This document shows, piece by piece, positions 1 through 64,000 of a stretch of DNA of 64,000 nt. Made by a program: the position numbers and the translations under genes. The DNA is from Planctomycetota bacterium (GTDB lineage: Bacteria > Planctomycetota > MHYJ01 > JACQXL01 > JACRIJ01). The stretch lies in the NCBI GenBank assembly GCA_016220095.1, contig JACRIJ010000104.1, forward strand, positions 1 to 64,000. The letters run 5' to 3'. The notes below the pieces were generated by a model. That model ran no database searches, was not told the origin of the DNA, and saw only the letters and a list, made by a program, of their open reading frames with translations. Numbering within the stretch: the stretch's first letter is position 1; every line of letters begins with the position of its first letter.

Positions 1-16
1 CAAAAGCCTGATACTT

Positions 17-98
17 ACGCCATTCATGGCGTTATATTAAGGGCATGAATGCCCTTCATATTTCTCAGCCTTCCATAACCCAGCCATAAATGGCTGGG
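17..98. repeat. Three adjacent short palindromes (ACGCCAT-TC-ATGGCGT, AAGGGCAT-GA-ATGCCCTT, CCCAGCCA-TAAA-TGGCTGGG)
   Basis: Perfect arms read directly at 17-32, 39-56 and 79-98. Confidence 0.7.
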
Positions 99-157
99 CT
101 ACTAACGTCCTTTAATGCCACCTCTACTGAGGCGATACAATACCGGTGTCTTTGTCC

Positions 158-186
158 TTGACTTTTCGCGAATAAAAGCCTATAAT
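158..186 (+). promoter_or_regulatory. sigma70-type promoter TTGACT-N17-TATAAT upstream of por operon
   Basis: TTGACT 158-163, 17 nt spacer, TATAAT 181-186. Confidence 0.6.
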
Positions 187-217
187 GGAAATGTTTTTTA
201 TTGGAGGAACTGCTGAT

Positions 218-790
218 ATGCAATTAACAGAGATCCGCTGGCATGGCAGAGGCGGCCAGGGCGTCAAAACCGCGGCTACGCTCGTGGCGGAAGTTGCCAT
301 GGAAACCGGCATGTACACGCAGGGTTTCCCGGAATACGGCCCGGAGCGTTCCGGCGCGCCCGTAAGGGGTTTTACGCGCATAAGCGACGTGGAAATCCGC
401 ATGCATTGCGCCATAGAAAATCCCGATATCATAATTGTCCTTGACCCGTCCCTGCTTGAAACTGGAAACGTATGCGACGGCGCTAAGCCGAACAGCGTAA
501 TACTGGTGAATACGGATATGACGCCGGAGGAAGTGCGCAAAAAGATAAAGATATCCGAAGGCAAAATATACACCCTTGACGCGCAGACCATAGCCCTTAA
601 GGAAATCGGCCGCCCTATTCCGAACATTCCGCTGATAGGAGCGCTTTCAAAAATTACAGGCAAACCCGCGGTTGAAGCCATTAAAAAAGGCATAAAGAAA
701 AAATTCGGGCATAAATTCAGCGAAAAAGTCGTTGAAGGCAATCTGCGCGCCATTGAACGTTCGTATAACGAAGTGAAAAGCGAGAAGTGA
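218..790 (+). CDS. porG: 2-oxoacid/pyruvate:ferredoxin oxidoreductase gamma subunit
   Basis: WHGRGGQGVKTAATLVAE...GPERSGAPVRGFTRI signature; ATG 218 preceded by GGAGG. Confidence 0.9.
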   Translation: MQLTEIRWHGRGGQGVKTAATLVAEVAMETGMYTQGFPEYGPERSGAPVRGFTRISDVEIRMHCAIENPDIIIVLDPSLLETGNVCDGAKPNSVILVNTDMTPEEVRKKIKISEGKIYTLDAQTIALKEIGRPIPNIPLIGALSKITGKPAVEAIKKGIKKKFGHKFSEKVVEGNLRAIERSYNEVKSEK

Positions 791-1092
791 TTACGAAGTA
801 ACGAGTAATCGGCAGCCCTTCGGCAAGCTCAGGGTAAACTGAGTAGCGAGGGACGACGATGAAAGATGACAGGCAAGCAGGTGACAGTTGAATTACGAAA
901 CGACGATACGAATTTTGCCACAGAGTGCACAGAGACCACGGAGAACGCGACGAATCAGACAGGGACTTAACGAGACTCTAAGTGGCTGAAAGCGTCGTCG
1001 TAGTTTTAGAATTTCTTAAAGCAGATAACCTTTTGGTTGCGGCTTTGCTACTTTATAAATCAGGATTTAGAATTTTATATCAGGAGTCAGAT

Positions 1093-1380
1093 ATGGTGAA
1101 AAAGTTAAAAACCTGGAAGGAAATTCCGATTGGCGGGCTTATTACTGAGCCCGGATTCAGCATTAATTACGAAACCGGGGACTGGAAGACCTATAAGCCG
1201 ATCCACAAAAGCAATTGCACCCACTGCATGATATGCTGGCTTTACTGTCCCGATTCGGCTATTATAGCCAAAGACGGCAAGGTAACCGGAATAGATTACA
1301 GCCATTGCAAAGGCTGCGGGGTATGCTCAAGGCAGTGCCCTTTGAAAGACAAGGCAATGGTCATGGAATTAGATAAATAG
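1093..1380 (+). CDS. porD: 2-oxoacid/pyruvate:ferredoxin oxidoreductase delta subunit (2x[4Fe-4S])
   Basis: CTHCMICWLYCPD and CKGCGVCSRQCP motifs; ATG 1093 with upstream SD AGGAG; ORF-track start 982 is probably too early. Confidence 0.88.
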   Translation: MVKKLKTWKEIPIGGLITEPGFSINYETGDWKTYKPIHKSNCTHCMICWLYCPDSAIIAKDGKVTGIDYSHCKGCGVCSRQCPLKDKAMVMELDK

Positions 1381-1432
1381 AATTAAAAATTAAGAATTAA
1401 TAATACCGATTGTGAAAGGAGCGGTTAAATAT

Positions 1433-2608
1433 ATGGCCAAAAATGTCAGTTTAACGGGAAATGACGCCGTAGGAACGGCGTTGAAACAGATTAACCCCGA
1501 CGTGGCCGCGGTGTTTCCAATTACGCCGCAGACTGAATTAATGCATAAATTCGCCGCATTTGTCGCGAACGGCGAGGTGGATACGCACCTTATTACCGTA
1601 GAATCAGAGCACAGCGCCATGAGCGCTACCATAGGCGCGGCGGCCGCCGGCGCGAGATCCATTACGGCGACCTCATCGGCGGGCCTTGCCTATATGTGGG
1701 AAATGCTTTATATAGCCGCTTCCCTGCGCCTGCCCATAGTCATGCCTCTCGTCAATCGCGCGCTCAGCGGCCCCATAAATATTCATTGCGACCATTCGGA
1801 CGTCATGGGCATGCGGGACGCGGGATGGATAATTATTTTCGCGGAAAATACCCAGGAAGCATACGATAATACCGTGCAGGCATTCCGCATCGCGGAACAC
1901 AAAAACGTGCTTCTCCCCATAGCAGTGTGCTTTGACGGGTTTATCATAAGTCATACCCAGGAAATCCTGCAGATGCTTGACGATGCCGAGGTTAAAAAAT
2001 TCGTGGGCGAATACCAGCCCGCGTACAGCCTTCTTGATACGGACCACCCGGTTACGGTGGGGCCGCTCGCACTGCCCGATTATTATTTTGAATGCAAGCG
2101 CCAGCAGATTGAAGGAATGAAAAACGCCATGTCCGTTATAGAAGAAATCGGCGTGGAATACGGAAAACTTTCCGGCCGCGCTTACGGGCATTTTGAGACG
2201 TATAAACTTGAAGATGCCGAGACCGTGCTTGTCGGGGCCGGTTCCACGATGGGTACCGCGAGAATGGCCGTGGACAGCCTTCGCGCGAAAGGCAAGAAAG
2301 TTGGATTGTTAAAAATACGCACCTTCAGGCCGTTCCCGGCGGACGCCATCAGGAAAGCGCTTGGCAACGCGAAGACCATTGGCGTTCTTGACCGCGCCGT
2401 TAGTTTCGGCATGGAAGGCGGCCCGATATTTTCCGAGATACGCTCCGTGCTGTTCGGCAAAAAAATAAACCTGAAAAGCTATATATACGGCCTCGGCGGC
2501 CGGGATATATTCCCGCATCAGATTGAAGACGTGTTTGCCGAAATGGAACGCGTAACAAAAGACGGCAATGCCGGGACAACAGAAAACTACATCGGGTTAA
2601 GGGAATAA
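1433..2608 (+). CDS. porA: 2-oxoacid/pyruvate:ferredoxin oxidoreductase alpha subunit
   Basis: GNDAVGTALKQINPDVAAVFPITPQTELMHKF...ESEHSAMSATIGAAAAGARSITATSS. Confidence 0.92.
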   Translation: MAKNVSLTGNDAVGTALKQINPDVAAVFPITPQTELMHKFAAFVANGEVDTHLITVESEHSAMSATIGAAAAGARSITATSSAGLAYMWEMLYIAASLRLPIVMPLVNRALSGPINIHCDHSDVMGMRDAGWIIIFAENTQEAYDNTVQAFRIAEHKNVLLPIAVCFDGFIISHTQEILQMLDDAEVKKFVGEYQPAYSLLDTDHPVTVGPLALPDYYFECKRQQIEGMKNAMSVIEEIGVEYGKLSGRAYGHFETYKLEDAETVLVGAGSTMGTARMAVDSLRAKGKKVGLLKIRTFRPFPADAIRKALGNAKTIGVLDRAVSFGMEGGPIFSEIRSVLFGKKINLKSYIYGLGGRDIFPHQIEDVFAEMERVTKDGNAGTTENYIGLRE

Positions 2609-2626
2609 TTTTTGGAGATAAAATTT

Positions 2627-3565
2627 ATGGCATTAAAAAGCTTGAAAGAATATTCGGCTCAATCAGGATTGCTGGCCGGAGGCCACAGGGCGTGCTCGGG
2701 ATGCCCGGCCCCTACGGCCATCAGGATGGCGCTTAACGCGGCTGATACAAAAGACATCGTCGTCGCTTTTTCAACCGGATGCATGGAAGTGGTTACCACC
2801 ATCTATCCGTTCACCGCGTGGAAAATACCCTATATCCACAGCGCCTTTGAAAACGTGGCCGCCACAATAAGCGGCGTGGAAACCGCCTATAACGCGCTTA
2901 AGGCAAAAGGGAAAATCACCAGAGATATAAAATTCATGGCATGGGGCGGCGACGGCGGCACGTATGACATAGGGCTTCAGTCGCTTTCAGGCGCTCTTGA
3001 AAGGGGCCACAGGTATCTGCATATATGTTATGATAACGAAGGTTATATGAATACCGGAATCCAAAGGTCCGGTTCTACGCCTAAAGGAGCGGAAACCAAT
3101 ACAAGCCAGATAGGCTCTGTACAGAAAGGTAAACAACAGCAGAAAAAAGACCTGACCGCTATCGTAATCGCGCATCATATACCTTATGTAGCGCAGGCAT
3201 CCGTCCACAACTGGAAGGATTTTATGACAAAAGTCCAGAAAGGCCTTGCCGTAAAAGACGGTCCGGCATTCATAAACGTGCTCGCGCCCTGCCATCGCGG
3301 CTGGAGAGTCGCGGAAGACGAAGGGTTTGAATATGCCCGTCTCGCTGTGGAAACCTGCACCTGGCATATGTTTGAAGTGGAAAACGGCAAATTAACCATA
3401 AATTATAAACCGAAAACAAAATTGCCCGTCCAGGATTACCTGCTTAAACAGGGCCGGTTCAGGCACCTGAATGACCCCGCAAACGCCGCGTTGGTAGCGG
3501 AAATACAGGCGGATGTGGATAAAAAATGGCAGGAATTGCTGGATAAAGAGTCAAAGAGCCTGTGA
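2627..3565 (+). CDS. porB: 2-oxoacid/pyruvate:ferredoxin oxidoreductase beta subunit (TPP-binding)
   Basis: ACSGCPAPTAIR; GGDGGTYDIGLQSLSGALERGH...CYDNEGYMNTGIQRSGSTP TPP-domain signature. Confidence 0.92.
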   Translation: MALKSLKEYSAQSGLLAGGHRACSGCPAPTAIRMALNAADTKDIVVAFSTGCMEVVTTIYPFTAWKIPYIHSAFENVAATISGVETAYNALKAKGKITRDIKFMAWGGDGGTYDIGLQSLSGALERGHRYLHICYDNEGYMNTGIQRSGSTPKGAETNTSQIGSVQKGKQQQKKDLTAIVIAHHIPYVAQASVHNWKDFMTKVQKGLAVKDGPAFINVLAPCHRGWRVAEDEGFEYARLAVETCTWHMFEVENGKLTINYKPKTKLPVQDYLLKQGRFRHLNDPANAALVAEIQADVDKKWQELLDKESKSL

Positions 3566-3788
3566 GTCCGGGGCTTGGAGTCTGGAGCGAAAGAAGAAGA
3601 ATGAAGGACGTTATCCTAGATCCGATACCCGGGTCCCGGACGCCGGATTCCGTTTAAACTTGCCGTGCTTTGGCGCATGGCGGAAACCGTGCGAGCGTTA
3701 GCGATACTGCGATTCCTGCGAACCGCAACGATACTGCGGTTACTGCGTTTTAAGCAAACCATGGCTTTCATGTCCAACGTGTTTTAAA

Positions 3789-3816
3789 TTGACTATACAT
3801 TTCTTTATGCTATAAT
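3789..3816 (+). promoter_or_regulatory. sigma70-type promoter TTGACT-N16-TATAAT; predicted TSS at or next to the ATG
   Basis: TTGACT 3789-3794, TATAAT 3811-3816, ATG 3824. Confidence 0.55.
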
Positions 3817-3823
3817 ACGCAAT

Positions 3824-5299
3824 ATGAACAAACATATTGCGCTGAAAATCATTATACCGGTTGTGATCGCCGTAACCATGATAATAGTCGGCGCTACGTA
3901 TTTCATCCTGAAAAACCATGCCAAAATGCTGATGGAAAAAACCAAAACAAACAATATGTTCTGGGGAAATCTTATAACCGTTCAGCTTGAAAAATCCATG
4001 CTGTCCGGTAAAAGGCAGGATGTGCAGGAAATGCTGATAGCCATCGGCAAATCTCCGGATATCGTTAACATTAATGTTATAGATAACGAAGGTACAATCA
4101 AATTTTCATCTTCTCCCGAAACTATCGGGAGCCAAATAACCCCTAAAGAAAATGAAGACATAAAAACGCTTGTAAATAACTCCGGTTATTCCGCGTTTGC
4201 GGAACAAAAAGCGATTTTCCGGTTCGCAAGGAATTTTACAAATCATTCGGATTGCATGGCCTGCCATGACTCATCGCAAAAAATACTCGGCACGCTGAAA
4301 ATAGACATGTCTCTCAAGCAGATTAAAGCCGACCTGGATTCCAATTATAAGACTATAAGCGCCTTCGCCCTTGTTTCCATAGTTTTTATCTCCGCCCTGC
4401 TCTCATTCCTTGTGCTGTATCTGGTTAACAGGCCTATTTCCAAACTTATTTCGGCAATGGATGAAATTGAACGCGGCAGGCTTTCCGCCCGGGCCGAAAT
4501 CCTTAATTTGGACGAAATAGGTATACTTGCACAACATTTTAATTCCATGGTGGAAAGCCTGGAAAAAGCCAAAAAAGAACTGCAGTCACAGCACGAAGCG
4601 CAGTTGTTCCATATGGACAAACTTGCTTCTCTTGGCGAGATAGCGCTCGGTATGGCGCACGAAATAAAAAATCCCCTTGCCAGCATCGGGGCCGCCGTGC
4701 AGGTTATTTCCGAATCCGGCACGTTTGACCACAAGCACGATGCCATTGTGCAGGAAATACTCATGCAAATCAGGCGGCTTGATAAAACCATCAAAGACCT
4801 CCTGCTGTTTGCGAGGCCTTCTGAACCCTACTTCATCAAGGCCGGCGTAACCGAAGTCATAAACCGTTCAATCCTGCTCATAAAAAACCAGGCTGAAAAC
4901 CAGCGTATCGTCATTGAAACGGATTTTGACGGCCCTGCAAAAGAGCCGATAATGCTTGACCCTGAACAGCTTCAGCAGGTTTTTATGAATATACTCCTGA
5001 ACAGCATACAGGCAATGCCTGACGGAGGCTTGATCAGGATTGCGGCGCACGAGGCGAAAGACGGGTTTATAAACATAACGTTTTCAGATACCGGAAAAGG
5101 AGTGACGGAAGAAAATTCAGATAAGATTTTCGTGCCGTTTTTTACAACCAAACCGCAGGGAACCGGCCTGGGATTATCCATCGCAAGGAATATCGTCAAT
5201 AAACACCAGGGGAAAATATTTCTGGAAAACCGGTTTGGGACGGGATGCACCTTCAGAATACTATTGCCCGGAATAAAAAATAAAGGAGGAGACAGATGA
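3824..5299 (+). CDS. Membrane sensor histidine kinase with periplasmic CXXCH heme-binding motif, HAMP
   Basis: Two TM segments flanking CMACH; HAMP-like NRPISKLISAMDEIERG; H-box MAHEIKNPLASIGAAV; ATPase DTGKGVTEENSDKIFVPFFTTKPQGTGLGLSIA. Confidence 0.9.
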   Translation: MNKHIALKIIIPVVIAVTMIIVGATYFILKNHAKMLMEKTKTNNMFWGNLITVQLEKSMLSGKRQDVQEMLIAIGKSPDIVNINVIDNEGTIKFSSSPETIGSQITPKENEDIKTLVNNSGYSAFAEQKAIFRFARNFTNHSDCMACHDSSQKILGTLKIDMSLKQIKADLDSNYKTISAFALVSIVFISALLSFLVLYLVNRPISKLISAMDEIERGRLSARAEILNLDEIGILAQHFNSMVESLEKAKKELQSQHEAQLFHMDKLASLGEIALGMAHEIKNPLASIGAAVQVISESGTFDHKHDAIVQEILMQIRRLDKTIKDLLLFARPSEPYFIKAGVTEVINRSILLIKNQAENQRIVIETDFDGPAKEPIMLDPEQLQQVFMNILLNSIQAMPDGGLIRIAAHEAKDGFINITFSDTGKGVTEENSDKIFVPFFTTKPQGTGLGLSIARNIVNKHQGKIFLENRFGTGCTFRILLPGIKNKGGDR

Positions 5300-6675
5300 G
5301 TAAAGGCAAGATTCTTGTAGTGGATGACGAACACCTGATAAGATGGTCGCTGACGGAAAAACTTCAGCATGAAGATTACGAAGTCAAATCCGCCGGAACC
5401 GGCGAAGATGCCCTGAAAGAAGTGGCGGAAGACCTTCCCGACATGATACTTCTGGATATCAAACTCCCCGGCATTGACGGCATGGAAGTTCTTGAAAAAG
5501 TCAAGCAGTCCCATCCGGATACAATCGTTATCATGATTACCGCGCACGGCATCATTCCGCAAACCGTTCAGGCGCTGAAACTCGGGGCGTATAATTACAT
5601 AACCAAACCATTTGACATGAACGAACTTATCGTAACCATAAACAACGCCTTTGAAGTAGTTGCCCTGCGAAGGGATGTCAATAAGTACAGGAGCGAGGAA
5701 AGCAAGAGGTATTCAATAGAAAACATCGTCGGCAAACACCACCACATGCAGGAACTTTTTTCCATGCTGCACAAGGTTATTAGTTCGGATACGACTTCGG
5801 TGCTCCTGCAGGGCGAGACCGGCACGGGAAAAGACCTCGTGGCAAAGACCATACATTATTCGAGCGCACGCCGCAATAAGCCGTTCATAGAAGTTAATTG
5901 CGCGACCCTTCCCGAAAATCTTTTTGAAAGCGAATTGTTCGGTTACGAAAAAGGCGCTTTTACGGATGCCAAGACGCAGAAAAAAGGCCTGTTTGAACTC
6001 GCGGACGGCGGAAGCGTCTATCTGGACGAAATAGGCGATATGCCGCTTTCCATGCAGGCAAAACTATTGAAGTTGATAGAAGATAAAACGTTCAAACGCC
6101 TCGGCGGAATAAAGGATATTAAAGTAAACGTCCGCGTTATCGCGGCAACCAATAAGGACCTTTCCGCGGCCGTGGAAAAGGACGTTTTCAGGAAGGACCT
6201 CTTCTTCCGCCTGAAGGTTTTTCCGATTATGATTGTGCCGCTCAGAGACCGCAAGAGCGATATCCCACTGCTGATTCAGCATTTTCTCGGCCAGATAAAC
6301 ATGGAGTACAAAAAGAAAATGAAAGGCGTTACGCCGGAAGCAATAGATGTTTTTCTTAAATACCACTGGCCCGGCAACGTCAGGGAATTGAAAAACATCC
6401 TGGAGAGAACGGTTATTCTTGCTGAAAAAGACGAAATAACCACCTTCCATTTGCCGTCGGAAATGTTCCTTCCGCCGCCTGAAGAAACTGCGGATGGTGA
6501 AAATGTCATAAAAATTCCTGATTCCGGCGTGTCTCTTGAAGAGGTTGAAAAAAAGCTCATTATCCAGTCGCTCGCAATGACCGAAAACAACCAGACCCAG
6601 GCCGCAAAACTCCTTAATATCTCCCGCGATACCCTGAGATATAGGTTGAAAAAATACAGGATAGGAAATGAATAG
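5296..6675 (+). CDS. sigma54-dependent response regulator (NtrC/AtoC type)
   Basis: Receiver VDDE...LLDIKLPG; GETGTGKDLVAKTIH; GAFTDA; C-terminal Fis-type HTH. Confidence 0.95.
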   Translation: MSKGKILVVDDEHLIRWSLTEKLQHEDYEVKSAGTGEDALKEVAEDLPDMILLDIKLPGIDGMEVLEKVKQSHPDTIVIMITAHGIIPQTVQALKLGAYNYITKPFDMNELIVTINNAFEVVALRRDVNKYRSEESKRYSIENIVGKHHHMQELFSMLHKVISSDTTSVLLQGETGTGKDLVAKTIHYSSARRNKPFIEVNCATLPENLFESELFGYEKGAFTDAKTQKKGLFELADGGSVYLDEIGDMPLSMQAKLLKLIEDKTFKRLGGIKDIKVNVRVIAATNKDLSAAVEKDVFRKDLFFRLKVFPIMIVPLRDRKSDIPLLIQHFLGQINMEYKKKMKGVTPEAIDVFLKYHWPGNVRELKNILERTVILAEKDEITTFHLPSEMFLPPPEETADGENVIKIPDSGVSLEEVEKKLIIQSLAMTENNQTQAAKLLNISRDTLRYRLKKYRIGNE

Positions 6676-6920
6676 GATTGAAGATTCTAAGATTAAAAGA
6701 TTAGAAGATTACGGAAGATTGCGGGAGATGGCAAAATTACTGGTAATGCTTAAGCTATTTGAAATAATTCCCCCCTCCCTTAATGGGAGGAGGTATGGGG
6801 GGAGGGTGAAAAATATATTCACCCAGTCCTTCTCCCGCAATCTTCCGTAATCTTTGAATCTTTCGCACTCTTCCGCAATCTTGTAATCTTAGAATCTTGT
6901 AATCTTAGAATCTTTGAATC
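6676..6920. repeat. GATTCTAAGATT-type degenerate tandem repeats forming a long inverted repeat between convergent genes
   Basis: ATTACGGAAGATTGCGGGAGA (6708-6728) is the exact reverse complement of 6831-6851. Confidence 0.8.
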
Positions 6921-6927
6921 GTCTTAT

Positions 6928-9168
6928 CTACTTGTACAACGCTTCCTTAATAACGCCCTTCTCAAGGTCTATGCCGCATGAAAAACTCATCTTAGGGTTT
7001 CCGGGAGTTGAATACCGTTTCCAGGCCGTATTATTTCCCGGCGCGCCCCAGCCTTCCGGCAGTTCCATTTGCGGTATAATGTAGGTGTCATTGCCGCCTA
7101 CGTCTATGAACATCGCGGCATTGAACATGTCATAACGTCCACTGCTTATATCCGCGTTCTGCATGCACCATCCGAACGCGTCCTTCGTGTAAAATTCGTA
7201 CGTGTCGTCCCCGCCGATATTAATAAAGACGCCGAATGAATTATTTATCGCTGCTCCGGTCATCGTGCCGCCTATGCCGGCCTTCTTGCCGGTATTTTCT
7301 ACGCTCTGCTCGCCTTTTTCGTTTACCCAACTCCATGACGAAACCAGGTCATTGCCCGCCTTGTCTATAAAAAACGATACGGAATAATCGTGCGCGCCTC
7401 CCTGCGAAATAGCCTTCCATACGTGATAACTGTCATCGCCCTCTTCGTCATACAGCATCGTCAATCCCATATGCGCGGTGCCGGATTGCACGAAAAAAGA
7501 GCCTTCATAATGGTCGTTGCCGGCCTTGTCGTGCAGGATTCCCGTGCCGTACCAGTATCCGGTTGCCTGTCCGTAAACGCCGCATTCGTAATGGTCATCG
7601 CCTGCGAGGTCCTGCAATACGCCTGTGCCGCCGGCCATGGAATGCCCGCCGAAAATGTCCCCGCGCTGGCCCCATCCCGCGCCCTGGCAGAAACTGTAAT
7701 TGCGCAGGTTGTCGTGGCCGAGCGTTGCGGCATGGACGAGTTTGTATGGTTCGGCAACGTATCTATCGTTCCCGCCCGTGTCTATGAGGCATCCGTAACC
7801 GCCTGTAAAACCAAAACCCTGGCTTGTGTAATAGGCGTAATATGAATCGTTGCCGCCTATCTTGACAAGATTGGCTATGCCGAAAGACGCGGAACCCTGA
7901 ACGCACGTGTGCCCCTTGAAATCGTCGTCCCCGCCGTACGCCCATAAAATGCCGACCCCGAAATAACACATCCCCTGCGCGTTATTGGTTGCTTCAAATT
8001 TGTCATTGCCGTTATTGTCAAAGAGAAAACCGTATCCCAATATTCCCGCACCCTGCGCGCAAGGCGTTTTCTCGTCGGCAATGTAGTGGTCATCTCCGGC
8101 CGTGTCAATGACGGTTGAAATGAAATGGTCTAAACTGCCTGTAGCACCCGCGGCGCCCCGGTAAGTATCGTTTCCAAAAGTGTCAATTATCAGGAAGTAC
8201 TCTTCCCCTCTGTACGCGTTATTGTCGTTTGCGGAATTGAATCCTGCCTTGCCAAGCGGGGTATTAAATTCCAGCGTAATTCCGGATATGTCAATTTTTT
8301 CGGACGCGCCGCCTTTTTCTTTCGCCGGTATTTCCGGATTTGCAAGGAATTTCCGCATCTCTGCGGCGCCTCTGAACGCGAATGCCGCGCCCGTATAAAA
8401 ATCGTCATAATCAATAGCCTGACCGAGTTCCCAATTGATGAGCGATCCGTCCACGAATTCTTCAGGCGGATTTTCATCGTCAATGGTGAAACTTTTTACT
8501 GCGTAATTGAACGCATGCGACAGCTTGTCTTTGGGATAATTGCGCAAGGCCCTGTCGCGGTAATATTTTGCCTCCGCGGCGCTCAGGAGAACGAATGCCA
8601 ATTGCTTCTGCAGTTCCATCGGTACGTTCTCAAGCGCCTTATCAAGGGCTGATTTTTCTTCGGCGGAAAAATCCGCATCGCAGTCCTTATACAGTTCCGC
8701 AAGCGCGGACTGCAGGGGTTTTTCTTCAGAGGGTTTTAATTCCGGTATGTATTCCGGACGCGAAGCCGCCCTGTGGCCCGTTTGTATCTGGGAAAATCCG
8801 AAGAGCTTAAAAGCGTCTTTTTCTTCAGCGCAGGCCTTGTCCTGGAAATCCGTCAGGCGGTAAACATATTTGGGGAATTCGTACGGATTTTTCCAGTAGC
8901 GCAGGAAATGGAGCTGGAGCATGGCCTGCTGGTTTGCGAGTATCTCAAGGCCGTCCGGGATATAGCGCGCGGTTTCGCGGGTGAACCCTTCCTGTTCAAG
9001 TATGTATCCTATCACGTCGTCCGGTTCGGGTTGCGCAGTAGGCGTGTTTTCAGCCGGGGCAGGAATTGCGGCAGGCGCTTTTTTCTCCGGCAGGGTTTCG
9101 TCCTGCGCCGAACAGCCGAAAAACGGCAATAGGATGCAGATGCTTAATAATAATATGCGATTCTTCAT
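6928..9168 (-). CDS. Secreted lipoprotein with ~33-36 aa GGNDxY/QGxG/GxLxD repeats
   Basis: Signal peptide MKNRILLLSICILLPFFGC (lipobox FFGC); repeated G[ND]D.[YF]...QG.G...G.L.D..G motif over the C-terminal two thirds. Confidence 0.75.
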   Translation of the reverse strand: MKNRILLLSICILLPFFGCSAQDETLPEKKAPAAIPAPAENTPTAQPEPDDVIGYILEQEGFTRETARYIPDGLEILANQQAMLQLHFLRYWKNPYEFPKYVYRLTDFQDKACAEEKDAFKLFGFSQIQTGHRAASRPEYIPELKPSEEKPLQSALAELYKDCDADFSAEEKSALDKALENVPMELQKQLAFVLLSAAEAKYYRDRALRNYPKDKLSHAFNYAVKSFTIDDENPPEEFVDGSLINWELGQAIDYDDFYTGAAFAFRGAAEMRKFLANPEIPAKEKGGASEKIDISGITLEFNTPLGKAGFNSANDNNAYRGEEYFLIIDTFGNDTYRGAAGATGSLDHFISTVIDTAGDDHYIADEKTPCAQGAGILGYGFLFDNNGNDKFEATNNAQGMCYFGVGILWAYGGDDDFKGHTCVQGSASFGIANLVKIGGNDSYYAYYTSQGFGFTGGYGCLIDTGGNDRYVAEPYKLVHAATLGHDNLRNYSFCQGAGWGQRGDIFGGHSMAGGTGVLQDLAGDDHYECGVYGQATGYWYGTGILHDKAGNDHYEGSFFVQSGTAHMGLTMLYDEEGDDSYHVWKAISQGGAHDYSVSFFIDKAGNDLVSSWSWVNEKGEQSVENTGKKAGIGGTMTGAAINNSFGVFINIGGDDTYEFYTKDAFGWCMQNADISSGRYDMFNAAMFIDVGGNDTYIIPQMELPEGWGAPGNNTAWKRYSTPGNPKMSFSCGIDLEKGVIKEALYK

Positions 9169-9182
9169 ACTATACACCTCCA

Positions 9183-9276
9183 GGGATTACGGATTACAAG
9201 ATTCTAAGATTCTAAGATTCCAAGATTTAAGGATTCTAAGATTAGAAGATTGCAGATTAGAAGATTGAGAAGATGC
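9183..9276. repeat. GATTCTAAGATT-type degenerate tandem repeat
   Basis: GATTACAAGATTCTAAGATTCTAAGATTCCAAGATT... same word as at 6676. Confidence 0.75.
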
Positions 9277-9434
9277 GTCGATATTTCCGCTTCTCACGTT
9301 TCAATTCGCACTTCTTGTCTAATAATGACTGTTTTTGTGCAATAAATCAATAAAAAAAGAAACATTCTATTGACATTTCAAAAGCTTTATGGTATTTAAT
9401 AGAATAATGTGATTTTTAAGGAAAGAGGTTTTTC

Positions 9435-12400
9435 ATGAATAACAGGGTAAACATAAGTACGGTGTTTGCAATAATTATATTGGCAATTCTATCTTCCGTC
9501 ATCGTCTGCGGTAATTCATCGGGGCCGAAAGACGAAACTATTGCACAGCCGGCTTCTTCGCCCCTTACGGATTCCAAACCGCACTTCCTGAATGACATTA
9601 TTTCAGCCGTTGCTTCGCCTGTCATCTCCATAAAGAAAGGCGATGTAAATAATGATAATGCCGAGGATATCCTTCTGTCCACCTTAAATAACGAAGTCTT
9701 CTCCATCATTAACCAACAGGACGGTACTTATGTGGCAAAAAATATCACCCCCCCCCCTGCGTCTAATCTAACTACCAACTACAAATTACCCTCTCACACA
9801 CAAAATCCATCTAAAACAGAATTTGATTCAATCCCTCCTATTAAAAAGCCGCAATTAACCTGCTTTGATACGGGCGATATCAATAAGGACGGCTATAATG
9901 ATTTAATTACAGCATACGCCGGAATTGATACCGATACCTGCGATACCCCGGTAAAAATCCTTACCGGCAATTCAACCGGAGATTACACGAACATTACCGC
10001 ATCTGCCTTGCCGTTTCTGGATATACCGGTGCCGGTCAGGATTAAATTGGCTGACGTTAATGCGGATAGCTATCCGGATATTATAATAACGTCCCCGGGC
10101 AAGGCAAAGATTGATCCTTACGGCATCAAAACCGTTGACCAGCGCAAGAATTACGTGCTGACTAATTCCGGCACAGGTAAATTCACAGACAATACTGTTG
10201 AACTTTTCGGCTTGGATTTTGCTGATACCCCGGCAATAGACATACAGACGGGTAATTTTGATGAAGACGGCCAAACCGACCTGCTTTTGCTCAGTCCCCA
10301 AGGGAATATAGTATATATAAGAAATAGCGCCGGTATTTTTGCAGGCGTATCATATAATAAACCGGTAGTTCCGAGTTTCGTAGAAGATAAAACAGTCGTA
10401 ACGGATATAGATAACAACGGGAAAAAAGACGTCCTGAAAATAGACCGGGGCAAGATTGCAATAATATACAATCCGCCGGACGGCATGTTTCAAAAACCGC
10501 TGACTCAAAACGGTGATAAACAGTCAACCGCCTTCTTTTCTCCATGGCAATATAATATCACAGGCCCGAACGGCAAGGATTATGCCGCCATAACGCAAAT
10601 CGGCCAGGTGGTATATTTTGAATTGGATTCAATTCTGCCGGATTACGTATACGGAAATATCAAGGTAAAATTTGACCCTGCAAGATTAAGATGCATAAGC
10701 ATAGAAGAAGATCCGAATAACTGGTACGGGTTCTGGACATGGTGGACCCCGGCAACCGGAATGCCGGAATATGGCGGGGGCGGGACATACTATAATTATG
10801 ACGACAACGGCAAGGGCTCGGATTGGGCTCAAACCTGGGTGTCCTGGTACGGCCCGGGACATGCCGGCCCTGTGGGCACGTATGATAATGCTACAGGTGT
10901 TATAAGGCTATACACAAGCACACCGGCGGGATACAGCTACACATCACCGCTGAGGATAGGATTTGAGGTTTTACAAACCGGTTTAACGGAATTTTCAGTA
11001 CAGTCAAATGACTTCACGGCGTATGACTGGCAGAATCTGGATGCGGGTTGGCAGTCTTCGGTAGAAATAGTGCAGTTAGACCAGTGCATTACGAATGAAG
11101 ACGCGGGCAAAAATGTAAGGGTAAAGATATGCGGCCCTGCGCAGGCATCACCCGGCGAAAGATACATAATAGCCACATGGGGGCAGTTGATAGCGCCGCA
11201 GTGGTCGCCCGGATGGAATATCTATGCGTATGAACTGTACGAAAATGGCATATTGATAGACGGCAATGGCTTTAACTGGGGCGAAACGAAAAGCGGAAGC
11301 TATGATTTCACAAAGACCCAGCCTGGAAGTTATACGTACATGTTCCGCATGGGCGACAGAAACGGCGCGCATGGATATACGTGGGTAGAAGCATCGTTAA
11401 CGGTTGTTGTAGGCACGCCTGTAACGATATTTGCAGATGAATTTGTACCTATAGACACGGCAGGCGCAACGGCTGAATTGTATGCAGACGTTCAGCCGCC
11501 GTCATTATTAGACGGAGCAACTTATTACTGGAGAATCGCATCCGGACCCGGCGGCGTATTCACGGAAACATCCTCACAGACTTCAGAATTTATTCCAAAC
11601 GACATAGGAGTAACAACGGTAGAGTTTGTTTTGCAGACAGCCGGAGGCACGGAATATATTGCCGGCACGGATATAACGGCATGGGATCTTGTAATAACAA
11701 ACGCAGATATTATTACAACGTTAAGCAAACCGCTTGCTCAATCTGCAAGCAATAATATTTTACAGGAACCATCTAACGGCAACGAAATTAGTGAAGCCGT
11801 AATTGCCGTAAACGAAGAACAGTATAAGAATCTGAATATTTTCAGTATAGATTTTGGAGATTATAAGAATTTTACGTTTTTCACAGATTCTGCAAATACT
11901 GATATTGTTAAAATTGACATCGATAAAACAACAATACCACCTACTTTAAAGATTAAGGGATTAAAAAAAGGAGGGGCTACAATATATGTTAGAGTTACGG
12001 ATCCCGAAACTCATTCCGACACAACCACGACAGTTCTAAAAGTATTCGTTATAGGCAGTACATCAAGTGATACAGGTAATGGAATTGGTCAGAACCAAAT
12101 AACGATAGTGCCGGACACAAAATATCTAAAAACTGGTGAAACACGAAACTACAAGGCATATAAAATCGTTGAGGGCAAAGCCCAATTGGCTACTAAAGGC
12201 ATAAAATGGGAATTAACGCCCAAAAACGGAGCGGCAACAATGACAGAGTATCCAAATGACACATCTACTGTAACGATAAATGGAAATAATGTAGGAAATT
12301 GCAATCTGAAATGCAATGGCAGTGCTGGTGTTCAACAAAAAGAACCCGAAAAGGGAAAAGGTTTGGATATTGTTGTTATTGATCTTGACCTTGATACGGA

Positions 12401-13775
12401 TATTGATAGAGATGGCTTGGTTACAAACGCTGATGAATTGGATGAAGTATCTCAAGGTACCATAGTTATTGCCAACAAAGAAGAAGTATATGCCGATCCG
12501 GTTGAACCGGCAAGAAGAAGAGAAGTTGTTCTGAAATTGGTTGCTCCAAAAGACAGCGGCATTACCAAGGCAAAGATAACCCGGAGTTCCGACAAAGTCA
12601 AACTGTTTGATGCGCCGAAGAACGGCAATGAATTGTTTGGTAATGTTAATGTCGTATATCTTGCTCCATCCCCGCTTTCCTATTGGTTAGAGGGCGGCGC
12701 AGGCGCAAGTTTAGGCGTTCGGAAGGACAGCCTGACTGCAGAGGCACCGGACGAAAGCGTCAAAGATGAATTTGCAATTACAGTTATATGGGTTGACATA
12801 TCGGGAAATGCAAACAGTGCTACTATATTGAGAAAACCTCCTATATATGATGGGGAACAAAATACAATTAACATTACAGGTCATAACAATTTAGGAGTGC
12901 ATGCAAATACTACCCCTGCCTTTAGCGGTAAAATGATTCATGGGTGTATCGAAATTAAAGGATCAATACTTCCTAACGATACTAATCAAAATAGTTGGAA
13001 TAAAAAGATCACGAATGGCTTTATTGATGGTACCATTCAACAGCTTGCAAAGGCAAATTTTGGCTTTATTTTTAGAAGATTTGCAACTTACAAACAATAT
13101 ATTAATGGTAAAGAAACGACTGGCAACAAAACCGACCGTACTGATGATTCTTTTCGTGACTGGCAAGATGTTGACCCGGATAAAGAAAAAAACGAAGTGC
13201 TCATTATTGATTCAGATGGCCCGTCAATGAAAATTGTAGCAGATGCATTTTTTCGACATGTACGATATGATTTTATTGAATACAACGTTTTTAATTACGA
13301 GAACCAGCGGCCTGAAAGGTGTTCAGAAAAGCTGGAGTGGGCTTTCTCGGGAGATGCCGGAACGAATTATGATGGAAAGATTGTATTCATTCGTGACAAA
13401 CAAAACAATAATGACGCGAATGATATAAATGAAGTTGTTGTTGGCAAACACATAGCTAATTTAAACATTGGCATTCCCAAAGCTAATTTAACAGACGCAA
13501 AAACTGCCGCAGGGGATAAGAAAATCATACGTAACACTTCTATTGAAGTTACAATCACTGGGACGGACTTGTGTGGTGAATTCATTTTGACAAATGGCGT
13601 AACGGAAATCAAGGCATTAAGTGTTAAAGTCAAAGCAATAGGTGATTTTAGCGATACGACTGAAGCCAAAGCGGTTTTCAACACAACCGGGCCTGTCGGA
13701 CCAGGTTATAAATTAATGATACGAAATGAGGCTGGCGATTCAAACGAAATCGCTGGTTTTGAAGTTATCAACTGA
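9435..13775 (+). CDS. Large secreted multidomain protein: N-terminal FG-GAP/VCBS-like repeats, cohesin-like and Ig-like regions, C-terminal IPT-like region
   Basis: Signal-like N-terminus; GDVNNDNAEDILLSTL, GDINKDGYNDLITAYAG, ADVNADSYPDIIITSPG repeats; Ig/IPT calls are by pattern only. Confidence 0.7.
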   Translation: MNNRVNISTVFAIIILAILSSVIVCGNSSGPKDETIAQPASSPLTDSKPHFLNDIISAVASPVISIKKGDVNNDNAEDILLSTLNNEVFSIINQQDGTYVAKNITPPPASNLTTNYKLPSHTQNPSKTEFDSIPPIKKPQLTCFDTGDINKDGYNDLITAYAGIDTDTCDTPVKILTGNSTGDYTNITASALPFLDIPVPVRIKLADVNADSYPDIIITSPGKAKIDPYGIKTVDQRKNYVLTNSGTGKFTDNTVELFGLDFADTPAIDIQTGNFDEDGQTDLLLLSPQGNIVYIRNSAGIFAGVSYNKPVVPSFVEDKTVVTDIDNNGKKDVLKIDRGKIAIIYNPPDGMFQKPLTQNGDKQSTAFFSPWQYNITGPNGKDYAAITQIGQVVYFELDSILPDYVYGNIKVKFDPARLRCISIEEDPNNWYGFWTWWTPATGMPEYGGGGTYYNYDDNGKGSDWAQTWVSWYGPGHAGPVGTYDNATGVIRLYTSTPAGYSYTSPLRIGFEVLQTGLTEFSVQSNDFTAYDWQNLDAGWQSSVEIVQLDQCITNEDAGKNVRVKICGPAQASPGERYIIATWGQLIAPQWSPGWNIYAYELYENGILIDGNGFNWGETKSGSYDFTKTQPGSYTYMFRMGDRNGAHGYTWVEASLTVVVGTPVTIFADEFVPIDTAGATAELYADVQPPSLLDGATYYWRIASGPGGVFTETSSQTSEFIPNDIGVTTVEFVLQTAGGTEYIAGTDITAWDLVITNADIITTLSKPLAQSASNNILQEPSNGNEISEAVIAVNEEQYKNLNIFSIDFGDYKNFTFFTDSANTDIVKIDIDKTTIPPTLKIKGLKKGGATIYVRVTDPETHSDTTTTVLKVFVIGSTSSDTGNGIGQNQITIVPDTKYLKTGETRNYKAYKIVEGKAQLATKGIKWELTPKNGAATMTEYPNDTSTVTINGNNVGNCNLKCNGSAGVQQKEPEKGKGLDIVVIDLDLDTDIDRDGLVTNADELDEVSQGTIVIANKEEVYADPVEPARRREVVLKLVAPKDSGITKAKITRSSDKVKLFDAPKNGNELFGNVNVVYLAPSPLSYWLEGGAGASLGVRKDSLTAEAPDESVKDEFAITVIWVDISGNANSATILRKPPIYDGEQNTINITGHNNLGVHANTTPAFSGKMIHGCIEIKGSILPNDTNQNSWNKKITNGFIDGTIQQLAKANFGFIFRRFATYKQYINGKETTGNKTDRTDDSFRDWQDVDPDKEKNEVLIIDSDGPSMKIVADAFFRHVRYDFIEYNVFNYENQRPERCSEKLEWAFSGDAGTNYDGKIVFIRDKQNNNDANDINEVVVGKHIANLNIGIPKANLTDAKTAAGDKKIIRNTSIEVTITGTDLCGEFILTNGVTEIKALSVKVKAIGDFSDTTEAKAVFNTTGPVGPGYKLMIRNEAGDSNEIAGFEVIN

Positions 13776-13793
13776 AAAAACAGGGGGTATAAT

Positions 13794-14384
13794 ATGATTA
13801 AGAAAAACTATTTGTTAACAATTTGTGTAATATTGCTTATTATGGCCTTCTTTTCATATGCGCAAGATAACAAGGTAACTATGGATACCGCAAAAATACT
13901 TGAAAATTACAAGGAAAGTTGTGATGGCCTTAAATTATTGATTCAAAGTCCAAACGCTTGGGAAAAAGCATGTTTTGATGAAGACGAAAAAAAAGCAAAC
14001 AAATTAATTGCCAATCTTGATATTATAGCAAATCTTAAAATTGAAGGAATAGAAAATACACTTGTTGAAAAGATTAACTATTCTCCCTTTCATGAAACAG
14101 AACATGGATTTATGCAGCGCGAACAAGAATTCCCTGTTTATGCCACTCTTTGCAAAATGAACCTTGGAGCTATTGACCCACTTGTCAAGTTTATAAAACT
14201 GAATAGTTATAAAGATAAACAAGTCCCTGTGGTTCTTTCGGTTAGATGCGTTGTTAAAATTTACGACAAGGGCGGATTTGGCAAGGAAATGGCAAAAAAG
14301 AGGCTGGAATTAGAATTAGAAAAGGCGACTGAACCAGAAAAAGTTAATATTAAAAAAGCTTTAGAACTGATTGATTCAGAATAA
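13794..14384 (+). CDS. Secreted hypothetical protein
   Basis: ORF of 196 aa with N-terminal hydrophobic segment MIKKNYLLTICVILLIMAFFSYA. Confidence 0.6.
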   Translation: MIKKNYLLTICVILLIMAFFSYAQDNKVTMDTAKILENYKESCDGLKLLIQSPNAWEKACFDEDEKKANKLIANLDIIANLKIEGIENTLVEKINYSPFHETEHGFMQREQEFPVYATLCKMNLGAIDPLVKFIKLNSYKDKQVPVVLSVRCVVKIYDKGGFGKEMAKKRLELELEKATEPEKVNIKKALELIDSE

Positions 14385-14527
14385 AAATTATCAATTTCGC
14401 TAAAGGGTTTTTATAATGCGAGCACTGCGAAAAACCCTTCAATTCCATAGTTTACTGACGGGCTACCTTCTTTTTTCAAGTCTTATTCTTTGCAAAAACC
14501 GGTATATTTTATATAATAAATATTAAT

Positions 14528-15793
14528 ATGGATTTTATTAAAAAAACATTGCAGGAATTGTCTCAGAATGGGCTTTTGCGGATTCCCAAAGTGATTTCCG
14601 AAATACACGGCGCGGAAATCGTTATTGGCGGCAAAAAATACGTCAACTTCTGCACCAATGATTACCTCGGCCTGGGACAGTCCGCGGAGGTTCGTAATGC
14701 GGCCGCAAAGGCAATTAAAAAATTCGGCTGGTCCACGGCTTCCGCACGGACACTTTCGGGCACTACGGTATGGCACGAGGCGCTTGAACAAAAAATAGCG
14801 CGTTTCAAACGCACGCAATCCGCTATGCTGTTTACGTCCGGCTATACGGCCAATATCGGCGTTTTGTCAGCCCTTGCCGGCATGCCGGGATCGTTCATTG
14901 CCGCGGACGAATCCAACCATGCCAGCCTGATTGACGGTGCGCGGCTCTCAAGGGCGAAGGTATATGTCTATAAGCACAGGGATATGGATGATCTGGAAAA
15001 AGGCCTGCGCAGGAACCGCGGTTGTAAGAATAAATTTATCGTTACCGATACCGTGTTCAGCATGAACGGCGATATCGCGCCGTTGAAAGACATCGTACAA
15101 CTTGCGCGCAGGTACGGCTGTTACGTGATAGCCGACGAGGCACACGGCACGGGCGTGCTTGGAAAAAACGGGAGAGGCGCGGCGGAATTGCTCGGCGTGG
15201 AAAAGGACATCTCGGTTTCCATCGGAACCTTGAGCAAGGCGTTCGGGTCAATAGGCGGTTTTGCGGCGGCGGATGGGGAAATAATTGATTTCATACGCAA
15301 CAAGGCGCGGCCTTTCATATTTACGACGTCATTTCCCGTGCCGGTATGCGCCGCGGGAATAGCGGCCATTGAGACGGCTGAGAGAAAACCCGGTCTACGT
15401 AAAAAACTGATGGCAAACGCGATTTATTTAAGAAACGCCTTAAGCGAAATAAAAAACAAAAATGAAAAATGGAAAATGAAAAATGAAGAACGTCGTCCAA
15501 ATCCCGGGTCCCGGATTCCGGACGACGTCCTTGCTTCTTCGTCTTTCCTTTTTCCACCTTCGGCAAGGACTCCGGGCTTCGGACACCAGACTCCAATCAT
15601 ACCCGTTGTGATAGGCGATAATGAGAGGACGCTGAAAATGGCGAATCATTTATGGGAAAATGGCATTTACACACCGGCCATAAGGCCGCCTACGGTACCG
15701 GAAAAAATGAGCCGCCTGCGGATAACCGTAACGGCAATGCATACCAAAAAACAACTTGAGAAACTTATACAAAGCATACAGAATGCAAAATGA
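14528..15793 (+). CDS. bioF: 8-amino-7-oxononanoate synthase / alpha-oxoamine synthase family PLP enzyme with internal insertion
   Basis: NFCTNDYLGLG, SGTTVWHEALEQKIARFKRTQSAMLFTSGY, DEAHGTGVLGKNGRG, GTLSKAFGSIGG. Confidence 0.85.
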   Translation: MDFIKKTLQELSQNGLLRIPKVISEIHGAEIVIGGKKYVNFCTNDYLGLGQSAEVRNAAAKAIKKFGWSTASARTLSGTTVWHEALEQKIARFKRTQSAMLFTSGYTANIGVLSALAGMPGSFIAADESNHASLIDGARLSRAKVYVYKHRDMDDLEKGLRRNRGCKNKFIVTDTVFSMNGDIAPLKDIVQLARRYGCYVIADEAHGTGVLGKNGRGAAELLGVEKDISVSIGTLSKAFGSIGGFAAADGEIIDFIRNKARPFIFTTSFPVPVCAAGIAAIETAERKPGLRKKLMANAIYLRNALSEIKNKNEKWKMKNEERRPNPGSRIPDDVLASSSFLFPPSARTPGFGHQTPIIPVVIGDNERTLKMANHLWENGIYTPAIRPPTVPEKMSRLRITVTAMHTKKQLEKLIQSIQNAK

Positions 15794-15989
15794 AGAATGA
15801 AGGACGTCGTCCAGTACTCGGGATCCTCCATGCAGCAATACCGGTATATGGCACGTTTAAACAGGCCGCAGGCCGCGAAAAATGGGTTACAGAGTCGTTA
15901 TTGGCATAAATATTGCATATATAGTAGACAGAATAAGTCGTTATAAGAAGGATGAGAGGTTCGGTGCCATGACATAATCGGCACAAAAC

Positions 15990-16175
15990 GTAAAATGCGT
16001 GTATAACACATTATAATTCAATGCGTTATGTGTCAAACATGTCCAAACGTTCTTCAGCTTTTACAATAAGCATCAATTATTAGACAGTTTGCATATTAAC
16101 TCCATAGGACTTTTGGGGCATTTAACCCAGCGGTATTGGGTCTTTTGACCCAGTTTGGGGTAAAGCAAGAGTAAG
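15990..16175. promoter_or_regulatory. Long upstream region of the first cytochrome gene with several inverted repeats
   Basis: GGGTCTTTTGACCC core within AACCCAG...TTGGGTC...GACCCAG...TTGGGGT; AATGCGTGTATAACACAT / AATGCGTTATGTG. Confidence 0.35.
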
Positions 16176-16233
16176 AATGTTTTGATTTTTCCGAGAAATA
16201 GAAATTTTCAATGTTTTTTTAGGAGATGTTTCA

Positions 16234-17205
16234 ATGTTTACACAGAAATGGCTTTGGGGAATTGGGATGCTCATTCTTGTGCTCGTATTTGCCACGCCTT
16301 CATTTGCTATGGTGCATGGCGCCGGCAATCTTGTATGCTACAAATGCCATACAATGCACGATAGTATCGGCGGTGCTGATGTAGGTGCGGTAGGTCCGCA
16401 GGCGAATTTGTTGAGAGATGCCGGTACGGATCTCTGCCTGTCATGCCACAACGGTTCGTGGAATGGCGGGGAACCTAATGTGTACAACGTTGGTGTTGAC
16501 GAAGAAACGCCGGCTGGCGATTTCTACAGAGTTCGTTCAGCGGGCGGAGATTCCGGTTTGGGACACAATCCCGTCGGAACGAACATTGCCGTTGACGGAA
16601 CTTTGGCAACAGCGCCAGGCGGAACGTTTGCTTCTGCCAACCTGACATGTACGTCCTGTCACGATGCCCACGCGACAGACGCCACGAAGTTTTTCGCGTA
16701 TCGCAATCTGCTAAAGACGGTAAATACCGTGGATGTTAGTACGACAATAGGTTCAGGCAATGCGCAGGAAGCGGATGTTTATGACGAAGGCACAAACACC
16801 AATAACGCCATTTCCAACACGAATAAAAACGTGTACAGGACCGGTGCGGGACAATTTGGCGCGTGGTGCGGTACGTGTCACGGCTCATTCCACGGTGATG
16901 CATCCGATACGGATATTTATACCGGCGGTAAGTGGATCAGGCATCCTACGCATACGAACCTTACCGCAGCTATGGTGACAAATTACAATGCGGTCAATAC
17001 CAATTACATTTATACTTATCCGGTGCTTGACGGCGCAGGAACACTGACCGTTGCCGGCACAAGGGCAGTTGCCGCAACCGATAAGGTATTCTGCCTTTCA
17101 TGCCACAACGCGCATACGAGCGCCAATGCAAACGCATTGAAGTGGAATTACGTTGATCAGTCAATAGCCTCGGATACAGCTTGCAACATGTGCCACGATA
17201 AATAA
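16234..17205 (+). CDS. Secreted hexaheme-type cytochrome c (6 CXXCH)
   Basis: Signal peptide; CYKCH, CLSCH, CTSCH, CGTCH, CLSCH, CNMCH. Confidence 0.88.
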   Translation: MFTQKWLWGIGMLILVLVFATPSFAMVHGAGNLVCYKCHTMHDSIGGADVGAVGPQANLLRDAGTDLCLSCHNGSWNGGEPNVYNVGVDEETPAGDFYRVRSAGGDSGLGHNPVGTNIAVDGTLATAPGGTFASANLTCTSCHDAHATDATKFFAYRNLLKTVNTVDVSTTIGSGNAQEADVYDEGTNTNNAISNTNKNVYRTGAGQFGAWCGTCHGSFHGDASDTDIYTGGKWIRHPTHTNLTAAMVTNYNAVNTNYIYTYPVLDGAGTLTVAGTRAVAATDKVFCLSCHNAHTSANANALKWNYVDQSIASDTACNMCHDK

Positions 17206-17232
17206 CGTGCAAAAGAAAAATTTATGAATAAC

Positions 17233-17278
17233 ACAACAGCACCAAGATTGGAAAAACCTTTTGGTGCTGTTGTTTTTT
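17233..17278 (+). terminator. Rho-independent terminator
   Basis: ACAACAGCACCAA / TTGGTGCTGTTGT perfect 13-bp stem followed by a T run. Confidence 0.85.
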
Positions 17279-17336
17279 ACAGGGGTAATCCCCAAAATGG
17301 ATATTGTTCCCAAAAGCATAAACCACGCTTAAAAAC

Positions 17337-18257
17337 ATGAAAAAACTTATAAAAACAGCAGTATTATTAATTATGATGGCGGCCGTCGTATTTGCCGCCG
17401 AACGGCCCGGGGTTGTTTTCGTTCTTACAAAAGAAAAAAACAAGTTCAAGCAGTTATCCGCAATGATGGTTTTCGCAAAGGACAAGGAAATCTACTTATG
17501 CGATTCCGAGGCCCAGAACATAAGGATATTTACGTTTGACGGCGCCGAGCAGACATGGTTTTCCGTCAAAAGACCCGCAGGTGTAACGAGAGATTCCGGT
17601 GGAAACTTTTATGTCCTTGAAACGGACGATAACGGGAGTAATTTTATAGGCATATACGATAATAAATTTCAGAAAAAAAATTCCATAAAAATAACCGATT
17701 CGCCTTTTCCGCCAACCGAAAAATTCAGCCAGATTGCGATTGATAATGACGATAAGCTTTACATAACCGACGAAGGCAATAAAGTTGTCCTGACGGTGTC
17801 GGTGGATGGGAAATACCTGCGGCATTTCGGAAAATTTCCTCAGGAGGAAAACGGCAAGACACTTCCGTCGATATCGGACATATGTGTTGACGGGCAAAAC
17901 AAGAAACTCTATATTGCGGACGCAATTTCCTCTAAAATATACGTTTATAAACTAAACGGCAAATATCTTTTTGAATTCGGCAAAGGCGGCGGCATTATGG
18001 GCGAACTCAGCCAGCCCTGCAGTGTGGCCGTGGATGCCGACGAAAACGCTTACGTGCTTGACAAAATGCGTCACACCGTTATTGTTCACGACAAGGCAGG
18101 CAAATTTATTTACGAAATAGGCGGCAAGGGCGAGGCAGAGGGATGGTTTTATTTTCCGAGATATATAGCGATAGACCCCGATAAAAATCTTTATGTACTT
18201 GAGAGCATGATTAACAGGTTCCAGGCGCTGACGATTGAAAAGAAAAATGAAAAATGA
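17337..18257 (+). CDS. Secreted NHL-repeat beta-propeller protein
   Basis: Signal peptide; repeats such as QIAIDNDDKLYITDEGNKVVLTVSVDGKYLRHFG, DICVDGQNKKLYIADAISSKIYVYKLNGKYLFEFGKGG. Confidence 0.8.
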   Translation: MKKLIKTAVLLIMMAAVVFAAERPGVVFVLTKEKNKFKQLSAMMVFAKDKEIYLCDSEAQNIRIFTFDGAEQTWFSVKRPAGVTRDSGGNFYVLETDDNGSNFIGIYDNKFQKKNSIKITDSPFPPTEKFSQIAIDNDDKLYITDEGNKVVLTVSVDGKYLRHFGKFPQEENGKTLPSISDICVDGQNKKLYIADAISSKIYVYKLNGKYLFEFGKGGGIMGELSQPCSVAVDADENAYVLDKMRHTVIVHDKAGKFIYEIGGKGEAEGWFYFPRYIAIDPDKNLYVLESMINRFQALTIEKKNEK

Positions 18258-19218
18258 CTCGGGTATAGAAAAAATTATAATGGTTTTGTTGATGCAGGCT
18301 TTCTTCCTCGGAAGCATTGTTGCGGATCAGCCGCCGGATGCCGGAAAGCGTCCGGTACAAATACGGTTTTCGTATTCCATAGACGGCTACAGCCGGAACA
18401 TGCCGTTCAATTCACCCGCCGCATTCTGCCTTGACGAAAAACATAACGAACTGCTGATAGCCGATACCGGCAATAATGCGATAGGCATTTTTGCCGCGGA
18501 TACCGGCGAATACAAAGGCCGGCTTGATTCCGCCGTGCCCCTGCAGGCCCCTTGCGGCATAGCAATAGACGCTGAAGACAGTATTTACGTCGCCTGCAGT
18601 GACAGTTCCGTGATAGAGATATTTGATTTTAAAGGCACAAATCTGGGCGGCATAGACGTCTCAGGCGCCGGGCAGAAAACGCCCGTAAAGCCCGGCAAAC
18701 TTTACTGGGATGGTTTGGCGGAAGAGCTTTATGTGATTGACCGCGCCAACCAACAGGTGCTTATCTGCAAGGACAGGAAAGTCTGGCAGAAAATACAGCC
18801 GCTTTCCGCGGATGCCGCCGGCAATGCGGATTGGAAGAATGCCCCCATGTTGCAGGATATTGCCGTAGATGACTGCGGAAAAATATACGTAATCAGTTCC
18901 ATCGGCAATGCGGTTGCCGTTTTTGACCGCAATGGAAGTCCTGTAACGTCTTTCGGCAGGCACGGCGATACGGCGGATACGGTTTCTTTTCCTGTAGCTG
19001 TTTCTATTGATAAAAAAAACCGTTTATGGATAATAGATAACTTCCGCCATTGCATCACTGTATTTGACGCCCAGGGGAAATACATAACGGCCTGCGGCGC
19101 GTACGGGGCCGATCATGGAAACTTGTTTTTCCCGGTGGATATAATAGTCAAGGATGGCGCGCTGTACGTTCTTGAAAAAGGCGCGGAACGGGTGCAGGTT
19201 TTTGCGATTGTAGAGTAA
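18235..19218 (+). CDS. Secreted NHL-repeat beta-propeller protein
   Basis: Signal-like N-terminus; FCLDEKHNELLIADTGNNAIGIF, VSIDKKNRLWIIDNFRHCITVFDAQGKYITACG. Confidence 0.8.
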   Translation: MKRKMKNDSGIEKIIMVLLMQAFFLGSIVADQPPDAGKRPVQIRFSYSIDGYSRNMPFNSPAAFCLDEKHNELLIADTGNNAIGIFAADTGEYKGRLDSAVPLQAPCGIAIDAEDSIYVACSDSSVIEIFDFKGTNLGGIDVSGAGQKTPVKPGKLYWDGLAEELYVIDRANQQVLICKDRKVWQKIQPLSADAAGNADWKNAPMLQDIAVDDCGKIYVISSIGNAVAVFDRNGSPVTSFGRHGDTADTVSFPVAVSIDKKNRLWIIDNFRHCITVFDAQGKYITACGAYGADHGNLFFPVDIIVKDGALYVLEKGAERVQVFAIVE

Positions 19219-19234
19219 TTTTGTATCTGCGTGT

Positions 19235-22102
19235 ATGAATAAAAGCATTTTTTTAACAATTTCGGCAGTAGTTTTATTATTGCCCGGTGCGGCATTTGCC
19301 GGGGACTATCACCGTGTGTGGGCGACTTCTACCCTGGTTTGTTCCGATTGCCATACCCTGCACGCGGGTTCCGTGCCGTATCCGGTACTGCTCAAATACG
19401 CTACGGTAAACGAACTCTGCGCGTCCTGCCATGACGGTACGGATACGAAGGCGCCCGATGTAATATCACCGGTGACAATGTACACGGGTGATGAACATTC
19501 CGGGGCCGGATTTTTTGCAAATACCGGAGGTTCCGCGAGCGATGTCGCGCACGACCTCGGCGTGTCGGCCGCAATTCCCATGAGTACCAAGCCGGCGATG
19601 ACCCTGATATGCACTACATGCCACGATCCTCACGGGAACGGTTATTACAGAAATCTTAAGCCTGATCCGGACGGAGATACAAGCAATATAACCGTTACCA
19701 TAGGCACAAATATGTTTCAGCAGAATTCACCTCCGATACCGCCGAATGCGGCAACTGTCGCCGATGCATATAAGGAGTCAAATATCGGATATAAATCCAA
19801 CATCTCTGCATGGTGCAGTCAATGCCATGATAAACTTGCCTCTAATCAGGCAGGCACTCTCCCTTCGCATTTCAAAAGGCATCCCGCAGATGTTCCGCTT
19901 AATTCTGCCGGATATCATGCGGATACGGCCAACTGGATTACAAATCCGCTTGGAAATCCGACAAGCGGCGGCGGCGTTGCAACGGGCGATGCGGTATACG
20001 GAATTCCACGGCTTAGATACCAGGTAAGTACCGCGACGGACTATGCGAGCGCTAAAACAGTTGCCGTTTCCAATCAGGTATTCTGCGGATCGTGCCATAC
20101 GGCGCACGGTATGAAATACCAGAAAAACCTCGTTTGGCCGTACAGGAAACAGACAGGAATTGACAATACCGATGCCTTTGCCGCATGTCAGCAGTGTCAT
20201 AACCAGTCATATTGGAGTGGTTCTCCGCACGGAAACACCACAACCGGCGTGGCGCGTACTTCTTCCAATCCCACAGGGGCATGCAACCAGTGCCATGATA
20301 TGCACGATGATGTTACATCTTACAATTACGCGCTTTATACGACAAATACAAATTCATTGTGCTTTACAACAGGTTGTCATGTAAATGCCTCTGCCAGCTA
20401 CCCCGCGCAGGAGGCGGATCGTAATGCCGTGGGATACTTTACGACAAAACGCTGGCCTGGCCAGACTTCTTATGAAAACGCCACGTACTCTCAACACTAT
20501 CTGGACGCGGACTGTATTTATCCCGGCAAAAGCTATTCTGCCGGCGATTGTAAGAATTGCCACGACCCTCACGGTTCAGCCAATACCTATGATATGACCC
20601 TGAATACATATATAGACGGCGGCGTTTATACGAATTATCAGCTATGTTTTGATTGCCATAACGAAACTACCGGGCCTGCGGGCATGAACATTGCCGGGAA
20701 ATATGTAAAAAACCTGTATAGCATCGCGGATAACCAATCTGGGCATCAGATACGTAATTCCGCAAAATCAGTTTCAAATTTTGCAGGTTCCAAACTTGCC
20801 ATTGGCGATAAACTGCCCTGCTACGACTGTCACGGGCCCCACGGTTCAAAAGGCAATAACGGCACCCAGCCGAACAAGAAAATTCTGAGTGATCAGCGCA
20901 CAGGATGGTCAAATCTTGATACGGCTGTCGCCGCGAATAACCGTACGTTCTGCCTTGGTTGCCACGTCGCGTCCAACGGGGTAGCCGGTTCAAATACCGT
21001 GGAAGGCATAGCCATGAATACCATACCGGTATTTCCGTCAACCGGATTCCAGCCGCACGCAACAACGGGCACAGATTCATGCAGTGACTGCCATGGCGAT
21101 AATTACACGAACAACACGGCGCGAAATGCCCATCATCCGGATAATTCGGATTGTAAATTCTGTCATAATGCCGCGCAGGGCTCGCACAGGCAGGTAGTGC
21201 AGAACGGCGGTACGGGCGGCGATTTTGACGATACTACGCATCATATCGGGGATGTTGTGGGCACGGAAAATGTTACGAATGCCGACTGTGTCATGTGCCA
21301 TAAGCAAAGCAATCATCCATATACAACGGATGCCACGACAATCTACCTGAGAAACGTTGATACCGGTGCGGCAATTACTTACGTAAGGGGAGACACCTCT
21401 TCGGCAAACCTGACGAATCTTGACAATTTTTGTCTTGCATGTCATGACGCTGCCGGCGCTAATGGCGACACTACACCATTTTCGGATAATGCCGTTGCTC
21501 TGGATGTAAATGCTCAATTTAACACGGCAAATCCATCCCATCACGCCGTTAAAGGCGCAAGATATACGCCGGCCGGCGCATCCGGTATTCTCGCAGCCGC
21601 GTTTGTTAACGGCTGGGCCGACAATAGCACCCTTCACTGCAGTGATTGCCATTGCACGGCAACTAATGCGCACGGAGACGGCAAGGCTGTTGCAAGCAGG
21701 CCGTCTTTGATTAAAGGGTACACGTCGGGAACGGTCTATCCCGGCGGCACTGCCGGCGTTGACGGGTACATCTGTTTTTTATGCCATGGTTACCTTACGT
21801 ATGATACGCCTAATATAACGACACCGAATAATTCCAGGTTTGACCATAACGCGAATGGCGGACATGCTACAAAGGATGTTTACAGGGGAATCTATTGTCT
21901 TGTATGCCACGGTGGATATGTTAAGGGTTATATACATGGAGAAAACGATACATCGGATATAAATATAATGCAACATTTTCTGTCCGGCGCGGCTTTGCGC
22001 AGTTGGCAGAGATCCGGGGCAAATGAAAGCTGTAATACGACAGGCAGTATATCGGCATGTTCCCAGCATAACGGGGGCAAAACGTACGGTTATAATTACT
22101 AA
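19235..22102 (+). CDS. Large secreted multiheme cytochrome c (18 CXXCH + 1 CX4CH)
   Basis: Signal peptide ending AAFAG; motifs counted in translation from CSDCH to CLVCH; CFTTGCH at 20360-20380. Confidence 0.9.
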   Translation: MNKSIFLTISAVVLLLPGAAFAGDYHRVWATSTLVCSDCHTLHAGSVPYPVLLKYATVNELCASCHDGTDTKAPDVISPVTMYTGDEHSGAGFFANTGGSASDVAHDLGVSAAIPMSTKPAMTLICTTCHDPHGNGYYRNLKPDPDGDTSNITVTIGTNMFQQNSPPIPPNAATVADAYKESNIGYKSNISAWCSQCHDKLASNQAGTLPSHFKRHPADVPLNSAGYHADTANWITNPLGNPTSGGGVATGDAVYGIPRLRYQVSTATDYASAKTVAVSNQVFCGSCHTAHGMKYQKNLVWPYRKQTGIDNTDAFAACQQCHNQSYWSGSPHGNTTTGVARTSSNPTGACNQCHDMHDDVTSYNYALYTTNTNSLCFTTGCHVNASASYPAQEADRNAVGYFTTKRWPGQTSYENATYSQHYLDADCIYPGKSYSAGDCKNCHDPHGSANTYDMTLNTYIDGGVYTNYQLCFDCHNETTGPAGMNIAGKYVKNLYSIADNQSGHQIRNSAKSVSNFAGSKLAIGDKLPCYDCHGPHGSKGNNGTQPNKKILSDQRTGWSNLDTAVAANNRTFCLGCHVASNGVAGSNTVEGIAMNTIPVFPSTGFQPHATTGTDSCSDCHGDNYTNNTARNAHHPDNSDCKFCHNAAQGSHRQVVQNGGTGGDFDDTTHHIGDVVGTENVTNADCVMCHKQSNHPYTTDATTIYLRNVDTGAAITYVRGDTSSANLTNLDNFCLACHDAAGANGDTTPFSDNAVALDVNAQFNTANPSHHAVKGARYTPAGASGILAAAFVNGWADNSTLHCSDCHCTATNAHGDGKAVASRPSLIKGYTSGTVYPGGTAGVDGYICFLCHGYLTYDTPNITTPNNSRFDHNANGGHATKDVYRGIYCLVCHGGYVKGYIHGENDTSDINIMQHFLSGAALRSWQRSGANESCNTTGSISACSQHNGGKTYGYNY

Positions 22103-22105
22103 ATA

Positions 22106-23101
22106 ATGTTTTCGAAAATAATAAATAAACTCGCAATAATAATATTAATTGCCATCGCGGTGTTTCTGACAGTATTTGTGCTTTCTCCGCAGTGTTCCTT
22201 TGCGCCGTATTTTACGGGAGAAAAAATACGCCGGTGGTTTTTCATCGTGCTTGTTGCCGCTCTTTATATCGTTCTTACATTTTGTACGGTAGACCGTATA
22301 TGGCGGCAGGTCAGGAGCAAATATAACAGCCCTTCCTGGTGGGGATCCATAATTTTTCATGCGAGTTTTTATGTAATAGTAACAGGCGCATGCATCAGTA
22401 TAGGCGGAAGAAAAACAGGCCTGGAACTTTTTACGGAGAGCGAAACCGTAATTTTTTCAGAAAACAATTATCTTTTGCATGACCGGCCGCCTTTCGCAGT
22501 AAAATTGAACAGGTTTTTGCCCGTATTTGAAAACGACATGCCGGTTGATTACGCCTGCGATTTTTCAGTTTATTACGATACGGCAGAAGGATGGATGCAG
22601 GCAAGGAAGTCCGGCTTGAAGGTCAACATGCCCCTTGAAGAACAAGGGGTGTCTTTGGTGTTTAAGCGCTGGGGCTATTCCCCGAGGATTATAATTCGGG
22701 ACAATGAATACAACGAAATTATCGGCATGTTTAACCTTAATCTCGGCGAAAAAATTGAGAACGGGAATCCGCAAAAATTTTTTACCGATTTCACCAGCGT
22801 GCCAAATACCAATTTGAAATTGGAATTAAAATTTTATCCGGAAATGGAGAATGGGAAACATGTGCCCGCGTATACGGCGAGAAACCCCCGCATATACGCG
22901 AAATTGTATTCCGGCAAACGGGTTTATGTTGATGGTTATATTGCAATGAAAGAATCGCTTGTTTCCGATACGCTGACCCTTACATTTGACGATTTTAATT
23001 ACTGGGTCGGCGTTGAGGTTGTCAACGACATCGGAGAAAACATTGTCTTTGCCGGTTTTGTAATTGCCGTAATAGGATTGGCATTTAGAATGCTTTTTTG
23101 A
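22106..23101 (+). CDS. ResB/Ccs1-like cytochrome c biogenesis protein
   Basis: Multiple TM, large periplasmic domain; immediately upstream of CcsA-like gene. Confidence 0.7.
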   Translation: MFSKIINKLAIIILIAIAVFLTVFVLSPQCSFAPYFTGEKIRRWFFIVLVAALYIVLTFCTVDRIWRQVRSKYNSPSWWGSIIFHASFYVIVTGACISIGGRKTGLELFTESETVIFSENNYLLHDRPPFAVKLNRFLPVFENDMPVDYACDFSVYYDTAEGWMQARKSGLKVNMPLEEQGVSLVFKRWGYSPRIIIRDNEYNEIIGMFNLNLGEKIENGNPQKFFTDFTSVPNTNLKLELKFYPEMENGKHVPAYTARNPRIYAKLYSGKRVYVDGYIAMKESLVSDTLTLTFDDFNYWVGVEVVNDIGENIVFAGFVIAVIGLAFRMLF

Positions 23102-23108
23102 ACCAAAC

Positions 23109-23147
23109 ATTGAACTTAATTGAACCGGATTGAACAACGTTGAACAA
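23109..23147. repeat. Short tandem ATTGAAC-type repeats
   Basis: ATTGAACTTAATTGAACCGGATTGAACAACGTTGAAC. Confidence 0.7.
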
Positions 23148-23156
23148 TTTTAATAT

Positions 23157-23981
23157 ATGACAAACTTGGAATTAATATTATTAAAAATTACAATAGGTCT
23201 TTACCTGGTAAGTAGCCTGTGGCTGGCTGGCGGTTTTATTTTTAACCGTGAAAAATTAAGAAAATTTTTTGCATTGCCGGTATTAATCGCCCTTGCGGCG
23301 CATACGGCGGTGATTATTGTGCGCTGGAGCGCCACGGGCCACGGCCCGGTGATGAAGGACTATGAAAACGCCCTGCTTGGCGCCTGGTTGACGGTGGCTT
23401 TATATTTACTGTTGGTATTCAAATGGCGCGAAATGGCCGTTATAGGCATAGTTATAGCCCCGCTCGCCATGCTCCTGCTCGGGTACGCGTTTATGACGGA
23501 ACCAGTCCTGGAGCGGCTTTCGCCGGGGTATAAATCCTTTTGGCTTTACGTGCACGTATTTACCGCATGGCTTGCGTTCGGCGCTTATGCGATCGCGTCC
23601 GGATTTGCAGTTGCGTTTTTTATGCGCGGTCATTATGACAAAAAATCCGTACAAACGAAAATTCCAGAGTTGTCTGAACTTGATTTGACCGCGTTTCGCA
23701 TAGTCCTTTTCGGATTTATACTGCACGCAATAATGATAGCCGCGGGTTCCATTTGGGCGGCAAAATTGTGGGGGAGCTACTGGTCGTGGGACCCGATAGA
23801 AACATGGTCGCTGATATCCTGGCTTTGCTACGGGATAATAATCCATTTGCGATTGGCCTTTGCCTGGAAAAATCAGAGGTTTGCCGTGATGATAATGCTG
23901 GCGCTTGTGACGGTTATAATAGCCTGGTTAGGAATAAACTGGATACCGTCAAGCGACCATGTATTCAGCAAGTTGGAATGA
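23157..23981 (+). CDS. ccsA: CcsA/ResC-type cytochrome c assembly protein
   Basis: WWD-like signature WAAKLWGSYWSWDPIETWSLISWLCYG; multiple TM segments. Confidence 0.9.
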   Translation: MTNLELILLKITIGLYLVSSLWLAGGFIFNREKLRKFFALPVLIALAAHTAVIIVRWSATGHGPVMKDYENALLGAWLTVALYLLLVFKWREMAVIGIVIAPLAMLLLGYAFMTEPVLERLSPGYKSFWLYVHVFTAWLAFGAYAIASGFAVAFFMRGHYDKKSVQTKIPELSELDLTAFRIVLFGFILHAIMIAAGSIWAAKLWGSYWSWDPIETWSLISWLCYGIIIHLRLAFAWKNQRFAVMIMLALVTVIIAWLGINWIPSSDHVFSKLE

Positions 23982-24025
23982 TTACGGATTCTAAGATTGA
24001 AAGATTTTGAGATTGGAAGATTATT
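23981..24025. repeat. GATTCTAAGATT-type repeat
   Basis: GATTACGGATTCTAAGATTGAAAGATTTTGAGATTGGAAGATT. Confidence 0.7.
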
Positions 24026-24029
24026 GAGA

Positions 24030-25514
24030 ATGCTTAAAAACAAGAAAATACTGCTTATAACGCCGCCTTATCATTGCGGCGTTGTGGAATCCGCCGGCAG
24101 ATGGCCGAATCTCGGCCTGCTTTACATCGCGGGTGAACTTCGTAAAACGGGCTTTGAACCGGTTTATTACGATGCCATGGCAAAATTCCATACAATGGAA
24201 GAGGTCGTGCGCACCATTAAAGATACACAGCCAGGCGCGGTCGTAATTACCGCTATTACCGCCACCATAAATACTGCACTGGAAGTTCTAAAGCACGTAA
24301 AAAAAATCGGTCCGGACATTATTACAGTGCTTGGCGGAATTCATCCTACCTTTTGCAGTGAGCAAATACTTCAGGAAAATACGGATATAGTTGATTTCTG
24401 TTGTATAGGCGAAGGCGAACATACATTACAGGAATTACTTCTTACTGTGGATGCCCTGCGATGCGATTACGACAAAAACCTGCTTCAGGCAGTCAGGGGA
24501 ATAGCTTTTATGTATAACGGTCAAGCCGTCAAAACTGCGTCAAGGCCGTTTATAGAAGACCTTGACACGCTTTCACCGGCCTGGGATATCGTCAACTGGA
24601 AAGACTATCCGCTTTACTTCATAGATAATTCCATAGTGGCAATAGTTTCCTCTTCCAGAGGATGCACCAATCACTGCGCATTTTGTTCCCAGCATAAATT
24701 CTGGAACAGCACGTACAGAGAACGGGATCCCTGGAAATTTGCGGATGAAATGGAACTGCTCGCGGCGGAATACGGCATAAATGTTTTTTTCATAGCCGAC
24801 GAATACCCCACCCGTTCCAGGGAACGCTGGGAGAAAATACTGGATATTCTTATTGAAAAAAATCTCGGCGTGCACATATTGCTTGAAACTTGCGTAGCGG
24901 ACATCATTCGCGATGCGGATATCCTGTGGAAATACCGCAAGGCAGGCATAATGTTCGTTTATCTCGGCGTAGAATCCACAAAGGATTCCAGGCTTGAGAT
25001 GTTCAAAAAAGACATAAAATTTGAACAGAGCCGCGATGCCATAAAATTGCTCAAGACCGCCGGAATGATAACCGAAAGTTCCCTTATTATCGGAATGCCC
25101 GACGAAACGCCGGGCACCATAGCGGAAACGCTTGAACTGGCGTTTCTCTATGGCACGGATTATATGCATTTTCTGTTTATTACGCCGTGGCCTTACGCGG
25201 ATATGTACGAACAGCTGAAGACTTTCATAGAGGAAACGGATTTTTCAAAATACAATCTTGTTGAACCGATAATACGCTCCAATTACATGACCCGGAAGGA
25301 ACTTATGCAATCGGTGCTTAACTGCTATAAAGAATATTATTCCCGCAGGATACCGGAATGGCATGCGATGCGCGGCGATGAATTCAAAAAACAATGTCTT
25401 CTGAAAGGAATGAAGGCTATAATGGAGAATTCATTCCTGAAAAAGCACATGCACGAAGTCAAGAGTTTTAAGTCCGGCGTTCCGGGGCCTGAGTTGCCGG
25501 TCTCGGGCCATTGA
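24030..25514 (+). CDS. B12-binding domain radical SAM protein
   Basis: N-terminal cobalamin-type domain (ITAITATINTALEVLKHVKK...VLGGIHPTF) and CTNHCAFCSQ SAM cluster motif; ATG at 24030 chosen over track start 23997. Confidence 0.88.
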   Translation: MLKNKKILLITPPYHCGVVESAGRWPNLGLLYIAGELRKTGFEPVYYDAMAKFHTMEEVVRTIKDTQPGAVVITAITATINTALEVLKHVKKIGPDIITVLGGIHPTFCSEQILQENTDIVDFCCIGEGEHTLQELLLTVDALRCDYDKNLLQAVRGIAFMYNGQAVKTASRPFIEDLDTLSPAWDIVNWKDYPLYFIDNSIVAIVSSSRGCTNHCAFCSQHKFWNSTYRERDPWKFADEMELLAAEYGINVFFIADEYPTRSRERWEKILDILIEKNLGVHILLETCVADIIRDADILWKYRKAGIMFVYLGVESTKDSRLEMFKKDIKFEQSRDAIKLLKTAGMITESSLIIGMPDETPGTIAETLELAFLYGTDYMHFLFITPWPYADMYEQLKTFIEETDFSKYNLVEPIIRSNYMTRKELMQSVLNCYKEYYSRRIPEWHAMRGDEFKKQCLLKGMKAIMENSFLKKHMHEVKSFKSGVPGPELPVSGH

Positions 25515-27994
25515 TGTTCATGCTTAAAAAACTAATGAAATACGCAGACTATTTTTTGTTGACAATATACGCAGTATTATTCATCGCATCTGCGGAAACC
25601 GTTTTTGCCGATGGCGATCTTTACGGTTCCATCAGCACGCGTTTTGCGGAAAACAAGGTCGCTGACGACATTACGTCCAGACTGTTTAATACGCTGAGTT
25701 TCGGATACCAGGATTCTGTATTGGACAATATCGCCGTGCAGTTTAACGGAAATATGACTTACAGCGACGATGACCAGAAAAAATATGAAGATTTTATCCC
25801 GTGGTTCGGGCTTTCCCTGTCCAGAGACAATATCGCGTGTTCGGTAAATTACAGCGATTACGAAAACAAAAACTATAAGAACGCTTCGGGCATACTGTCA
25901 ACATCCGTGCTTAGTACCGGCCTGAATTTTTCGCCGCAGGACCTTCCTTCAATCGGACTTAGTTATTCCGTGCGCCAAAGTGAAGATGACCTTTCGCCCA
26001 AGACAGCGGATAATAAAATCGCAACCTATACGATGAATACCAATTACCATTTAGGAATTTTTTACGCGTTTTACAACCGCAATAATAACAAATATACCAA
26101 CAAAATCTCCGGATTTTTAACGATAACGCTTTCTTCCGGAATTTCTTATATTGCCACAGACGTATTGTCCGCGGTTTTTGTATCGGACACGGCTAATAAC
26201 AGGATAGTTAAATATTCAAATGACGGAACATATATAAGTTCTATAGGCAATGGAGGCACTGCCTCCGCCGAATTCAATTCGCCAAAGGGCATATGCCTGG
26301 ATCCGCAGGGAAATCTTTACGTGATAGACTCCCTGAACAGCCGCGTGCAGAAGTTTGATAACGAAGGCAATTTTATACTGAAATGGGGCGATGCCGGTAC
26401 AGGCAATGGCGAATTCAATACGCCATCGGGCATAGCTTCCGATGGCGTCGCTGTGTATGTAACGGATGCCGGCAACAATCGTGTGCAGAAATTTGACCTG
26501 AACGGGGTTTTTGTAGCCATGTGGGGAAGCACAGGTTCTTCCGCTGGGGAATTCATAGGTCCGCAGGGTATCGCGGCGTATGGCTCTTCCGTGTATGTCG
26601 TTGACACAAATAATCATCGTGTGCAGAAATTCAGCGTTGACGGGAGTTTTCAACTTCAGTGGGGAAGCTCGGGAAACAATATAGGCGAATTTTTTATGCC
26701 GTCAGGAATAGCAGTGGATTCGGCCGGGTTCGCTTATGTTACGGATTCGGCAAACAACAGGGTGCAGAAATTCACAGGTACAGGTGGATTCGTGTCCCAA
26801 TGGGGTTCGTATGGCGACCAGGACGGGCAGTTTGCTACGCCGTTTGGCATAGCAGCTGATCAGGGAAACAATATTTACATTACGGATCAAAATAATACCA
26901 GAATTGAAAAATTTTCATCTAACGGTATATTCCTGTATTCATGGGGCAAGGTGTATATTCCCAACGCGGCGCAAAGGACTGAAAACGTTCAGGATTCTTA
27001 CGGCGTTGGATTTTCCTACCAGCCGTGGAATTTTATGAATATCAGCGTAAATACGAATTTCAATTCGTCAGAATCTTTTAAGAATCAGGAAGTTACGGGA
27101 AAAGCTTTTCAGGAATCATATACCGTAATTTTGTCAATCAAGCCGGTTTCACCGGTAAATATATCATATTCATTTACAAGCCAGCGTTTACGCAATGAAA
27201 GCCAGTCCGGCCTGGAAACACAGCAGACTGACATAAACAGTACGCTTTCAGCAACGCTTGCTTTGCACAGGAATTTATCGCTGTCGTCCGGTTACGCGGT
27301 ACAATCTGTTTTCGGCGACGGGCTTGAGGATGTTGACAGCACAACATGGCGCATAGGCATGCTTACACAGCCGTTTTCAAAACTTTTGGCAACCGTTAAT
27401 TATTCTAATATTGTTGCCGAAAACAACGGCGAAAAAGTGTCGGATTCAGACAGCTTAGGGTTGTCCACGCAATGGAAAATGATGTCCAAGACCAGTTTAA
27501 ACCTTGATTATTATTACAATTTTAATTATAATATACTTACAAACCAGGCATCGGTATCCAGGTTGATGAAAGCGGAATGGTTTGCTTCACCGGTGGAGAA
27601 CTTCGTATGGAATCTCCGGTATGAAAAGAATATGGCCGAAAGCGAAGCAGGCAATGCCGGCGCCGATGCTTACAACACATATATATATTACATGCTATCG
27701 GGTGAAACTTCTGCAGGCGCGAATTTCGGATACAGGACAAATGAAAACCCGGCAGGCGATGCGGCAAGGTCTTTTTCGCAGACTTATACTTTTGAAAAGC
27801 GTATATCGGAAATAACGGATTTTTTTCTGTCATTTATAGCTGAATCAGGGACTTATTCCAGCCAGGTCATAAGCCCGAGGATAATGTTCAGGATTACCGA
27901 TACCACGGCGCTTTCGTTGAATTCGCAAAAATTCCTGAAGGGGCCGTCGGAAGGCGATTATACGATGTCCATGGAATTATCCATTAGATTTTAA
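25511..27994 (+). CDS. Putative outer-membrane beta-barrel protein with internal six-repeat NHL propeller
   Basis: Signal peptide; NHL units DTANNRIVKY, DSLNSRVQKF, DAGNNRVQKF, DTNNHRVQKF, DSANNRVQKF, DQNNTRIEKF; amphipathic strand-rich flanks; C-terminal phenylalanine (SMELSIRF). Confidence 0.72.
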   Translation: MMFMLKKLMKYADYFLLTIYAVLFIASAETVFADGDLYGSISTRFAENKVADDITSRLFNTLSFGYQDSVLDNIAVQFNGNMTYSDDDQKKYEDFIPWFGLSLSRDNIACSVNYSDYENKNYKNASGILSTSVLSTGLNFSPQDLPSIGLSYSVRQSEDDLSPKTADNKIATYTMNTNYHLGIFYAFYNRNNNKYTNKISGFLTITLSSGISYIATDVLSAVFVSDTANNRIVKYSNDGTYISSIGNGGTASAEFNSPKGICLDPQGNLYVIDSLNSRVQKFDNEGNFILKWGDAGTGNGEFNTPSGIASDGVAVYVTDAGNNRVQKFDLNGVFVAMWGSTGSSAGEFIGPQGIAAYGSSVYVVDTNNHRVQKFSVDGSFQLQWGSSGNNIGEFFMPSGIAVDSAGFAYVTDSANNRVQKFTGTGGFVSQWGSYGDQDGQFATPFGIAADQGNNIYITDQNNTRIEKFSSNGIFLYSWGKVYIPNAAQRTENVQDSYGVGFSYQPWNFMNISVNTNFNSSESFKNQEVTGKAFQESYTVILSIKPVSPVNISYSFTSQRLRNESQSGLETQQTDINSTLSATLALHRNLSLSSGYAVQSVFGDGLEDVDSTTWRIGMLTQPFSKLLATVNYSNIVAENNGEKVSDSDSLGLSTQWKMMSKTSLNLDYYYNFNYNILTNQASVSRLMKAEWFASPVENFVWNLRYEKNMAESEAGNAGADAYNTYIYYMLSGETSAGANFGYRTNENPAGDAARSFSQTYTFEKRISEITDFFLSFIAESGTYSSQVISPRIMFRITDTTALSLNSQKFLKGPSEGDYTMSMELSIRF

Positions 27995-27999
27995 GGAGT

Positions 28000-28584
28000 A
28001 TGCTGATGATAAGAAATTATTTGCAAGGCGCTATAAAACAGGCAATGATTATACCGTTCCTGGTCATATTGATTGGTTGCAGCAGTGTTTCAAATTCAGC
28101 CTATCTTCATCCTGAATTTGATATGGCCGCAGTACGCAAGGTTGCCGTTGTTACATTTGCAAATTATTCCAAAGAACCCATGGCCGGCGAAAAAGTGACC
28201 AATATGTTTTTTACCCAGCTTCTCAGCACAGGGCTTTTTGACGTGTCGGAACCGGCAAGGACCGAGGAGATCATTAAGAAACACAAAAACGGCTCTGGTA
28301 TTGATTTGCTTGTCATGCAGAAAATGAAGGAATCATTGAATATCCAGGCAGTTTTTATGGGATCTGTGGATGAATATTCTTTTGCCTCCTTCGGCAGTAA
28401 AACCTATCCGCTTGTCACAATTTCCGCCCGGCTCGTGGATTGCGAAACAGGCACGATACTTTGGACGTCTACAATTACAGGTGACGGATCATCGTCCGTT
28501 CCGGTGCTGAATATTGGCGCGATAAAAACACTGCCGGAACTTGCACAGGCACTGTGTGTCAGGATTGTGAGCACTATAAAATAA
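28000..28584 (+). CDS. Small lipoprotein, CsgG/LpoB-like fold suspected
   Basis: Lipobox LIGC; VRKVAVVTFANYSKEPMAGEKVTNMFFTQLLSTGLFDVSEPARTEEI pattern. Confidence 0.6.
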   Translation: MLMIRNYLQGAIKQAMIIPFLVILIGCSSVSNSAYLHPEFDMAAVRKVAVVTFANYSKEPMAGEKVTNMFFTQLLSTGLFDVSEPARTEEIIKKHKNGSGIDLLVMQKMKESLNIQAVFMGSVDEYSFASFGSKTYPLVTISARLVDCETGTILWTSTITGDGSSSVPVLNIGAIKTLPELAQALCVRIVSTIK

Positions 28585-28594
28585 GGGATAAAAC

Positions 28595-29353
28595 ATGAAA
28601 AAAAAATATCTGTTATTTTTGCTTTTTAATGCCGTTCTGTTTGCGCCGGGCGGATGTAGAACATCCAATGTAGTTTCTTCCGCTTCACAGCCTGCGGAAA
28701 TAGACGCTTTTTACGTCAGAAGGATTGCCGTTGTGCCGTTTGACAACCTTACCGGTCTTCCGAACGATGCAGGCAGAAAAATTACAAATACACTCGTGGC
28801 GGATGTTTATTCCCGGAATGCGTTTGAACTTCTTAACAGCGGTGAATTGGAAGGCTTTCTTACGGATGAAAGGATACGCTATTCTTCCGATTTTACCATG
28901 CAGAAAACACAGAAACTCCTTTCCAAATACAATGTGCATGCCGTGCTTCTCGGCAGTATCAATGAATATTCCTACGCAAGCGCGGGTACGGAACAGCTTC
29001 CGGTAATAAGCATTTCCGCAAGGATGCTTGATACGCGTACGGCAAAAATAATATGGGCGTACAATGTAACTGCCGAAGCGCGCGAAACGGCATTCGGATT
29101 GGGTTCTATAAGAAGCCTCGCTAATTTGACAGAACTTGCGATTAATGATATAGTTGACAGTTTAATTGCGGCAAAATCCGAAACCGCCTTATCCGGCAGT
29201 CAGGGTGCGGATGCCGTGCAAACGGATAGGAGTACGCCTGAAAATCCAAATGTGCAATCGTCCATAATAATTATAGATGAAAGTGAAAAAAATTATACCA
29301 GGGAAAAATCCAAAGAATATTGGTATAAAATAGTCAAAGACTACAAAAAATAG
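28595..29353 (+). CDS. Small lipoprotein paralogous to preceding gene (CsgG/LpoB-like fold suspected)
   Basis: Lipobox-like PGGC; VRRIAVVPFDNLTGLPNDAGRKITNTLVADVYSRNAFELLNSGELEGFL; LLGSINEYSYAS matches FMGSVDEYSFAS. Confidence 0.6.
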   Translation: MKKKYLLFLLFNAVLFAPGGCRTSNVVSSASQPAEIDAFYVRRIAVVPFDNLTGLPNDAGRKITNTLVADVYSRNAFELLNSGELEGFLTDERIRYSSDFTMQKTQKLLSKYNVHAVLLGSINEYSYASAGTEQLPVISISARMLDTRTAKIIWAYNVTAEARETAFGLGSIRSLANLTELAINDIVDSLIAAKSETALSGSQGADAVQTDRSTPENPNVQSSIIIIDESEKNYTREKSKEYWYKIVKDYKK

Positions 29354-29362
29354 CATTATAGA

Positions 29363-31051
29363 ATGAGAAAAAATACTATGAAAAAAACAATTCCTCTTTT
29401 GATAACTGCCATGCTTGCGGTAACAGTAATGGCGTTGCTTTCGTCTCCATCGCCTGCGCAGATTGGCAAATCCTGTCTTGACTGTCATAAGGATATCAGC
29501 CTTCTTTTAAGCGAAAAAAACGTGCACCCCCCGTTCAATGTGAATTCCTGTGATTCCTGCCATGATACTACCACGCATGGTCAGATGGTGGAAAACGGCC
29601 CCGCATTGTGTCTGACCTGTCACGATGGGATAAAAAAAGAAACCGGTTCGCACTTTCCGCATTCGCCCGCAGAAAGCAACTGCCTGTCCTGCCATAATCC
29701 GCACGCATCGGCGAATTCCAAGCTTCTCATCAAACCTCAGGACCTGCTGTGCACTTCCTGTCATGACGGCATTACGAAAAAATTAGCCGAAAAACACCTG
29801 CATGAGCCGTTTAAATCAAAAGATTGCCTGTCATGCCATAAACCCCACGGCAGTGATACGCCGCATTTGCTTACGGAAAAAACGCCCGGTTTGTGCACGC
29901 AATGCCATGACACATCCGATAAAACCATTGCGTCTGCGCATAAAGATATTTCTATAAAAAATTCAAATTGTCCAGTCTGTCATAATCCGCACTCTTCTTC
30001 GGAGCCGAAGCTGATAGAAAAAAACCAGCACTATCCTTTTGAAACCGGCAATTGCGCTTCCTGCCATAAACAGAATGCGGACAGAATAGAACTTATTATG
30101 CCTGCGGATAAACTTTGCCGTACGTGTCACGGCAAAATCGGCAACGAACCGGAAAAAACATATCATCATTCGCCTGCGGAAAGCGGTGAATGCCTGTCCT
30201 GTCACAATCCGCACGCAACGTCCAGGAAAAAACTTCTTAATGATGAAATTAACCCCGTATGTTTCTCCTGCCATTCTGACAAGCAGGAGCTTCTTGGCAA
30301 AGAAATCGTGCATCAGCCGTTTAAAAACGATTGCACGGCCTGCCACAGTCCGCATTCGTCGGCGCTTGCCGGACTGATAAAAAAGAACGCGGTAGACCTG
30401 TGCGGTACATGCCACGCGAATCTGCCGCTGGAATTCGCAAAAAAAACCGTGCATTTTCCGTTTAAAAACGGTTCCTGCATGTCCTGTCACAATCCCCATG
30501 CGTCATCAACGAACGGACTTCTCAAAAAAAACCAAAAGGAATTGTGCCTTGAATGCCATCTTGATATAAAAGCCAAGCTTGTGGCAAAACGGACGCATTC
30601 CGGCACAGGCGGAGATTGCACCGATTGCCATTTGCCACATAGTACGGAAACAGAATCTTTGCTTAATATTGATAAGGAATTGTCCTGTTTTTCCTGCCAT
30701 CCGAAAGAGGATTTTACTGACAAAAAATACCAGCATTTTCCCGTTATGAAAAACAAATGCCTTACATGTCACGATCCGCATGGAACGGATTTCAAGGCAA
30801 ACCTGAAAAAATCGGTAAATGATACCTGTACCCAATGCCATCCCGCACGGCATAAGGAATTCGTGCACTCCGTGGACGCATTGCCGTCCGAAAAAATTGA
30901 TATGTCAGCCGAGGATAAAACCCGGCTTGACGCGGAGGGAAGGCTTTCATGCGTCTCCTGCCATAGTCCGCACGGTTCCAGGAACCCGTTTTTCCTTATT
31001 GACGAAATGACGCAAGGACAGCTCTGTTACAGGTGCCACAAACAAAACTGA
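29363..31051 (+). CDS. Secreted multiheme cytochrome c (22 CXXCH), doubled-CXXCH repeat type
   Basis: 22 CXXCH counted; repeated C..CHNPHAS...LC..CH...H.PF..G.C unit. Confidence 0.92.
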   Translation: MRKNTMKKTIPLLITAMLAVTVMALLSSPSPAQIGKSCLDCHKDISLLLSEKNVHPPFNVNSCDSCHDTTTHGQMVENGPALCLTCHDGIKKETGSHFPHSPAESNCLSCHNPHASANSKLLIKPQDLLCTSCHDGITKKLAEKHLHEPFKSKDCLSCHKPHGSDTPHLLTEKTPGLCTQCHDTSDKTIASAHKDISIKNSNCPVCHNPHSSSEPKLIEKNQHYPFETGNCASCHKQNADRIELIMPADKLCRTCHGKIGNEPEKTYHHSPAESGECLSCHNPHATSRKKLLNDEINPVCFSCHSDKQELLGKEIVHQPFKNDCTACHSPHSSALAGLIKKNAVDLCGTCHANLPLEFAKKTVHFPFKNGSCMSCHNPHASSTNGLLKKNQKELCLECHLDIKAKLVAKRTHSGTGGDCTDCHLPHSTETESLLNIDKELSCFSCHPKEDFTDKKYQHFPVMKNKCLTCHDPHGTDFKANLKKSVNDTCTQCHPARHKEFVHSVDALPSEKIDMSAEDKTRLDAEGRLSCVSCHSPHGSRNPFFLIDEMTQGQLCYRCHKQN

Positions 31052-31056
31052 ATATT

Positions 31057-31506
31057 ATGAAAAAAAATATTAAAATCATTACATTATTGGCGGCAATTAT
31101 CATTGCGATTGCCGCGGCTTTTTTTGCATTCGTGTTTGATAAGCCGGTTTCCTATAAGAACGGGGTTAAATCCGTTTCCATAACTGTAAAACACGAAATG
31201 TATAAGAATTTTTCGGAATCTCACACACTTAAGCCTGGAGAGCAGGTTTATATTCATGATACGAATTATGTTTTTGTTATTACGGATTTTATGCCTGATT
31301 TCAGGATAAAAAGGCAGACTGGTGAAGCGTATTCCAGAACCGATGCGCCCGATAATCCCGCCGTAAAAATCGCGCTCTATGTTGAAAATGAAAAATTGGA
31401 TGAAGCCTGGTATATCCTGAAAAAAAAGGATTATTATAAGGTATTTAAACCCGGCATTTATTTCGTTATAGATAATATCGTTTACGGAGACACCAAGTAT
31501 GAATAG
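31057..31506 (+). CDS. Membrane-anchored small protein with ResB-like periplasmic domain (suspected)
   Basis: One N-terminal TM; FVITDFMPDFRIKRQTGEAYSRTDAPDNPAVKIALY resembles ResB periplasmic segment. Confidence 0.45.
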   Translation: MKKNIKIITLLAAIIIAIAAAFFAFVFDKPVSYKNGVKSVSITVKHEMYKNFSESHTLKPGEQVYIHDTNYVFVITDFMPDFRIKRQTGEAYSRTDAPDNPAVKIALYVENEKLDEAWYILKKKDYYKVFKPGIYFVIDNIVYGDTKYE

Positions 31507-33454
31507 AAAAAGACTCTTTATTTTTACAGTTCTTACGGCCTTTCTCTGCGCGGCATTTCTGCAATCGTGCCAGAACGGCACCAGGCCTGCGCCGAAAAAG
31601 AAAACATGCATGGAATGCCACGCGCATGAGAATATGCAGGATTTGATGAATAAAAAAGTTGTCCATGCGCCGTTCAAATCCCAGGATTGCGAATCTTGCC
31701 ATGAAAGGCATTTATTCGGCGACAAATTGAAATTGAAACATTGGGACAGTAAGCTGTGTGCAAATAGCGAATGCCACGCCGATTATGCCTCTGATGCCAA
31801 GAAAGCGGTTTCCGAGGCGGTACATCCGCCTTACGCTAACTCGCCCTGCTGGCAGTGCCACTCTCCGCATGCCTCGGATTATCCGAAACTGTTGAAGGCG
31901 AAATCGCCCGACATGTGTTACGAGTGTCATGATAGAAGTGCGTATTCCGCGCAAAACGCGCATACGCCGGTTAAAGAAGGCAAATGCCTGTCATGTCATG
32001 CCGCCCATGAGTCTAATAACAAAGGGCTTCTTCAAAAACCTGTAAACCAGATATGCGCCGATTGCCATGATACGGGCACGGACAAAATGAAAACTGCGCA
32101 TAATAACTTTAATATTTCCAAAAGCGCTTGCTCTTCCTGCCATACGCCGCATTCGTCCGCACAAAAAGCCCTGTTAAAAAATACCGTTCACGCGTTTATT
32201 TTGGATAAAAACTGCGTTTCATGCCATGCGGATCCTTTGGCGCCGGAAAAACTGGTTAAACCCGTTAAAGAACTCTGTCTGTCCTGCCATGATAAACAAA
32301 CAAATGAACTTTCGGATAAACATATACATAAGCCGTTCATTGACGATGATTGCCTGAAATGCCACGCCGCACATGCTTCGCAGACGGAAAAACTCCTTAT
32401 TCTGCCCGTAAGCTCACTTTGTATTTCATGCCATAAACAGGAAACTACGCCCGATATGGCACAGCATAAGCCGTATATGTCCGGAGATTGTTTGTCATGC
32501 CACAAGGCTCATTCAAGCGGCCAGTCGAAACTTGTGAAAGATAATCTTGAGCAAAACTGCGTCTCATGTCACGCATCCGTGACGGAAGAGCGGAAAAAAT
32601 CCCATGTGCATAGTCCGTTTGGCGGGGATTCATGCCTTCAATGCCATAGTCCGCACCAGTCAAAATATAAATTCATATTAAAACAGGAACCTGGCAAATT
32701 ATGTGCCGAATGCCACGAGGAAACCGTTGCGGGTGGCAGGAAAGAGACTTATCAGCATACGCCTTTTTATAATCAGAATTGTTTTACCTGTCATTCCGGC
32801 CATGCCGCGGATTATAAGGCTTTGCTTGTTAAAAAGGAAAAAGAATTATGCATGGATTGCCATAAGAACAGTGCGTCTGAACTTATGGCGTCTTATCAGC
32901 ATACGCCGGTTAAAAATGGCGAATGCTCGTCCTGTCACAATCCGCATAGTTCCAATATAAAAAACTATCTGAAAAAATATAAAGAGGCATTATGTTTCGA
33001 TTGCCATCCGAAAATTACCGAAGAGCTTAAACAGTCCTCCAGGCACCAGCCCGCATTGCAGGGAGACTGCATAAAATGCCATTCTCCGCATGGTTCCGAA
33101 ATCGAAAATCAGCTCCGGCGCGCGGATATGGGGTTGTGCACCCAGTGCCATCCCAACGTCGCAAAAGAGCTCCAAAAGAAATTTCCTCACCAGCCCGTGA
33201 AGGACGAAGAATGCCTTGAATGCCATTCTCCGCATGCATCAGCGCATGAAGCCCTTATGTCAGAGCCGGCCCCGGAACTTTGCCTGAAATGCCATAAACC
33301 GGACGCGGTTTTTACCGCCGCGCACAGGAATTTTGACGTGAAAAAGACAGACTGCCTGCAGTGCCATACGCCACACGCCGCGGACCAGAAAGGCCTGCCG
33401 CTGTCCCATCTGCATAAGCCGTATAAGGACGGGGATTGCTCGGAGTGCCACTGA
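31499..33454 (+). CDS. Multiheme cytochrome c lipoprotein (25 CXXCH + 1 CX4CH)
   Basis: Lipobox-like LQSC; motifs counted; CANSECH at 31757-31777; ends CSECH-stop. Confidence 0.92.
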   Translation: MNRKRLFIFTVLTAFLCAAFLQSCQNGTRPAPKKKTCMECHAHENMQDLMNKKVVHAPFKSQDCESCHERHLFGDKLKLKHWDSKLCANSECHADYASDAKKAVSEAVHPPYANSPCWQCHSPHASDYPKLLKAKSPDMCYECHDRSAYSAQNAHTPVKEGKCLSCHAAHESNNKGLLQKPVNQICADCHDTGTDKMKTAHNNFNISKSACSSCHTPHSSAQKALLKNTVHAFILDKNCVSCHADPLAPEKLVKPVKELCLSCHDKQTNELSDKHIHKPFIDDDCLKCHAAHASQTEKLLILPVSSLCISCHKQETTPDMAQHKPYMSGDCLSCHKAHSSGQSKLVKDNLEQNCVSCHASVTEERKKSHVHSPFGGDSCLQCHSPHQSKYKFILKQEPGKLCAECHEETVAGGRKETYQHTPFYNQNCFTCHSGHAADYKALLVKKEKELCMDCHKNSASELMASYQHTPVKNGECSSCHNPHSSNIKNYLKKYKEALCFDCHPKITEELKQSSRHQPALQGDCIKCHSPHGSEIENQLRRADMGLCTQCHPNVAKELQKKFPHQPVKDEECLECHSPHASAHEALMSEPAPELCLKCHKPDAVFTAAHRNFDVKKTDCLQCHTPHAADQKGLPLSHLHKPYKDGDCSECH

Positions 33455-33499
33455 ACGAATTTGAGATTTCAAATTTGAGATTCGTTATAAGGAGTTTAT

Positions 33500-34774
33500 A
33501 TGAAAAAAATCGCAATTGTTTCAGTATTGCTCGGTTCAACAGCAATGCTGATAGGCATTTCGCTCGCGCAGGAGGCGAAGCCTAAAGACAATATCGCTGA
33601 AATCTGCTACGGGTGCCATAAGGAACTCAGGGAATCCTTCGCCGGTAAAACTATGCACAAGCCGGTGGAAAAAGGGAATTGCACTGCCTGCCATAATCCG
33701 CACGCGTCCAAAGCCGAACATCTTATGAAGAAAACCGAATCCAAAACATGCCTTGCGCAGGAATGTCACGCAGGACAAAAGGAACTTTTTGGCCGCGCCT
33801 TTCAGCATACGCCGGTTAAAAACGGTCAATGTTCTCCATGTCACGAACCGCACGCGTCTAAAGAAAAACACATGCTGAAAAAGGCGTCCATGGAAATATG
33901 TGCCGATTGCCACAATATTAAAAAAATGGCTGGAGACAAGACGGTCCTGCACGGACCTTTCAGGGATGGTCAGTGCCTCGCCTGCCATGACGCGCATTCG
34001 GGGAATTATTCCGGAAACATAATAAAAAAGAACGTGGATATCTGCACCGCATGCCACGCGGCAAACGACAAATTAAAAGAAAAACACGACCAGTTTGATA
34101 TGTCTGCCGTGGACTGTACGATATGCCATTCACCGCATTATAGCGGTTATCAAAACATGCTCAAAGCGGTCGTGCACAAGCCGGTTGGCGAGAAGGCATG
34201 CGATAAATGCCATGAGAACCTGACAGGCAATAAACCTGACCCGAAAAAACTTGTTAAACCAGTGCCCGATTTGTGCTTTGAATGCCATGATAAAAAGAGC
34301 CATTCCGCTTCCAATGTGCATAAGCCTGACCAGGACGGCAATTGTCTTACATGCCACGAAGTGCACGCGTCTGATTTCAAACACTTGCTTAACCAGCGTA
34401 CGCCGGATTTGTGTTTCAAATGCCACAAGGGAATGGAAAGGTTCGTAAAGATGCAGTATCCGCATAATCCGGTGATGAATGGCGAATGCAATGCCTGTCA
34501 TTCGGCGCATTCGTCGGAAAACAAGAAACTTCTTGTTGATATGGACTATACAAAAATGTGTATGGCTTGCCACAAAAAGCGTGACACGCACCCCGTGGAC
34601 AAGATCGCGTCAAACACCATAGAAACATTTGAAAATTCACTGGTTAAACTTGATGCCAATCGTAAAGTGGTCTGCATCTCCTGCCATAATCCGCACGGGA
34701 GTGACGAGGAAAACATTCTGCACTACAACAAGGAAAGGGATTTGTGCATACAATGCCATAAGAAGGAACGTTAA
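33500..34774 (+). CDS. Secreted multiheme cytochrome c (15 CXXCH + 1 CX4CH)
   Basis: Signal peptide; motifs counted; CLAQECH at 33749-33769. Confidence 0.92.
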   Translation: MKKIAIVSVLLGSTAMLIGISLAQEAKPKDNIAEICYGCHKELRESFAGKTMHKPVEKGNCTACHNPHASKAEHLMKKTESKTCLAQECHAGQKELFGRAFQHTPVKNGQCSPCHEPHASKEKHMLKKASMEICADCHNIKKMAGDKTVLHGPFRDGQCLACHDAHSGNYSGNIIKKNVDICTACHAANDKLKEKHDQFDMSAVDCTICHSPHYSGYQNMLKAVVHKPVGEKACDKCHENLTGNKPDPKKLVKPVPDLCFECHDKKSHSASNVHKPDQDGNCLTCHEVHASDFKHLLNQRTPDLCFKCHKGMERFVKMQYPHNPVMNGECNACHSAHSSENKKLLVDMDYTKMCMACHKKRDTHPVDKIASNTIETFENSLVKLDANRKVVCISCHNPHGSDEENILHYNKERDLCIQCHKKER

Positions 34775-34821
34775 AAACCCGCTTGCTTTTTCCTGTTTTT
34801 TCTTATACACTCTGTATAATT

Positions 34822-35169
34822 ATGGCAATACCGTTACTGCTGGTCATAAATAATTTCCTCCACGATTTTTCTGCCGCCATGCTGTTATGTTCGGCAATAT
34901 GCATCTGGCTGGTAAGGCGGAACTTCCACGGCGATGCAGGCGGCGTATCATCAGTTATTGCGCGAAATATTACAAGCAAACTGTCCCTGATATTCTATTT
35001 GTCGCTTGGGTTTGTCGTTATCGGAGGTGCGATTCGCGCCTGGGCGTATCGTACTTATGAATGGATTACGCCCCTGGGACAGTCGCAGGTTACGGTACTT
35101 ATAGTTAAACACGCTCTTTTTGCCGCGTGTTTGCTTGTCGCGGTTTATATAGTGTTGAAAAAAAAATAA
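34822..35169 (+). CDS. Small integral membrane protein (about 3-4 TM)
   Basis: Hydrophobic profile; internal ATG 34822 preferred but start uncertain. Confidence 0.5.
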   Translation: MAIPLLLVINNFLHDFSAAMLLCSAICIWLVRRNFHGDAGGVSSVIARNITSKLSLIFYLSLGFVVIGGAIRAWAYRTYEWITPLGQSQVTVLIVKHALFAACLLVAVYIVLKKK

Positions 35170-35342
35170 GGAAAAGTTTGAGTTGCAATTTACCCCGCTT
35201 TACTGAACCATTATGTATTAGCGTGAAAGAGGAGATGAGTGATTCTTGGTGAAATAATCGGCTTCTTGATATTTACAACAGTTTTCTTAGCTGTAACTTC
35301 GTGTCTTCGGGCCTTCGTGGCAATAAATAGTTGTTGTTTTGC

Positions 35343-36041
35343 ATGAGCATATCATTTTTACGACTTATAAGAATAGCGAATTTTCCCAGTGCGGTTTCAA
35401 ACGTCTGGGCCGGGTACGTGTTGGCATCAGCCGGCAAGGTTGACTCCGTGGTGTTTGGCATCGGGGCCTTATCTTCCGGGCTGGCGTATTCCGGTGGCAT
35501 GGCGCTGAACGATTACCTGGACCGCGAAAACGACGCTACGGAACATCCTGAGCGTGTTGTGCCTTCGGGGAAGATTCCCGCCCTGGCCGCGCTTGAGACG
35601 GCTATTGCCTTATTGGCATTGGCCGTTTTAACAGCGGGCATCTGGTTTAACAGGCAGTCGTTTTACGTGATGGTATTGATTACTGCGGGGGTCATGGCAT
35701 ACGATGCGGTGCTGAAGAGGTATTGGCCGACTGCGGGCATAGGCATGGGATTATGCAGGGGGCTGAATTGTCTTTTCGGGATGTCGCTTATCGGGCAGAT
35801 AAACCTGTCGCTTTTGATTTATCCAGCGGCGATGTTCGCGTACATTGGAGCGTTGACGCTCCTGGCGCGGCAGGAATCAAGGAGCGCGGTAATTGAAAAG
35901 GCCGTAAAATTCGGCCTGTTTGGCATAGTGGTTTTAGACGCGGCGTTTTTGTTTGCGTACGGATATAATTGGCAGGCCGCGGCAGGCCTGGGATTGCTCG
36001 TGCTGATGGCATTGTTAAGCAGGATGTTCAAAATGACGTAA
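35343..36041 (+). CDS. UbiA-family prenyltransferase
   Basis: NDYLDRENDATEHPERVVPSGKI metal-binding signature; multiple TM. Confidence 0.85.
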   Translation: MSISFLRLIRIANFPSAVSNVWAGYVLASAGKVDSVVFGIGALSSGLAYSGGMALNDYLDRENDATEHPERVVPSGKIPALAALETAIALLALAVLTAGIWFNRQSFYVMVLITAGVMAYDAVLKRYWPTAGIGMGLCRGLNCLFGMSLIGQINLSLLIYPAAMFAYIGALTLLARQESRSAVIEKAVKFGLFGIVVLDAAFLFAYGYNWQAAAGLGLLVLMALLSRMFKMT

Positions 36042-36167
36042 AAAATCCTTGATTTTTGTCCGTATGCGGATATAATAAGCCATAAGCCCCTAAAGAATAA
36101 ATTTAAGATTTCTTCGGCGTATTTCATGAAAATCTTAATTCTTAAATCTAACATCTTAAATTTCCAT

Positions 36168-36332
36168 ATGCTTAAGTATAAATGCACAGTTTGCGATTAC
36201 GTTTACGATCCGGAAATCGGCGATCCGGATTCAGGCATAAAACCCGGCACTCTTTTTGAAGACCTGCCGGCCGATTGGGCGTGCCCTCTCTGCGGCGTCG
36301 GTAAGGATGAGTTTGAAAAGGAAAATCAATAA
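36168..36332 (+). CDS. Rubredoxin
   Basis: [47 protein letters not shown]. Confidence 0.97.
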
Positions 36333-36370
36333 AGCCAAGTCGTAATCTTGAACGATAAGGCTGCGATAAT

Positions 36371-36451
36371 TAACCACTGAATGCACTGAAACCACGGAAT
36401 GCGACCGTTTGGACGCAAGTTTTTCAGTGAATTCAGTGTTTTCAGTGGTTG
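36371..36451. repeat. Inverted repeat of AACCACTGAA/CACTGAA words
   Basis: AACCACTGAATGCACTGAAA ... CAGTGAATTCAGTGTTTTCAGTGGTT. Confidence 0.7.
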
Positions 36452-36499
36452 AATCGTTCGTAATAACGTTTATACTTTACAGTTAGGATTTAATAAAAG

Positions 36500-37687
36500 A
36501 TGGCAGTTATGCAAATAAAACCGAACATATACTCCGTTGGGGCAATTGACTGGAACCGCCGGCTCTTTGACGAGCTTATCCCGATCCCTGAAGGCACCAG
36601 TTATAATTCATATGTTATTAAAGGCGCTGAAAAAACCGCTCTTATTGACGCCGTTGACCCGTCAAAAGAATCCGAGCTTATCGCGAATCTCCAAAAACTC
36701 GGCATAAAAAAAATTGATTACCTTGTTTCCAACCACGCCGAACAGGACCACTCCGGCGCTATCCCCTCCATATTAAAACTCTATCCCGATGCGAAAGTCG
36801 TGACCAATCAGAAATGCAAGTCCATGCTCATGGACCTGCTTCTTATTCCGGATGAAAAATTCATTGTCATAGCCGACGGCCAGGCGCTTTCCCTGGGCGG
36901 CAAGACACTGCAATTCATGCTCGCCCCGTGGGTGCATTGGCCGGAAACGATGTTTACTTGCCTGCCTGAAGACAAAATACTTTTCACCTGCGATTTCTTC
37001 GGTTCGCATAAGGCTACAAGCGAACTTTTCACCTCCATTGACTACAACATATACGATTCGGCAAAGAGATATTATGCCGAGATAATGATGCCTTTCAGGA
37101 CGCAGATACAAAAACACATTGAAAAGGTAAGGGAATTGAATCCTGAAATCATCGCGCCCAGCCACGGTCCGTTGTATAAGAAGCCTGAATTTATTATAAA
37201 CGCGTACGCGGATTGGGTTTCCGATAATGTCAAAAATACGGTTCTCGTGCCGTACGTGTCCATGCACGGCAGTACGGCGAAAATGGTTGAATATCTCGTC
37301 GGCGCCCTTATGGAAAGAGGGATTGCGGTAAAACCGTTTGACCTGCCGAAGACCGATATAGGCGAACTTGCGATATCCCTCGTGGACGCCGCAACGGTCG
37401 TATTCGCCGCCCCGACAGTGCTTTTCGGCGCGCATCCGGGCGTGGTTTACGCGGCCTATCTGGCCAATGCCATTCATCCGAAGGTAAAGTTCGCGTCCAT
37501 TATAGGTTCGTACGGCTGGGCCGGAAAGACCGTTGAACAAATTAAAGGGCTCCTGCCCAATATAAAGGCGGAATTCCTTGAACCGGTCGTAATCAAGGGT
37601 TTTCCGAAGGAAGAAAATTTCAAGGCCCTTGACCGGCTGGCGGACGATATATTGCGGAAACACGGGGAAATTGGAATCGTAAAATAA
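36500..37687 (+). CDS. Flavodiiron protein (A-type flavoprotein / rubredoxin:oxygen oxidoreductase)
   Basis: NHAEQDHSGAIP diiron motif, metallo-beta-lactamase domain plus C-terminal flavodoxin domain (YVSMHGSTAKMVEYL). Confidence 0.93.
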   Translation: MAVMQIKPNIYSVGAIDWNRRLFDELIPIPEGTSYNSYVIKGAEKTALIDAVDPSKESELIANLQKLGIKKIDYLVSNHAEQDHSGAIPSILKLYPDAKVVTNQKCKSMLMDLLLIPDEKFIVIADGQALSLGGKTLQFMLAPWVHWPETMFTCLPEDKILFTCDFFGSHKATSELFTSIDYNIYDSAKRYYAEIMMPFRTQIQKHIEKVRELNPEIIAPSHGPLYKKPEFIINAYADWVSDNVKNTVLVPYVSMHGSTAKMVEYLVGALMERGIAVKPFDLPKTDIGELAISLVDAATVVFAAPTVLFGAHPGVVYAAYLANAIHPKVKFASIIGSYGWAGKTVEQIKGLLPNIKAEFLEPVVIKGFPKEENFKALDRLADDILRKHGEIGIVK

Positions 37688-37740
37688 AAATGAAGGACGT
37701 TAAGTATTAAATAACAAATTTTTAGAAAGGAGATTTGTTT

Positions 37741-38217
37741 ATGGGAAAACAAGGTACAAAAGTTGCAGATCTGAACGTAAAGGAACTGCTGAATGACCTG
37801 AATAAGGTCTATGCCGATGAATGGCTCGCCCACTATTCGTATTGGTTTATGGCGCATTCGGTAACGGGTCCGGGCTATGAGGACATGGGCGAATTCTTTG
37901 AAAAACTTGCCAAGGACGAGGCCGAACACGCCGGTGAAATCGCGGACAGGATGATTGAATTGGGCGGCATGCCGGTTGTCAACATGATGGAACTTGAAAA
38001 GAACGCCAATGCGCCCTATCCGAAACCCCCGAAGGGAACCTCGGATTATAAAAAGATGATTCAGGTCGTCCTTGACGCTGAAGCCGGCGCGATTGACGCA
38101 TACAATAAGCTCGCCGCGAAAACCATGGGTAAAGATCATGTGACATACCAGTTAGTATGCCATATTCTTGCCGAAGAAGTCGTGCATGAAGAGATGTTTG
38201 AAGATTTGTTAGATTAA
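37741..38217 (+). CDS. Ferritin-like/bacterioferritin-type diiron protein
   Basis: EWLAHYSYWFMAHS...EFFEKLAKDEAEHAGEIADRMIELGG...ILAEEVVHEEMFEDLL. Confidence 0.85.
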   Translation: MGKQGTKVADLNVKELLNDLNKVYADEWLAHYSYWFMAHSVTGPGYEDMGEFFEKLAKDEAEHAGEIADRMIELGGMPVVNMMELEKNANAPYPKPPKGTSDYKKMIQVVLDAEAGAIDAYNKLAAKTMGKDHVTYQLVCHILAEEVVHEEMFEDLLD

Positions 38218-38240
38218 TCGCTGATTGCGTAAAAATCGCA

Positions 38241-38270
38241 GAGACGCCCCGACGGGGCGTCTCTGCATTT
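38241..38270. repeat. Perfect 13-bp palindrome (GCAGAGACGCCCC-GAC-GGGGCGTCTCTGC); may also terminate
   Basis: Read directly; same GAGAC...GTCTC design as 50335-50370. Confidence 0.75.
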
Positions 38271-38277
38271 TGTTTAA

Positions 38278-38751
38278 ATGAACAAAAATTCAGCCAAAAA
38301 AATCGGTGTTTTCCTTTGCAAGCGGCAAGCGGCCCTTTCCGTCGCCGAGTCCTGCACCGGCGGCCTTATAGGGCATGAGATAACGAACGTGCCGGGCAGT
38401 TCGGATTATTTTACCGGCGGCGTTATCGCGTATTCAAACGCGGCCAAGGCAAAATTGCTCGGGGTAAAAAAAAATACGCTGGCAAAATACGGCGCCGTGA
38501 GCGCGCAGGCCGCGAAGGAAATGGCTGAAGGGTGTCGCAGGGTATTCAAAAGTAATTATGCCGTAGCCGTTACCGGCATAGCAGGTCCCTCCGGAGGCAC
38601 AAAAGAAAAACCCACAGGGTTGGTATACATCGCGGTTGCAGATAAAAAAAGTACCGTCTGCAGGAAATTTATTTTTGCCGGTCCGCGCCTGCGCGTAAAA
38701 CAACAGGCCTGCGAAAAGACCCTGCAATTCCTGCTGGAATACATACGTTAG
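38278..38751 (+). CDS. pncC: CinA C-terminal domain protein / nicotinamide-nucleotide amidase
   Basis: AESCTGGLIGHEITNVPGSSDYFTGGVIAYSN...AVTGIAGPSGGTKEKPTGLVYIAVA. Confidence 0.92.
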   Translation: MNKNSAKKIGVFLCKRQAALSVAESCTGGLIGHEITNVPGSSDYFTGGVIAYSNAAKAKLLGVKKNTLAKYGAVSAQAAKEMAEGCRRVFKSNYAVAVTGIAGPSGGTKEKPTGLVYIAVADKKSTVCRKFIFAGPRLRVKQQACEKTLQFLLEYIR

Positions 38752-38929
38752 AGTTTTAGCGTTCGTCAGGATGTGAGGCATTTTTCCTGTGAATATTCGT
38801 GACTTCGCGTCTTCGTGGCTCGTTTTTGGTTGCGGCTATGTTGCTTTATACGCTTATACTCCGTAACCCCTTAACAGGGTGAATACATAGATTCACCCCT
38901 ACTCCGTAACTCTGTAACCCCTTAACCTT

Positions 38930-40309
38930 ATGTCTTATTGCCGGAAAACTTTTTTTGTAACAATAGCCTGTTGCGCCATTATAGCCGTTTTTGTCCGCCC
39001 CGCTTATTCACAGGCGCCGCCGGAAAAAAAGCCCGCGCCAATAAAAGCGCCTGCCGGCGATGCTGAAAAATTGTCCGCTTCAGCCAAACTCATAAAAGAT
39101 TATTTCAAGGCGAAAACCCCGGAAGAACGCGGCAGGATAATTGAGGAATTGGAAAAAATCGGCTTTATGCCGCCGGCGAAAGACCTGTCGCGGATAATAA
39201 AAGAGGCGGCAGTCTATCCTGATATGGCGCCGCTTAAAAGGACGACACGTAAAATCAAGGTGAACGGCGAAGAATACACCTACGAATTGTCTCCGCCGAA
39301 GGGCTATTCGCCGAAAAAAGAAGAACCGTTGATTATTTCGCTTCACGGTTCCGGCGGGGACGGCATGAACGCCCTGCATCTATGGCGCATACACCCTGAC
39401 GACCAGGACGCGGCAAAAGACAAAATAATTGACAGTATAATATTGTCCGGGCAAACACCTCCCCCCAAAAACAGCATGCGCGTCACCCCTATAGTAAAAA
39501 CAGAGCAATATATTATAGCGGCGCCCACACTGGAAAAAGTGCCGCAGGGCGGCGCGCCGACCGACCTGCTGGAACACTTGCTTCCGGCGTTATTGCAGGA
39601 TGTAACTTCAACATGCAATGTTGATACAAACCGTATTTTTATAGTCGGATTTTCAATGGGCGGGCATTTCACGTGGGCTGAAACCCTGCACCAGCCCGAT
39701 TATTTCGCCGGCGCCATTCCAATGATGGGCGCGTGCGACGATATGAATACCCTTTCCAATCTGCAATCCCTTCCGGTTTATATAATACACGGCGACAAAG
39801 ACACTATCGTGCCGGTGGAATGTTCAAGAAGCGCGAACGAGGCGCTGACCGCGTTGAAATACGATGTCATCTACCGCGAGCAAAAAGGATTGGGCCACTA
39901 TTTGTTTTCAGACAAAAGCCCGGAATGCGCAAAATTGCTTGCGTGGATAAAATCCAAGACGCGCAATCCCTATATCAAAAAGATAAGCTATAGATTTTCA
40001 GGCCAATCCGCCCCCGTGAAGAGGATTTATTGGCTGGAAGTTTCGCAGAAGGAGTTGAATCCTTTTACGGTAGAGGCCGAGGTTGCCGATAATACAATTA
40101 ATATCAAATCCGCAGGTCTGGCCGAGATGACGGTTTTGCTGAATTCGGAGATTGTTGATTTCGCAAAAGACGTTATCATTCGCGTAAACGGCAACGAAGT
40201 TTTCAAGGGCAAGTCAAGTCCGTCATATAAATTCCTTCTGGAAAATTACCAGGAATACAAGGATCCGAATAGTTTATTCACGGCCGGGGTCAAGCTGAAG
40301 ATACGTTAA
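38930..40309 (+). CDS. Secreted alpha/beta-hydrolase (esterase / PHB depolymerase-like)
   Basis: Signal peptide; LIISLHGSGGDGMNAL; GFSMGGHFTW nucleophile elbow; HGDKDTIVPVE; GLGHYLF. Confidence 0.8.
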   Translation: MSYCRKTFFVTIACCAIIAVFVRPAYSQAPPEKKPAPIKAPAGDAEKLSASAKLIKDYFKAKTPEERGRIIEELEKIGFMPPAKDLSRIIKEAAVYPDMAPLKRTTRKIKVNGEEYTYELSPPKGYSPKKEEPLIISLHGSGGDGMNALHLWRIHPDDQDAAKDKIIDSIILSGQTPPPKNSMRVTPIVKTEQYIIAAPTLEKVPQGGAPTDLLEHLLPALLQDVTSTCNVDTNRIFIVGFSMGGHFTWAETLHQPDYFAGAIPMMGACDDMNTLSNLQSLPVYIIHGDKDTIVPVECSRSANEALTALKYDVIYREQKGLGHYLFSDKSPECAKLLAWIKSKTRNPYIKKISYRFSGQSAPVKRIYWLEVSQKELNPFTVEAEVADNTINIKSAGLAEMTVLLNSEIVDFAKDVIIRVNGNEVFKGKSSPSYKFLLENYQEYKDPNSLFTAGVKLKIR

Positions 40310-40401
40310 TAATGAAAAATGAAAAAGGAAGAATGAAGGACTGGACGAAGAATCGAGTAGCGAGTACCGAGGGACGAAACGACGAACACACCCCTTAATC
40401 C

Positions 40402-40563
40402 CCTCTTACTACGGAGAGAATAATATACTTGACATTTGAAGGTAGCCGCAGGCTTTAGCCTGCGCTTAGAATCCAGTATTACAGCGCAACCTAAAGGTTG
40501 CGGCTACCTTAGCGCTGGCTATAAATGCCAAGTATATTATGCTCCGAGTGATAATAGAGGGGA
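40402..40563. mobile_element. MITE-like nested inverted-repeat element
   Basis: Outer ATAATATACTTGACATT vs reverse complement ATAATATACTTGGCATT (16/17) and AAGGTAGCCGCA/TGCGGCTACCTT (12/12); two internal palindromes. Confidence 0.65.
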
Positions 40564-40814
40564 AAACTTACGGCTCTAAATCCCTCTTTCAGGCCAATGT
40601 AAGCAGAAAGCGTCGTTCTTCGTGTCCTCGCGCCCTCGTGGCTAAATAACGTTTCCGTTTTTGTAAGGTACCAACCGACAAAAACCTCCAGTTTTTGCAA
40701 GGTAACAGTTGACATTTCCGGAGGCTTATATTTTCAATAAGAAGCGGCATATTCTTGGTTTATGGCTTTTTATCCTATGCGAAATCGTTAGAACATAAAG
40801 TACTATAAAAATAT

Positions 40815-40843
40815 TTGACAAATATGCTGTATTGATATATAAT
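40815..40843 (+). promoter_or_regulatory. Consensus promoter TTGACA-N17-TATAAT
   Basis: TTGACA 40815-40820; TATAAT 40838-40843; ATG at 40851. Confidence 0.75.
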
Positions 40844-40850
40844 TGCGTAT

Positions 40851-41294
40851 ATGAAAAAGAATGAAATTTATACGATAGGATACGAGGGCAAACAGATTGA
40901 GGAGTTCATTTTCTTTCTGAAAAAATTCAACATCACCCGTCTTATTGATATACGAGAAGTTCCAATTTCAAGGAAAAAGGGTTTTTCCAAAATAGCATTA
41001 AAAAATCAGCTCAACTCGGCAAACATTGAGTATGTGCATATAAAATCGTTAGGGAGTCCAGGTTATCTTAGAGATAAACTGAAATCCGACAGGGATTACG
41101 ATTATTTTTTCAAGACATATTCTGAATATTTGGCAAAAAACAGCAACGCTATTAAGGAATTGCTCCAATATACAGATAAGGGTACGAATTGCCTTATGTG
41201 TTTTGAAAAAAATTATGAAAAATGTCATAGATCTGTCGTTATTAACGCATTTCAAAAATATAGCGCAACCCAGATAACCATACAACATATTTAA
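40851..41294 (+). CDS. DUF488 family protein
   Basis: IYTIGYEGKQIEEFIFFLKKFNITRLIDIREVPISRKKGFSK...CLMCFEKNYEKCHRSVV. Confidence 0.9.
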   Translation: MKKNEIYTIGYEGKQIEEFIFFLKKFNITRLIDIREVPISRKKGFSKIALKNQLNSANIEYVHIKSLGSPGYLRDKLKSDRDYDYFFKTYSEYLAKNSNAIKELLQYTDKGTNCLMCFEKNYEKCHRSVVINAFQKYSATQITIQHI

Positions 41295-41304
41295 TAATTG
41301 TAAA

Positions 41305-42066
41305 ATGGAAATTGTAAAAAAACAGGTTCTTGTCACAGTAAAAGCATATCCAAATCCGAGTAATAAATATGACGAAACCGTTTGCTGTGCCGGCATTGAC
41401 TTGACAAACAATCAATGGGTTAGACTGTACCCCGTACCGTACCGCGATCTTGAAGAGAGTAGAAAATTTAAAAAATACAGTATAATTGAAATAAACTGCA
41501 GTAAGACAATAAATGACAAAAGACCGGAGAGTTTTAAGATAGATTCAGATTCTATAGAAGTTATCAGGTGGATTAATACTGATAAAAAATGGATGGAACG
41601 CAAAGAAATTGTATTACAATTGCCGCAAAAATCAATGTGTAAAATTATCAGCGGTGTAGCACTTACAGACAATTCCTTAGGTCTTATAAAACCGAAAGAT
41701 ATAAAATTTGACTATAGCAAGAAAACAGTAACGCCTGCAACCAACGATTATAATCAGCTGACTTTTTGGAATCAACAAAAAAGTAAATTGGAAGAAATCC
41801 CGTTTAATTTTTACTATTTTTTTCATTGCGAGGGAGAAAAGGAATGCCAGGGGCATAGATTGTCTATTATTGACTGGGAAATAGGACAAGCGTATCGTAA
41901 GTGGAAAGAAGAGTGTTCTACGGAAGAAGAACTGCTTGCTAAAATCCAACAAAAATGGCTTGAAATTGCTGACACATTCAATAGAGATGTTTATTTTTAT
42001 GTTGGCAATATGAAGAGGTTTCGTAACATATTTATGGTTTTAGGCGTATTTTATCCGCCAAAGTAA
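41305..42066 (+). CDS. Hypothetical protein, downstream partner of DUF488 gene
   Basis: 253 aa ORF, 10-bp spacing to DUF488 gene; no family recognised. Confidence 0.6.
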   Translation: MEIVKKQVLVTVKAYPNPSNKYDETVCCAGIDLTNNQWVRLYPVPYRDLEESRKFKKYSIIEINCSKTINDKRPESFKIDSDSIEVIRWINTDKKWMERKEIVLQLPQKSMCKIISGVALTDNSLGLIKPKDIKFDYSKKTVTPATNDYNQLTFWNQQKSKLEEIPFNFYYFFHCEGEKECQGHRLSIIDWEIGQAYRKWKEECSTEEELLAKIQQKWLEIADTFNRDVYFYVGNMKRFRNIFMVLGVFYPPK

Positions 42067-42078
42067 AAAGGTTAACTT

Positions 42079-42477
42079 ATGGACAAATTTCTTAAAAGCT
42101 TCTACATCGCCTCAGGCATTGTTCTGCTACTGGGGGTGGCAGTGAGTTTCGCCGCAGGACGCTGGTCGGTCGGCGGTTCCTGGCCGCTTATTTCCGGCTA
42201 TCTGGTTGGTTTTATGTGTTGTTTCCTGCCGATTCCTACCTTTCATACGGTCGTTCATCTTTTGAACAAGTATGGCAAAACCGTGCGCTATCTGCTCATT
42301 TCCGCCATAATCCTTTGTCAATTCAGCATTTATGGCGTTACATTTTTCTTGATTATTTCCAAGGAAGTTGTTAATCTCTTTGCGCTCTGGGCAGGGGCTT
42401 CCGCTATAGTCGTTATTATAGCCATAGGAATGCTTATCTATAAGAAAACAATGCTTTCCGCCCGTCGTCCGTCGTAA
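42079..42477 (+). CDS. ATP synthase I-like small membrane protein
   Basis: ~4 TM segments, immediately upstream of atpB. Confidence 0.55.
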   Translation: MDKFLKSFYIASGIVLLLGVAVSFAAGRWSVGGSWPLISGYLVGFMCCFLPIPTFHTVVHLLNKYGKTVRYLLISAIILCQFSIYGVTFFLIISKEVVNLFALWAGASAIVVIIAIGMLIYKKTMLSARRPS

Positions 42478-42520
42478 TCTTCTAATCTTAAAATCTTGTA
42501 ATCTTAGAATCTTATAATCG
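42473..42520. repeat. AATCTTAGAATCTT-type repeat (reverse orientation of the 6676/9183 family)
   Basis: GTAATCTTCTAATCTTAAAATCTTGTAATCTTAGAATCTTATAATCG. Confidence 0.7.
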
Positions 42521-42523
42521 CTT

Positions 42524-43342
42524 ATGTCTTCAGGAATTCAGCATCCTCCGTCATATTTTACAGGGCTTTATAACCATTTTAAGGAAGCCAAAGAGCTTCC
42601 CGCATGGCTCCTTAATGAGCAATGGGGCGGCATATGGTTTGATGCCCTGGTATTTACGGCCATTACTATTGCCGTAATCATCATATTTACGCTCATTTCC
42701 GTGCGCCGCATGAATAAGGTGCCCGGCAAACTTCAAAGCATTTTTGAGGTCGGCGTGGAGCTTCTGAACGGTCTTCTTACCGCCTTTATAGGTCCCGAAG
42801 GCCCTAAATACCTGCCCTTCCTCGGAAGCATTTTTATATATATACTTTTCATGAATCTTATGGGCCTCATTCCCGGAATGAAGTCCCCTACCATGACCCT
42901 CAGCACGACCTTCGCGCTCGGCATATCCACATTCCTCTATGTTCAGGCGGCCGGCATCAGGGCCCAGGGCCTGGGCGGCTACCTGAAACACTTTGCCGGC
43001 GAAGTTCTCTGGCTGGCGCCATTGATGTTCGTTATCCATATTATGGGCGAATTGGTCAAGCCCTGTTCTCTGTCTCTGCGTCTTTTCGGCAATATATTCG
43101 GCGAGGACAACGTTATCGCCGTGCTGACAAGCATGTCGGATGGAATTATGACATCCCTCGGCGGCGTTGTGCCGATTCCGGTGCAATTCCCTATGGCCGC
43201 CTTCGCGGTATTCACGAGTTTCCTGCAGGCGTTTATATTTACGGCGCTTGCCTGCATCTATATAGCTACCCTTAGCGAACACCATGAAGAACACGAAACC
43301 GGCGCTTCGCATGACAGCGGGCATCCGGTACACGGACATTAG
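42524..43342 (+). CDS. atpB: F0F1 ATP synthase subunit a
   Basis: GELVKPCSLSLRLFGNIFGEDNVI; FLQAFIFTALACIYIA. Confidence 0.93.
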   Translation: MSSGIQHPPSYFTGLYNHFKEAKELPAWLLNEQWGGIWFDALVFTAITIAVIIIFTLISVRRMNKVPGKLQSIFEVGVELLNGLLTAFIGPEGPKYLPFLGSIFIYILFMNLMGLIPGMKSPTMTLSTTFALGISTFLYVQAAGIRAQGLGGYLKHFAGEVLWLAPLMFVIHIMGELVKPCSLSLRLFGNIFGEDNVIAVLTSMSDGIMTSLGGVVPIPVQFPMAAFAVFTSFLQAFIFTALACIYIATLSEHHEEHETGASHDSGHPVHGH

Positions 43343-43394
43343 TTGTTCATATAGCGAAAATTTTTTCGCGAAAAAATTTTAGGAGGTTTTTTTA

Positions 43395-43760
43395 ATGAAG
43401 AGTTTTGTTATAGTAAGCTTAGTCCTGCTTTACGCGCTTATCCTGGCAGGACCGGTATTCGCACAGGAAGCAGTTCCTGCCGGTGAAGTCAAAAAGGAAG
43501 AACAGCCGGCGGGCGATTCCGTTAAAATCTGGCTGGCTATCAGCATCGGATTCTCCCTGTCCCTCGCCGTGGTCGCGGGCGCATTCGGCCAATCCAAGGC
43601 CATTTCATCCGCAGTTGAAAGCATGGCAAGACAGCCCGAAGCCGCATCAGCCATCAGGGGCGCGCTCATCATCGGTCTTGCGCTTATTGAAACCCTCGTT
43701 ATTTACATGCTTCTTATAAGCTTCTTCCTGTTCGGCATACTCGGCAAGCTTATACATTGA
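43395..43760 (+). CDS. atpE: F0F1 ATP synthase subunit c with N-terminal signal-like extension
   Basis: AVESMARQPEAASAIRGALIIGLALIETLVIYMLLISFFL; leading MKSFVIVSLVLLYALILAGPVFAQE. Confidence 0.93.
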   Translation: MKSFVIVSLVLLYALILAGPVFAQEAVPAGEVKKEEQPAGDSVKIWLAISIGFSLSLAVVAGAFGQSKAISSAVESMARQPEAASAIRGALIIGLALIETLVIYMLLISFFLFGILGKLIH

Positions 43761-43775
43761 TAGGGTTTTCTGTTT

Positions 43776-44276
43776 ATGGAAATGTTGGATAATCTGGGAC
43801 TGCAACCCGTTGTAGTCCTGATAAACATAGGTTTCTTCATCTGCGTTTACCTTTTCATGAGGAAATTCCTCTTCCAGCGCGTCACCGTACAGCTGGACGC
43901 GAGGAAACGCGAATTTGACGAAGGCTTCGGCCATATAAATTCCACACAGAGTTATGTGGATGAATTGGCCAGGGACTACGCGCAAAAATACTCCGTTCTG
44001 GAAAAGAACGCGTATAAGGAACTACAGCGCATAGTCAAGAATGCCAATCAGTCAAAGGCCGACTTGCTTGCCCAGACGTATTCAAGTTCCGACGATTACC
44101 TCAAGGAATCCAGGATCGCTATCGTCAGGGAAAAAAATTCGGCCATCACCCAGATGCGCACGCAAATTCCGGAATTGACAGGCGATGTGATAAAGAAACT
44201 GAGTAACAGCGAAATAGACTCTTCCAGGATAATTCCCGTAACGGATATGCTCATAGAAAAGAGACTGGCGAAATGA
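43776..44276 (+). CDS. F0F1 ATP synthase subunit b-type stalk protein (b/b')
   Basis: N-terminal TM, coiled-coil helix, position in operon. Confidence 0.75.
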   Translation: MEMLDNLGLQPVVVLINIGFFICVYLFMRKFLFQRVTVQLDARKREFDEGFGHINSTQSYVDELARDYAQKYSVLEKNAYKELQRIVKNANQSKADLLAQTYSSSDDYLKESRIAIVREKNSAITQMRTQIPELTGDVIKKLSNSEIDSSRIIPVTDMLIEKRLAK

Positions 44277-44847
44277 CAAAAGCGCTTTTTACAATTTTGC
44301 TGACGTTTTTGCAGGCACTGCCGCTGTTTGCCGCTGAAGAAGGCGGCGGGCACGCGACAGGCCTCAAAATCCCCGTGCTGGTAATCCAGACAGTCTGCTT
44401 TGCCGTACTCGCCTATGTTCTGTACAGGTTTGCCTGGAAACTGATTTCCAAATCCCTTGACGAACGCGCGAAAAAAATCCAGGATACTTATAAGCACATA
44501 GAAGACGAAAACGCGCGCCTGAAAAACCTGATCGCGGAATACGAACAGAAATTCGCTGGCCTTGAAAAAGAGGCCCAGCGCCTTTTGAATGAGGCCGTAA
44601 AAGAAGGCGAACAGACAGGGGAAACCATCGTAAAAGACGCCAACGCCAACGCTGAAAAAATCCTTGCCAAGGCAAGGCGCGAAATAGAGATAGAAAGAGA
44701 TAAGGCCATGATGGAAATCCGCGAAGAGGCCGTAAACCTTACGATGCAGGCGGCAGAGGAAGTCCTGAAGAAGAATATGAACGCGGATATGAATTCAAAA
44801 CTCGTCGCGGATTTCATAAGGACAATTGACAAGGTTGAGATGAAATA

Positions 44848-44848
<1 letters not shown>
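44273..44848 (+). CDS. atpF: F0F1 ATP synthase subunit b
   Basis: TM followed by LDERAKKIQDTYKHIEDENARLKNLIAEYEQKFAGLEKEAQ...KAMMEIREEAVNLTMQAAEEVLKK. Confidence 0.85.
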
Positions 44849-46951
<2,103 letters not shown>

Positions 46952-46952
<1 letters not shown>

Positions 46953-47185
46953 GGCGTTTAAGAGTTTAGGAGTTACGGTGTTTGGGGGTTACGGGGTACG
47001 GGGTTATGAGGTTGCGAGGACAGTTCTTAACCCTCACACCTTCTCTTGACGTTTAGCATAAAGATTGAGGTTTTGGGGTTGAGGAGTTACGAGGTTGGCC
47101 GCCTGTGTCAAAGGCTTCGGCGGGTGGGGCAATTAAGGGGCTTAGGTGTTACGGAGTGGCGGTGAATCCATATATTCACCCTTGT
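46952..47185. repeat. GGAGTTACGGGGTT-type degenerate repeats plus GTGAATCCATATATTCACC palindrome
   Basis: Repeated GAGTTA/GGTTACGGGG words; related words at 38862-38930. Confidence 0.6.
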
Positions 47186-47315
47186 AAAAATTTCTTGTTT
47201 TTTATCCGCGGATTTATATAATAGTAAGCAAGACTGAAACCGTAAAAAAACCAAGCTCTCAAACATTAAACACCTGACTTCTTACGTCTTACAGTTTAAT
47301 AAAGAGGTATATGTT

Positions 47316-48209
47316 ATGTCGGTAAACGAATTGCTTGACGCAAACCGGAAATTCCTTGATTCCGGCCGGATTAACCAGCTTAAATTCAAGCCGTTTTCAG
47401 GTTGGGTTGTAATCTCCTGCATGAGCGAGAAACTCGCCGACCTCCTTGAAGAATCCCTGGGTTTTGAACGCGGCGAGGCTCTTTTCATAAGGACCGCCGG
47501 GGCGGCATTCACAAAATACGATAACAGCATTGAACGCTCCGTCGCAATCGCAATTTTCAAGAAAGACGCGGTAAAAATTGCCGTCGTAGGACATTCAGAT
47601 TGTTCTTCCGCAAGCGATGTATTCTCTATAACAGAGGCAATGAAAAAACACAATATCCCGCGTTCGGCCGTGCCCGATGATGTGCGCGAATGGATGGGCC
47701 TTATTTCCAATCCCGAGGAAAACGTAAGACAACTCGTAAGAACCCTGAGAAATTCATCGGTCGTCCCGGTCAGCGTGGAAATACACGGTTTTATGCTGGA
47801 TACAAAAACAGGAAAACTTACGCATATAGTTTCGGCAATGCAGGAAAAGGAACTTAAAAAAGAAGATATTCATATAGCGGAACTTGAAATAAAATCACCG
47901 GTCGCATTCAAAGCGGACAGGTTTGAACATTCTTCGGACACAACCACGGCAAATTTCAGCGATACCCCGCCGGCAATTGATATTTCGGCTGATAGGCCGA
48001 AAACCGCAAAATATACACAGCCCAAACCAGCCCAGTACAATCCGCCGCCGGTGCCTAAACCCCAGCCGCGTTATCAGCCGCAGGACCCCGTGCCGCTTGA
48101 ACCCAAACCCGTCCAGCAGGCGAAACCCAAGATTTCCGTTGAGGCGTCGGATGACCCCTTCCAGGAAATGCTGGATAAGCTGAAAAGGGACAGATTTAAG
48201 AAATCATAA
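47316..48209 (+). CDS. Degenerate beta-carbonic-anhydrase-like protein with Pro-rich C-terminus
   Basis: VVISCMSEKL...GEALFIRTAGAAF...VVGHSDC: zinc ligands kept, Asp-Arg dyad replaced. Confidence 0.7.
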   Translation: MSVNELLDANRKFLDSGRINQLKFKPFSGWVVISCMSEKLADLLEESLGFERGEALFIRTAGAAFTKYDNSIERSVAIAIFKKDAVKIAVVGHSDCSSASDVFSITEAMKKHNIPRSAVPDDVREWMGLISNPEENVRQLVRTLRNSSVVPVSVEIHGFMLDTKTGKLTHIVSAMQEKELKKEDIHIAELEIKSPVAFKADRFEHSSDTTTANFSDTPPAIDISADRPKTAKYTQPKPAQYNPPPVPKPQPRYQPQDPVPLEPKPVQQAKPKISVEASDDPFQEMLDKLKRDRFKKS

Positions 48210-48224
48210 TATAGGAGGATTAAA

Positions 48225-48806
48225 ATGAGTTCAATAGAATTCGTATATGCGCTGAGTTTTTTCGTCGGGCTCGCTTACGCGTTAGTTACGGCCGTATTCA
48301 GCGGCGTATTCGCGGGCGGAGAACATATTGACGTTTCCGGCGACATGGGCGGTTCCGTGGACCCGTCAGGCCCGATTGACCACGGTTCCCTGCATTTTTC
48401 ACCGTTCAGCCCGATTGTAATAGCGATGTTTCTGGCGTCATTCGGCGCCGCGGGCCTTATTTGCATGGAAATATTTACTATTCTGGATTTCAGGATGCAC
48501 CTGCCTATTTCCATGGGAAGCGGTTTCGTGATCTCCGGCCTGATGGCAGTCCTTTTTTCAAAAATACTCAAATCCACGCAGAGTACCAGTGCGGCAACGC
48601 ATAGTGACCTTATCGGATGTTCGGCAGAGGTGCTTACCCCCATTCCGGCGGAAAACGGCCTCGGCGAAATTGCCTACAATATCCACGAAATCCGTTATAC
48701 CGCGCCGGCAAAATCCATGGACAATAAAAAAATTGAAGCCCACTCCCATGTGATTATCAAATCCATGGTTGGCGGGACAGCTTTTGTCACTGATAAACTC
48801 AATTAA
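48225..48806 (+). CDS. Membrane protein with NfeD-like (OB) C-terminal domain
   Basis: TM segments, then LIGCSAEVLTPIPAENGLGEIAYNIHEIRYTAPAKSMDNKKIEAHSHVIIKSMVGGTAFV; precedes flotillin. Confidence 0.75.
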   Translation: MSSIEFVYALSFFVGLAYALVTAVFSGVFAGGEHIDVSGDMGGSVDPSGPIDHGSLHFSPFSPIVIAMFLASFGAAGLICMEIFTILDFRMHLPISMGSGFVISGLMAVLFSKILKSTQSTSAATHSDLIGCSAEVLTPIPAENGLGEIAYNIHEIRYTAPAKSMDNKKIEAHSHVIIKSMVGGTAFVTDKLN

Positions 48807-48820
48807 GGAGGTATATTGTT

Positions 48821-50299
48821 ATGTATTTGTTTGCATTAGAAAATGGAGTCGCCCTGGCGATTTTCGCCGCCATAGCCATTGTAATAATGGTCTTCATTTT
48901 CCTTGCTGTAATACTGAAACGTTACACCAAGGTAGGCCCGAACCAGGCATTGATTATCTCCGGAAGAAAGCGCGTTTTCAAGGACGAGATGGGCCGTGTG
49001 AGCATGCGCGGCTTCAGGATGGTCAAGGGCGGCGGTACCTTTGTATGGCCGTTCATTGAAAAGGCTGAAATACTTTCCCTGGAAATCCTTACCCTTGACG
49101 TAAGGCTTCCGGAAGTTTATACGATAAACGGCGTTCCTATAACGGTTGACGGCGTCGCCCAGATTAAGATCAAGGGCGATGAAGGCGCCATAGCGACCGC
49201 GGCGGAACAATTCCTCGGCAAGACCCAGCTTGAAATCATGCGCGTTGCTTTGCAGACGGTGGAAGGCCATCTGCGTGCCATCGTCGGCACCCTTACGGTT
49301 GAAGAAATTTACAAAAACCGTGACGCTTTCGCCCAGAAAGTGCAGGAGGTCGCGGCAGGCGACCTGGCAAATATGGGCCTCGGTATCGTGTCGTTTACGT
49401 TAAAAGACATTAAAGATGAACAGGGTTACCTGACCGCCCTTGGCCAGCCGAGGATCGCGGAAGTCAAAAGAGACGCTACAATCGCGCAGGCGGAAGCCAA
49501 CAGGGATTCCACAATCAAAAGCGCCCAGGCCAATCAGGCCGGACAGGAAGCGCGTTTCCTTGCCGATACCAGGATAGCCGAATCCCAGCGGAATTTTGAA
49601 GTGAAAAGGGCCGAATACCAGGCCGCTATTAATCAGCAGAAGGCCGACGCAGACCTTGCGTATGATTTGCAAAAATATAAAACCAACCAAAAGGTCAAGG
49701 CTGAAGAAGTCCAGGTCATGGTGGTTGAAAAACAGCGCATGGTTGAAGTGCAGGAAAATGAAATTATGCGCAAGCAGAAGGAATTGGATGCTACCATCAA
49801 TAAGCCTGCTGACGCTGAAAAATACAGGATAGAAGCGCTCGCAAACGCCGAGAAATTCAAACTCCAGGCAGAGGCCGAAGGTAAAGGCCAGGCTATTAAG
49901 AACATAGGTTTCGCCGAAGCCGACGCGATACGCGCAAAAGGCCTTGCGGAAGCCGACGTCATAAAAGCCAAAGGTTATTCAGAAGCTGAGGCCATGTCTA
50001 AGAAGGCCGACGCATGGAAGGCTTATAACGAAGCCGCAGTAACGCAGATGATTATAGACAAACTGCCCGAACTCGCAAGGGCCATATCAGAGCCGCTGTC
50101 CAAGACGGAAAAGATCGTTATCATCAATCAGGGCGGTTCGGATTCCGCGGGCGCAAACAAAATAACAAAAGACATTACCAATATTATAGCCCAGCTTCCG
50201 CCGGTCGTGGAGGCCCTCTCAGGGGTTGACCTGAAGGAAGTCATGTCTAAACTTCCGGGAATCGGGAGCGCGTTTAAGAAAGACGAATCCAAAAAATAG
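48821..50299 (+). CDS. Flotillin-like SPFH domain protein
   Basis: SPFH region with N-terminal TM, then Ala/Glu-rich flotillin repeat GFAEADAIRAKGLAEADVIKAKGYSEAEAMSKKADAWKAYNEAA. Confidence 0.95.
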   Translation: MYLFALENGVALAIFAAIAIVIMVFIFLAVILKRYTKVGPNQALIISGRKRVFKDEMGRVSMRGFRMVKGGGTFVWPFIEKAEILSLEILTLDVRLPEVYTINGVPITVDGVAQIKIKGDEGAIATAAEQFLGKTQLEIMRVALQTVEGHLRAIVGTLTVEEIYKNRDAFAQKVQEVAAGDLANMGLGIVSFTLKDIKDEQGYLTALGQPRIAEVKRDATIAQAEANRDSTIKSAQANQAGQEARFLADTRIAESQRNFEVKRAEYQAAINQQKADADLAYDLQKYKTNQKVKAEEVQVMVVEKQRMVEVQENEIMRKQKELDATINKPADAEKYRIEALANAEKFKLQAEAEGKGQAIKNIGFAEADAIRAKGLAEADVIKAKGYSEAEAMSKKADAWKAYNEAAVTQMIIDKLPELARAISEPLSKTEKIVIINQGGSDSAGANKITKDITNIIAQLPPVVEALSGVDLKEVMSKLPGIGSAFKKDESKK

Positions 50300-50334
50300 G
50301 ACAGAAAACAGGATACGGGAAACAAAGATTTTAT

Positions 50335-50370
50335 CGTAGAGACACGCCACGGCGTGTCTCTACGCATTTC
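50335..50370. repeat. Palindrome GTAGAGACACGCC-AC-GGCGTGTCTCTAC
   Basis: Perfect 13-bp arms. Confidence 0.75.
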
Positions 50371-50382
50371 AGGGGAGACTAA

Positions 50383-51036
50383 ATGGAATTCTGGATAGGC
50401 GTAATCGTTGGTGTTGCAATATGCGCGTTTGTGCTGAAGAGGTTCGTTCTTGGGGCAAAACCCCGGCAAAACGTCATTATTACCAGGATGAACACGGAAG
50501 ACACCGAAAATGATCCTGACGGAGACCTGGCAATAAAGATAACAAGCGGCAACGCAACGCCTGAAAGCTTGAAACAAATCAGAGATCTGCTGAAAGGCAT
50601 GCGGAAGAACGCCGACTCGGATAATAACCTGAAAATAAACCTGTTCAAAAAAGCCGTATTTTCTTCAACCTCGTCATCCGCCGAAATAGATGCCGCGTCC
50701 GTGCGTGAAATCAAAATCAGCGTAGCGCTGAAAGGTGTCCCGGCCAGGGACGGCGTGAAATTTGACATTTCTGCGGATGCGGGCATGGAAGACGGTAAAA
50801 CAGGCGTTATGGACGCCGTTTCCGCGCAAAAGAGCGATTTGGAAAAAATCGGCAGGCTCGCGCATATCCTAAGAATACGCCTGACCGCCGTAGTGGCTGG
50901 ATGCGACAGCGGCGAGATCTTAGGCAACAGGGAAGCATTTGCCGGCATCGCCAAAGAATTGTTGGTCAAAGAACTCGCGCAGGACGGCATAGCGCTGGTT
51001 TCATTTGCGATAGATGATATCAAGCAGGCAGGCTAA
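50383..51036 (+). CDS. Membrane-anchored SPFH-remnant protein lacking flotillin coiled coil
   Basis: EILGNREAFAGIAKELLVKELAQDGIALVSFAIDDIKQAG aligns with flotillin EIYKNRDAFAQKVQEVAAGDLANMGLGIVSFTLKDIKDEQG. Confidence 0.65.
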   Translation: MEFWIGVIVGVAICAFVLKRFVLGAKPRQNVIITRMNTEDTENDPDGDLAIKITSGNATPESLKQIRDLLKGMRKNADSDNNLKINLFKKAVFSSTSSSAEIDAASVREIKISVALKGVPARDGVKFDISADAGMEDGKTGVMDAVSAQKSDLEKIGRLAHILRIRLTAVVAGCDSGEILGNREAFAGIAKELLVKELAQDGIALVSFAIDDIKQAG

Positions 51037-51055
51037 TACGGCGGCATAGAAATCT

Positions 51056-52183
51056 ATGTTACTAAAAAATGACATTTTTCCAGAGCGGATTGACTTATCG
51101 ACCCGGGCGGTAAATGCTTTGCATAAGGCAGGGTATAACTCGTTTTCAAAGTGTGCAAATATCACGTTTGGAGAATTACTTGACACAAGAAATATCGGGA
51201 TAAAGACTGCAAATGAAATTTTTAACACATTTGATTCTTTCAGAAAGAAATGCAATGAACATCAGCTCCTGAAGATAACCTTACCCGGAAGTTTTTATGA
51301 CAAAAGAAAACACAAGTATTTTATAAATCTATTAGCCATTCCCGTGTCAAAAATTAAATTATCCGTAAGAGCGATGCGCGTTCTGAAAAAAACAAAAACA
51401 CAAAGCATGCTTGAACTTGTGCAGAGTGACGCAGGTAAAATCCTGCAGATAAGAGGATGCGGCGTAAAAACCATCAGGGAGATTGGGGACTTCTTAAAGC
51501 ATCTTGAATTACAGCCGGGCAAACGTCCCGATGACGGCCTCGTTCGGGATGTAAAAAAGCATATGGCTGAAAGAGAAGCAGGCGGAATATTGGAGGATTT
51601 CAGCAGAGATTATCCGGACAAATACGATTTATTGACTAAGGTTAAAGCCGTCAATTTCACGGTTTCGCGGATTAAGTTCTATAAGGATTGTTTCCGGGCG
51701 TATAAGGAGCTTGGCACGCTGGAGAGCGTGGGAAAACAGCGGGGTTTAACGCGGGAGCGCGTTCGCCAGATTCTGGAACAGGGAACGCGGTTAGGGCTAT
51801 TTAACTATGCAAGAAAAGAACCCCTTTGTTTCAGTAAAAATAAAATAATCAAATCTTTTTCAAAACACCTGTCTATTTGCGGCGTTTCCAGAGCGAACGG
51901 TATTTCGGAGGCGCGGCTTAGAAGAATGCTGGCCTTTCATAAAATTACCGGGAAGGAATTGGCTGCCTTACGGTTAAGTGTAACGAGGAACAGATGCATG
52001 GAATTTTTCAGGAGAATTGTGGCGAAATCGGGACATTCTCCGTCTTCGTCCGAATTGCAGAAAAAGAAAAAAACGCGCAATCTTTATACGAGAATAACGG
52101 TGCTGTGGGGTTCTATGGATGCCTTCAGGAAGGAATTGCGCATTTCGAAACCTGCGTACCGGAGAATCCGGAAAAACTTGTGA
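51056..52183 (+). CDS. Two RpoA-CTD-like helix-hairpin-helix domains plus sigma4-like HTH plus HNH-associated-repeat-like C-terminus
   Basis: IDLSTRAVNALHKAGYNSFSKCANITFGELLDTRNIGIKTANEIFNTF; IKLSVRAMRVLKKTKTQSMLELVQSDAGKILQIRGCGVKTIREIGDFL; TLESVGKQRGLTRERVRQILEQG; GHSPSSSELQKKKKTRNLYTRITVLWGSMDAFRKELRI. Confidence 0.7.
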   Translation: MLLKNDIFPERIDLSTRAVNALHKAGYNSFSKCANITFGELLDTRNIGIKTANEIFNTFDSFRKKCNEHQLLKITLPGSFYDKRKHKYFINLLAIPVSKIKLSVRAMRVLKKTKTQSMLELVQSDAGKILQIRGCGVKTIREIGDFLKHLELQPGKRPDDGLVRDVKKHMAEREAGGILEDFSRDYPDKYDLLTKVKAVNFTVSRIKFYKDCFRAYKELGTLESVGKQRGLTRERVRQILEQGTRLGLFNYARKEPLCFSKNKIIKSFSKHLSICGVSRANGISEARLRRMLAFHKITGKELAALRLSVTRNRCMEFFRRIVAKSGHSPSSSELQKKKKTRNLYTRITVLWGSMDAFRKELRISKPAYRRIRKNL

Positions 52184-52195
52184 TGCTGAAAATAT

Positions 52196-52224
52196 TTGAC
52201 AAAAGGCTTGGGATATGTTAATAT
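52196..52224 (+). promoter_or_regulatory. Candidate promoter TTGACA-N17-TAATAT upstream of RM-like locus
   Basis: TTGACA 52196-52201, TAATAT 52219-52224. Confidence 0.5.
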
Positions 52225-52249
52225 AGCATCGGATAATGAATTTTATCCG

Positions 52250-52316
52250 GTTATATGTCGTCATGTGCTCGGACGATAGTGAGCGAAAGCGAGCAGGATA
52301 TAATGACGCGTATAAC
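52250..52316 (+). other. Long stem-loop in predicted 5' leader
   Basis: GTTATATGTCGTCAT pairs with ATGACGCGTATAAC; inner GTGCTCG/CGAGCAG arm. Confidence 0.55.
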
Positions 52317-52347
52317 AGCGCAAAGTTTATTGAAAAAGGAGAACCAT

Positions 52348-52827
52348 ATGAAAATAAGCATAAATGAAGTTCTTGTTGGTAAAATAAATAAATCTAAATG
52401 GTGGCATGTAACTCCGGTGGCCCCTGATGCGTATAGTAAGCGAGGAATTTTTTTGGTATCGACTTATCGTCAAGCAGAATTTTACGGAAGACCAAATGAT
52501 ATCCCAGATAAAGTATTTATAACAAATCCTGTTTATGGTTTTTCTGAAGAAGAAATTCTTTTAAAATTATTTCCAGGAAAGCCTAATAATCGATTTCTTC
52601 AAGCATACAAGAAGATGGTGAAAGAAGAGCAAAAGCCTCAGGCGCAGGATGAGTATAAGCAAGTGAAACAATGGTATCAAAAACGAATAAGTCTTGATGC
52701 GGCGATGTTTAAGAAAGCCAAATCCCTTAAGTATGATGCCATTGTTCTCATGACGAAAAATGGCAAAAAAGAACTGGAAAGAAACAGAAAACCAAACTCA
52801 ATTGAACTTAATTTGCTGAATGTTTAA
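52348..52827 (+). CDS. Hypothetical protein, possible ADP-ribosyltransferase-like fold
   Basis: WWHVTP...VFITNPVYGFSEEEILLKLFPG...FKKAKSLKYDAIVLM pattern only; ATG 52348 with SD AAGGAG. Confidence 0.45.
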   Translation: MKISINEVLVGKINKSKWWHVTPVAPDAYSKRGIFLVSTYRQAEFYGRPNDIPDKVFITNPVYGFSEEEILLKLFPGKPNNRFLQAYKKMVKEEQKPQAQDEYKQVKQWYQKRISLDAAMFKKAKSLKYDAIVLMTKNGKKELERNRKPNSIELNLLNV

Positions 52828-52844
52828 AGTTTTCCGGAGAGCAG

Positions 52845-53774
52845 ATGGTTAATACAGATAAGCAAGCTCGACCATTTCTAAAATGGGCTGGAGGTAAGAG
52901 ACAGCTTCTTAGGCAGTTTCAAAACTATTTCCCTCCAGAGCTAAACGGGCAAGGGATTATAAAACGTTATTACGAACCATTTTTAGGAAGCGGAGCTGTT
53001 TTCTTCTGGGTAAAGCAGAATTGTAAACTTGAAGAAGCGTTTATTAATGAATTGAATCCTGAAATATATCTGTGCTATGCGGTAATTCAGCGCGGTGTTG
53101 AAAAACTAATTAAATCATTAATAGTTTTACAAAAAAAATATCATACATTAGATGAAACTGTCCAGGTAAAATGGTATTACAAAATCAGGCGAAAATACAA
53201 CGAGACGCGAAAAGATGTAAATCTTAAGAAGATAGACTGGAAGTATTACAGCGAACGAGCGGCACTTACCATTTTTCTGAATCGTACTTGTTTTAATGGA
53301 TTATACCGAGTTAACTCCAGTGGTGATTTCAATGTCCCGTTTGGCAGATACAGGAACCCGGTTATTTGCGATGTTGACAACTTAAGAGCGGTAAGCAGTC
53401 TTTTAAAAGGCGTAGAAATAACAAATGACGATTTTTCCGTAATTGAACGGCAGATTAAAAAACATTCTTTTGTCTATTTTGATCCTCCATACAGGCCATT
53501 GAATAAAACTTCAAATTTTACTTCATATTCAGCAAATGAATTCAGCGATAAAGAACAGGAGCGATTGGCGGATGTTTTTAAAAAGTTAAATAAGATTGAT
53601 AGCGTAAAAATCATGCTAAGCAACTCCGACCCTAAGAATGAAAACAAAGAAGACAATTACTTTGAGCATCTGTACGACGGTTTCAGGATTGAACGCTTAA
53701 AAGCTAAGCGAATGATTAATTGCAATGCCTTAAAACGAGGCAAGATCAATGAAATCCTGGTTATGAATTATTGA
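52845..53774 (+). CDS. Dam/DpnM-type (D12 class) DNA adenine methyltransferase
   Basis: PFLKWAGGKRQLLRQ motif I; FVYFDPPYRPL motif IV; FNVPFGRYRNP. Confidence 0.93.
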   Translation: MVNTDKQARPFLKWAGGKRQLLRQFQNYFPPELNGQGIIKRYYEPFLGSGAVFFWVKQNCKLEEAFINELNPEIYLCYAVIQRGVEKLIKSLIVLQKKYHTLDETVQVKWYYKIRRKYNETRKDVNLKKIDWKYYSERAALTIFLNRTCFNGLYRVNSSGDFNVPFGRYRNPVICDVDNLRAVSSLLKGVEITNDDFSVIERQIKKHSFVYFDPPYRPLNKTSNFTSYSANEFSDKEQERLADVFKKLNKIDSVKIMLSNSDPKNENKEDNYFEHLYDGFRIERLKAKRMINCNALKRGKINEILVMNY

Positions 53775-53806
53775 TTTAATAGAAAGTTATAGGTTTAAAA
53801 ACATAT

Positions 53807-54349
53807 ATGAAAAATGGCGGTTTGGGCGGTGCAAATACTTTAACAGGATTAAATTTTGAAAAAAAGGTGGATTTTCAAAAACTTTTAGGAAAAATACCAG
53901 GTTATGAGATTAGAAAGATTTCAGGCCGGGCCGGAATGGAAGTTTTTTTTGAAAACGACCTGGTTGCGATGTGTTTTAGGAAGCATGATTTTTATAAGTT
54001 TCTATCGGAGTCTGGTATTTACTGGAAAAGCTTAATTTCAAAAAAACTTTTACCCGATGATGCCTTATTGGTGATTGTTCGCGAGACTTTATTTATCATT
54101 GAAGTCAAATATCAGCAAGTAGCGGGCTCTGTTGATGAGAAACTGCAAACATGTGATTTTAAGCGAAAACAATATTTAAAATTAGTCTCTTCGCTTAACC
54201 TGAAAGTAGAATATGTTTATGTGCTTAATGACTGGTTTAATAAGCCGGAATATAAAGATGTTTTAGATTATATACATAGCGTAAATTGTCATTATAGATT
54301 TAACGAACTTCCACTGTCCTGGCTCGGGTTGCCGGTTAAAAAAGTATAG
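53807..54349 (+). CDS. Putative restriction endonuclease (PD-(D/E)XK type)
   Basis: PDDALLVIVRETLFIIEVKYQQVAGSVDEKLQTCDFKRKQY; directly downstream of Dam-type methyltransferase. Confidence 0.65.
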   Translation: MKNGGLGGANTLTGLNFEKKVDFQKLLGKIPGYEIRKISGRAGMEVFFENDLVAMCFRKHDFYKFLSESGIYWKSLISKKLLPDDALLVIVRETLFIIEVKYQQVAGSVDEKLQTCDFKRKQYLKLVSSLNLKVEYVYVLNDWFNKPEYKDVLDYIHSVNCHYRFNELPLSWLGLPVKKV

Positions 54350-54380
54350 TTAAACCGATATTTTGTAAGGGAATTATTTA

Positions 54381-55199
54381 ATGAAGGACGAGTGTATTAG
54401 CAAAGATGCAGATATTCAGACAACAACGGTGTGGTCGTTTCCTAAGCGCGGCAATTGGGCTACGCACAACCCTACCTATCGGGGCAATTGGGCTCCTCAA
54501 ATTCCGCGTAATCTTATACTTAAGTATAGCAAGGAAAGCGATTTAATTTTAGACCCGATGACAGGGGGCGGGACGACTCTAATTGAAGCAAAATTATTAA
54601 ACAGAAATGCCATAGGCATAGATATCAATCCTAAGTCCATGGGCTTTGCCGAAGAAGTACTTAAGTTTGATGTTGATAACAAATCTAAACAGGAATGTTA
54701 TATCGGAGATGCAAGAAACCTTAAGAAGATAACTGATAATTCAATTGACCTTATTGCCACTCACCCCCCATATTTAAACATAATTAAGTATTCAGAGCAT
54801 GAAATTGCAGGCGATTTTTCCAACATTGGGAGTTTAACTAAGTTTCTTGTAGAATTTGAACCGGCAGTGAAAGAGTTCTATAGGGTTTTGAAACCAGATC
54901 GCTACTGTGCGATTCTGATCGGAGATACAAGAAGGCGGAGGCATTACGTACCGTTAGCGTTTAATGTGATGAACTTGTTTTTAAAGAATGGGTTTATTCT
55001 TAAAGAAGACATAATTAAAGTTCAGCATAATTGTCAGGCAACGCCAAGATGGAGCTCCGCTGTCAATAAATATGATTTCTACTTAATTATGCATGAACAC
55101 TTGTTTGTTTTCAGAAAACCCAAAGACAAGGAAGACTTTACTTTATACAGGGAAAGCATGTCAGAGGTTTGCTATGGCAAAGAAAAAAGCAAAGGTTAA
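54381..55199 (+). CDS. Second DNA methyltransferase (N4/N6 type)
   Basis: LILDPMTGGGTTLIEAKLLNRNAIGIDINP; LIATHPPYLNIIKYS. Confidence 0.88.
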   Translation: MKDECISKDADIQTTTVWSFPKRGNWATHNPTYRGNWAPQIPRNLILKYSKESDLILDPMTGGGTTLIEAKLLNRNAIGIDINPKSMGFAEEVLKFDVDNKSKQECYIGDARNLKKITDNSIDLIATHPPYLNIIKYSEHEIAGDFSNIGSLTKFLVEFEPAVKEFYRVLKPDRYCAILIGDTRRRRHYVPLAFNVMNLFLKNGFILKEDIIKVQHNCQATPRWSSAVNKYDFYLIMHEHLFVFRKPKDKEDFTLYRESMSEVCYGKEKSKG

Positions 55200-55773
55200 T
55201 ATTTATAAGCATTCAGTTGATTTAGCAAGTTTGAAAATAAAAAATCAACCTAACATAGAATTCTGCAAGGCTTTAGAGGCAATTAAATACAAGGGCTATA
55301 AAGTAGAAGATATTTCAGACGGAAGAAACATCGTTATAACCAAGCCTGGCGGGAAATATTCTTACGGTACGATTAAAAGAGAAGATTTTATGGTTTGGAT
55401 TTATAACGAGAAGGACGAATCTCTTTGGTTGATTTCCCATCAAAACATACTTGATGATTTAAAAGAAAAAGCCAATAGCGATCCCAGGGGAACTCTTAAG
55501 ATTATAGATGGTTTAATGAGGGTTTATAATGGAGAGGAACCGGATGACATTCTAAAGAAAGGTGATTTTAAGAATCCTATAGGAGAGATTCCGGAAGCAA
55601 TTTTTAAGGCTTATAAATGGATTTGGGGACAAGAAGACTGTAATTACCTCCAACCTAAATATAAAGGCAGGGCTATGTCTTGGGAAGGATGGGAGAAAGT
55701 TGACAGTAAATTGGAAAAGTCAGGAGACGGCATAGCTGATTTAAGAGAAAAGCTAAAAGAACAAACATTTTAA
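55174..55773 (+). CDS. Hypothetical protein of the RM-like locus (possible second nuclease)
   Basis: 200 aa ORF overlapping the second methyltransferase by 26 bp; no family recognised. Confidence 0.5.
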   Translation: MAKKKAKVNIYKHSVDLASLKIKNQPNIEFCKALEAIKYKGYKVEDISDGRNIVITKPGGKYSYGTIKREDFMVWIYNEKDESLWLISHQNILDDLKEKANSDPRGTLKIIDGLMRVYNGEEPDDILKKGDFKNPIGEIPEAIFKAYKWIWGQEDCNYLQPKYKGRAMSWEGWEKVDSKLEKSGDGIADLREKLKEQTF

Positions 55774-55827
55774 TTTATTGTTGTTATAATAGAGTTTTAC
55801 TGAAAACACAGGAAACAAAATGCTGTG

Positions 55828-56940
55828 ATGAGAATAATTTTTGGAATTTTCCTGTTAATATACTCCGCGATGCACTATTACGTGTACAGCCGCGTGGCTG
55901 GCGGGCTTGACATGTCTCCTGTCGCGCGGAGCTGGCTGAAAAACTGCCTCATCGCCGCCGCGCTGTCATTCGTGCTCGCCGAGACTATCTGCCGGAATAC
56001 GGCTTCACTGTGGTTCAAACCCGTATATTATTTCGGCGTATGCTGGTTCGGCGCTCTCGCTGTCGCCGTTGTCGTTTTTCTTACGGCACATATCATCGGT
56101 ATGGCATTGCGGTCCGATTTCTGCAGGTATTGGCTCACAATTTGCGCTATTGCCGCAATATTCATTATATCCGCTTATTCCATAATAAACGTTGCCCGCG
56201 GGCCTGTTATCAAGAGCATGACAATCAAATACAAAAAACTGCCCGCAGAACTTTCAGGTCTGTCCATAGTCCAACTTTCGGATCTGCACCTGAATCTGAT
56301 GAAATCTGAAAAGTGGCTTAACGATATAGTTGATACGGCAAACAGCCAAAATCCCGACATAATAGTTTTTACAGGCGATCTGATGGATACGGATTTGTCT
56401 GAAACGAAACGCTTTTACAGCGGACTGAAACGTTTAAAGGCGAAAAACGGCGTATTCGCGGTTTCGGGCAATCATGATTTCTATGCGGGCCTGGAGGGTT
56501 TCCAGCGCGTTGCAAGCGATACCGGGATGACTGTTTTGCGGAATAAAAAAACAACGGCAATCAGCGGCCTGATGGACATCTGCGGCATAGACGACAATGC
56601 CGGCGGAGAAATACGGAAAGGCAAGGCCGGACTGCTGTCCAAATTGGATCTGCCGGCAGGCCTGGACAAGGATAAGTTTACCGTATTGCTTTCTCACAGG
56701 CCGGACGTGTTTATTGAGGCGGTAAAAAGCGGGATTGACCTGCAGTTATCCGGACATACCCACGCGGGCCAGATACCGCCTATGGATTTGATAATTCAAT
56801 TCTATTATAAATATCCGTACGGTTTATACCGGGACGGGGGATCATTTCTCTACACCACCTGCGGAACGGACATCTGGGGGCCGCCTATGCGGCTGTTCTC
56901 AAGGTCGGAAATCGTGAAGATAGTACTGGAAAAAGAATGA
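55828..56940 (+). CDS. Membrane-anchored metallophosphoesterase (YkuE/YaeI type)
   Basis: VQLSDLHLN, IVFTGDLMD, VSGNHDFYAG, LQLSGHTHAGQIPP. Confidence 0.92.
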   Translation: MRIIFGIFLLIYSAMHYYVYSRVAGGLDMSPVARSWLKNCLIAAALSFVLAETICRNTASLWFKPVYYFGVCWFGALAVAVVVFLTAHIIGMALRSDFCRYWLTICAIAAIFIISAYSIINVARGPVIKSMTIKYKKLPAELSGLSIVQLSDLHLNLMKSEKWLNDIVDTANSQNPDIIVFTGDLMDTDLSETKRFYSGLKRLKAKNGVFAVSGNHDFYAGLEGFQRVASDTGMTVLRNKKTTAISGLMDICGIDDNAGGEIRKGKAGLLSKLDLPAGLDKDKFTVLLSHRPDVFIEAVKSGIDLQLSGHTHAGQIPPMDLIIQFYYKYPYGLYRDGGSFLYTTCGTDIWGPPMRLFSRSEIVKIVLEKE

Positions 56941-57054
56941 CAGTAAGCAGTAACTCAGCAATAACTAAAAAACTTAATGATAACAACAATTAAAACAACA
57001 TAGCCCTTCGCATAGCTCATGATAAACCGCAACCAAAAAGATGCTTGCTTTATG

Positions 57055-57187
57055 AAATTCTAAGCACTAAACACGAAATCCTAAATCTAAATTTCCCAAA
57101 CCCGGCGAACGACCGTTTTTTGGTTATTTAAACATTAGAATTTTGAGATTGTTTAGAGTTTCGGATTTAGTGCTTAGAGTTTTATTT
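57055..57187. repeat. Long inverted repeat of CTAAGCACTAAA..CGAAATCCTAAA words
   Basis: Left AAATTCTAAGCACTAAACACGAAATCCTAAATCT; reverse complement of right AAACTCTAAGCACTAAATCCGAAACTCTAAACAAT. Confidence 0.75.
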
Positions 57188-57225
57188 GTAAAGAGTCGAA
57201 TCTTCTCTGCTTTTTGCGTAGTAAT

Positions 57226-59805
57226 TTATTGTTTGGTATTTTCCGGACTTGAATTATCTGTTGCTTCCGGCGTCTCCGGTGTCACGGTGGTATCGTTGCT
57301 GTCATCTGGTTGTTCAATGGCGTTTGCTTCCTCGGTCGGCGCGGCGCTTGTCTTTTCATCGTCTTCTTCGTGTTCCACGATGGCGATTGAAACCACTTTA
57401 TCATCAGCGCTGAGGGAAATAATCCTTACGCCCTGCGTATTTCTGCTCTGCGATCGGACGCTTTTTACCGGAGTTCTCACGACCATGCCCTGCTGAGTAA
57501 TGACCATTACGTCGTCTTTGTCGGACACAGGCTTCATTCCCACGACGATGCCGTTTCTTTCCGTGGTCTTAATGTTGATAATGCCCTTGCCGCCGCGGCC
57601 CTGCAGGCGGTATTCGTCAAACGCAGTCCTTTTTCCGAATCCGTTTCGGCATACGGTCAATAGCGTAGGCTCTTCATCCACTATTGCCAGGTCTTTGACC
57701 TTGTCCCCTTCTCGCAGTCTTATGCCGCATACGCCGCGGGAAGTCCTGCCGATAGAGCGCGCCTTTTCCTCGGGAAATCTTATTGAAAGTCCTTTTTCCG
57801 TGCCGAGCAAAATATGGTTTTCTCCGGAGGTGAGTTTTACGCCGATAAGCTTATCGCCGTCATCAAGAGTCAACGCGATAATGCCGGCTTTACGCGGGTT
57901 GCCGTATTCCTGCAGGAGCGTTTTCTTTATGATGCCTTTTTCCGTGGCCATGACGATGTAGCCGGAAGAAAAATCCCTGACCGGTATGGCGGCAGTGGTC
58001 TGCTCGCCTTCAGAGAGGCTTAGGATGTTGACGATGGCCCGGCCTTTTGAACCGCGCGAGAGTTCCGGCAGGTCGTAAACCTTCTGCCAATAGACCTTTC
58101 CGAGGTCTGTGAAAAACAATATGTAATCATGCGTTGACGCCACAAATATATGTTCTATAAAATCGCCTTCTTTGGTGTCAATTGCCGAAACGCCTTTGCC
58201 GCCGCGGTTTTGCTTGCGGTACGAATCTATATGCATGCGTTTGATATAACCCGCGTGCGTCATTATTACGGCCATATCTTCATCGGCAATCAGGTCTTCT
58301 CTCAACATGCTTCCTATTTCGGCGCCGGCTATTTCCGTTCTGCGTTTGTCCGCGTATTTTTCCTTTATTTCATAAATGTCTTCCCTGATGATGTCCAGCA
58401 CCATCTGGTCGTCCGCAAGGATGGCCTTGTAATCACGTATTTTTTCCTTGAGTTCGGCCAGTTGTTTCTGGAGTTTTTCGGTTTCCAGGCCGGTTAGTTT
58501 GGACAACTGCATCCTCAGGATGGCCTGCGCCTGTATGGGAGTGAGTTTGAATTTGCTTACGAGGTTTGCTTCCGCGATTTCCACGGTCTGGGATTTTTTT
58601 ATGGTTTCAATGACTTCGTCAATATTGCGCAGAGCTATCAGGAGCCCTTCCAATATATGCGCCTCCGCTTCAGCCTTGTCAAGCAGGAACTTAGTGCGCC
58701 TTTTGATGACCTCCATGCGGTGGTCAATGTAAAGTTTTAATATCTGTTTCAGCGGGAGCGTCTGCGGCCTGTTGTTGACCAGGGCAATCATTATAATGCT
58801 GAATGAATCCTGCAGAGACGTCTGTTTGTACAGCTGGTTTATGACGACCTGTTCTTCCTCGCCTTTTTTTACTTCTATTACCACGCGGATGCCGTCTTTG
58901 TCGCTTTCATCGCGGATATCTGAAATGCCTTTAATGCGGTCTTCCTTGACAAGTTCGGCAATAGTTTCAATTATTTTGGCCTTGTTCTGGTTGTACGGGA
59001 TTTCCGTGACGACGATGTTTATCCTGCCGCCTTTGACTTCTTCGGTGTGGAGTTTGGCGCGGACGGTGACTATGCCTCTGCCGGTTTCATAGGCGTCTTT
59101 CATGCCTTTCATGCCGTAAACGAGGCCGCCGGTCGGGAAATCCGGCCCTTTGATTATTTTCAGCAATTCCGCTGTTGTAATATCCGGCTTATCAATGATT
59201 TTTATTATAGCGTCGCATACTTCGCCGAGGTTATGCGGAGGAATGCTGGTTGCCATGCCGACTGCGATGCCCGTGGCGCCGTTGCAGATAAGGTTGGGGA
59301 ATTTGCCCGGAAGCACCGTTGGTTCTTCGCGGGTTTCGTCGTAATTGGGCGTGAAGTTGACGGTATTCTTGTCAATATCTTCCATCAGTAGCGTGGAAAA
59401 TTCCGTCATGCGCGCCTCAGTGTAACGCATGGCCGCCGGCGGGTCGCCGTCTAAGGAACCGAAATTGCCCTGGCCGTCCACAAGCTGATAACGGCATGAA
59501 AATTCCTGCGCCATCCTTACAAGCGTGGGATAGACTACCTGGTCACCGTGTGGATGGTAATTGCCCGTGGTGTCGCCGCATATCTTGGCGCATTTTCTGT
59601 ATTTGGCGTGGGGTCCAAGGTTGAGGTCGTGCATTGCCACGAGTATCCTGCGCTGGGAAGGTTTTAGCCCGTCTCTTATGTCGGGCAGTGCGCGGGAAAC
59701 TATTACGCTCATCGCGTAATTGAGATATGAGTCCTTCATTTCGTCCTCAATGAGGACGTCGCGGACGCTTTCAGCTATGGGTATATCAAGTTTTTTATCC
59801 GGCAT
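57226..59805 (-). CDS. gyrA: DNA gyrase subunit A
   Basis: [47 protein letters not shown]-terminal pinwheel repeats; [11 protein letters not shown]. Confidence 0.97.
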
Positions 59806-59966
59806 TGTTATAAGCTAAAAAATGCTGTTAAGGCGTTGAAATACAGGTAAAATAAGGGTAAAATTCGCGCCCCTGCAATGCGAAATACGCGCAGGAATAA
59901 TCGTATTATTCTACCAAAATGCCGCATAAAAGCAAGAAAAAAGGATGAAAAAAGTATAAACAAATA

Positions 59967-59995
59967 TTGCCTTTCGGCATGTTTGATAGTATAAT
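59967..59995 (+). promoter_or_regulatory. Promoter TTGCCT-N17-TATAAT, 6 nt upstream of ATG
   Basis: TTGCCT 59967-59972; TATAAT 59990-59995; ATG 60002. Confidence 0.55.
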
Positions 59996-60001
59996 TTCAC
60001 C

Positions 60002-61180
60002 ATGAGCAATCCGTTAAAGGAATACGTTTCCGCTGTTATTTCAGGGCGGTTTCGGCAGTTCGGTTGCGACCCGGGGGATGGACCGGGTTTGAAAAACATA
60101 AACAAGCCGGAACTCATAGAATTCATTATCGCCGAAGGGCTTGCGCCGGTCATATATGATTTGTGCGGGCATGGAGATCCCTTGTCTTTGTTTGGCAAAT
60201 GCCTTCATCAGGCGTACTTGCAAACCGCGATGCGCAATACCCTTTTGTTTTCTGAGTTCGCGAAAATAGCGGAACAGGCAAAATTTCCTGTCATGCCGCT
60301 CAAGGGTGCATTCCTGACAATGAAGGTGTATGGCAATCCTAACCTGCGGCCCATGCAGGATATTGATGTACTTGTGAAAAAACAGGACGTTACGGCAATG
60401 GAAACGCTTCTGCGGGAACGCGGATACGGGCGGCTGGAGGCATGCGTGCAGGATGAAAAATGCAAAATGAAGAATGAAGAACGGACGCGGTTTCCGGGCA
60501 TCGGGCTTATAAATGAACAAACACGCAGTCCCGCGTATTCAATCAATTCAATCTACCTGCGCAAGTACATTGACGGCAATAAATACCTGTTCTCGGACGT
60601 ACATGTGCACTGGCATTGGATTAACGCGTCATATTATTTGAATTTTGAAAAAATAGATATTGACGAAATATGGAAAACTGCGCGTGAGATTGAGTGGCAG
60701 AATGGAACGAAAGCCTATGCGGTGCCGGACGAACTATTGCTTCTGCATCTGGCCGAACATAATCTCAAACACAATTTCCGCAAGATGGTTAAATTGCTTG
60801 ACGTGGCGATGGTATTGAAGAAATGCAGTATGGATTGGGATAGGGTGGAACGATATGCGCGTCAATTCAATCTCATCAAGCCGTTGCTATATACGTTGAT
60901 TTTTACGGAAGACGCGTTTCCGGGCGCAGTGCCAGCGGGAATTATCCGGCGTTTTGATTGCGGGCCGCGGACGCATTTGGAATTACGGTTTGAAAGGATG
61001 ATAAAAAGCGGCGTGCGTAAGACGGGGATGAATTGGCTGGTGTATCAGAGCATGTGCGGGGGCGGTTATGGACGTCTGAAAACGGCCGTTCGCCTTGCCG
61101 CGTCGCTGTTCTGCCGCAAAGGCGGATTGGGCCGCTTGGCCGGGGCCGTGGATATATTTCCTATGAGGGTTCTTTCCTGA
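60002..61180 (+). CDS. Uncharacterised nucleotidyltransferase family protein with repeat-derived insertion
   Basis: MPLKGAFLTMKVYGNPNLRPMQDIDVLVKKQDV NTase signature; HLAEHNLKHNF. Confidence 0.8.
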   Translation: MSNPLKEYVSAVISGRFRQFGCDPGDGPGLKNINKPELIEFIIAEGLAPVIYDLCGHGDPLSLFGKCLHQAYLQTAMRNTLLFSEFAKIAEQAKFPVMPLKGAFLTMKVYGNPNLRPMQDIDVLVKKQDVTAMETLLRERGYGRLEACVQDEKCKMKNEERTRFPGIGLINEQTRSPAYSINSIYLRKYIDGNKYLFSDVHVHWHWINASYYLNFEKIDIDEIWKTAREIEWQNGTKAYAVPDELLLLHLAEHNLKHNFRKMVKLLDVAMVLKKCSMDWDRVERYARQFNLIKPLLYTLIFTEDAFPGAVPAGIIRRFDCGPRTHLELRFERMIKSGVRKTGMNWLVYQSMCGGGYGRLKTAVRLAASLFCRKGGLGRLAGAVDIFPMRVLS

Positions 61181-61310
61181 GCAAATAAAACATAAACCAG
61201 ACAGGTATGCAGAGAAGCAATAGTAACAGCGTTAGAATTGCTATTGCCATCCAATTAGGCATTTTGCCGATAAAGTCAAATTTCGCAAAAAGCGTAGAAC
61301 TTATTGCCAT
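61161..61310 (-). CDS. Possible small membrane protein
   Basis: MAISSTLFAKFDFIGKMPNWMAIAILTLLLLLLCIPVWFMFYLLRKEPS; fits spacer and has a clean TM. Confidence 0.35.
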   Translation of the reverse strand: MAISSTLFAKFDFIGKMPNWMAIAILTLLLLLLCIPVWFMFYLLRKEPS

Positions 61311-61355
61311 CCATGCGGCGAAAATACTTGAATACCCAAACCGCGGATGATATAA

Positions 61356-63380
<2,025 letters not shown>

Positions 63381-63432
63381 ATTTAAAATTTCAGATTCAA
63401 GAATTAAGGTTTTTGTTGAAAGTCTGGTACTT

Positions 63433-64000
63433 ATGCGCAAAAAAAACATAATTTATTTTTTCCTGAGCTTATTAATGTTTTCCGGCCTGCGGGCCGATGA
63501 ACCGGTTGAGCCGAAATCCGCGTTGAACGATTCCCAGCCGCACGTCTTGAGCGAGATACTCCAGGCCATAACGGATCCTGTCATGTGCATCGCAAGAACC
63601 GATGCGGACAATGACGGCTCGGATGACATTGTCTTGGTAACATTGAATAACAAAATACTAGCATTGCTTGCGCAGGAATCCCTTGATTTCGACGGCAATA
63701 AAACAATTTCCTTTATCGTAAAGCCGGTGACTCCGCCAGTTATTCCGAAGCCGCCGGAGAAAACTGATCCGGAATTAACCCCGCCGAATAGAGAGCCCAT
63801 GCTGGTCACGGCTGTTATTGCGGACATTAACAACGATGAATATGACGATATAATTCTCGCGTACGCCGGCACGGAGTCATCTCCCGTAAGAATTCTCTGC
63901 GGAAACAGCAACGGCGAATATTCCGACGAATCCGAAGGCATTTTGCCGCACCTTGACATTGCCGCGCCGGCATTATTGAAAACTGCGGATGTAGATTCAG
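63433..64000 (+). CDS. Partial secreted FG-GAP/VCBS-like protein, paralogue of 9435-13775, cut by window end
   Basis: My own translation: MRKKNIIYFFLSLLMFSGLRADEPVEPKSALNDSQPHVLSEILQAITDPVMCIARTDADNDGSDDIVLVTLNNKIL...VIADINNDEYDDIILAYAGTESSPVRILCGNSNGEYSDE; no stop inside window so absent from ORF track. Confidence 0.75.
   Translation, partial: MRKKNIIYFFLSLLMFSGLRADEPVEPKSALNDSQPHVLSEILQAITDPVMCIARTDADNDGSDDIVLVTLNNKILALLAQESLDFDGNKTISFIVKPVTPPVIPKPPEKTDPELTPPNREPMLVTAVIADINNDEYDDIILAYAGTESSPVRILCGNSNGEYSDESEGILPHLDIAAPALLKTADVDS

Follow-up and report, generated by a model that had tools for sequence, protein, structure and literature searches.

What could a planctomycete build from a run of genes that encodes five multiheme cytochromes, two subunits of a cytochrome c synthase and a B12-binding radical SAM enzyme? 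The window we analyzed, 64,000 nucleotides of a Planctomycetota metagenome-assembled genome (G000; 3.59 Mb in 132 contigs, 91% complete), carries such a run (Table 1). An earlier reading, made from the sequence alone, had described it as an extracellular electron-transfer system in which an NHL protein may fill the role of outer-membrane barrel and the ResB, CcsA and radical SAM genes are accessories. We give about an even chance to a two-part interpretation, in which the cluster would specify both a conduit for electrons at the outer membrane and a dedicated assembly line for its cytochromes, the latter including an enzyme that would act on heme or a porphyrin.

Gene content of the locus

The ORF list and motif count bear out what the sequence-only reading had said of the gene content: all ORFs lie on the plus strand, five encode cytochromes, and these hold 86 CXXCH and 3 CX4CH motifs. 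Pfam matches over cut-off likewise confirm ResB, CcsA, the gene with B12-binding and radical SAM domains, and the NHL proteins, with repeats scoring in three ORFs (nhl1, nhl2 and the 827-aa protein). Both lipoproteins were recovered as CsgG/GNA1162-like proteins with a lipobox Cys. That reading had missed the solitary ResB domain, the CopD-like protein and the resemblance of the radical SAM enzyme to BchE. Since most junctions are overlaps or gaps below 60 nt (3–55 nt, with 131 nt solely after mhc1), the genes are likely to be cotranscribed as an operon-like unit. A UbiA gene at 35331–36041 was considered as a further member and rejected, as it has no tblastn match at related loci and is closest to EboC.

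Table 1. Genes of the cluster, with window coordinates and profile matches
Feature	Coordinates	Strand	Evidence
mhc1, 6-heme c-type cytochrome, signal peptide, soluble	16234..17205	+	6 CXXCH; Paired_CXXCH over cut-off
nhl1, secreted NHL beta-propeller	17337..18257	+	PF01436 58 bits
nhl2, secreted NHL beta-propeller	18235..19218	+	PF01436 61 bits
mhc2, 955-aa cytochrome	19235..22102	+	18 CXXCH + 1 CX4CH
ResB (CcsB), short form, cytochrome c synthase subunit	22106..23101	+	PF05140 58.9 bits
CcsA, altered WWD motif WGSYWSWDPIETWS	23157..23981	+	PF01578 131 bits
BchE-like B12-binding radical SAM enzyme	23997..25514	+	TIGR02026 408 bits, E 7e-122, cut-off 481 not reached
827-aa NHL propeller protein (~residues 210-480) with two beta-rich flanks; candidate outer-membrane barrel	25511..27994	+	
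lp1, CsgG/GNA1162-like lipoprotein, 194 aa	28000..28584	+	PF03783 30.6 bits, PF05643 27.5 bits, both over cut-off
lp2, CsgG-like lipoprotein, 252 aa	28595..29353	+	PF03783 27.8 bits; homologue in G012
mhc3, 22-heme soluble MtrA/DmsE-like cytochrome	29363..31051	+	TIGR03508 251 bits vs cut-off 192
Solitary ResB-type periplasmic domain, N-terminal anchor	31033..31506	+	profile match to ResB proteins
mhc4, 26-heme lipoprotein cytochrome	31499..33454	+	25 CXXCH + 1 CX4CH; TIGR03508 280 bits
mhc5, 16-heme soluble cytochrome	33500..34774	+	15 CXXCH + 1 CX4CH
Three-helix membrane protein, weakly CopD-like, invariant His27 + His110	34783..35169	+	

The radical SAM enzyme resembles BchE

BchE, the anaerobic Mg-protoporphyrin monomethyl ester cyclase (TIGR02026), shares with the cluster enzyme the B12-binding and radical SAM domains, which are the only domains found in the latter, as well as CxxxCxxC, a YHxGxxExAGxWP motif and 35–40% identity. 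The next B12 radical SAM family scores only 127 bits with the window protein, and across its relatives TIGR02026 gives 377–440 bits and other B12 radical SAM models at most 168. True BchE reaches 816 bits, however, and the window protein falls below the equivalog cut-off, belongs to a separate clade and is linked to a cytochrome c synthase. A total of 94 positions are invariant in the BchE-like clade and four true BchE proteins; 15 of these, part of them in the N-terminal YHxGxxExAGxWP motif, occur in none of four other B12 radical SAM proteins compared. In a tree, the BchE-like proteins group with BchE, apart from other B12 radical SAM enzymes, and true BchE falls within their radiation beside long branches, so that its exact position is unsure. 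By its sequence, the enzyme belongs to a BchE-like subfamily of B12 radical SAM proteins.

If the enzyme resembles BchE, what is its substrate? A search of the 91% complete genome for BchH (TIGR02025) found none, with a control search detecting BchH in Synechococcus, which makes the Mg-porphyrin ester unlikely. It is also conceivable that the enzyme modifies an apocytochrome or other peptide, for example by C-methylation, and that the conduit is otherwise ordinary. The cytochrome genes adjoin the enzyme gene, and B12 radical SAM enzymes are mainly tied to methylation (PMC13142503), some of it on proteins. We nevertheless regard peptide modification as unlikely, given that the model scores favor BchE alone, that the 15 positions shared with BchE are missing from the four other proteins and that the enzyme has no domains beyond the B12-binding and radical SAM domains. 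Heme or its porphyrin precursor, rather than an apocytochrome, would most likely be the substrate.

A second, altered cytochrome c synthase

As in System II CcsBA (ResB/ResC), members of the ResB and CcsA families are adjacent and the WWD segment is present in CcsA, with a Lys-to-Ile change. The cluster differs in that this is a second copy located beside cytochromes, with WDPKE replaced by WDPIE and with a ResB of short form accompanied by a separate ResB domain. The other CcsA gene of G000, on contig C74 beside an ordinary ResB, reads WDPKE. Likewise, G012, a comparison genome of the same class and another family, has one canonical WDPKE CcsA, which is unlinked, and one altered CcsA linked to the radical SAM gene. 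The motif Lys is replaced by Ile, Val or Leu in every radical SAM-linked CcsA read, and this replacement fits a dedicated heme handler. In Geobacter-type loci, Val stands in place of Lys throughout. Because Val is the norm there, the loss of Lys is no proof of a modified heme, and the Lys-to-Val change may be a habit of the lineage rather than a mark of one.

A profile of the solitary ResB domain matches segments within ResB proteins of ~620 aa from this phylum (lowest E 4e-7) and, among 393 members of the phylum, is strong in G000 and G012 only. The three-helix protein is conserved, with counterparts that neighbor the BchE-like gene in other genomes; a fold search returned nothing at E <0.001.

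The maturation module is the widespread part

Orthologs of the radical SAM enzyme that are 58–63% identical occur in Planctomycetota, Aminicenantes, Desulfobacterales and Desulfuromonadales, and others at 42–51% in Thermincola, Actinomycetota, Frackibacter and elsewhere. In five phyla their neighbors are CcsA and, usually, ResB as well as a membrane protein resembling CopD and genes for NHL and multiheme proteins, the typical layout upstream of the radical SAM gene being NHL, multiheme cytochrome, ResB, CcsA and three-helix protein; mhc2 homologs stand ahead of ResB-CcsA in other phyla. Of the non-Geobacter-type loci, 17 contain both CcsA and the BchE-like gene, and in 15 of these the two are no more than 1.5 kb apart; in most loci the three-helix protein touches the BchE-like gene or is at most 1.1 kb away. 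The stretches read for eight BchE-like genes (L062, L063, L065, L112, L155, L163, L167 and L168) contain no CcsA. Four true bchE genes have no such neighbors in the stretches read, which for two of them extend to 0.5 kb flanks only. As phyla are intermixed in the radical SAM tree, with Planctomycetota next to Desulfobacterales, horizontal transfer is suggested.

The family was found in 59 of the 194 Desulfuromonadia genomes searched, some with several copies, in 5 of 143 genomes of the Aminicenantes class and, at a looser cut-off, in 6 of 393 Planctomycetota, where four matches are strong (G000, G012, G162 and, more distantly, G141). In 17 Desulfuromonadia stretches, chosen by hand so that no rate can be derived from them, the gene often has as neighbors either the set of three-helix protein, CcsA, another B12 radical SAM gene and a LuxE-like gene, or large multiheme cytochromes. 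The ResB/CcsA and radical SAM genes that had been treated as accessories thus belong to the widely conserved part of the cluster, and the half with the NHL-barrel protein is the rare part. It is possible, if rather doubtful, that the BchE-like enzyme, its CopD-like partner and the dedicated CcsBA make a chemically altered heme c and install it in the multiheme electron-transfer cytochromes of several phyla, including many Desulfuromonadia.

Multiheme cytochromes, two of them of the MtrA type

From mhc1 to mhc5, the cytochromes contain 6, 18, 22, 25 and 15 CXXCH motifs, and the CX4CH motifs, one each in mhc2, mhc4 and mhc5, bring the total to 89 predicted hemes. Residue-shuffled versions of the five proteins average 0.02–0.4 motifs and never exceed 3, so these counts are far beyond chance. 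A heme motif recurs every ~24 residues with little scatter in mhc3, mhc4 and mhc5. In mhc1 and mhc2, which are of a different type, spacing is irregular. Both mhc3 and mhc4 exceed the cut-off of the DmsE/MtrA model, and their best solved relative is 6R2Q chain A (E 6e-18 and 5e-20, respectively). This structure is that of MtrCAB from Shewanella baltica, where 10 MtrA hemes lie within a 26-strand barrel (PMC7198977). The PDB table names chain A 'Cystathionine beta-synthase'; judging by chain length and the cytochrome match, we read it as MtrA. Scores of mhc2, mhc3 and mhc4 against the OmcA/MtrC surface decaheme model TIGR03507 were 35–52 bits, below its cut-off of 209.

Four of the five cytochromes look soluble. 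The exception, mhc4, has a lipobox and stops exactly at its last CXXCH, as does its homolog in G012. Elsewhere in G000, contig C42 encodes an inner-membrane protein with nine hemes and a cytochrome b561 part, next to Rieske and cytochrome b genes, which is a possible inner-membrane partner of the conduit. This protein may resemble Geobacter CbcL.

Is the 827-aa NHL protein a barrel?

The 827-aa protein has a signal-like N terminus and a C-terminal Phe. AlphaFold models its NHL part confidently (pLDDT ~90 over residues ~260–430), but the beta-rich flanks have pLDDT <50, from an alignment of two sequences only. A simple scan for amphipathic strands found 21, compared with 12 in shuffles (0 of 200 shuffles as high), and 11 in the G012 homolog, compared with 11. 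The N-flanks of the two proteins are homologous (E 6e-13); between their C-flanks, homology was not detectable. Kinship with MtrB/PioB was rejected: hhalign against MtrB homologs gave a probability <1%, and a profile search of G000 and G012 found no MtrB_PioB (PF11854). Nor did we detect homology to the barrels of related clusters. Given low-confidence flanks, a mixed strand scan and no kinship with MtrB, we call the protein only a candidate; that it forms an outer-membrane barrel is plausible.

Scattered genes in related genomes would have counted against the sequence-only reading, but in G012 the gene set is linked. There the order is three-helix protein, radical SAM enzyme, NHL-barrel protein, lp1, lp2, mhc3, ResB, CcsA, ResB domain, mhc4 and mhc5; mhc1 (41% identical) and an NHL gene lie on the other strand, and a further ResB/CcsA pair is located upstream. 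The conduit half with the NHL-barrel protein is rare, being found in one genome besides G000. Among 150 relatives of G000, BLAST detected a homolog of that protein solely in G012, the remaining matches spanning only NHL, and a profile of its N-flank matched one of 295 relatives of G012, namely G012 itself.

Conduit, exporter or store?

Of the readings considered, an electron-transfer conduit best fits the predicted genes, since mhc3 and mhc4 score above the DmsE/MtrA cut-off and align to 6R2Q, a 26-heme lipoprotein and a 9-heme/b561 protein are encoded, and the gene set recurs in G012. Of the original claim, this part is supported; the assignment of the NHL protein as barrel is the part that carries doubt. 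Alternatively, the NHL-beta protein and the two CsgG-like lipoproteins could be a secretion apparatus that exports the large cytochromes to form external filaments or surface layers, with no barrel wire. Both lipoproteins exceed the CsgG cut-off, and NHL genes adjoin those for extracellular cytochromes in clusters described elsewhere (PMC10734462, PMC9769857). However, the CsgG match covers only part of the model, the proteins are short compared with the full-length channel and also match GNA1162, LpoB or TolB-N models, so that the resemblance may be to a shared domain only; together with the MtrA-type mhc3 and mhc4, this leaves export improbable. A store and wire for electrons that stays within the periplasm, with no outer-membrane transfer and with the 827-aa protein as a beta-rich scaffold, would accommodate the low-confidence flanks, the lack of kinship to known barrels and the four soluble-looking cytochromes, but has a similarly low probability in light of the 26-heme lipoprotein, the C-terminal Phe, the MtrA kinship and the conserved gene set.

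How might the conduit operate? Electrons from quinol could enter through an inner-membrane multiheme/b561 protein encoded elsewhere and pass to soluble mhc3 and/or mhc5, then to an MtrA-like wire that the NHL-barrel protein and lipoproteins would keep in place at the outer membrane. From the wire they could reach the 26-heme mhc4, mhc1 and mhc2 and an extracellular acceptor, or the flow could run in reverse, from a donor; we infer this order, and direction is not readable from sequence. The assembly line would comprise the second ResB/CcsA pair with its altered heme-handling motif, the extra ResB domain, the CopD-like protein and the BchE-like enzyme, which would act on heme or a porphyrin precursor (less probably the apocytochrome) before ligation.

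If the conduit is real, MtrB is dispensable for an outer-membrane conduit, and the wires can have 22 to 26 hemes. Should the enzyme act on heme, the multiheme cytochromes of electroactive bacteria would hold a cofactor that, in the literature searched, nobody was found to have looked for, and a modified heme could tune potentials along the wires. The heme proposal can be tested directly in Desulfuromonadia, with the family present in 59 of the 194 genomes searched.

Relation to known systems

The cluster resembles MtrCAB, PioAB and DmsEF in combining MtrA/DmsE-family wire cytochromes, a lipoprotein cytochrome and one candidate barrel gene in a single operon. It differs in that its MtrA-type cytochromes have 22 and 26 hemes rather than 10, that an MtrB homolog is lacking, that the barrel candidate bears an NHL propeller, and that the operon includes its own CcsBA and BchE-like enzyme. 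Uet (undecaheme electron transfer) of Tenderiales and Gallionella, with undecaheme UetJ, tetraheme UetA, porin UetC and NHL proteins UetHI (PMC10734462), and D. ferrophilus DFE_0448-0463 (PMC9769857) also combine several multiheme cytochromes with NHL proteins, and Uet has a porin as well. Going by the descriptions in those papers, NHL proteins and porin are encoded by separate genes in these systems, and the heme counts described for Uet are unlike those of the cluster.

Precedents thus exist for NHL genes next to multiheme cytochromes and porins, and also, in anammox bacteria, for a second CcsBA with an altered, although different, WWD motif (PMC4222556). In the open-licence papers searched, we found no description of the NHL-barrel fusion, of an operon that joins it with 22- to 26-heme MtrA-type proteins, or of the BchE-like/CcsBA pairing; silence in such a sample is weak evidence. 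New porin-cytochrome clusters have also been proposed in Verrucomicrobia (PMC5615132).

Gene neighborhoods of the BchE-like enzyme

The Geobacter-type gene order in Desulfuromonadia genomes (L155-L172) runs ResB, CcsA, lipoprotein, second B12 radical SAM enzyme, LuxE-like protein, three-helix membrane protein and BchE-like radical SAM enzyme. Some of these genomes carry up to four BchE-like genes, which in places stand in tandem ahead of cytochromes with 20 or more hemes. In three other stretches holding a BchE-like gene (L062, L063 and L065), neither CcsA nor a cytochrome is encoded within the stretch, and a divergent three-helix protein lies close by; the core of the system may therefore consist of just this membrane protein and the enzyme.

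The cluster, its flanks and other multiheme loci

The 26-heme lipoprotein cytochrome mhc4 ends with a stop codon immediately after a CXXCH motif (window 33430-33454), an ending kept in G012, a relative in the same class. The cluster's NHL domains also give scores against ScyF, a protein of scytonemin synthesis, perhaps for no other reason than that ScyF is itself an NHL protein. Directly downstream of the cluster is a UbiA prenyltransferase (35331-36041), closest to EboC (144 bits versus a cut-off of 250).

The contig C42 locus encodes a Rieske protein, a cytochrome b C-terminal domain, a 9-heme/cytochrome b561 protein, a NapC-like 16-heme protein and additional multiheme proteins. In L111 and L055, the FFxDGVP cytochrome adjoins a 650-690 aa protein that ends in Phe and has no Pfam match; the Phe-ending proteins of the two loci are homologues across phyla (E 9e-17).

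Features outside the cluster (the prefix G000 marks the genome of the window)
Feature	Location
Secreted FG-GAP protein, 1446 aa, upstream of cluster	window 9435-13775
Large inner-membrane multiheme locus	G000:C42:1442-14000 (L109)
Adjacent multiheme cytochrome pair, 10 and 13 CXXCH	G000:C81:56810-58991 (L108:8811-10992)
Triheme lipoprotein-like cytochrome next to large Tat-signal molybdopterin oxidoreductase	G000:C89 (L110:7449-12404)
5-heme lipoprotein-like cytochrome with FFxDGVP motif, separate conduit-like set	L111:11870-14502, L055:16214-18846, L047:556-2492

A fragment resembling the FG-GAP protein sits at the contig's end (L043:2-541).
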